IMG/VR virus record: IMGVR_UViG_3300014501_000071
Location: 1-24,788 of that record
DNA: 24,788 bases
DNA from: a virus
Reading direction: 5' to 3' (one strand)
Part shown: positions 1 through 24,788 of the stretch, in pieces
Position numbering within the stretch: position 1 is the first letter of the stretch
How the letters are laid out: every line of letters starts with the position of its first letter
Program-made: the position numbers and the translations under genes
Notes under the pieces: model-generated
Databases searched by the model: none
Told to the model about the DNA's origin: nothing
Seen by the model: the letters and a program-made list of their open reading frames with translations, nothing else

Positions 1-433
1 CGCTGCCATTCAGTCCGGTAAGGGTGTTCATCCTGCCTGTTCCCCCCGCGTAATTACAGTCGAAGCAACGGCGGTGCTGAAAGTTCTTCACCGTGCCATC
101 CTTCGCTACCAGCATGGTATTCACGCCGTATTCATCCCCGCCGATAAACGCATAACGAGGGCCATCACACTGCGGGCAGCGCTCAGATGCCTGCTGCTTG
201 ATCCACTTGGGAGGGACCTTGATAAACCCTTCCGCCCTGGCGTGCTCCACCATCGCCGCCTCGCTGGCCCCGGCAGCGGTTACGGTGTCAAGAGCGTACC
301 CGTGCGAGGCGTAGGCTGGCTGCTGCTGAGCGTACTGCTGGGGCAGCGCAGCCTGCACGGCGGGCACCGGGGCACGCGCGGCGGGCGGGGCCGCACGCTG
401 GCCGTTAAGAGCGCGGTCCCAGAACCCGCTCAT
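1..433 (-). CDS. Zinc-finger-like phage protein, C-terminus cut by window edge
   Basis: I read an open frame from an ATG at 433 to the window edge (144 codons seen), too short or partial to be obvious as a full ORF. The start overlaps the stop of the upstream gene by four bases (ATGA), which supports it. The first 45 residues are rich in Ala, Pro and Gln and look disordered. Two Cys pairs follow, CPQC at residues 86-89 and CFDC at 123-126, about 33 residues apart, as in a zinc ribbon; the stretch between them looks like beta strands. It lies downstream of the polymerase in the replication array. I do not recognise the family. Zinc binding is an inference from the Cys spacing; a nucleic-acid or protein-binding role is possible but not shown. 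Confidence 0.7.
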   Translation of the reverse strand, partial: MSGFWDRALNGQRAAPPAARAPVPAVQAALPQQYAQQQPAYASHGYALDTVTAAGASEAAMVEHARAEGFIKVPPKWIKQQASERCPQCDGPRYAFIGGDEYGVNTMLVAKDGTVKNFQHRRCFDCNYAGGTGRMNTLTGLNGS

Positions 434-825
434 CCAGGCACCTGCACGGGAATCGCGCCCTGCTTCAGGAAGCCGGTAGCCAGGAGATTAGAAACTATAG
501 AGCAGCATGCCGTGCCGATCATCCGGGACTCCTGGTCGATAAAGCGCGCCCTAATTTCAGCGTTGTCAGGATCAGTGCCCACAATGGTGGTGACCATGAT
601 ATCCGCAGCCAGGTTCGCGTATGCGGAAATCATTTCAAAATACGGATAGCCCAGGTTACATCGCACATCCGCTTCATGATGCTCCAGCGCAAGACCTTCT
701 TCAGTGCCCGGAACGAACCCGAGTTCCTTCAGCAATTCCGGAACATCGGCATGCGGAAAGACATCCCAGATAATCCTGCGCCGGACCAGCGGACGCAAGT
801 CTACCGCCTCTTCTGATTCAGCCAT
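430..825 (-). CDS. Hypothetical helical protein
   Basis: 131 residues from ATG at 825, preceded by a good ribosome binding site (AAGGGAG, 831-840 on the complementary strand). It starts 36 bases after the stop of the DNA polymerase gene and ends in an ATGA overlap with the next gene, so it is part of the same operon. The protein is acidic at the N-terminus and mostly helical-looking, with a mildly hydrophobic run (ISAYANLAADIMVTTIV) around residue 66. It has no signal peptide and no motif I recognise. Its position next to the polymerase suggests a replication-linked accessory role, but that is inference only. Confidence 0.75.
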   Translation of the reverse strand: MAESEEAVDLRPLVRRRIIWDVFPHADVPELLKELGFVPGTEEGLALEHHEADVRCNLGYPYFEMISAYANLAADIMVTTIVGTDPDNAEIRARFIDQESRMIGTACCSIVSNLLATGFLKQGAIPVQVPG

Positions 826-861
826 AAAGCATTCTCCCTTAGAATGTCCAGCGTACCACTG

Positions 862-3582
862 CTACGCCTTAGCCTCAGACCAGCGATCGACAATCTGAGC
901 GTCAACCGTCAAGGGCACTTTAACATACTTCTGAATCCCCGGGCCGGTCATCGCGTCAACCATCAGCTCACGCACGTACTCTGCCTTACCCCGGGGAGAA
1001 ACAGCTACCAGCTCATCATGCACCGTCATCGTGAGATACGCTTCGGGCACATGCTGCTGAAGCCGGTCATCGAACCTGATCATGGCCAGCTTAATCAGGT
1101 CAGCAGCCCCGCCCTGAATAAGGCTGTTGAATACCTGCCGCTCGGCTGCGGCGCGCTTCTTCTTATCCCCCGAGAGCATCGCCAGCACACGGCGCTTACG
1201 TCCGAGCAGGGTAACCACATGCGGCGGTCGGCGGCTCCTGCACTCCCCGAACACCTGACGCTTAAACGCGGGCACCTCGGGAAAGTCCCTGTCGTACTTC
1301 TTCATCAGGGCCAGTCCGTCTTTATACCCGCCGCCGATCATAGTCCCGATAAGATGCGGGCCAGCTCCGTTTACCACAGTGAAGTTCAAGGTCTTTCCCA
1401 GTGTCTGGCGCTCACCCTTAGTTACCTGATCCGGTGTCTTTCCGGTAACACCGGCTGCGGTAACAAGGTGCGGGTCGATCCCGTTATGAAATCCCTCGAA
1501 CAATGCCCCGTAGCCTATCAAGTGCGCGAGAATCACCAGCTCTATCTGCCCGAGGTCACCCACGACCAGCACCTCATCGCCATCAGGATCAGGCAGCCCG
1601 TCAAGCAGGCTGGCGATAAACGTGCTACGCAGCAGCTTGCCGTCTTCCGTATCCGGGCGGGGAATGTTCTGAAGGTTCGGAGCCGCGCAGTTGTGTACAC
1701 ATATCCCATTGGCGATGAAATTGTGCACACCATCTACCTCCATGTCCCACACCGGCTCAACGGGGCCGGGGGAGACACTAACCACATGGTAATCAGTCGG
1801 CCCAGCGTACAGATCAGGGGCCTGGAAAGGATTCCCCGCCCCCCAATGTGGATGCAGATGACGCCTGCCACGGTGCTCTGCAATGGTCAGTGCCTCAAGG
1901 TTACTGATACTGTTATTGGCACGGTTGCAATCATGGTGATGTACGTCCGTCTTAGTACTGATCTTCTTGCCAGTCACCTGTTCGTACACCCAACGATGTT
2001 CCCGGTTCTTGCCACCACCTTTGGTGCCGTGGCTTTGTGCTACTGAATGCGGAAAGAACTTAACGTAGCCGTCATCCACGCCACGCTTTACCATCGTCAT
2101 CACCCGAGGCCCATCGTCCCGATGGGGTGCGCCTGCTCGGTGCATCAGCGAGCCAGCAGGACGCCAGTCGCCATTCCTAAGCCGCACCAGATGCTCTGGT
2201 GTCGCCCGCAAAACCAGTCGGTGCCCTTCGCTGTTCTCAGCAGTGACCACAACGGTCTGCTTCATCCCCGTCTGGCCAACCCACTTAACCTGTCGAAGGA
2301 CAAGCTCACGCTGCCAGTCGAAAGCATAAACCCAATCACCTGGCTGAACATCAGTAATGCGGATACCGCCCGGATCCTTCAGTAGATCGCGGGGCATCTC
2401 AATTAGAGAATCAGCAGACAGACAGCTCGTGCGTCCCGTCACCGTGGACCCCTGCTTAAACCCCGCGTGAATCCTGCCGTCGAATACCTGCGGCTCTTTC
2501 TCCTCGCCGTCACCCAGCCAGGAGACCACGTAGGTGTTCAGCAGCTTATGCGTATCGCCGTAGTCACGGAGCGCACTAGCAAGAGGATTGCGGGGAAAGC
2601 CCTCCAGCACTTCATCATCAGTGCTGTACCACTGATGGCTCTCCTCCTCCCCCGCGTCCTTTTTCTTCTGGCCGCCGTCTGTCAGCTTCCACGGCCGAAG
2701 TCCCTGCCCGCCCTCAGCCTTCGGGAGGAACAGCAGCTCCTGCTTCTGCGGGGCTGAGTTGATGTTGAAGCGCTTCCCGGCGGCCGAGTAGACACTCCCC
2801 TCCTGATCCACCAGCCGGGCGTTCAGGACGTCTCTCAGCTCTTCCAGCCTGGGCACGTCCACCGGCTGGCCCGCGAGCCTCATCGCGCAGAACGTGGGCA
2901 TCAGATCCTGTTCGATCTGGTGGATGGCCTCCAGGTCATCAGCGGTAATCAGAGGACGGCACCGCGTGTAATGCAGCCAGGTATAGAGCACATCCATGTA
3001 GTTGTAGTGCGCTACCTTGTTAAAGCCAAAATTCTCAACGCACTTACCCACGTTCTCAAAGTCGTACTCGACTCCGTAAACACTTTTAGTCAATGGCTTC
3101 AGCGCATAATTCCGCCGGTTCTCATCCAGCAGCCACGGCAGCACCATCGTGTCATCAAACGGAGGCAACGGCATCTCAGGATAGTACTTAGTGATCGCCG
3201 GGATGTCATAGGTGATGCCATGAGCTACCTTTGTCATCGTCTCGCTGAAGAACAACGGCTCCAGCATCTCGAAGGCAATGTCCGGACGGAGCTGCGGCGG
3301 AGGGTCGGACCACACCGGCACCTTAGCCATGTACGGCTTGCCGGTGCTGTACATGCGCGGCTCTTTAGCCGTGCCGATTCTTTCCCCGACCGGGTGTCCC
3401 GCCGGAATGACAACAGCCAACTTGTCAGTCGCAATGCCTATCCAAGTGACCCCACACAGATGAGGCACCCCCCGGTTTGCCCCCATACTTTCAACATCAA
3501 ATGCAAAAGCCTCTTGTTTCAGTACATGCTCTACAACTTCTCGAAGATGCCTTTCTGTCAGTACAATATTAGAGGAGGTCAC
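862..3582 (-). CDS. Family A DNA polymerase with 3'-5' exonuclease, intein-containing
   Basis: This is the phage replicative DNA polymerase. Numbered from the GTG at 3582 (906 residues), the exonuclease domain shows Exo I DVE (D29, E31), Exo II with D126 in HGITYDIPAI, and Exo III YNYMD (D197), so proofreading looks intact. The polymerase domain shows TGRTS...APNLQNIP (split by an intein), motif A GDLGQIEL (D676, E681), motif B RQTLGKTLNF (R725, K730) and motif C VHDE (855-858 region). There is no 5'-3' exonuclease domain. I chose GTG 3582 because GGGAGGA lies six bases upstream and because its first codons match the duplicated start at 4108. An in-frame ATG at 3606 (914 residues) is the alternative. 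After intein removal the protein is about 660 residues, normal for a phage enzyme. Motif A is unusual, with Leu-Gly in place of the common Tyr-Ser. Confidence 0.95.
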   Translation of the reverse strand: MTSSNIVLTERHLREVVEHVLKQEAFAFDVESMGANRGVPHLCGVTWIGIATDKLAVVIPAGHPVGERIGTAKEPRMYSTGKPYMAKVPVWSDPPPQLRPDIAFEMLEPLFFSETMTKVAHGITYDIPAITKYYPEMPLPPFDDTMVLPWLLDENRRNYALKPLTKSVYGVEYDFENVGKCVENFGFNKVAHYNYMDVLYTWLHYTRCRPLITADDLEAIHQIEQDLMPTFCAMRLAGQPVDVPRLEELRDVLNARLVDQEGSVYSAAGKRFNINSAPQKQELLFLPKAEGGQGLRPWKLTDGGQKKKDAGEEESHQWYSTDDEVLEGFPRNPLASALRDYGDTHKLLNTYVVSWLGDGEEKEPQVFDGRIHAGFKQGSTVTGRTSCLSADSLIEMPRDLLKDPGGIRITDVQPGDWVYAFDWQRELVLRQVKWVGQTGMKQTVVVTAENSEGHRLVLRATPEHLVRLRNGDWRPAGSLMHRAGAPHRDDGPRVMTMVKRGVDDGYVKFFPHSVAQSHGTKGGGKNREHRWVYEQVTGKKISTKTDVHHHDCNRANNSISNLEALTIAEHRGRRHLHPHWGAGNPFQAPDLYAGPTDYHVVSVSPGPVEPVWDMEVDGVHNFIANGICVHNCAAPNLQNIPRPDTEDGKLLRSTFIASLLDGLPDPDGDEVLVVGDLGQIELVILAHLIGYGALFEGFHNGIDPHLVTAAGVTGKTPDQVTKGERQTLGKTLNFTVVNGAGPHLIGTMIGGGYKDGLALMKKYDRDFPEVPAFKRQVFGECRSRRPPHVVTLLGRKRRVLAMLSGDKKKRAAAERQVFNSLIQGGAADLIKLAMIRFDDRLQQHVPEAYLTMTVHDELVAVSPRGKAEYVRELMVDAMTGPGIQKYVKVPLTVDAQIVDRWSEAKA
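1690..2424 (-). other. Class 1 intein with HNH endonuclease, in DNA polymerase
   Basis: A 245-residue in-frame insertion interrupts the conserved TGRxS...PNLQNIP motif of the polymerase. It begins with Cys (CLSADSLIEM, block A), has a block B-like RATPEHLVRL, and ends with block F/G HNFIANGICVHN followed by Cys at +1 of the C-extein. These are the residues expected for standard (class 1) protein splicing. Between the splicing blocks, near residues 155-185 of the intein, lies VHHHDCNRANNSISNLEAL followed by a third His, an HNH homing endonuclease motif. Splicing would rejoin TGRTS to CAAPNLQNIP. Removal is needed because the motif lines the polymerase active site. Confidence 0.93.
3568..3582 (-). 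repeat. Second copy of polymerase start codons (imperfect direct repeat)
   Basis: The first five codons of the polymerase (GTGACCTCCTCTAAT, V/M-T-S-S-N) repeat those at 4094-4108. 13 of 15 bases match and the only difference is a Ser codon (TCC against AGC), so the peptide is identical. This copy overlaps the last codons of the endonuclease gene in another frame and has its own ribosome binding site GGGAGGA. Confidence 0.8.
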
Positions 3583-4108
3583 GGTACGTCCTCCCACTAG
3601 AAACATTGCCGATCACCTGAGGAGAACAGTTAAAGCGCTGCGCTAGCTCAGCACGCTCACCAGTGCCCCAACGTTTCCCGTTGTACTGCTGACGAATAAT
3701 TGCAACCTCCTCGGGCGTAAGAGACGCCTGCGGATTACGTGAACCCAAGCAATGAGGATCTACAAAGCCATTCCAGCTCGTAACAATAGAAACTAGCTGT
3801 GCACGCCTTCGCGACAAAAACCAAGGTGCCAGAGCAGCCATAATTGCATAGCTTTCAGCATTCCTCTGACTAACCCACACCCATTGATCCTTATGAAACC
3901 CTCCGCTAGCACGGGGAACTTTATAAGGGCCGTAAACACTGCCAACTCCAGCTACCGCATGCGCGCGACGAATAACATCTTCATCGGTCATCTTGATTTT
4001 AATGCGCAAAGTGTTGCGACTCTTTCGTTCCAGAGTGAGAGAACCTTCCCCTTCCACCAATCCGGCGAGCCAGGCAAGGTTCTCTCGTGTCCAATTAGAG
4101 CTGGTCAC
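3569..4108 (-). CDS. Free-standing LAGLIDADG homing endonuclease with C-terminal HTH
   Basis: 179 residues from GTG at 4108. The single LAGLIDADG-type motif LAWLAGLVEGEGS (residues 11-23, likely catalytic Glu21) indicates a homodimeric enzyme of the I-CreI type that makes a site-specific double-strand break. The core continues to about residue 115. Residues 130-175 (LTPEEVAIIRQQY...AELAQRFNCSPQVIGNVSSG) look like a helix-turn-helix of the kind often appended to phage homing nucleases. The gene abuts the stop of a 43-codon gene and its stop overlaps the polymerase start, so it sits exactly between an upstream gene and the polymerase. Its first residues MTSSN are the same as those of the polymerase. 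Codon choice looks more AT-rich than the neighbours, consistent with recent transfer. Confidence 0.88.
   Translation of the reverse strand: MTSSNWTRENLAWLAGLVEGEGSLTLERKSRNTLRIKIKMTDEDVIRRAHAVAGVGSVYGPYKVPRASGGFHKDQWVWVSQRNAESYAIMAALAPWFLSRRRAQLVSIVTSWNGFVDPHCLGSRNPQASLTPEEVAIIRQQYNGKRWGTGERAELAQRFNCSPQVIGNVSSGRTYRDLL
4094..4108 (-). repeat. First copy of polymerase start codons, used by the endonuclease gene
   Basis: GTGACCAGCTCTAAT lies directly after the TGA of the upstream 43-codon gene, where the polymerase would be expected to start without the insertion. It now encodes the first five residues of the endonuclease. It matches 3568-3582 except for a synonymous Ser codon. Confidence 0.8.
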
Positions 4109-4240
4109 TCACTCCTCATTCATTTTCTCGACGGCCATTTCCAGGGCTTCCTGCTCTGTCTCAGCCTCCACCACGATCTCCCTGGCCTCGCTCCCGCCGC
4201 CTGCTACGGCGCGGTAATAAGGAAAGCGGTACTCGGTCAC
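4109..4240 (-). CDS. Small hypothetical protein, 43 residues
   Basis: An open frame of 43 codons from GTG at 4240, overlapping the stop of the previous gene by GTGA and ending directly before the start of the homing endonuclease gene. The peptide runs from MTEYRFPYYRAVAGG to EALEMAVEKMNEE. It has a short beta-like start and a strongly acidic helical end. The exact coupling on both sides and the amphipathic pattern support a real gene, though it is short. It resembles in build the 68-residue protein at 14302-14508 (a beta-strand start, then AETxxEA and an acidic helix), which suggests but does not prove a common small-protein family. Function unknown. Confidence 0.7.
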   Translation of the reverse strand: MTEYRFPYYRAVAGGGSEAREIVVEAETEQEALEMAVEKMNEE

Positions 4241-5055
4241 GTCTCCAGTTCGCGCTGCCTTGCCAGCAGTTCCTTGTGCGAATCGACACGGATGACATCG
4301 GTGTCGTACATCTCGCTGGCCAGGTCGTCCAGCTCAGACTCGGTGAGGGGAGCCATCTCCCAGTCGTCTTCCAGGTCACGCGCCCGCACCAGGTCAACGG
4401 TGTAGGTGAAGCCCTTCTTCTTGCCCGAGGTCTTCTTGACAACGATATACACATCGCTGTCACCCAGGCCACGGTCCTTCTCGGCCAGCTCTTCAGCACG
4501 CTCACCGAGCCGGGCAGCCGGGTCGGGACTAAGCCGCCAGTACTTGGTCTCCGGGATCAGCTCATCGTCCTTGCCGAAGACATTCAGGTCCACGACGTTA
4601 AGATATGAGAAAGGCTTAGGCGTGTCGCTGACCGCGCACAGCGGGCATTCCTTGGTCTCCTCGCATGACCAGGACTTCCGGCCGTCCAGCTCCCAGATAA
4701 AGTGCTCGAAGGCAGTCTCGAAAGGCTCGTCCTCCAGCGGCTTGAGAAGATAGCGGGTGTTCTCCTCCTCCGCCTTGAACTCGCCCTCATCACTGTACTT
4801 GCCGCTGCCAGCCTTAGCCTGTGCTTCCTTCGCGGCACCCCAGCCTTTCCGTGCTTCCCTGCGGGGGGGCGGAGCGGCCTCAGCGGCACGCTCAGACCTC
4901 GGGCGGCGGCGGGTGGTCTCTTCCTCAGCGGGAGCCTCTGACCGCCCGCCACGGCCACGCCGTGAGCTACGGGATGACCGCTCCTCCGTCACGTCTGCCT
5001 CATCATCTGCCGAAGCACGGGCGGACCTGCGCCGTGCGATTGGGTCTCGTGCCAT
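4237..5055 (-). CDS. Probable phage single-stranded DNA-binding protein
   Basis: 272 residues from ATG at 5055, which overlaps the upstream stop (TGATG) and has GAGGAG at a good distance. A GTG at 5082 in frame would add nine residues and is less likely. Residues 1-80 are a highly charged Arg/Glu/Ala/Pro tail, probably disordered. A globular part follows with YLLKPLEDEPFETAFEH and then a Cys cluster (C131, C137, C140 in SCEETKECPLCAVSD) and FSYLNVVDLNVF. This pattern, a CPLC metal-binding element followed by beta strands, is what I associate with gp32-like ssDNA-binding proteins of actinophages. The C-terminal region is acidic, as is common in SSBs for partner recruitment. Its place before the polymerase fits. 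The assignment rests on pattern recall and is moderately sure. Confidence 0.55.
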   Translation of the reverse strand: MARDPIARRRSARASADDEADVTEERSSRSSRRGRGGRSEAPAEEETTRRRPRSERAAEAAPPPRREARKGWGAAKEAQAKAGSGKYSDEGEFKAEEENTRYLLKPLEDEPFETAFEHFIWELDGRKSWSCEETKECPLCAVSDTPKPFSYLNVVDLNVFGKDDELIPETKYWRLSPDPAARLGERAEELAEKDRGLGDSDVYIVVKKTSGKKKGFTYTVDLVRARDLEDDWEMAPLTESELDDLASEMYDTDVIRVDSHKELLARQRELET

Positions 5056-5297
5056 CAGTGATTCTCCTCGCTGTTCAGCCACTCATGAATGTAACTATCG
5101 CCTTCTGGCGAATCCGGGCCGCATGCTGTCGTGAATGCTATCTTCTCCAGCACGGGATGCAAAGTGCTGCGGACCTGCTCATTCAGTGCCGCCTCAGTTA
5201 CGCCCAGTGACGTATCGCCATCAGCCCCGGCGGTTACGCGGACCATCTCATAGTTGCCCATCTTTACCGTGTGAGTCACGGAAAGGGAAATAATCAT
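5055..5297 (-). CDS. Small hypothetical protein, 80 residues
   Basis: 80 residues from ATG at 5297, coupled to the gene before it by an ATGA overlap and to the gene after it by TGATG. It starts with beta-like hydrophobic segments (MIISLSVTHTVKMGNYEMVRV), then has a Gly/Asp-rich turn and a helix (EAALNEQVRSTLHPVLEKI). The end is acidic. It has no signal peptide, membrane segment or catalytic motif that I can name. It lies between a MerR-like DNA-binding protein and the probable SSB, so a replication-linked role is possible. Function unknown. Confidence 0.75.
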   Translation of the reverse strand: MIISLSVTHTVKMGNYEMVRVTAGADGDTSLGVTEAALNEQVRSTLHPVLEKIAFTTACGPDSPEGDSYIHEWLNSEENH

Positions 5298-5716
5298 GCG
5301 TCCAGTTCCTCAAATCGCAGCGCTGCCTCAGCCGCGAATTCCAGTAGCTGAGAACGCTTGCAGTTCTTTGCGTTGCGCAGCCCTGCCTTCTTGTACTCGG
5401 AGATGATTGCCAGCACCTGCTCCCGTGTGTAGATCCTGCGGCGCTTTGACTCTACCTTACCCGGCGTTCTGTATGCCTCGGGCAGGATGCCGTCACGATC
5501 CCAGGCGCGGAGCGTAGCCGTGGACTTACCGAGAAAACGGGACAGGTCACCGATAGACCAGAAGTCCACCAGCGGCCCGCCGTCTTCTACAGGCAGGCGG
5601 ATATACACATCACCCAGGTCAACGCGGCTAAGGTCGGGGGCCGCCCTGTTCGACGGCTCCCCGACCTGCACCTTGGAACAAGGGTAAGTACCCTGAAGCT
5701 CCCTTGAATCAGGCAT
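5294..5716 (-). CDS. MerR-like helix-turn-helix DNA-binding protein
   Basis: 140 residues from ATG at 5716, overlapping the upstream gene by eight bases. Residues 53-105 (FWSIGDLSRFLGKSTATLRAW...GILPEAYRTPG...RRIYTREQV) form a MerR-type winged helix: a helix-turn-helix that begins with IGDLSRFLG, the TLRAWxRxGxLP signature, and a wing ending in RRIYTREQV. The C-terminus is a helical, Lys/Arg-rich segment and lacks the metal- or ligand-binding Cys of classical MerR regulators. It could regulate phage genes, or act as an excisionase-like or replication-linked DNA binder. The sequence shows binding only, not the target. No integrase is visible in the window. Confidence 0.75.
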   Translation of the reverse strand: MPDSRELQGTYPCSKVQVGEPSNRAAPDLSRVDLGDVYIRLPVEDGGPLVDFWSIGDLSRFLGKSTATLRAWDRDGILPEAYRTPGKVESKRRRIYTREQVLAIISEYKKAGLRNAKNCKRSQLLEFAAEAALRFEELDA

Positions 5717-6194
5717 CGTCCGCCTGAAGCGGCCAGAGGGCGTACCTATCCTCGCCCTTGACCCAGAGACCGTCGAACTGCGCCTGGGTAATCCTGCCCT
5801 GCAAGAGCAGGACGGCGAAGTTGTCGTAGTCCCACACCGTTTCCCGGTGCGTGACCTGCTTGAGCAGGCCCAGCTCCGTGGCCAGTGCCTCAGCCATGTC
5901 CGGGTCGATCAGCTCGGCCCCGGGGGACCTGCGCAGCTCGAAGCCTACGTAGACCTTGCCCCCGTCAGGGACGGTGCGGCCTGCGGGGAACCGGCGCACG
6001 ATGTGCCCGGTGGTCTCGTCCTCGACAACGCCGCCCTTCTCCACCCATGCCGTGATCTCAGGCTTGAGCTTCTTGCGCCGGGAGTCCGATGCCAGGGCCT
6101 GCGCCCGGTGGAAGATGAACGTCTGGGCCTTCGACATGAAGTCCCCGACCGTGCTGCGGACCTTGCGGCCTGACGTCTTGGTAACCGTAGCCAT
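5709..6194 (-). CDS. Hypothetical protein, 161 residues
   Basis: I start it at ATG 6194 because AAGGGA lies ten bases upstream. A GTG at 6203 is only one base from that site and is unlikely. The N-terminus MATVTKTSGRKVRS is basic and the rest has mixed helix and strand character, with a charged segment KKLKPEITAWVEKGG and a later acidic stretch. The gene begins after a 57-base gap, one of the few gaps in the array, and overlaps the MerR-like gene at its end. I see no known motif, membrane segment or zinc site. Function unknown; the basic N-terminus could bind nucleic acid. Confidence 0.75.
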   Translation of the reverse strand: MATVTKTSGRKVRSTVGDFMSKAQTFIFHRAQALASDSRRKKLKPEITAWVEKGGVVEDETTGHIVRRFPAGRTVPDGGKVYVGFELRRSPGAELIDPDMAEALATELGLLKQVTHRETVWDYDNFAVLLLQGRITQAQFDGLWVKGEDRYALWPLQADDA

Positions 6195-6251
6195 GTGTCT
6201 CACATCCCTTGCTCTAGTTGATGCCTGAAGGCTAGCACACCCCCCCGACAG

Positions 6252-6539
6252 TCAGCGTCCCGGCGGGATCCAGACGGGTGCCGATGGCCAGGGCGGATAG
6301 TACTGCTGCGGCCAGACAGGGAGCGCGGCGGGCAAGGACGGTCCAGGCAGCGGAACGAACTTCTCCCAGGCCGGGAACTGAGGCTGCTCGGTCAGCTCGA
6401 TGTCCGTGACCTCCCAGTCGGGGTCCAGCCAGCTCATCGCGTTCGCCAGCGCATCACCCGAATTAACGCCCAGGACTATGTATTTAAACGTGACAGTAAC
6501 ACCATTAGCGGTAACAGTTGCCTTTACTCCATATTTCAT
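6252..6539 (-). CDS. Hypothetical protein with proline-rich tail
   Basis: 95 residues if started at ATG 6539, which has CAGGAG about nine bases upstream. An ATG at 6569 overlaps the helicase stop by ATGA but has no good ribosome binding site and would give 105 residues. The first 50 residues look like beta strands (KYGVKATVTANGVTVTFKYIV) followed by a helix and an acidic strand. The last 35 residues are rich in Pro and aromatic residues (PLPGPSLPAALPVWPQQYY), likely disordered or a docking tail. No family recognised. It follows the SNF2 helicase, with its own stop before a 57-base gap. Confidence 0.7.
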   Translation of the reverse strand: MKYGVKATVTANGVTVTFKYIVLGVNSGDALANAMSWLDPDWEVTDIELTEQPQFPAWEKFVPLPGPSLPAALPVWPQQYYPPWPSAPVWIPPGR

Positions 6540-6565
6540 GGCAGCATCTCCTGTAGCCCTGGTCT

Positions 6566-9172
6566 TCATAGCCCCGGGACCGTGTCTTCCAGGAACGCAG
6601 TCAGTGACTGCACATCGTTTTTCACATGCCCTCGCTTATCCGCGCCATGACGGTCCCGCACTGCTTTCCAGACCTTGCCCTTCCACTTTACCATGCTGAG
6701 TTTTCTCTCCTCGATCGTCCCACGGGTAATCATGTTGTGCACGTAGATCTTGGAGAACTCGCTGCTCGCCCTATCATGCCGGTGATCCACCTGGCTGTTG
6801 CGCCCGGCACTCCACGGCAGGTCGTACTTAACGAGGTGGTCGGCCATATACATGTCGCAGCCGTAGGCACCTGCATGAGAGGAGATAAACACCCGCAGCT
6901 CAGGGTCATCAGTGAACCTGGCAATAGCCTGGTCCTTTGCCCCGGCCGACATCCCCCCGTGGTACTGCACGCAGGGAATGGCCAGCTCAGCCTCGATAAT
7001 ATCCAGCATATTGCGCCACTGCGTGTAGATAAGCACCTTACTTTTACTATCAAAGTCCAAGATCAATTGTACTTTTCTCGTGAGTTCCGACAATTTGGCG
7101 GACTCCAAGGCGTCGTCGTAAAGACCGGCCTGCCACTTGCCATAGCAGTACCGCGAGCCTGCCTGACCCAGGGTGTCCTGGTAAAGGATGCCGGACTCAA
7201 CTGGCAGGTCGGGATGGTCAAGGAACAGCTCCATTGCCTGGTGAATAGACATGACCTTACCGACAGCGGTATCCATTGCCGTTCCCCCGGCGTAATGCGC
7301 GGCCAGGTCAAAACTGACGTTCCCTCGTATCCGCTGAAGGGCCTCGTACAACTCACTGGCCATGCCAAAGTAGGGACCAGCAGTCAGCACGTCCATGTCC
7401 ACATGCCAGATGTCCTCGGTAAAATCGGGAAGGTACGGCTTGACATCGGGATCAGCCCGCGCGGCCCGGAACCATGCCGGTGCCATAAGGTCATGCAGCA
7501 CCGGAGTGTTCTTGTACTTAGTGACCTGGCCATCATCCCGCCGGTCAACAAAGGCGCTGTCGAATACATGCGGCTGCCCGAGCACGCTCTTGTCAACCCA
7601 CTCCATGATGGAGTACAGCTCCTCGGGCCTGCCGTTCTCCATAGGCGTCCCGGTCAGGGCCAGCCTGTATTCAGGCCGCAGTGTCTTCTTGATCCTGACA
7701 GAACGCCCGGATCCAGCCCCGGCTATCTGCGTAGCCTCATCCAGGACCACCATGCCCGGGCGAATCCTCCGCACCTCGCGGACGTCATCAACGACATTCG
7801 GGTATCCGAGGATGACGTAGTCGGTATCAGATGTGATACTCGCGTACTGAGCCTCACGCTTAGCACGGGTGCCGTCGATCACCACGCACTGCGGCGCGGC
7901 GGGCAGCTCGGTAAATACCTTCTTGCGCTTCTTCATCTCGGTAGGCAGGTCGGTGAATTTGACAAGCGCGCGAGCCCACTGGAACTTCAGCGCGGGGGGC
8001 ACCACCACCATGCAAAGATCTATGTCCCCGCAGCCCAGCAGCTCCTCCGCGCAGGCAATGGCAACGGGGGTGTTGTGCGTGACAATGAAACCTCGGGTGA
8101 CATACAAATGATCCGGCGCGTCAACCAATATGCACACCGCGTCCTCTTCGTGAGAATACTCAATACTCTTAATGCAGCGCGCAGGAGGGTACTTTGACGG
8201 AACTATGTATTTACCCACCTTTCGGGACAGTCGGAACGGCGCCAGCTCGGGCGGCAGCTTAACGTTCACCCGCCAGGATGGTCTTCCCTGCTTACGTTCA
8301 CCTTTGTAGGTGTACCAGGTCCGTCGTGAGCCACTAACACGCGCCACACCGCCAAGAGACTGCGCGAGTTCGACAACACCATCACGCAATGTGGGCAATG
8401 TGGTGCTGAATTCTGTGCCACCAGTGTGCTGGGGTGTACCGTCTGCATCCATCAGACCTTGCAACAATGCCAGGCGGTTTTCAACCGACGCACGCAAGTA
8501 TTGCTCAGGGATGTTCTTGTTACCGATCACACCAAGACTGCGGAGCTGTCCTACAAGTCCGTGAATTGTGTACGCATAAGGACGCGTGTCAGTTCCGTGG
8601 TACGACACGTCGTACCCCGCAGTCGTAATTTGGTTAACAATTTCTGCATCGGCACTAGTGAAGCCCCCGCTGAGTGAAGTACCGTCCCCAAGCCACACAC
8701 CAAGAACATATGGATCAACCGGAAGAGCAGACGCGGGGGAGTACTGCACAGGCTTAGCCATAGGTATCTTCCAGCGCAGATTGCCTGAACCAGCGTGTGT
8801 CAAACTATCTTCCAATTCAGCAGTGGTCTTCACAACCCACTTACCTGCTTGCCGCCCACTAACACGTTGCACAGACCACAGATGTTCAGGTCCGGCGTAA
8901 GTCCAGCTACCGTCATTCATCGTGACCTTGAGAACACGACGATCCTTCTGAGGAAACACGCCAACAACACGCACAGCAGTCCCATCACTGCCTATAACCT
9001 CGTCACCCGGCACCAATTTACCAATGGGTGTCCAGCCGCGTGGCGTAAGCACAGGCTCAGAAACAGGTTGCAACTTGCCGGTGCCCATGTCCATCGCGGC
9101 AAGCATAAGGCCGCGCCCGAGGAACTTATCGACAGCGCGGTCCTGATACGGATGCAATCTTTTAGTTATCAC
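6566..9172 (-). CDS. SNF2/DEAD-like superfamily 2 helicase, intein-containing
   Basis: 868 residues from GTG at 9172; an in-frame TGA directly before it rules out an earlier start. Host motifs: LHPYQDRAVDKFL (Q-motif-like, 6-18), Walker A GTGK/T split by an intein (residues 30-33 and 368), Walker B VVLDEAT (476-481), motif III LALTGTP, a second RecA-like domain with VLIYTQWRNMLDIIE, and motif VI QVDHRHDRAS (794-803). These mark an ATP-driven DNA translocase of the SNF2/helicase-like type, common in actinophage replication modules. Without the intein it would be 534 residues. There is no recognisable ribosome binding site, but a promoter-like pair sits just upstream. The partner genes are the primase and the RepA-like ATPase. 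It could remodel forks or load replication proteins; the specific role is inferred. Confidence 0.93.
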   Translation of the reverse strand: MITKRLHPYQDRAVDKFLGRGLMLAAMDMGTGKLQPVSEPVLTPRGWTPIGKLVPGDEVIGSDGTAVRVVGVFPQKDRRVLKVTMNDGSWTYAGPEHLWSVQRVSGRQAGKWVVKTTAELEDSLTHAGSGNLRWKIPMAKPVQYSPASALPVDPYVLGVWLGDGTSLSGGFTSADAEIVNQITTAGYDVSYHGTDTRPYAYTIHGLVGQLRSLGVIGNKNIPEQYLRASVENRLALLQGLMDADGTPQHTGGTEFSTTLPTLRDGVVELAQSLGGVARVSGSRRTWYTYKGERKQGRPSWRVNVKLPPELAPFRLSRKVGKYIVPSKYPPARCIKSIEYSHEEDAVCILVDAPDHLYVTRGFIVTHNTPVAIACAEELLGCGDIDLCMVVVPPALKFQWARALVKFTDLPTEMKKRKKVFTELPAAPQCVVIDGTRAKREAQYASITSDTDYVILGYPNVVDDVREVRRIRPGMVVLDEATQIAGAGSGRSVRIKKTLRPEYRLALTGTPMENGRPEELYSIMEWVDKSVLGQPHVFDSAFVDRRDDGQVTKYKNTPVLHDLMAPAWFRAARADPDVKPYLPDFTEDIWHVDMDVLTAGPYFGMASELYEALQRIRGNVSFDLAAHYAGGTAMDTAVGKVMSIHQAMELFLDHPDLPVESGILYQDTLGQAGSRYCYGKWQAGLYDDALESAKLSELTRKVQLILDFDSKSKVLIYTQWRNMLDIIEAELAIPCVQYHGGMSAGAKDQAIARFTDDPELRVFISSHAGAYGCDMYMADHLVKYDLPWSAGRNSQVDHRHDRASSEFSKIYVHNMITRGTIEERKLSMVKWKGKVWKAVRDRHGADKRGHVKNDVQSLTAFLEDTVPGL
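8072..9073 (-). other. Class 3-type LAGLIDADG intein in helicase Walker A
   Basis: A 334-residue in-frame insertion splits GTGK/T of the helicase. It starts with Leu34 of the precursor (LQPVSEPVLTPRGW), not Cys or Ser, and ends VTHN followed by Thr. It carries the three residues that define class 3 inteins: Trp99 in block B (PEHLW), Cys347 in block F (AVCILVD) and Thr365 in block G (VTHN). In that class the block F Cys starts splicing in place of residue 1. Two LAGLIDADG motifs, YVLGVWLGDG (about 155-164) and LLQGLMDADG (about 236-245), mark a single-chain homing endonuclease with acidic catalytic residues in place. Confidence 0.92.
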
Positions 9173-9179
9173 TCAGTGA

Positions 9180-9208
9180 ACTATAGCCGGGCTGTTAGTC
9201 TCAGTCAC
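9180..9208 (-). promoter_or_regulatory. Candidate promoter for a leaderless helicase transcript
   Basis: On the minus strand GTGACT (9203-9208) is followed after 17 bases by TATAGT (9180-9185), and the GTG start of the helicase lies seven bases further on. TATAGT fits the actinobacterial -10 consensus TANNNT and GTGACT shares TGAC with the -35 consensus. Transcription would begin at or next to the start codon, which would explain the absence of a ribosome binding site. Pattern match only. Confidence 0.4.
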
Positions 9209-9302
9209 TGTGAAACACCACGTCAGATCCGAAAGGCTGCCCGAACAGCAGGCGATTGATAACACGTCCGCGAAAGTACGCAGCAATGCCTTCCTCAGTC
9301 AT
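9201..9302 (-). CDS. Possible very small protein, 33 residues
   Basis: ATG at 9302, five bases past the primase stop, opens 33 codons (MTEEGIAAYFRGRVINRLL to VVFHSD). GATGAGG just upstream could serve as a ribosome binding site but is close to the ATG. The peptide has a plausible amphipathic helix. It fills most of the 135-base gap between the primase and the helicase, in an array where gaps are otherwise tiny, which favours a real gene. It may equally be the space needed for the helicase promoter. No family recognised. Confidence 0.4.
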   Translation of the reverse strand: MTEEGIAAYFRGRVINRLLFGQPFGSDVVFHSD

Positions 9303-9306
9303 GGCC

Positions 9307-10275
9307 TCATCGACGTACCGGAGAAGACCACTCACCGACCCAGCGGACGAGGGAGATGGCGTGCTCGACTCCCCAGATGATTGCACTGTCGTCCAGCTCC
9401 CCGGGATCCTTTGGCGCTGAAGCATCGAAATCGTGGAGGGCAACCGCATCGTAATTGAACGTGGCAAGCCGAGTGGCGAAGCGTGTCCCCCTGACCCGGC
9501 GCTCCACTGAAGATAGTCCCCGAACGCCCGCAAGATCGTTATCAAGAGCGAGGACCACTCGCCGTCTGCTCGACGCAAGGGCAGACAACTGCGCTTCAGA
9601 CACCGCCGCTCCGAAAGTAGCGCACCCGCCCAGGAGTCCGGCAGTTCTGATGCAAGCTGCGTCAACAGGAGCCTCGGCAACGACGAGGACATCTCCAGCG
9701 CTTGCAAGACCAAAGACTGCCTCAGACTTACGGACGCTGCGGGGCCTGTTTCTCTCGTATCCTCCTGCACCCTTTTCCTGCCACCCCCGCAATTCGCCTG
9801 TGTCCGGATCCCTTATCGGGAAAATCCAGTAGTGGTGTTCCGGATCCCATAGTACACCCAGGCTGCGGCACGCCTCCAGGCTCACGCAGCGCTCGTCCAG
9901 TGCAGACTGCGGCGGGTCGGTGAACAACGCCAGGCTGGCCTCATTGAGCTGCGCCGTGGTGTCCGTGTTCCTGCCCGCTACGAGAAGCGGGCTGACGTAC
10001 TCGCGGAAGCGCTCTGTGCGGACGTGCTTCATGCACCAGCGGGCGGCCTCGCCCAGGCCCATGCCGGTCAGCACCGACACCAGGCGCGGGAACTTTCCCC
10101 GCTCACCGCAGCTAAAGCAGAAGAAGACCCCGGTCCTGACGTTGACCGAGAAGTTGCCAAGGCGCTGGTCGTCGTGGAACGGGCACAGCATCTCAGCCTC
10201 ATCGTCCCTCGGCCGGTACTCGATATTCAGCTCAGCCAGGGCCGACAGCACATCACCGGGCGCAGTCTTATTCAC
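9307..10275 (-). CDS. DnaG-type DNA primase
   Basis: 322 residues from GTG at 10275, coupled to the upstream gene by GTGA. The N-terminal CHC2-type zinc finger is complete: C31-P-F-H34 and C53-F-S-C56 in CPFHDDQRLGNFSV...GVFFCFSCGERG. A Toprim fold follows, with VLVVAEAPVDAA (E201, D205) and VVLALDNDLAG (D245, D247), the acidic residues that bind the catalytic metals. The length is short compared with bacterial DnaG (about 600) because the C-terminal helicase-binding domain is missing, as in many phage primases. It would synthesise RNA primers for lagging-strand replication, working with the RepA/DnaB-type ATPase two genes upstream. It might also be partly a Toprim-only regulator, but the zinc finger favours primase. 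Confidence 0.9.
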   Translation of the reverse strand: MNKTAPGDVLSALAELNIEYRPRDDEAEMLCPFHDDQRLGNFSVNVRTGVFFCFSCGERGKFPRLVSVLTGMGLGEAARWCMKHVRTERFREYVSPLLVAGRNTDTTAQLNEASLALFTDPPQSALDERCVSLEACRSLGVLWDPEHHYWIFPIRDPDTGELRGWQEKGAGGYERNRPRSVRKSEAVFGLASAGDVLVVAEAPVDAACIRTAGLLGGCATFGAAVSEAQLSALASSRRRVVLALDNDLAGVRGLSSVERRVRGTRFATRLATFNYDAVALHDFDASAPKDPGELDDSAIIWGVEHAISLVRWVGEWSSPVRR

Positions 10276-10496
10276 CGCTTAACTCGCTTGATGCCGCCGA
10301 AGACCTTCTCTGCCAGGTCGGGGTTGGCTTTCAGTACGAGAGGTACCAGCACTGCTTCCAACGGCTTACCAGCGACATCAGCCTCATCCAGGCAGTACCA
10401 GAAGGTGTGCTCTGCCATCTCAAAGAACACAGTGAAGCGGCCAGCACCTGATGGGTATGCGTTTCTGATTTTAATGTTGTTACTGGGCGTGTTCAT
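10272..10496 (-). CDS. Small hypothetical protein, 74 residues
   Basis: 74 residues from ATG at 10496 with AGAGGA about ten bases upstream, coupled to the primase gene by GTGA. It begins MNTPSNNIKIRNAYPSG, then has beta-like GRFTVFFEMAEHTFWYCL, and ends with a basic helix (NPDLAEKVFGGIKRVKR). The basic tail could contact DNA or RNA. It lies between the helicase ATPase and the primase and may help them, but nothing in the sequence identifies the function. Confidence 0.75.
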   Translation of the reverse strand: MNTPSNNIKIRNAYPSGAGRFTVFFEMAEHTFWYCLDEADVAGKPLEAVLVPLVLKANPDLAEKVFGGIKRVKR

Positions 10497-10515
10497 ATTA
10501 ACTAATCCTCTCTCC

Positions 10516-12030
10516 TCATCGTCTCACCTTTTTGATTTTACGGATATTAGCTCTGGCCAGAAGACTACCCGAGACCGAGGTTCGGGCACCCCGGCCCCTA
10601 CGGGGGGGTCCGGAAGGTGGTGCAGCGCCCGAACTACCTGAAGTTCGGGCAGAGTTAGTGTGAGTTCGGGCATCCGCCGGAACGAACCAGTGCTTGGCTT
10701 CAGTTTTCCTTGTAGACGGGGTGTTCTCGACCTTGCCTAGTTCGTGCAGCGCCTCAAGTCGTCGCCGCAACGTTGTAACATCGGGGGTAAAGCTGAATTT
10801 CTTAATATGATTAAGGATATCCAGGGTGGAGCACCCCTCGTTTTCCCTGATATATTTAAGCATTATGAATTCATAACCGCTGTCCTGGACAGGTGAGGCG
10901 TCCGCCCGAACTATCACGCACGAGCTGCTCTTCACCCCGAGAATGACGTCCTCCAGCTTCAGCTCCATGTCGTCCATCTGGCGTGCGTCCTTGCGCTTCG
11001 AGCATTTCAGCGTGATGTCTGTGTGCGGGCCGTCCTCGGTGGAGGCGATGTACTCGGCATCCACGGCGGCGAAGTTGGCCGACGATCCTCGGGTGCGGCT
11101 CTTGTCGTAGCCGGTGTGGTGGATCACCAGGACCGTGGTCTTCGACTCGTCCCGCATCCGGTAGAGCGCGTCGATAAACTTGCCCATGTCCGTGGCTGAG
11201 TTCTCCTCCAGCCCTACGGTGGACCGTGCCTGGGTGTCGATGATGACGAAGTCATACTCGTCGTCTCTCAGGAGCGCTGAGAGCCGCGCGACGTGCGGTG
11301 CATTGGCGAACTGCACCGGGGCCATCAGGAAGGTCAGCGCGCCTGATTCCAGCGCGGTATCAAAGCGCTGCTGCCATGCGCCCACGCGGGTCTTCATGCC
11401 GAATGCGCCCTCGGCCGCGATGTACAGCACCTTGCCCTGCTTAACCTCATGATCAAGCCAGGGCCTGCCGCTGGCTATGCACATCGCCCAGTCCGCCGCG
11501 ATGAATGACTTGCCGGATCCGGAGAAGCCGCCGAGCACGCTGACGGTATTTACGTCCAGGATGCCCTCGATAAGCGGCTCCGGGTCGGGCAGGGTATGCA
11601 GCTCGGTGGCGTCAAGCTGAGCCGGGAAGCCGTCACCGGCTGGCAGGTTCGCCCCGCGCTCCGACCACCTGATCAGCGCTGCCGCTGCCTGCTCGTACTC
11701 GCCCCGGTCGTGCAGGTCCAGCGTCTGGTTAAGTACCTTGAACAACTCGACGGCCAGGATGTCCTTCCCGGCCTCTTCGACTAGCGCCGCCAGCGGGGTA
11801 TTGTCACCCTTGACGAACTTGAATACGTCGGCGGGGAAGTTCTTGCGGAAAGCCGTGGCGGTAGGCGCCGCCTGATGCCTCTCGTAATAACCCTCGATCC
11901 ACCGCCAGGCCCGGTAGTTCAGGTCGGTAACATCGGTGGTGAAGATCTCGCGGACGGCAAGAACCTTCTCGTATTCATTGTCTGCTGAGTCAATTACCTG
12001 CTGGATAAGCAGGCGGGCTATGTCAGCCAA
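10516..12030 (-). CDS. RepA/DnaB-type replicative helicase ATPase (AAA_25-like)
   Basis: 504 residues from TTG at 12030, two bases after the upstream stop; no strong ribosome binding site is visible, so expression probably depends on translational coupling. Residues 1-130 are helical, like a DnaB N-terminal domain. The RecA-type ATPase core shows Walker A GGFSGSGKS (167-175), the AAEGAFG segment (206-212), Walker B FVIIDT (261-266), the VIHHTG sensor (302-307) and SSANFAAVDAE with an arginine just before (R314). Residues about 388-435 form a winged helix (YIRENEGCSTLDILNHIKK). The last 50 residues are Arg/Ser/Gly/Pro-rich and probably disordered, containing ARTxx repeats. This architecture is that of phage RepA-like/DnaB-like helicases, which would unwind the fork for the polymerase. 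Confidence 0.88.
   Translation of the reverse strand: MADIARLLIQQVIDSADNEYEKVLAVREIFTTDVTDLNYRAWRWIEGYYERHQAAPTATAFRKNFPADVFKFVKGDNTPLAALVEEAGKDILAVELFKVLNQTLDLHDRGEYEQAAAALIRWSERGANLPAGDGFPAQLDATELHTLPDPEPLIEGILDVNTVSVLGGFSGSGKSFIAADWAMCIASGRPWLDHEVKQGKVLYIAAEGAFGMKTRVGAWQQRFDTALESGALTFLMAPVQFANAPHVARLSALLRDDEYDFVIIDTQARSTVGLEENSATDMGKFIDALYRMRDESKTTVLVIHHTGYDKSRTRGSSANFAAVDAEYIASTEDGPHTDITLKCSKRKDARQMDDMELKLEDVILGVKSSSCVIVRADASPVQDSGYEFIMLKYIRENEGCSTLDILNHIKKFSFTPDVTTLRRRLEALHELGKVENTPSTRKTEAKHWFVPADARTHTNSARTSGSSGAAPPSGPPRRGRGARTSVSGSLLARANIRKIKKVRR
10578..10671. repeat. Clustered GTTCGGGC repeats with a 9-bp inverted pair
   Basis: The octamer GTTCGGGC occurs three times on the plus strand (near 10580, 10643-10650 and 10664-10671). 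A reversed copy at 10627-10634 forms a perfect 9-bp inverted repeat with the second (GCCCGAACT, six bases, AGTTCGGGC; 10627-10650). A fifth, reversed copy lies at 10904-10913. All lie in the 3' part of the RepA-like gene, where they encode Ala-Arg-Thr repeats in the disordered tail. They may simply reflect that repeat. Confidence 0.45.
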
Positions 12031-12032
12031 CG

Positions 12033-12584
12033 TCAGAATCCAAGTTGATCCACATTATTAATCAGTCTCCCCCTCGGGCCGTACATAAGCTGATGATCCG
12101 GGAACGGATCGTAGACCCTGATTATATCCGGCCGGTAAGATAGCTGCCTGCCCAGCAATTCAGGGGTGGTGGCGTATACGTTATTGACCGGCAGCTCCTG
12201 CTCTGCCAGCCACTCCTCCAGTGCCTTAGCGAATTCTTTCGGGCCGAGAAAGGTAATGATGTCGAGCTGATAAGACATATGCCAGGTTACTTTCCATACC
12301 GCAGCGGCCATCGGCTGGCTGATATGCCAGAGACGGATGGCGTCGGCGTACCTGCCCCGGTCCATGTACTTCTGGAATTGCTTATCAAGCTTCTCGTCAA
12401 TAAACATCAGCGCACCTTCCGCCACCAGGGCAAGGTGGGGTACTATCTCGGCCGAGAGGTCATTGCCTTTCATGTCCTTATGGTATTCTGTCTGTACGGC
12501 GGCATCGCTTAACGCCCCCTCCTCGTAAGGCGGGCCGCTGAAGGCCCCGGGATGTAGCTTTATGCTTTTCCCCGGGGCCTTCAT
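12033..12584 (-). CDS. Hypothetical protein, start codon in a hairpin
   Basis: 183 residues from ATG at 12584, preceded by CAGGAAG at a good distance. The first 35 residues (KAPGKSIKLHPGAFSGPPYEEGAL) look extended. A helical middle (NDLSAEIVPHLALVAEGALMFIDEKLDKQFQKYM) follows, then a segment with alternating strands and helices (DIITFLGPKEFAKALEEWLAEQ, VYATTPELLGRQLSY, IIRVYDPFPDHQLMY) that might be a Rossmann-like fold. No catalytic motif could be assigned. It lies directly upstream of the replicative helicase and is separated from it by only two bases. The message around its start can form a 13-bp hairpin. Function unknown. Confidence 0.8.
   Translation of the reverse strand: MKAPGKSIKLHPGAFSGPPYEEGALSDAAVQTEYHKDMKGNDLSAEIVPHLALVAEGALMFIDEKLDKQFQKYMDRGRYADAIRLWHISQPMAAAVWKVTWHMSYQLDIITFLGPKEFAKALEEWLAEQELPVNNVYATTPELLGRQLSYRPDIIRVYDPFPDHQLMYGPRGRLINNVDQLGF
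12539..12583 (-). promoter_or_regulatory. 13-bp perfect inverted repeat over a start codon
   Basis: On the minus strand TGAAGGCCCCGGG (12571-12583) and CCCGGGGCCTTCA (12539-12551) form a perfect 13-bp GC-rich stem with a 19-base AU-rich loop. The stem begins at the second base of the ATG at 12584, leaving the ribosome binding site free. No run of T follows on either strand, so it does not look like an intrinsic terminator. A translational control element is the more likely reading. Confidence 0.6.
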
Positions 12585-12600
12585 TTACTTCCTGGTCAGC

Positions 12601-12786
12601 TCACTCCACCGTCAGGTACGTCAGGTAAGCCCGGATGGTGAACTCCTTGGCCAGCCGCTCGGTGAACTCCAGGTTATCCACCTGCTTGTCCACCGCCTTG
12701 ATCAGCTCAAAGATCTCCGCGTCGGGCAACTGGCAGATAGCCGTGACCAGGTCCGGCTGATTCACCCAGACATTAACCGAACTCAA
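12601..12786 (-). CDS. Small hypothetical protein, about 61 residues
   Basis: I start this at TTG 12786, because GAGGAG lies about seven bases upstream inside the end of the previous gene. A TTG at 12792 would be too close to that site, and a GTG at 12765 lacks one. The protein reads MSSVNVWVNQPDLVTAICQL and continues with a charged helix (EIFELIKAVDKQVDNLEFTERLAKEF). It is acidic overall and probably all-helical. It overlaps the 320-residue gene by 14 bases and precedes the hairpin-start gene. No family recognised. Confidence 0.65.
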   Translation of the reverse strand: MSSVNVWVNQPDLVTAICQLPDAEIFELIKAVDKQVDNLEFTERLAKEFTIRAYLTYLTVE

Positions 12787-13735
12787 GGCCAAGCTCCTCG
12801 CACTGGGCAGCGGTCAGCCAGACGACGTCGTACCCGGCCGGTGGCTTTCCGCGCCCGCGCCTCCGGTACTCGTCGTCCTTGACGTAGAACGCCTGCTCAT
12901 CCTTGTGCGGGTCGGGCTGCGCCGGGGTGCCGTCACTGCGGGGGCGCCCACGGCCAGACCCGGCCGCAGGTGCCTTCGGCTCATCGAGTACCGGGGTAAC
13001 GGCTATCTGAAGTCCGGCGGCCTTGGCCGCATTGAACAGGTGAATCGAGATCCGGGCGTCAACGAACGCGGCCAGCTCCGGGATCGTGACGGGGAAGCCC
13101 TTGCCCAGCCCGGGAAGATCCTTGGTTACCTCCGCCGAGACTTCATCATTAACGGCCACGCCGTTTTCCAGCGCGTCCAGGACTGCGGGACTGACAGCAG
13201 GCTGAGTACGTGCCCGGCCACGACGTCGCGGCTCTGAGGGCTCTTCTGCGGGCTTGGGCTCTTCCGGTGCGGCAGCACGCCGGGAACGACGTCCTGCGCG
13301 GGGAGCTTGCGGCTCCGGGTCGGCAGGGGTGTCTTCCGGCCCCTCGGAGAACTCCAGGTCATCCAGGCCGTCCGTCAGGTCCTTGACCGGGACGCCCAGC
13401 TCGGTTGCCAGGGTCAGCAGGTCGCGGCACTCCTGGTCGCCGTCCTCGCCCCAGAGAAGCACGAGCGTCACCTTGCCGACACTGTCATCGGCCACGGCAT
13501 CGCGCAGCGCCACAGCCATGTCCGTGACCTGCTCGACAGCGTCCGGAGCGTCACTGAACTCCCCGCTGATCCAGTTCCAGACCGTCATCAGGCCCTTTTT
13601 CGACCGCCCGATCTTCTCCGGGATGACCAGGTACTCGATTTCCTGCGGGATGAAGTTGCTCAGCAGGCCATCGGTGTTGGCCTGGGTGCTGAGTCCCGGT
13701 CCTGCGAACAGGAATACCTCGGGCTTGTCTGCCAT
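12773..13735 (-). CDS. Hypothetical protein with two domains and charged linkers
   Basis: 320 residues from ATG at 13735, with a very strong ribosome binding site (AGGAGGG, seven bases upstream). Residues 1-135 look like an alpha/beta domain (EVFLFAGPGLSTQANTDGLL, EYLVIPEKIGRSKKGL, KVTLVLLWGEDGDQECRDLL), perhaps a Rossmann-like nucleotide-binding fold. A linker rich in Pro, Arg and Glu (about 135-180) resembles the linker of the probable SSB. A second region (180-250, with NAAKAAGLQIAV) follows, then a Gly/Arg/Pro-rich segment and a C-terminal piece with YDVVWLTAAQCEELGLEFG. I do not recognise the family. Strong initiation and a preceding gap suggest it is well expressed. Confidence 0.8.
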   Translation of the reverse strand: MADKPEVFLFAGPGLSTQANTDGLLSNFIPQEIEYLVIPEKIGRSKKGLMTVWNWISGEFSDAPDAVEQVTDMAVALRDAVADDSVGKVTLVLLWGEDGDQECRDLLTLATELGVPVKDLTDGLDDLEFSEGPEDTPADPEPQAPRAGRRSRRAAAPEEPKPAEEPSEPRRRGRARTQPAVSPAVLDALENGVAVNDEVSAEVTKDLPGLGKGFPVTIPELAAFVDARISIHLFNAAKAAGLQIAVTPVLDEPKAPAAGSGRGRPRSDGTPAQPDPHKDEQAFYVKDDEYRRRGRGKPPAGYDVVWLTAAQCEELGLEFG

Positions 13736-13778
13736 GTGGTGACCCTCCTAGAGTCTGGTTACGTCTCGTGCGAGTGTA

Positions 13779-13946
13779 TCACCCGGCCTTAATCTGCGCT
13801 TCCAGCTCTGCCACCGTGCGCTTGTACTCTTCCAGCGCGTGCGGGCGGGGGTGCTGGCACTGCTCTTCCGTTTGCAGGTTCAGCCGTGCCTGCTTCAGCC
13901 GTGCCTGCACGCCGGGAATACGCTGCTGTGCCGGTTCAGTCTTCAT
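13779..13946 (-). CDS. Small coiled-coil protein, 55 residues
   Basis: An open frame of 55 codons from ATG at 13946. AGGTGAG lies eight bases upstream across a run of A. It reads MKTEPAQQRIPGVQARLKQA and ends with YKRTVAELEAQIKAG. Heptad-like spacing of Leu and Val suggests a short coiled coil. The codons QARLK-QARLN come from a perfect 15-bp tandem repeat. It follows the membrane protein gene closely (stop at 13952) and is followed by a 43-base gap and a strong start. Likely real because of its position and start context; function unknown. Confidence 0.7.
   Translation of the reverse strand: MKTEPAQQRIPGVQARLKQARLNLQTEEQCQHPRPHALEEYKRTVAELEAQIKAG
13879..13908. repeat. Perfect 15-bp tandem repeat inside a small gene
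   Basis: The 15-base unit TTCAGCCGTGCCTGC occurs twice in a row on the plus strand (13879-13893 and 13894-13908). It adds one in-frame copy of five residues to the predicted coiled coil of the 55-residue protein, so copy number could change without shifting the frame. Confidence 0.85.
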
Positions 13947-13951
13947 TTTTT

Positions 13952-14302
13952 TTACTCACCTAGCTTAGGGATCCTGTTGCCGGGTCCGCGAGGGCCTGTC
14001 GCATGCACATCGGCCCGGCTGCGCTTGCGGGGAAGACGGAACTGCGGCACGTACGCCCGCCAGTCCCAGTGCTGCGGCGGGGGCAGCAGTCCCATCCACC
14101 CGGCCAGAAGGTTAATCAGGCAAGCAGCTCCTGCTGCTGCACCGGCCAGCAGAAGCGGGGGGGTGGCGTAGGTGATGATCAGCCAGGCAATGACAGCGAC
14201 AACCACGGGTGACAACCGGCCTGAAAAGCCGAATGGCAGCAGCGGGGTCACGGCATTCCAGGCGAAGAACACCGCAAGGGACGTGAGCAATAGCGACAGC
14301 AC
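13952..14302 (-). CDS. Small membrane protein, possible holin-like
   Basis: 116 residues from GTG at 14302, which shares one base with the upstream stop (TAGTG) and has GGGAG six bases before. Three hydrophobic segments are visible: about 1-20 (MLSLLLTSLAVFFAWNAVTP), 30-47 (VVVAVIAWLIITYATPPL) and 50-73 (LLLAGAAAGAACLINLLAGW). The rest is a soluble tail, rich in Arg, Gly and Pro. Size and layout resemble phage holins and other small membrane proteins, but there is no endolysin gene beside it, so holin is only a possibility. Confidence 0.75.
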   Translation of the reverse strand: MLSLLLTSLAVFFAWNAVTPLLPFGFSGRLSPVVVAVIAWLIITYATPPLLLAGAAAGAACLINLLAGWMGLLPPPQHWDWRAYVPQFRLPRKRSRADVHATGPRGPGNRIPKLGE

Positions 14303-14508
14303 TACAGCTCCCAGTCATGGTAAATAGTGTCATCCCACTCTACTGCTCTGTCCCTGGATACAGGCGCGGCTACCTCTATGTGCGTTCCATCGGGCCGGTC
14401 AGTGTCGTAAATTACATCGAAGGCTTCGTCTAGCGTTTCGGCCTCCGCCCACTCCAGCACCATCTGGTTGTCGTAATAGAGCATTACCTTGAACGGGAAT
14501 TTAGGCAT
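14302..14508 (-). CDS. Small acidic hypothetical protein, 68 residues
   Basis: 68 residues from ATG at 14508, with a weak GAGG about a dozen bases upstream, starting 15 bases after the stop of the second adhesin gene. It reads as two beta strands (FPFKVMLYYDNQMVLEWAEA) then a helix (TLDEAFDVIYD), a turn and further strands, and is strongly acidic. It has the same build as the 43-residue protein at 4109-4240. No known motif. It couples to the membrane protein gene by one shared base. Confidence 0.75.
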   Translation of the reverse strand: MPKFPFKVMLYYDNQMVLEWAEAETLDEAFDVIYDTDRPDGTHIEVAAPVSRDRAVEWDDTIYHDWEL

Positions 14509-14522
14509 GCACGCAGTCTACC

Positions 14523-16226
14523 TCATTGCGAATAAGGGCACGCGTACAGCGGCTGAACCACGGTCAGGCCCAGCGGCGTGTGCCTGTCGAGCACGTCGTT
14601 CACCGTAGCCTGGCCCGCCACGAGGTTTTCATAATAATAGCTTCGGCACAAACCCGGTGTGCCCCCCGTCTCCCAGAGATAGTCCGGGTTGGCAAAGTTC
14701 CCGTCGAAGTACGGGCTGACGATGTCGCCCTCCTCGATCAGTACCGCATCCGTCCAGTAGGTGGGAGTAGCGGTCAGCCCGGAAGCTGCTATCAAAGCGA
14801 TAGTGAGTGCGGGCGCATCATCGTTCGTCGTAAAAATAACAGACTGCTGTGTCCAGCCGGTTGCCAGGTTGCCAGTTCCGACACTCAGGCTGGCACTGGC
14901 AACTCCCGCGCAGGTCATCACCACATCAGCCGTCCCGGCGGGCACTAGTACCCAGCATGACGCTACGTAAGTGTTTCCCACGATAAGCTGGGGCACGACA
15001 ATGCTCAGTCCGTTAAATCTGGCAGCGGAGACCACCTTGCAGGATGAGGCACCCGCAGATAGCAGTACGCCGTCCCACTCCCCGAAACTCGCCGGGAGTG
15101 CCACAGTGCCATCCTGAGTCAGCACAGACGATCCTAGCGCTGTCCAGCCTGCGGTGCTGACCCCGAAGCTCGGGTTGGTGCAGAAGTTCAGGCGCGTCGG
15201 CTTGACGATGACATGCAGTGCCCTGGGGGTGTCGTAGGGCGATGGTCCCGGTGAGGTATCGTCAAAGCCGTCATCACCTGTCAGCGGCATCTGCTCTACC
15301 TGTACCGACGTGACGTTCTGACTCGCACCTGCGGGAACATTGGCAAACTCCCAGCCCACAGCCATATATGCTGCTCGCTTCCAGGTGAAGCCGCCACTTG
15401 AATTGGGGTAATCAAGCGGGGGGTAAAAGATGCCCCAGACGCGGTTGTAAGCGGTCTCACCGCTTGAAGTGTTAGCATTGTTCCACCCTACGTAAGACAT
15501 GGCCGGGTCAATATCTGAGGAAGGCCACAACGCGAAATCATCCAGCGCACCGACCGGATCCCCGACCACAAGCCCGGTGATCGTACCGCCAGAGGCGATG
15601 TCACCCGATGCCCCGAAGGTGAAGATCTCACCCTGGTCGATGATGGCGGCAGTGCCCTCAAGGTACATGCCGCCGGTCGCGGCAATCGCATTGAAGTACA
15701 GCAGCTCCGAGGCCGAAAGTCCGGGGGTGCCCAGCCACTGGCAGCCAAGCTTATCCCCGTCGATATACTCGCTGACCGTGGCACTCGGCTCATACTGGAC
15801 CGCGTCCACCAGGAAGGTCAGATCCTGGGCGACAGTAGTTTCCAGCAGGATGTAGACAGTGCTCTCAGCGGTTACTGCCAGCCCGGGAAATTCTATGCGC
15901 TGCCATCCGGGGTTAATAGAGACCACCTGGCTGGCCAGGATGACACCGCCGGGGTTAGACACCGCACTGATAATCACGCTGCCGGATTCCCCGGTGATAT
16001 TAAGGCTCAGGCTTGCCGGTCCCGAAGAGGCAAACGGCACGCATTCAGGCCCGTAGAAGCCCTCACTGGCGATCAGTCCGTCAGTGACAACCTGCATAGA
16101 GTACTGCCCGGCCACGGCGTCAATGGACGTCTGCGTGATAGTCGTCCCGGGCAGGGGAGTCCACCCCAGGAGATCTATCTCGAAACTCGGGTTGGGGCAG
16201 AGATTCTGGATAACCGGCGGGCTCAT
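14523..16226 (-). CDS. Minor tail protein with two carbohydrate-binding-like modules
   Basis: 567 residues from ATG at 16226, overlapping the large adhesin's stop (TGATG). Two modules start with the same signature: LCPNPSFEIDLLGW (about 8-22) and FCTNPSFGVSTAGW (about 347-361). They end in DAVQYEPSATVSEYIDGD and DAVLIEEGDIVSPYFDG, each followed by a Trp- and Gly-rich TPG segment. This is the CBM4/9-like beta-sandwich layout common in actinophage tail tips. Between them is a region with a possible concanavalin-like fold (about 180-335). The last 50 residues (LVAGQATVNDVLDRHTPLGL) may bind the next tail component. Its role is most likely host-surface glycan binding. No enzymatic motif was found. 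Confidence 0.85.
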   Translation of the reverse strand: MSPPVIQNLCPNPSFEIDLLGWTPLPGTTITQTSIDAVAGQYSMQVVTDGLIASEGFYGPECVPFASSGPASLSLNITGESGSVIISAVSNPGGVILASQVVSINPGWQRIEFPGLAVTAESTVYILLETTVAQDLTFLVDAVQYEPSATVSEYIDGDKLGCQWLGTPGLSASELLYFNAIAATGGMYLEGTAAIIDQGEIFTFGASGDIASGGTITGLVVGDPVGALDDFALWPSSDIDPAMSYVGWNNANTSSGETAYNRVWGIFYPPLDYPNSSGGFTWKRAAYMAVGWEFANVPAGASQNVTSVQVEQMPLTGDDGFDDTSPGPSPYDTPRALHVIVKPTRLNFCTNPSFGVSTAGWTALGSSVLTQDGTVALPASFGEWDGVLLSAGASSCKVVSAARFNGLSIVVPQLIVGNTYVASCWVLVPAGTADVVMTCAGVASASLSVGTGNLATGWTQQSVIFTTNDDAPALTIALIAASGLTATPTYWTDAVLIEEGDIVSPYFDGNFANPDYLWETGGTPGLCRSYYYENLVAGQATVNDVLDRHTPLGLTVVQPLYACPYSQ

Positions 16227-19200
16227 CAGGTGGGCTCGTGCACTATACCGTGTCTTGTGGCTGTGTCGTTGAACGCATCAGTCACGCTAGCCACCTGATT
16301 ATTTCCGTTGCGGTAGACGGTAATGGAAGAACCATTCAAGACTACCTGCAACCTGTCGTTAGGAGCACATGGAGTAGAGTACGTGGCCACTGTCGTCCAC
16401 ACTCCGGACACCTTTTTCCGCAACGTTGCGGATCCAGCCCGCCAGTAATCCGTGTCATCAGAATACCGGAAGACCAGCCCGTGGCTGTTTCCCGCCAGCG
16501 GGGGTGCGCGAAAGGTGATGCCGAGGTTCGTATTGGCCGGGCCGGTGACCAGGGCGAGCGAGCGAGCAGAAGGATTAGCAGGCCAGACACTGCCCCCCTC
16601 GAAGCCGCCGACAGTAAAGCCGCCGTCAGGAACATTCCAGACCGACTGCTCATCATCGGTCGTGCGACCTGCCAGTGAGCTGGAAACAGAATAGACCGTG
16701 CCCCCGCCTCCCGGCCAGGAGTAGGTAAACGGCGAGGTCACCTCAAGGGAGTCGGAGATAACACCACCAGGCACGTTTTCCTGGTAACTGAAAGCTGACC
16801 AGGCCAGGTCCCCGTAATGCGTCTGCATAGTGCCGCCCGTGCTGGTATGCCGGGATTCCCCGCTGACCGTGACGATAGCGGTGGACGCCCCGGCAGGCAC
16901 CGTTCCGGAGATAGAACTGACTCCCGTGGCCGTGGCGATAGGGTTATGGGCACTGTCGTAAAAAGATATCTGCGAAGCAGGATCAGTTGGCGTGCCAGCA
17001 CCGTACCCGGGAACATTCTCGGCTACGTAATTATCCGAGAATGTGAACTCCGCTCCGGGAGTAGCCGGGAAAGAAGGCAGAGAATAAGGGCTGTCGAGAG
17101 AACTTTGAACAGTTCCTGCTGATGACAGCAAGTTCGGGCCAAGGCCGCCAGCGGGAACGGCTGCGACAGACAGGTCCACCTCTATTGTGTACGTCACGCC
17201 GCCGGTAAGCGCGATAGTTCCGGACACTGGCGAGCTGACAGGAGAAGACCAGTTATTAATAACCTGAGTGCCGCCGACGAATAGCCGCGAGGATCCCTGA
17301 CTCTGGATCGTAAAAGAATACGTGCCATTACGCGGAGCTGTGATAGTCCCTATCCATGAAGCTGACCAGCCCGAAGAAGGCATGCCGGAAGCGGGGGGCG
17401 ACCCTGCCCAGTTGTAATTTACTCCGGTTTCCACGTCTGTGTGCACAGGAGTGCCGGACAACGTCGTGTTAGCGTAGTAAGACGCAGTCCAGCCCGGCGC
17501 GGCAATGCCCAGGGATGAACTTCCCCCCGAGCTTCCCGAGGATATGAAAGACTGCGTGGTAAATGAGTCAAAGGCCATCAGGTTCGGGCGGGCCGTCACG
17601 CCCCCGCCCACGTTAGGGTTGCGGGCGAACACCCGGGCAAGGAAGTTGCCTTGCTGATCAAACCATTCAACAAACGGAATTGCCTGCGCGGTGTTGTTCG
17701 TGCCGACACTCAGATCCTGAGAAAGGTAACCACTGATGCACAGCCTGATGCGCTGATCCTGACTAAGCGGAGCCCATTCATTATTCGCGGTGTTGTTGGT
17801 GTTCGGCGCGACACCTGAGGAGGCTTTCAGCGCGGTGAATGGCTGCCCGTTGTACGACACGATGTCGTTGGTAGCGTACGTGGCAGCGGGATCCCAGCTC
17901 TGGCTCGGACGCACCCAGGGAACGGGGATGCCGTCAGACACCGCGTTGATCTGGTCAACCGGCCAGGACGGGCTCAATGCCAGCCCGGCGACTACACTCA
18001 TGTCATCCAGGTAAACGACATCGGTGACCAGGGACGGGCTTTCGATAAAGAAATTCAGGGACAAGTACGACGCATTCGACGGGGCAGTACCGGACACAGT
18101 AAGATTCGTCCAGGTAGCGGCGGCTAGTGTTACGACCGTGCCGAAGGCAGAATTAATCGGGGCACCATTCTGGTCGTACCACTGCATGGAGGCAAAGACC
18201 TGCTGACTCAGGGCACCGGGTGAGTAAGCGTACATTGACCCGGTAACAGCGGTACCTCCCGGCACCTCCACCCAGGGGGACAGGATGCCCGGATCAGGCC
18301 CGGCACCGCCGGACACCAGCCTTGCTGACCAGATGCCGGTATGGGCGAATGCCTGCGAGCGATCGAAGTCGCAATTCTGCTGAGTCCAGTAAGCTGGCAC
18401 GAGAAAATCATCGCGGTCATTGGCGTTGCTGTCAGTCCCGCTCTCAAAAAGCAGGGGCCAGTTCCTGGGCACCCAGGATTTCCTGGTAACTGGTGCCGAG
18501 GACTTCACGGTAAAGCCGCTCTCGAAGCCGCCGTCAGGCAGCGTACCGAGATCTACGTGCCTGCGGGCCACAGAGCGAGCCCATAGTGTCTTGGCAGAGC
18601 CCTGCCGGTTGTAGAATCGAAGCGCATTCCAGGCATTGTAATTCGTCGTGGGGGCCGTAGGGTTAGGAACGCCCAGTGCCTGCGTGATAGCCGGGCCGGT
18701 AGCAGCGGGCGCTGGTATGCCATTTGCCGCAGAACTATCCAGCACTTCCCATGTGCTGGGCGCGGTAGTCTCCGGGTTTGTCAGGTCGCAGAGAAAGTCA
18801 TCCTGATTCTTAACGCAGTGCCAGTTGCCGTTTGAAGATCCGTTATTCGGAGGAGAGATGCCCCGTAGTCCTTCAGTCAGGCACTGATACCAGAAGCCAT
18901 CGCCTGGCCATCCAAAGCGAAAGTCAATTCCCCAGTGCGGGATCCACACGCACTCGTAGATGTGGTAGCACTTGGCAGGAGTATAGGGCAGGATGATATT
19001 CCCGAGGAATTGCGCCTGGTCATCCTCCAGCAGTATGTTCGGGCCGATCTGAACGTCTGCACTCCAGCCTGTGCGCAAGGTTATCTCATTGTTGATTCCC
19101 AGGAATGTTCCCCGCTCCTGGCTGACATGCGCCCAGTTGAGCACGGCCTTTCGCACAGCATACGCAGGAATCTCGGTACTAAAGGTAAGTCCGACCTCCG

Positions 19201-19741
19201 CCGCCATGTTCCACAGGTCATCCAGCGGGATGAACAGTGGGTCATTAAGGTGCTTGAACAGCACATCGTACTGCGTTCTCAGGTAATCCATCGCCCAGCC
19301 GAGAACATCAAGGAATTTTTGCAGGTACACATTCCCGGCTGCATCGGTAGTCAGCTCCCCGCCAGTTGCCGGGATGGTCTTCATGCACTGAGGAATAAGA
19401 TCCAGCATCTGAGCAGAGGAACTGAAGTTCTTAACTGCCAGGCAGGCAGCAAGCCCGGAGCGGATCCAGATATTATCCGCGATATCAACAAGCACGTAGA
19501 AAGCGTAATAGTGGTACGTCCCGGGAATGACATTCTGGTCTAGGTAAGAAGATCCCGGGTAAGTAACAGAGTCGTAGATCAGCGTGCCGTCATTCTCATT
19601 GACCGGGTAGCCGTACCGATTCGCGAGAAGGCGGAAGCGGAACATAATCCCGGAAGGCTGCTTCCAGCTAACCCTGATGCTCCCGTAGTCAATGGAGGCG
19701 GCGGACATAGGTGCGACAAGGTACGCAGGCGGAAGGGACAA
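16226..19741 (-). CDS. Large multi-domain tail adhesin with gpI-like domain
   Basis: The open frame gives 1171 residues from TTG at 19741, but the true start is probably 19791 with a one-base frameshift. Domains in order: FN3-like region (about 5-105); a P2 gpI-like baseplate domain (110-235, with LQKFLDVLGWAMDYLRTQYD and the GTFLGI...ITLRTGW block); a CBM4-like sandwich (about 440-585); a CBM5/12-like chitin-binding module (616-657, SWDPAATYATNDIVSYNGQP); a PA14 domain (about 750-860); and a laminin-G-like C-terminus (about 1060-1171). The combination joins baseplate attachment with several glycan-binding modules, so it is likely the main receptor-binding protein. It starts behind an opposite-strand homing endonuclease gene that separates it from the jelly-roll protein gene upstream. 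Confidence 0.88.
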   Translation of the reverse strand: MSLPPAYLVAPMSAASIDYGSIRVSWKQPSGIMFRFRLLANRYGYPVNENDGTLIYDSVTYPGSSYLDQNVIPGTYHYYAFYVLVDIADNIWIRSGLAACLAVKNFSSSAQMLDLIPQCMKTIPATGGELTTDAAGNVYLQKFLDVLGWAMDYLRTQYDVLFKHLNDPLFIPLDDLWNMAAEVGLTFSTEIPAYAVRKAVLNWAHVSQERGTFLGINNEITLRTGWSADVQIGPNILLEDDQAQFLGNIILPYTPAKCYHIYECVWIPHWGIDFRFGWPGDGFWYQCLTEGLRGISPPNNGSSNGNWHCVKNQDDFLCDLTNPETTAPSTWEVLDSSAANGIPAPAATGPAITQALGVPNPTAPTTNYNAWNALRFYNRQGSAKTLWARSVARRHVDLGTLPDGGFESGFTVKSSAPVTRKSWVPRNWPLLFESGTDSNANDRDDFLVPAYWTQQNCDFDRSQAFAHTGIWSARLVSGGAGPDPGILSPWVEVPGGTAVTGSMYAYSPGALSQQVFASMQWYDQNGAPINSAFGTVVTLAAATWTNLTVSGTAPSNASYLSLNFFIESPSLVTDVVYLDDMSVVAGLALSPSWPVDQINAVSDGIPVPWVRPSQSWDPAATYATNDIVSYNGQPFTALKASSGVAPNTNNTANNEWAPLSQDQRIRLCISGYLSQDLSVGTNNTAQAIPFVEWFDQQGNFLARVFARNPNVGGGVTARPNLMAFDSFTTQSFISSGSSGGSSSLGIAAPGWTASYYANTTLSGTPVHTDVETGVNYNWAGSPPASGMPSSGWSASWIGTITAPRNGTYSFTIQSQGSSRLFVGGTQVINNWSSPVSSPVSGTIALTGGVTYTIEVDLSVAAVPAGGLGPNLLSSAGTVQSSLDSPYSLPSFPATPGAEFTFSDNYVAENVPGYGAGTPTDPASQISFYDSAHNPIATATGVSSISGTVPAGASTAIVTVSGESRHTSTGGTMQTHYGDLAWSAFSYQENVPGGVISDSLEVTSPFTYSWPGGGGTVYSVSSSLAGRTTDDEQSVWNVPDGGFTVGGFEGGSVWPANPSARSLALVTGPANTNLGITFRAPPLAGNSHGLVFRYSDDTDYWRAGSATLRKKVSGVWTTVATYSTPCAPNDRLQVVLNGSSITVYRNGNNQVASVTDAFNDTATRHGIVHEPT

Positions 19742-19791
19742 TCCGTACGTGTCTGTGCCATAGGTAAAGTTGAGATGCCGTAAACCGTCAT
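19742..19791 (-). other. Displaced 5' end of the adhesin gene with apparent frameshift
   Basis: ATG at 19791 has a strong AGGAGGT and AGGAG upstream and encodes MTVYGIS. The adhesin frame, read back from 19741, gives FTYGTDTYG directly before the TTG codon but finds a stop before any ATG or GTG. One extra T in the TTT run at 19766-19768 (minus strand) would join them into MTVYGISTFTYGTDTYGLSL. That would be the usual repeated Tyr-Gly start of actinophage tail proteins. It is either a real mutation, a sequencing error in a homopolymer, or a weak frameshift signal. Confidence 0.65.
19771..19791 (-). repeat. Second copy of adhesin start codons (imperfect direct repeat)
   Basis: This 21-base stretch encodes MTVYGIS and matches 20362-20382 at 17 of 21 bases. 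All four differences are at third codon positions and synonymous (Thr ACG/ACA, Gly GGC/GGA, Ile ATC/ATA, Ser TCA/TCC). It has its own strong ribosome binding site and lies next to the open adhesin frame. Confidence 0.8.
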
Positions 19792-19824
19792 CTCCTACAT
19801 CACCTCCTCTGTCCGTACACCTGG

Positions 19825-19836
19825 TACACTAAGTGT
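19825..19836 (+). promoter_or_regulatory. Candidate -10 for a leaderless endonuclease transcript
   Basis: TACACT (19825-19830) lies six bases before the ATG at 19837, so the A of the ATG would be about +1. It is preceded by TGG, a partial extended -10. No ribosome binding site is seen before this start. The gene runs against the phage operon, so it needs its own promoter. No clear -35 was found. Confidence 0.35.
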
Positions 19837-20358
19837 ATGGACACTTCTTGGCGAGAAGAACTCGCATGGGCGGCTGGCTTCTTCGATGGTGAAGGTAGCA
19901 CTGGGTTTAACGATCCCATTCGTAAGTACGGACGCATGTCTATTCATCAGGTAGACAGGCGTTCGTTGTTCAGATTCCGGGCGGCTGTACTTGACCGAGG
20001 AACCATTCGCGGCCCTTATGATAAGGATACCGGACAACCTATTTCGCTCTGGGAGTGCACTACTTTTCAAACCGTGCAAGCTGTTCTTGCTATGCTTTGG
20101 CCTTTTTTGGGTGAAGCTAAAAAGGAACAAGCTAAGCCCGTGCTGTACACGATGAACTTCAGCCCGCCTCGCCAGGAGTTTGCTGATGATCGAACGTACG
20201 TGATGAATGGTAGAACATGTCGTCAGGCTTACGAGTTTTGCAAGAACGGCAAAGGGCCGCATCGTAAAACACCCGCCAACACCACCAAATGGGGGCAGTG
20301 CCGAGAGTGCATGCGGATATTCGATCGCGCTCGGCGTCCTCCGGGGAGTAAGCGCTGA
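19837..20358 (+). CDS. Free-standing LAGLIDADG homing endonuclease, opposite strand
   Basis: 173 residues from ATG at 19837, the only clear plus-strand gene. The single LAGLIDADG motif LAWAAGFFDGEGS (residues 9-21, catalytic Glu19) marks a homodimeric homing endonuclease. The core resembles the endonuclease at 3569-4108: ...IRGPY... and AVLAMLWPFLGEAKKEQ align with SVYGPY and AIMAALAPWFLSRRRAQ. Its C-terminus differs: it has Cys128, Cys135, Cys155 and Cys158 (CRQAYEFC and CREC), a zinc-ribbon-like DNA-binding module. The gene sits between the jelly-roll protein gene and the adhesin gene and is flanked by a repeat of the adhesin's first seven codons. Its base composition looks lower in GC than the neighbours. 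It would cleave a phage genome lacking the insertion. Confidence 0.87.
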   Translation: MDTSWREELAWAAGFFDGEGSTGFNDPIRKYGRMSIHQVDRRSLFRFRAAVLDRGTIRGPYDKDTGQPISLWECTTFQTVQAVLAMLWPFLGEAKKEQAKPVLYTMNFSPPRQEFADDRTYVMNGRTCRQAYEFCKNGKGPHRKTPANTTKWGQCRECMRIFDRARRPPGSKR

Positions 20359-20361
20359 CTC

Positions 20362-20382
20362 GGATATTCCGTAAACTGTCAT
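20362..20382 (-). repeat. First copy of adhesin start codons, stranded by the insertion
   Basis: ATG at 20382 lies three bases after the TAA of the jelly-roll protein gene, the normal spot for the next gene in this array. It encodes MTVYGIS, then runs directly into the end of the opposite-strand endonuclease gene, whose stop is at 20356-20358. It is likely the original adhesin start. Confidence 0.8.
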
Positions 20383-20385
20383 AAA

Positions 20386-21087
20386 TTAGCCCGCCTGCGT
20401 GCCGTCTGGAACCACTCGTCCGAAGGAAAGCTTGAAGTCCAGGTTGAAGCAGCGGTGCGGAGTGTGCGAGCAGCCATTCTCCGAGAGTACCCGGAGCCGC
20501 GTGCCCTTGGTGAGCACTCCCTGCCAGTCAATGGCATTATGCCCCGGCCGGGAAAGAAACTCACCGCCCCAGAAACCACCATTGTAATTACCGGCGAAGT
20601 CCCAGTCCCAGCGGTGTTCGCGGAAGCGCAGGTTGCCGCAGTAGAAAGCACAGCGATGGTATCCGGTGCTGAACCAGTCCCAGTCCTGCCCGATACTCAC
20701 GTACCACCAGCCTGTCACCGGAATGGTCACGCTGGAGCCGTCGTACAAGCTGAACGGGTCGTAATTGACGGTGTAGTTGTTCCACTGCCCGAAGAAGGTG
20801 CCCGCGCCTAGCTGGTTAGGCACGAAGATCTCGTCGTTGCCGAGAGACACAACAGGGAACTGGGTATGCGCGAGCAGATCACTAATACGAGCGCCCACAG
20901 TGTTATAGGTTACCGGAGTACCCATAATAGGATTGGGCTCCACCTGAGGCATAGGACCGAGAGTTCCCTCGATAGCACCTACCTCGGCCGCAAGCTCATT
21001 CGGGTCGGCGGCGAAGTCCACGTCAATTTCATCCTGGCGGTCAGCGCCCCAGGTAAACAGTCCCTTAGGGTAAATAGCAGCAGTCAT
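20386..21087 (-). CDS. Minor tail protein with jelly-roll-like C-terminus
   Basis: 233 residues from ATG at 21087, one base after the stop of the baseplate J gene. Residues 15-75 (DRQDEIDVDFAADPNELAAE...RISDLLA) look helical, suited to trimerisation or attachment. From residue 78 on, FPVVSLGNDEIFVPN, DGSSVTIPVTGWWYVSIGQD and TKGTRLRVLSENG suggest a C1q/TNF-like jelly-roll, the kind found at the tips of short tail fibres. It is rich in Trp and Tyr, which fits sugar binding. No enzyme motif was seen. The position between the wedge protein and the adhesin fits a baseplate-attached fibre. Fold assignment is by eye. Confidence 0.7.
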   Translation of the reverse strand: MTAAIYPKGLFTWGADRQDEIDVDFAADPNELAAEVGAIEGTLGPMPQVEPNPIMGTPVTYNTVGARISDLLAHTQFPVVSLGNDEIFVPNQLGAGTFFGQWNNYTVNYDPFSLYDGSSVTIPVTGWWYVSIGQDWDWFSTGYHRCAFYCGNLRFREHRWDWDFAGNYNGGFWGGEFLSRPGHNAIDWQGVLTKGTRLRVLSENGCSHTPHRCFNLDFKLSFGRVVPDGTQAG

Positions 21088-21088
21088 A

Positions 21089-22606
21089 TTAATTCAGCCC
21101 GCCAGACATGGAGAAGAAGAAATTACCTGCGCTCGGCACCTCGGTCGGGCGGAGCTGAATAGAGGCGTTCCCGGCCTGGGGAACATCCTCGCGGGTAAAC
21201 ACCGGAACAATGGCATACTGAACGCCGGGTACCGGAATTATCACATTGTATATGTCTGACACATTTATGAGCTGCCCGAAGCCCACGTTCGGCGGTGACA
21301 GAAACGCCTGAAGAGAGGCAGTTATGTTAGCCTGCACGACAGCCTGTGAATACGTCGGCTGAACGAAAACCTGCACAGGGTTTCCGGACGAGCCGATATC
21401 AATAAGGATGATAGAAGGATCAACCACGCTGACCGTAACGCCCGCCACAGTCTTACCTTCAAAGTAAGTAAGGATGCTATCAATAAGCGCGGGACCGGGC
21501 TGACCGTAGTTCGGGCCAAGAACGTACAGGCTTACGCTGGTATTGTGGTTCGCCACAGCCGTGGACATCAGGACCCCGGGCACATTCAGGACCAGGTCGG
21601 CAAAGTCCTCGGTGCTGACGGCCCGGTACTGAGCCCGGTACGACGCAGGCGCGTTAGCCCGGATCTGGTCATTAGTTTCCGGATCCGAACCCCCCAGCAT
21701 AGCACTGGAGTCAGGCGTAACATTGTCCTCCAGCAACGGGATGGACACCCCGTCGATCGCATCCACGATAATGGCCACCGCGCCCGCCGGAAGATTCCCG
21801 GCCGAGCCGATGCCTATCCTGTACGTCGCTGAGATAGCCATGGCGAGCGGCGGGATAAGACCATTTACGCCATCCCCGAAGACAATGGTTGTCGCACCAG
21901 CCTGATCGGTCACCGACTGAAATACGGTGTCCTCAGCGCCAGAGTCAATAAGGTAGTCAACCTGAGTCCACTGTACCGGGGCGTCCCCTGTGCCCTCAAC
22001 GAATATCTGCACGGTGCCGTCAATAACACCGAGCTGCGGGAGAACCAGCGCTTGCCCGGGAGTGCCATCAGACACTCCGATAGAGATGAGTGACTCTGTA
22101 ACACCCTGAAGCACCAGTACCGAGGCTGAGCCGCCGTCTCCGGGCACGACAACCTGTGCCTGGGTCTCAAAGATAGCGGGCGCTCCCGTAGTCCCTGCCG
22201 CGAAGCTGGAAGCCACCTGGGTACCCTGCGGGACTGTCACAGGCGGCCCTATGGTGTCTGTAGCGAAGGTAACGGTGCCCGAGGCAGGTGACCCGTTGGC
22301 GGGGATGTACCCGAGCGTCTGGGAGATGTTTAGCAAGCTTTGACGCTGCGTAGCTGTCGGAAGGTACGCTTCCTGACTGATGCGGTCACCATAATACGAG
22401 AGAATGTCACCCATGTAGGCGAACAGCTCCACCATCATGACGCCGAAATCACCTTCAGATGAAGTGTTCCAGTCGGGGAATGCGGTGCCTGCGTAGGTGA
22501 GCATGGACTGTACAAGAGAAGTCCAGTCCTTTGACGTGTAGTCAATGGCGGTAGGAACCTGGAGCACCGGATACTGCGCGGGAATAGCATTCTGGAGCGC
22601 GCTCAC
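21089..22606 (-). CDS. Baseplate wedge protein, baseplate J/gp6 family
   Basis: 505 residues from GTG at 22606, overlapping the sheath-initiator gene by GTGA. The N-terminal segment IDYTSKDWTSLVQSML...FPDWNTSSEGDFGVMMVELFAYMGDILSYYGDRISQEAYL (about 20-85) is the diagnostic start of gpJ-like wedge proteins. It is followed by LLNISQTLGYIPANGSPASG, VPQGTQV and, further on, the FGDGVNGLIPP turn and the TEDFADLVLNVPGV block. It matches the usual length of the family. Its role is to form the baseplate wedge with the gp25-like protein. The order D-V-W-J-I seen here is the P2/Mu arrangement. Confidence 0.92.
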   Translation of the reverse strand: MSALQNAIPAQYPVLQVPTAIDYTSKDWTSLVQSMLTYAGTAFPDWNTSSEGDFGVMMVELFAYMGDILSYYGDRISQEAYLPTATQRQSLLNISQTLGYIPANGSPASGTVTFATDTIGPPVTVPQGTQVASSFAAGTTGAPAIFETQAQVVVPGDGGSASVLVLQGVTESLISIGVSDGTPGQALVLPQLGVIDGTVQIFVEGTGDAPVQWTQVDYLIDSGAEDTVFQSVTDQAGATTIVFGDGVNGLIPPLAMAISATYRIGIGSAGNLPAGAVAIIVDAIDGVSIPLLEDNVTPDSSAMLGGSDPETNDQIRANAPASYRAQYRAVSTEDFADLVLNVPGVLMSTAVANHNTSVSLYVLGPNYGQPGPALIDSILTYFEGKTVAGVTVSVVDPSIILIDIGSSGNPVQVFVQPTYSQAVVQANITASLQAFLSPPNVGFGQLINVSDIYNVIIPVPGVQYAIVPVFTREDVPQAGNASIQLRPTEVPSAGNFFFSMSGGLN

Positions 22607-23001
22607 GAACTCGCCCCCTCGACAACTGTGCCGCCGACTTCCACCGTGGCCGTCAGCACTGTGGGGTTAGCAGCCGGGTCAATCGAGAAATCAACTTCCA
22701 CATTGGCAACACCAAGACTGTTATCAGGCTGAGGAAGGACGGCAAGAACGGTAACCGAGGGCTCCCATAGTGCCATCTGCTGCTTGACATCCTGGGTGAT
22801 TTCCTTGGTAACCACCGTAGGATCGGGCTCAAACAAGTAAGAACTAAGCGGAATGCCGTAGTCCGGCTGCATCACGCGCTCACCCGGGTTGGTATCCACC
22901 AGTGCCGTAACATGCTGCATAGCCTGAACACTCGGGTCAATGACAGTCGCCACATTACCGTGCTGGTCAAGTATGAACGGCACCTGAATCTCTGTACTCA
23001 T
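22603..23001 (-). CDS. Baseplate sheath-initiator protein, gp25/W family
   Basis: 132 residues from ATG at 23001, with GGAA a few bases upstream. It shows the gp25/W pattern: a variable start, VIDPSVQAMQHVTALVDTNP, the core ERVMQPDYGIPLSSYLFEP with the conserved Pro-Asp-Tyr-Gly, then EITQDVKQQMALWEPSVTV and a final beta segment. In contractile tails this protein anchors the first sheath ring to the baseplate wedge. It is coupled to the wedge gene by GTGA and follows the spike gene after 16 bases. Confidence 0.92.
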   Translation of the reverse strand: MSTEIQVPFILDQHGNVATVIDPSVQAMQHVTALVDTNPGERVMQPDYGIPLSSYLFEPDPTVVTKEITQDVKQQMALWEPSVTVLAVLPQPDNSLGVANVEVDFSIDPAANPTVLTATVEVGGTVVEGASS

Positions 23002-23017
23002 AGATGTTTCCAGAATA

Positions 23018-23467
23018 TCATTGCGAAGGGCTGACCTTCTGAGTCGTCAAAAAGTAAACCGGCATGTTAATATCCCCGCCGACAAACATGACAAGTACGA
23101 TCGTGCCTACCGGAGGGCCGGGACCTCCGCTGTCACCGGCACTGAAGCCAAGGCTTCGGCCTGCTGGCCCGGAAGGGACGTCTACAAAAGGACCGAAGTG
23201 ACTGGCAGGAATCACGTCAATGTCTGTTCCCGAGTTAACCACGCTGTTGACGTCTGAAGAGTAAGTGTTGCTTCCGCCGAGCTGACCGACTACGTTAAAG
23301 CCCATCGGACGCGCCCAGTTACTATGCTGCTGCCCGAAAAGCTGAGGCACCTGAACCTTAACGCAGACATCGCGCAGCCGCACCTGGGCAATGCGCCCCA
23401 GGTACACGCCAAACCATTCCCGGGGCTTGGGCGCCCCCGTAGTACCGCTCATGCGCCCACGACTCAT
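23018..23467 (-). CDS. Baseplate spike/hub protein, gpV/gp5 OB-fold family
   Basis: 149 residues from ATG at 23467, which overlaps the hub gene stop by ATGA and has GGAGGG six bases upstream; an earlier in-frame start at 23509 is less likely. The OB-fold is seen in FGVYLGRIAQVRLRDVCVKVQ and VPQLFGQQHSNWARP, and later PPVGTIVLVMFVGGDINMPVYF, which is typical of gp5 OB domains. There is no lysozyme domain and no long beta-helix, so it is a short spike base. It should sit on the gpD-like hub, and the tip may be a separate protein outside the window. Confidence 0.85.
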   Translation of the reverse strand: MSRGRMSGTTGAPKPREWFGVYLGRIAQVRLRDVCVKVQVPQLFGQQHSNWARPMGFNVVGQLGGSNTYSSDVNSVVNSGTDIDVIPASHFGPFVDVPSGPAGRSLGFSAGDSGGPGPPVGTIVLVMFVGGDINMPVYFLTTQKVSPSQ

Positions 23468-24630
23468 ACGCTGCCCTCCACTACCACGTTCATGTTTGTG
23501 GATTGCCACACGCCATTGCTCAGCGTGCAGGCCACAATTTCCGGGGAGACCGGATGAATGCCCTTAATCTTCGGGTAGTACCCCGTGGTGTTCCGCATCA
23601 GCTCTACCTCTGTGACATAGGTATCCAGGGCAGGTGTCATCCAGGACAAGCGCATCTTATGCGTAGCTCCCGTAACTATCCAGTCACCTTTTTCAGCATC
23701 CAGCATATGGTACCCGGTCAGCTTGAGTGCCTTACCCGGGTACAAAAGGGACCATCCGAATACCTGGCAGCTCGCGTAAACCCAGAACTGGCTTAGTGCC
23801 TGAGCTGCGTTCATCAGCCTGCGGGCCTCTGCGTGAGAGGTAACATGCCTGTGCGTGTCATTAAAATCCACGCCAGATGCCTGATTCGTGTCTGACTTTG
23901 TCAGGAACACTTTTCCCGTACCCTGCTCTATGCCGTAGATTTGCCTGTTTACGACTTCCCCGCCCGGAATGTTGTCCCCCTGGATCTTCCTGAAATGCTG
24001 TGCGGTATCCACCTTTCCCGGGATCATGCTGATGTGATACTGCGGAACGAAGTAGCTGCTGATCCCGCTGAGAATTACTATCGGGTCGATAAAGTACATC
24101 GTCCCGCCACTCACCCAGACTTTAAAGCCAATTTTATTAGCTATCCGTTTCAGGAAAAGGAAGTCACTTTCACCAGCCTGAACCTCATACGGCAGATTCC
24201 AGGTAGTCGCGGTCACCACGCAGCGCAGCTTATGCTCGCGAGCAATTTTCTGGGCAATCCCCGAAGGAGTTATGCTTGTCCAGACCCTTGTCTTATCAGT
24301 GTTCATTGTCTTGGAGGTACCTATGCAGAAGTACGTCACCTGCAACGCGGGAAGACCATCCACCTCGGACACCAGCTCATGATGATTAATGTACCCATAC
24401 CAGGTAACCAGCTTGTCCGGCATTCTGCCCCACTGTATTTCCACCGGGGAATTGTCGGGGTACATTTTAAGCAAATGCTTATTCGGATGATTGGGCGCGG
24501 CAGCGATACGCACGATAAACAGGTCATGCCTGCCCCAGTACTCTTGCAATTCAAACTCCATGGGAAGATCAAATTGCAGGACACCATTAATTTTGCAGGA
24601 ATAGATAACCGGCCCGGCCGCAATGCTCAT
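23464..24630 (-). CDS. Tail hub protein, late control gpD/gp27 family
   Basis: 388 residues from ATG at 24630, overlapping the LysM gene by ATGA. The beta-rich N-terminus (PVIYSCKINGVLQFDLPM, PVEIQWGRMP) is followed by SGIAQKIAREHKLRCVV and ESDFLFLKRIANKIGFKVWV, the conserved core of gpD-like hub proteins, with FRKIQGD and MNAAQALSQFWVYAS further on. The length fits the family. It forms the ring at the end of the tail tube that carries the spike. The next gene downstream is the spike base, as expected. Confidence 0.88.
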   Translation of the reverse strand: MSIAAGPVIYSCKINGVLQFDLPMEFELQEYWGRHDLFIVRIAAAPNHPNKHLLKMYPDNSPVEIQWGRMPDKLVTWYGYINHHELVSEVDGLPALQVTYFCIGTSKTMNTDKTRVWTSITPSGIAQKIAREHKLRCVVTATTWNLPYEVQAGESDFLFLKRIANKIGFKVWVSGGTMYFIDPIVILSGISSYFVPQYHISMIPGKVDTAQHFRKIQGDNIPGGEVVNRQIYGIEQGTGKVFLTKSDTNQASGVDFNDTHRHVTSHAEARRLMNAAQALSQFWVYASCQVFGWSLLYPGKALKLTGYHMLDAEKGDWIVTGATHKMRLSWMTPALDTYVTEVELMRNTTGYYPKIKGIHPVSPEIVACTLSNGVWQSTNMNVVVEGSV

Positions 24631-24788
24631 TGCGACGGCACCCGGATAATCGTTCCGGACGGAATAGAAGACCAGTCGAGTATCTCCGGATTAGCATCAG
24701 CTATCGCGTACCATTGCGTCGGGTCACCATAAAAACCATTAGCCAGGGTGTCCGGCCGGTCAGACCCCGTTACCTGGTACGACTGGTA
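24627..24788 (-). CDS. LysM-like tail protein, start outside window
   Basis: The open frame runs in from the window edge for 53 codons and stops at 24627, overlapping the hub gene by ATGA. The visible part (YQSYQVTGSDRPDTLANGFY then GDPTQWYAIADANPEI) is a LysM-like repeat: the Asp-Thr-Leu-Ala start, the Tyr-Gly-Asp turn and the final IPSGTIIRVP. In contractile tails a small gpX or gp53-like LysM protein is encoded just before gpD, which fits. The N-terminus lies beyond the window, so the full length is unknown. Confidence 0.85.
   Translation of the reverse strand, partial: YQSYQVTGSDRPDTLANGFYGDPTQWYAIADANPEILDWSSIPSGTIIRVPSQ

Follow-up and report, generated by a model that had tools for sequence, protein, structure and literature searches.

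We identified a predicted free-standing LAGLIDADG homing endonuclease gene lying at the very start of the family A DNA polymerase gene of an actinophage, in a viral record of 24,788 bp (the window, meaning the whole stretch of DNA analysed). On balance we think it probable that this is a homing endonuclease of the ordinary free-standing kind, which has left a probable co-conversion footprint in the adjoining polymerase gene, and that the likeness between the starts of the two genes is coincidental. This explanation draws on the observed anatomy of the locus, the absence of the gene from related loci, the N-termini of the two protein families and the base composition. In the proposed sequence of events a BRock-type actinophage acquired the endonuclease gene between its SSB and polymerase genes by intronless homing, in which the enzyme would cut endonuclease-free polymerase loci and its gene would be copied in during repair. 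As a co-conversion tract, ~40 codons from the 5′ end of the donor's polymerase gene would have been imported with it, and the polymerase would be translated from its native GTG at 3582 using a ribosome-binding site held within the 3′ end of the endonuclease gene. There is little documentation of how free-standing endonuclease genes first enter a new site and leave an essential neighbour intact. The locus would provide an actinophage case in which the compositional footprint of homing comprises the endonuclease gene and ~40 polymerase codons, and in which the endonuclease 3′ end doubles as the predicted ribosome-binding region of the polymerase.

Organisation of the SSB-polymerase junction

On the minus strand the genes run from an SSB-like gene, whose homologue in LuckySocke is annotated as an SSB protein, through a 43-codon ORF and the endonuclease gene to the intein-containing polymerase gene (Table 1). 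The endonuclease gene is a complete ORF residing in neither an intron nor an intein. The TGA of the 43-codon ORF (4111-4109) immediately precedes its start, and it ends inside the start of the next gene, the two overlapping by 14 nt with the endonuclease stop codon TAA (3571-3569) falling within polymerase codons 4 and 5. The GGGAGGA element (3595-3589) is followed by the polymerase GTG at a distance of 6 nt. The notion that its AGG was specially chosen as a rare codon within the ribosome-binding site was rejected, AGG being common here.

Table 1 Features of the polymerase locus within the window
Feature	Position	Strand	Basis
Family A DNA polymerase (Streptomyces phage BRock type), intein-interrupted, GTG start 3582	862..3582	-	Pfam DNA_pol_A 3e-68; PHROG 17 3e-91
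Intein in polymerase, with HNH_3 endonuclease domain	1690..2424	-	Pfam HNH_3, Hint, Intein_splicing
First 40 polymerase codons, probable co-converted (foreign) tract	3463..3582	-	GC3 0.35 vs 0.68 in rest
Repeat copy 1, polymerase start GTGACCTCCTCTAAT	3568..3582	-	Sequence
Free-standing LAGLIDADG endonuclease gene, 179 aa, one LAGLIDADG motif and C-terminal helix-turn-helix	3569..4108	-	phrog_5046, PDB profiles, predicted fold
GGGAGGA, probable polymerase ribosome-binding site, within last endonuclease codons	3589..3595	-	Sequence
Repeat copy 2, endonuclease start GTGACCAGCTCTAAT	4094..4108	-	Sequence
43-codon ORF, GTGACC start overlapping SSB stop	4109..4240	-	GC3 0.73, native-like
SSB-like gene, 5′ of polymerase in nearly all relatives	4237..5046	-	tblastn synteny, 180 loci

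The polymerase exteins share 45-51% identity with relatives, and in the polymerase tree the window's sequence groups with L174, L038 and L179 (support 1.0). The polymerase start of L174, MLNSSIILTEDKLREVV, is in the same register as the window's VTSSNIVLTERHLREVV, and we therefore take 3582 to be the native polymerase N-terminus. Use of 4108 as the true polymerase start by way of splicing or frameshifting was rejected, 3582 being in register with the relatives, and an ATG at 3606 is a less likely start judged by family length.

Relatives lack the endonuclease gene

We collected ~250 polymerase loci, some of them overlapping, from IMG/VR, GTDB genomes and phage records. An endonuclease relative between SSB and polymerase was present in 0 of these ~250 polymerase relatives, a result that applies to collections which may not include records very close to the window. 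There were no close DNA relatives of the window in the phage collection, and an initial single-sequence query with the polymerase against viral contigs gave no match. Of the 180 loci in which both genes were found, 145 had a gap of ≤150 nt between SSB and polymerase; in the window's sister clade the two genes overlap or adjoin (TTAATG in L174 and L179, a 3-nt gap in L038). The absence of the gene from the related loci and this close apposition of SSB and polymerase in the sister clade support the claim of the preliminary description that a LAGLIDADG gene is inserted at the polymerase 5′ end. In relatives the junction often carries small unrelated genes, and the largest gaps hold such genes or a methyltransferase-like gene.

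A predicted I-CreI-like endonuclease

Classification of the gene product as a LAGLIDADG protein relies on its match to phrog_5046 (5e-17), on PDB profiles (I-HjeMI 2e-6, I-AniI 1e-5) and on its predicted fold, since the Pfam LAGLIDADG_3 score of 17.7 bits is under the gathering score of 22.5, which is a curated cut-off and not a biological feature. The motif reads WLAGLVEGEG, its acidic E21 being invariant in 5 of 5 aligned members. The predicted model (mean pLDDT 74.5) has elements in the order alpha-beta-beta-alpha-beta-beta-alpha over residues 8-96 and a C-terminal domain of three helices, and I-CreI provided the top Foldseek matches (probability 1.00, TM 0.48/0.56). The product is thus predicted to be a single-motif LAGLIDADG homing endonuclease of I-CreI type that carries a helix-turn-helix at its C-terminus.

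Three IMG/VR relatives, L001, L003 and L004, are 38-40% identical to the window endonuclease over the alignment and have the same WTRENLAW N-terminus, and L001 and L004 also share its C-terminal GxTYK helix-turn-helix end, but all three are encoded in capsid-gene introns of group I (Rfam RF00028). At E up to 1, positions 3000-5200 around the window gene gave no Rfam match, and RF00028 had no match in the window, whereas the three relatives do match; a group I intron reading was rejected. The mycobacteriophage protein LittleE gp14 likewise combines an I-CreI-like LAGLIDADG domain with a C-terminal domain, the latter being of ~50 residues and common to HNH endonucleases (PMC3706429). The window endonuclease matches gp14 by tblastn (match H40, 34%); gp14 is intron-encoded in a capsid gene whereas the window gene has no intron and lies 5′ of a polymerase. 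A parallel in arrangement is L002, a member of the same endonuclease subfamily that is free-standing and directly 5′ of a family A polymerase with a stop/start overlap TTGA, although its polymerase is of another family, it has no C-terminal domain and the starts of its endonuclease and polymerase match at only 3/15 positions. In NATL2A-133 and RHph_N3_13, related free-standing genes run 10-11 nt into the next gene.

Such arrangements have precedents in other endonuclease families. MobE and SegA-G of T4 are selfish endonuclease genes situated between conserved genes, often translationally overlapping and near replication genes (PMC2988022), but they belong to the GIY-YIG and HNH families and their overlaps are described with the upstream gene. 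Reviews report short overlaps and flank co-conversion for free-standing phage endonucleases that lie between conserved genes near polymerases (PMC2988022; PMC3984707), and short translational overlaps of such genes near replication genes are well known (PMC2988022; PMC10448857).

Foreign-looking composition of the endonuclease gene and polymerase 5′ end

The endonuclease gene has a GC3 of 0.47 compared to 0.67-0.75 in adjoining genes, and low GC3 extends into the polymerase 5′ end. Among 6459 windows of 40 codons outside the endonuclease, 0 had a GC3 as low as this end of the polymerase. The dip relative to the rest of the polymerase (-0.37) exceeds that in 178 of 178 insertion-free relatives (mean -0.055, SD 0.086) and suggests that ~40 polymerase codons were co-converted from a donor richer in AT. 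That the first ~40 codons look foreign by GC3 lends independent support to the earlier proposal that the element brought with it a second, recoded polymerase start, but a foreign right flank does not show the copy at 4108 to be the original one. We found no sequence that could be the donor of this AT-rich tract. There was no visible sign that the polymerase 5′ end came from another clade, L174 being the best match there and near-best overall. Most of the next-lowest GC3 windows fall in the helicase intein.

Likeness of the two gene starts

As the preliminary description had noted, the start codons of the polymerase recur at the start of the endonuclease with a synonymous Ser codon: GTGACCAGCTCTAAT and GTGACCTCCTCTAAT match at 13 of 15 bases, both differences falling in one codon (AGC/TCC, Ser each). 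The polymerase begins V-T-S-S-N-I-V-L-T-E and the endonuclease V-T-S-S-N-W-T-R-E-N-L-A-W; there is no similarity between the two starts beyond the 15 nt, and a longer repeat was rejected. Using a chance model of position-specific codon usage from 669 phage gene starts, two random gene starts would match at 13/15 with P = 5.4e-5, or 1.0e-4 given the same start codon, and such a match occurred in 0 of 4222 pairs of starts within one locus. Given the residues typical of each family (polymerase xSSN, endonuclease TSxN) the chance is 0.5%. The match is weak when treated as plain DNA: shuffling gave an expectation of 0.39 matches against two seen, with 8% of shuffles reaching two, and two further direct repeats (13-15 nt, 80-85%) lie in the same kilobase. 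The likeness is genuine and exceeds naive chance; it is mildly unexpected, recognised post hoc, partly explained by family residues, and not compelling.

Polymerase relatives carry SS or SSN before a conserved hydrophobic-L-T stretch, with N-termini such as RQSSNTV (L039), SISSNTV (L040), RFSSNTI (L155), MKSSVIL (L179) and MSSVILTE (L258). S-x-N precedes WTRENLAW in 3 of the 4 close endonuclease relatives, none of them tied to this polymerase (L001 MATSENWTRENLAW, L003 RSKN, L004 VSQN), L002 having MPKQ at the corresponding N-terminal place. Each family thus independently supplies most of the shared residues. GTGACC also opens the 43-codon ORF at 4240, so it is recurrent as a start at this locus, and with SS/SSN a polymerase-family and S-x-N an endonuclease-family feature, coincidence is the most likely source of the likeness. 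Against coincidence, each copy of the repeat starts precisely at a start codon, and the family residues explain the repeat only in part: Thr at this place was seen in one endonuclease relative only, and Thr2 was not seen in close polymerase relatives. A search by DNA pattern in IMG/VR found no polymerases beginning MTSSNIVLTE.

The preliminary description took 4108 to be the original polymerase start, since taken over by the endonuclease in a change that might alter the cleavage site. This is not established, given the register of 3582 with L174 and the S-x-N that endonuclease relatives carry unaided. A capture of this kind, which we consider doubtful, could have fused the recipient's polymerase start, with its leader at the 3′ end of the 43-codon gene, to the endonuclease at the shared Asn by microhomology. 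The donor's polymerase start would have been imported on the other side, making the two copies orthologous starts that differ by a synonymous change. If the two starts are one captured start, the locus would be a sequence-level record of how such a gene enters, with the endonuclease expressed from the polymerase's former translation signals.

Several features fit a capture. The 13/15 identity is limited to the five start codons, the repeat ending where endonuclease-family similarity begins (W6) and beginning where that similarity fades (after GRTY), foreign composition continues on the right side only, and the 43-codon gene is native-like in GC3. The I-TevII ORF in sunY, flanked by target-like sequence according to Loizos et al. 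as cited in PMC3984707, offers a precedent for target-like sequence around an endonuclease ORF. However, the Asn is already an endonuclease-family residue, an in-frame junction keeping N-W is itself improbable, and the Shine-Dalgarno spacing before 4108 is 3 nt, poor for an essential gene. The check proposed in the preliminary description also failed, since among the loci fetched no relative had the 43-codon gene and the polymerase together, with or without an insertion. Other carriers (L002, NATL2A-133, RHph_N3_13, SuMoo and BaileyBlu), which are distant members, showed no repeat, with 3-9 of 15 positions matching between the two starts, and the first four, whose endonuclease abuts or overlaps the start of the next gene, do so without any capture. 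These results weaken the case for a captured start and leave it, to our minds, a rather small chance of being correct.

A further reading, which we regard as quite unlikely, has the 43-codon ORF and the endonuclease gene inserted together, the original polymerase start being the GTGA that overlaps the SSB stop at 4240; the relevant shared sequence would then be the CGTGACC found at both 4240 and 3582, and to this too we attach a low probability. It would agree with the overlapping or abutting SSB stop and polymerase start of the sister clade (L174, L179 TTAATG) and with the 43-codon ORF, for which no relatives were detected in the polymerase loci fetched or in PHROG. However, the GC3 of that ORF is native-like in contrast to the endonuclease, small unrelated genes are common enough at the junction for it to be an independent gain, and 7 nt of identity is little.

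By analogy with I-TevI, the copy at the endonuclease start could conceivably be a putative operator, a binding site resembling the homing site through which the enzyme represses itself, although we hold this to be very improbable; equally remote is its corollary that the change of the two central bases would prevent cleavage and leave binding intact. LAGLIDADG enzymes cut near the centre of their site, and the mismatches do lie near the centre of the 15-mer. The ORFs of I-TevI, I-TevII and I-TevIII are each preceded by a homing-site-like operator, with 15/20 identity for I-TevI (PMC2988022). Against an operator, a single-motif LAGLIDADG enzyme would be expected to act as a dimer on a roughly palindromic site, whereas the 15-mer lacks that symmetry; the copy lies over coding sequence and not an identified promoter, and 15 bp is shorter than the usual LAGLIDADG site.

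Other insertions and endonuclease-bearing elements

The insertions of ~1.2 kb found between SSB and polymerase in two relative loci (L180 and L185), each containing a 360-aa DNA cytosine methyltransferase-like gene, occupy the same junction as the window's free-standing endonuclease gene (the 3569 gene), and this SSB/polymerase junction looks like a recurrent insertion site. In the three IMG/VR contigs carrying intron-encoded relatives of the 3569 gene, every capsid gene is split by 2-4 group I introns, and several of these introns harbour endonuclease genes.

Four endonuclease-bearing elements were identified within the window, namely the polymerase intein, an intein with a LAGLIDADG domain that sits in Walker A of the SNF2-like helicase, at the GTGK/T junction, the 3569 gene and a second LAGLIDADG-like gene, which is flanked by tail genes, lies on the opposite strand to the 3569 gene and shares 31% identity with it.

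Alignment with relatives showed the polymerase O-helix Tyr replaced by Asn (NFTVVNGAG vs NFAVVYGAG), a residue that is unusual in family A polymerases and may affect fidelity or nucleotide choice.

Coordinates of the features discussed
Feature	Location	Positions	Strand	Family
Polymerase	window	862-3582	-	
SNF2-like helicase, intein-bearing	window	6566-9172	-	
Second LAGLIDADG-like gene	window	19837-20358	+	phrog_5046
Intron-interrupted capsid gene	L001	4704-6737		
Intron-interrupted capsid gene	L003	4767-7295		
Intron-interrupted capsid gene	L004	4701-7864

Follow-up and report, generated by a model that had tools for sequence, protein, structure and literature searches.

Homing endonuclease genes at phage gene ends, accompanied by silently diverged substitutes for the ends that they displace

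How can an endonuclease gene come to lie among the first codons of an essential gene, with neither intron nor intein around it, and leave that gene with a usable start? The question is raised twice by one stretch of phage DNA, an IMG/VR record of 24,788 bases (the window), which gave no match when searched whole against named phages and which elsewhere contains real inteins recognizable by Pfam. Two of its genes are responsible:

3569..4108, minus strand: END1, a single-motif LAGLIDADG endonuclease gene of 179 codons (phrog_5046, E 5e-17; model pLDDT 85.6)
19837..20358, plus strand: END2, a single-motif LAGLIDADG endonuclease gene, antisense to a tail gene (phrog_5046, E 6e-6)

The two belong to one family (mutual E 4e-7). 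Phrog_5046 is labelled 'HNH endonuclease', yet the LAGLIDADG motif is present, once in each protein and with its conserved acidic residue, as LAGLVEGEG in END1 and AAGFFDGEG in END2; END1 matches Pfam LAGLIDADG_3 only below the family cut-off. The best PDB matches of the AlphaFold models of both proteins are I-CreI, I-MsoI and I-CvuI at E about 1e-5, the fold matches of the END2 model reaching 5e-6. Going by these models, both are I-CreI-type LAGLIDADG homing endonucleases of the free-standing kind and predicted cutters. They share the fold and the single motif of I-CreI, I-MsoI and I-CvuI, and a homodimer is expected, but the genes of those three lie within organelle genes, inside group I introns. 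A search of named phages with END2 gave no relative. Rfam places other family members inside group I introns, near capsid-like genes, in the loci L003 and L005.

At the tail adhesin gene (site 2) the relevant features are these:

16226..19741, minus strand: tail adhesin gene with a PA14 domain and a CBM5/12 match; a relative in L010 is 68% identical
19763..19767, minus strand: five extra nucleotides, TTACC, by comparison with L010, L011 and L224
19771..19791, minus strand: new adhesin start, ATGACGGTTTACGGCATCTCA, the second MTVYGIS copy
19792..19810, minus strand: element-borne ribosome-binding region, GAGGAGGTGATGTAGGAG, preceding the new adhesin start
19795..20382, minus strand: 195-codon open frame, antisense over END2, stopping 3 nt before the new ATG; not conserved
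20362..20382, minus strand: remnant of the old adhesin start, ATGACAGTTTACGGAATATCC, adjoining the stop of the upstream gene, the position that the start has in the empty site of L010

On the gene strand the end of the upstream gene is followed by ATGACAGTTTACGGAATATCC, antisense END2, the ribosome-binding region, ATGACGGTTTACGGCATCTCA and the adhesin. The two copies encode the same seven amino acids, MTVYGIS, and differ at four nucleotides, all silent (P 0.002 against random placement). A single adhesin start, MAVYGISLLGEDTFGLSLPPAY, directly follows the homologous upstream gene in L010, and L011 and L012 likewise have one adhesin start. Because these three empty sites carry one start each, an insertion that follows adhesin codon 7 and brings codons 1-7 a second time is well supported. 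The adhesin start of L224 is likewise occupied by an END2-like gene (42% at the amino acid level over residues 1-168), which is also antisense; a remnant, ATGGCAGTTTAC, has stayed behind, and the new start reads in frame, from TTG/TTG/GTG. In the window, TTACC puts the new ATG out of the adhesin frame by 5 nt, and that frame has no ATG, GTG or TTG before the TTG at 19741, so the statement of the initial annotation that the gene is rebuilt by a recoded start fails here as the letters stand. These five bases may have arisen by true mutation or by misassembly, or have some cause that we do not understand.

The frame could be restored by splicing the old adhesin start to ACC TAT GGC, which would make the insert a group I intron or intein with the endonuclease inside, and the intron-borne relatives in L003 and L005 lend that reading some colour. 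It is nevertheless very improbable. Rfam found no intron in the window, catalytic core included, or in the duplication loci searched, though L003 and L005 were positive in the same run; the new start in L224 is in frame; and the intein layout, an endonuclease in frame between splicing domains, is absent, END1 stopping in a different frame from the gene that it precedes and END2 being antisense. The suggestion that nothing needs splicing therefore stands. For the antisense frame, the proposal that a frame running from the old start nearly to the new one could keep translation coupled does not hold. The 195-codon frame from 20382 to 19795 exists, but its counterparts stop after 36 codons in L224 and 18 in L254, and the lack of TTA, CTA and TCA codons in END2 (none of 8 Leu, none of 7 Ser) suffices to account for its openness. 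New starts have, or may have, ribosome sites of their own.

The initial annotation had proposed a survey of phage genomes for duplicated starts. IMG/VR was scanned three times with profiles and once for END2-type genes; together with named phages this provided 201 non-redundant usable endonuclease loci and so 402 tests. Left and right flanks of each endonuclease were compared in all frames, with mismatched flank pairs as the null, and in a start-registered test all start codons to the left were compared with all to the right. Flank duplications scoring at least 50 came up in 12 of 402 tests against 0.13 expected, and start-registered scores of at least 24 in 8 of 402 against 0.3, the counts being of tests rather than cases since some high scores are one duplication seen on both strands. 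Site 2 scores 30 in the start-registered test, a level (at least 30) reached by 4 of 402 tests with 0.0 expected. Duplications thus lie far above the mismatched-pair null. Besides the window, about a dozen loci have diverged, protein-conserving duplications of a gene start or end; together with a further probable case, L187, they are (all read by eye):

L105: gene start, ThyX, 46 codons duplicated
L325: gene start, DNA methyltransferase (Dcm), PRLLDLFCGAGGAA
L061: gene start, protease
L137: gene start, phage head-protein family
L130, L147 and L216: gene start
L224: gene start, tail adhesin, endonuclease antisense
L254: gene start, tail gene, endonuclease antisense
L151: gene end, DNA polymerase, 19 codons
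L208 and L272: gene ends, helicase-like in L272
L114: gene end, between two baseplate genes
L187: probably a gene end

Endonuclease-borne elements that invade gene starts and bring a replacement are accordingly real and recurrent in phages, though their restriction to starts does not hold, L151, L208, L114 and L272 having gene ends instead. The hybrid gene is in frame in L061, L105, L130, L137, L147, L224, L254 and L325, and at the polymerase of the window (site 1, below); site 2 is out by its 5 nt. Most endonuclease loci, about 185 of 201, have no duplication, and in the named Microbacterium, Arthrobacter and Rhizobium phages and cyanophages with family members the endonuclease is tightly packed between genes with no convincing start duplication. 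Three candidates were dropped: L297 (VSGHV), whose upstream copy belongs to the end of a different gene, and L230 and L249, where the stretches overlap.

In 12 cases the copies differ at codon positions one, two and three 28, 17 and 89 times, an excess at third positions that is partly built in, since a search by protein similarity, as used to find the cases, tends to pick out silent differences. That bias does not account for the silent excess in the longer duplications, of 14 to 46 codons. Direct repeats flanking an insert would also be left by a transposase or recombinase that duplicated its target, with random mutation afterwards, but the copies range from 5 to 46 codons, their differences fall mostly at third positions and the endonuclease is the sole gene in the insert; we regard this origin as extremely improbable.

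Where the second copy comes from is clearest at thyX. In L105 an endonuclease gene and ThyX are preceded by the old ThyX start of 46 codons, and L074 and L107 have the same endonuclease and ThyX without a remnant. Identity between L105 and these two is at background level (below 0.45) upstream of the endonuclease, mostly 0.8-0.97 over the endonuclease and the first ~50 ThyX codons, and mostly 0.6-0.8 past them, so that the transferred tract and the duplicated segment have about the same end point. Isolated Streptomyces phages repeat the pattern. An endonuclease is present at the thyX start of Braelyn, Navo, Anedea and Samisti12 and absent from that of NootNoot, EGole and Riptide. Braelyn, with it, and NootNoot, without it, differ in thyX codons 1-80 by 44 silent and 4 replacement changes, and in codons 81-240 by 4 silent and 1 replacement; between Samisti12 and EGole, thyX identity is 74.7% in the first 324 nt and 88% in the stretch aligned next. 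Braelyn has also exchanged about 1.5 kb ahead of thyX, so ordinary recombination could have carried the endonuclease, and it retains no remnant. As judged from these comparisons, the endonuclease and 50-100 codons of the ThyX start move as one tract, in isolated phages as well, and in the ThyX tracts (L105/L074/L107, Braelyn, Samisti12) the inserted terminus is evidently foreign and acquired with the endonuclease.

This bears on the word 'recoded' in the initial annotation, under which the start would have been actively rewritten under selection to escape cutting, as a purpose-built substitute. That all four differences at site 2 are silent would suit such rewriting, and so would the length of LAGLIDADG recognition sites, long enough to cover the duplicated codons (~22 bp for I-CreI). 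Silent divergence over 50-100 codons of ThyX, however, goes far beyond a site of ~22 bp, and replacement changes occur too, in 12 of 46 codons in L105, as in ordinary orthologues. Purpose-made recoding is improbable on these grounds, and because the ThyX divergence is much longer than a recognition site the silent differences are best read as those of an imported, diverged orthologous gene end.

With this reading the polymerase end of the window (site 1) can be considered:

862..3582, minus strand: family A DNA polymerase gene (Pfam DNA_pol_A, E 3e-68; HNH_3 and Hint belong to its own HNH intein)
3469..3582, minus strand: polymerase codons 1-38, with foreign codon usage, a putative element-borne tract
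3568..3582, minus strand: new polymerase start, GTGACCTCCTCTAAT, within the end of END1
4094..4108, minus strand: probable remnant of the old polymerase start, GTGACCAGCTCTAAT, fused in frame to END1

The first five codons of END1 match the polymerase start, and its last codons overlap the present one, which is served by a GGGAGG ribosome site at 3590-3595. GTGACCAGCTCTAAT and GTGACCTCCTCTAAT both encode MTSSN, with 13 of 15 nucleotides equal and one Ser codon switched. The initial annotation placed related LAGLIDADG genes at two gene starts flanked by copies that differ only silently; both copy pairs are present, firmly at site 2, but 'only silently' amounts at site 1 to this one codon. END1 might have MTSSN by chance, with site 2 the sole true case in the window. 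Its homologues at other sites also have Ser and Asn before WTRENLAW (ATSENW, VVSQNW, NRSKNW), so that part of MTSSN may belong to the endonuclease, and the start-registered score of 19 is near noise, scores of at least 18 occurring in 12 of 402 tests against 4.6 expected. Yet both copies open exactly at start codons, and a hand estimate with both start codons fixed in register gives P about 4e-5. L061, L130 and L325 repeat the layout of an endonuclease fused to the old start with the new start at its tail. Codon usage in the polymerase start tract is also foreign: GC3 is 0.34 in the first 38 codons against 0.68 in the rest of the gene and 0.47 in END1, no later 38-codon window of the polymerase falls below 0.45, and this is the lowest value among 19 gene starts in the window. 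A chance match, while it keeps some weight, is rather unlikely. Polymerase searches gave no close empty-site relative; in Streptomyces BRock-group polymerases (about 42%) the start has about the same position but lacks MTSSN, so that they do not decide the matter. Site 1 is probably, though not provenly, a duplicated polymerase start, its five codons being marginal by themselves, and the codon usage is an indirect sign that the inserted terminus in the window is foreign.

We hold it likely that homing by break repair imports the endonuclease together with a donor's diverged but protein-equivalent gene start. END1 or END2 would cut among the opening codons of a conserved phage gene. In a mixed infection a break in a gene lacking the endonuclease would be repaired from a phage that carries it, whose copy consists of the endonuclease followed by the donor's own gene start, diverged but equivalent in protein, its silent differences being those of an orthologue from another phage. 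The recipient would end with the endonuclease and the donor start joined to its own gene body as a hybrid gene, and its own first codons would remain beyond the endonuclease as a remnant. With the imported start silently diverged and the site split by the endonuclease, the carrier is expected to resist cutting; protection by silent differences is plausible. Cleavage, its position, immunity and the repair route are what we infer, as is such an origin for the two sites of the window.

Some genes of fungal mitochondria are known to have arrangements of this kind. Mobile ORFs (mORFs) with C-terminal duplications occur in Allomyces atp6 and Glomus atp6, atp9, cox2 and nad3, where the native gene end stays as a remnant, the DNA copies are 64-81% identical, the protein is 94-100% the same and hybrid genes result (PMC3630166). 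As in the phages, an endonuclease gene enters a conserved gene and brings a foreign, silently diverged gene end, but the mORFs are mitochondrial, LAGLIDADG or GIY-YIG, and at 3′ ends (PMC3630166), whereas the phage elements have small single-motif enzymes, lie mostly at 5′ ends in phage genomes and have the endonuclease sometimes antisense or fused to the old start. Fungal mitochondrial introns with N-terminal duplications are likewise homing elements that import a foreign N-terminal fragment while the upstream fragment remains, though with mixed splicing behaviour (PMC7315562); no intron was detected in the phage elements. For T4 homing endonucleases, homing by break repair is established, and Seg and Mob are free-standing beside their target gene with flanking co-conversion, but they are GIY-YIG or HNH, intergenic, and cut at a distance in the neighbouring gene, with no mention of duplication in the passages of that review that were searched (PMC2988022). 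A phage-wide study has free-standing homing genes near essential genes and, in the passages searched, describes no duplicated starts (PMC10448857). The open-access literature, to which the search was confined with subscription journals outside its scope, contained no phage report of homing genes with duplicated gene termini. The suspicion that the element type was undescribed thus has to give way to the fungal precedents, while for phages the arrangement is apparently not known.

More generally, and with less assurance than for the mechanism, we lean to the view that phages hold widespread self-contained homing elements, each made up of an I-CreI-type gene and a portable gene terminus, often a start that overlaps the 3′ end of the endonuclease gene, or else a substitute end next to it, and that cutter and terminus tend to travel together and drive piecewise exchange of the ends of essential genes. 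By bringing the replacement, a homing gene with neither intron nor intein can sit where the coding sequence of an essential gene begins and leave its host phage alive. Elements of this kind can account, in phage genomes, for silent differences that cluster where genes begin, for wrongly annotated start codons and for short orphan ORFs. What was known from fungal mitochondria also becomes testable in ordinary phage crosses, for instance of Braelyn by NootNoot on Streptomyces.

In the phage locus L216 the endonuclease and the new start of a tail-type gene lie as follows.

L216, around 4024-4600: endonuclease and new start of the tail-type gene

The first residues of the endonuclease are MAWTA, and the new start, ATGGCGTGGACTGCG, encodes them too; a stop codon then breaks the reading frame. 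The frame of the tail-type gene picks up again with an ACC whose offset from the ATG is 26, and both this offset and the frame of resumption are those of the window's site 2, the tail adhesin start with its antisense endonuclease, END2. The expected native N-terminus is putative, and a pattern search turned up no homologue.

Relatives of the window's single-motif LAGLIDADG endonucleases are found at the thyX start in three or more groups of phages that are unrelated to one another, among them the L105 group, Rhizobium phages and Streptomyces phages (loci L105, L016, L337, L343, L344). In marine phages and cyanophages the endonuclease occupies one place, between the DNA polymerase end and the exonuclease gene start and overlapping both (L007, L008, L019, L031, L035, L045, L049 and others), and this looks like a position-stable lineage. 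A further setting, a split gene or an intron, is in Mycobacterium phage BaboJay (L017), where the family member overlaps the second RNA ligase half (gp91) by 29 nt.

L017, 2327-4156: family member between RNA ligase halves gp89 and gp91

The PHROG label of the family's group, phrog_5046, is HNH endonuclease, and has been copied into several phage records; the members here have the LAGLIDADG motif and fold.

The window also has two inteins, and in the helicase the insertion point is the Walker A motif (MGTGK/T).

862-3582: HNH-bearing intein in the DNA polymerase gene
6566-9172: LAGLIDADG-bearing intein in the SNF2-type helicase gene

The fragment therefore carries at least four homing elements. 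In L073, L080 and L103 the endonuclease is a tandem two-motif version, possibly marking a step in which duplication and fusion turned a single-motif enzyme into a double-motif one.
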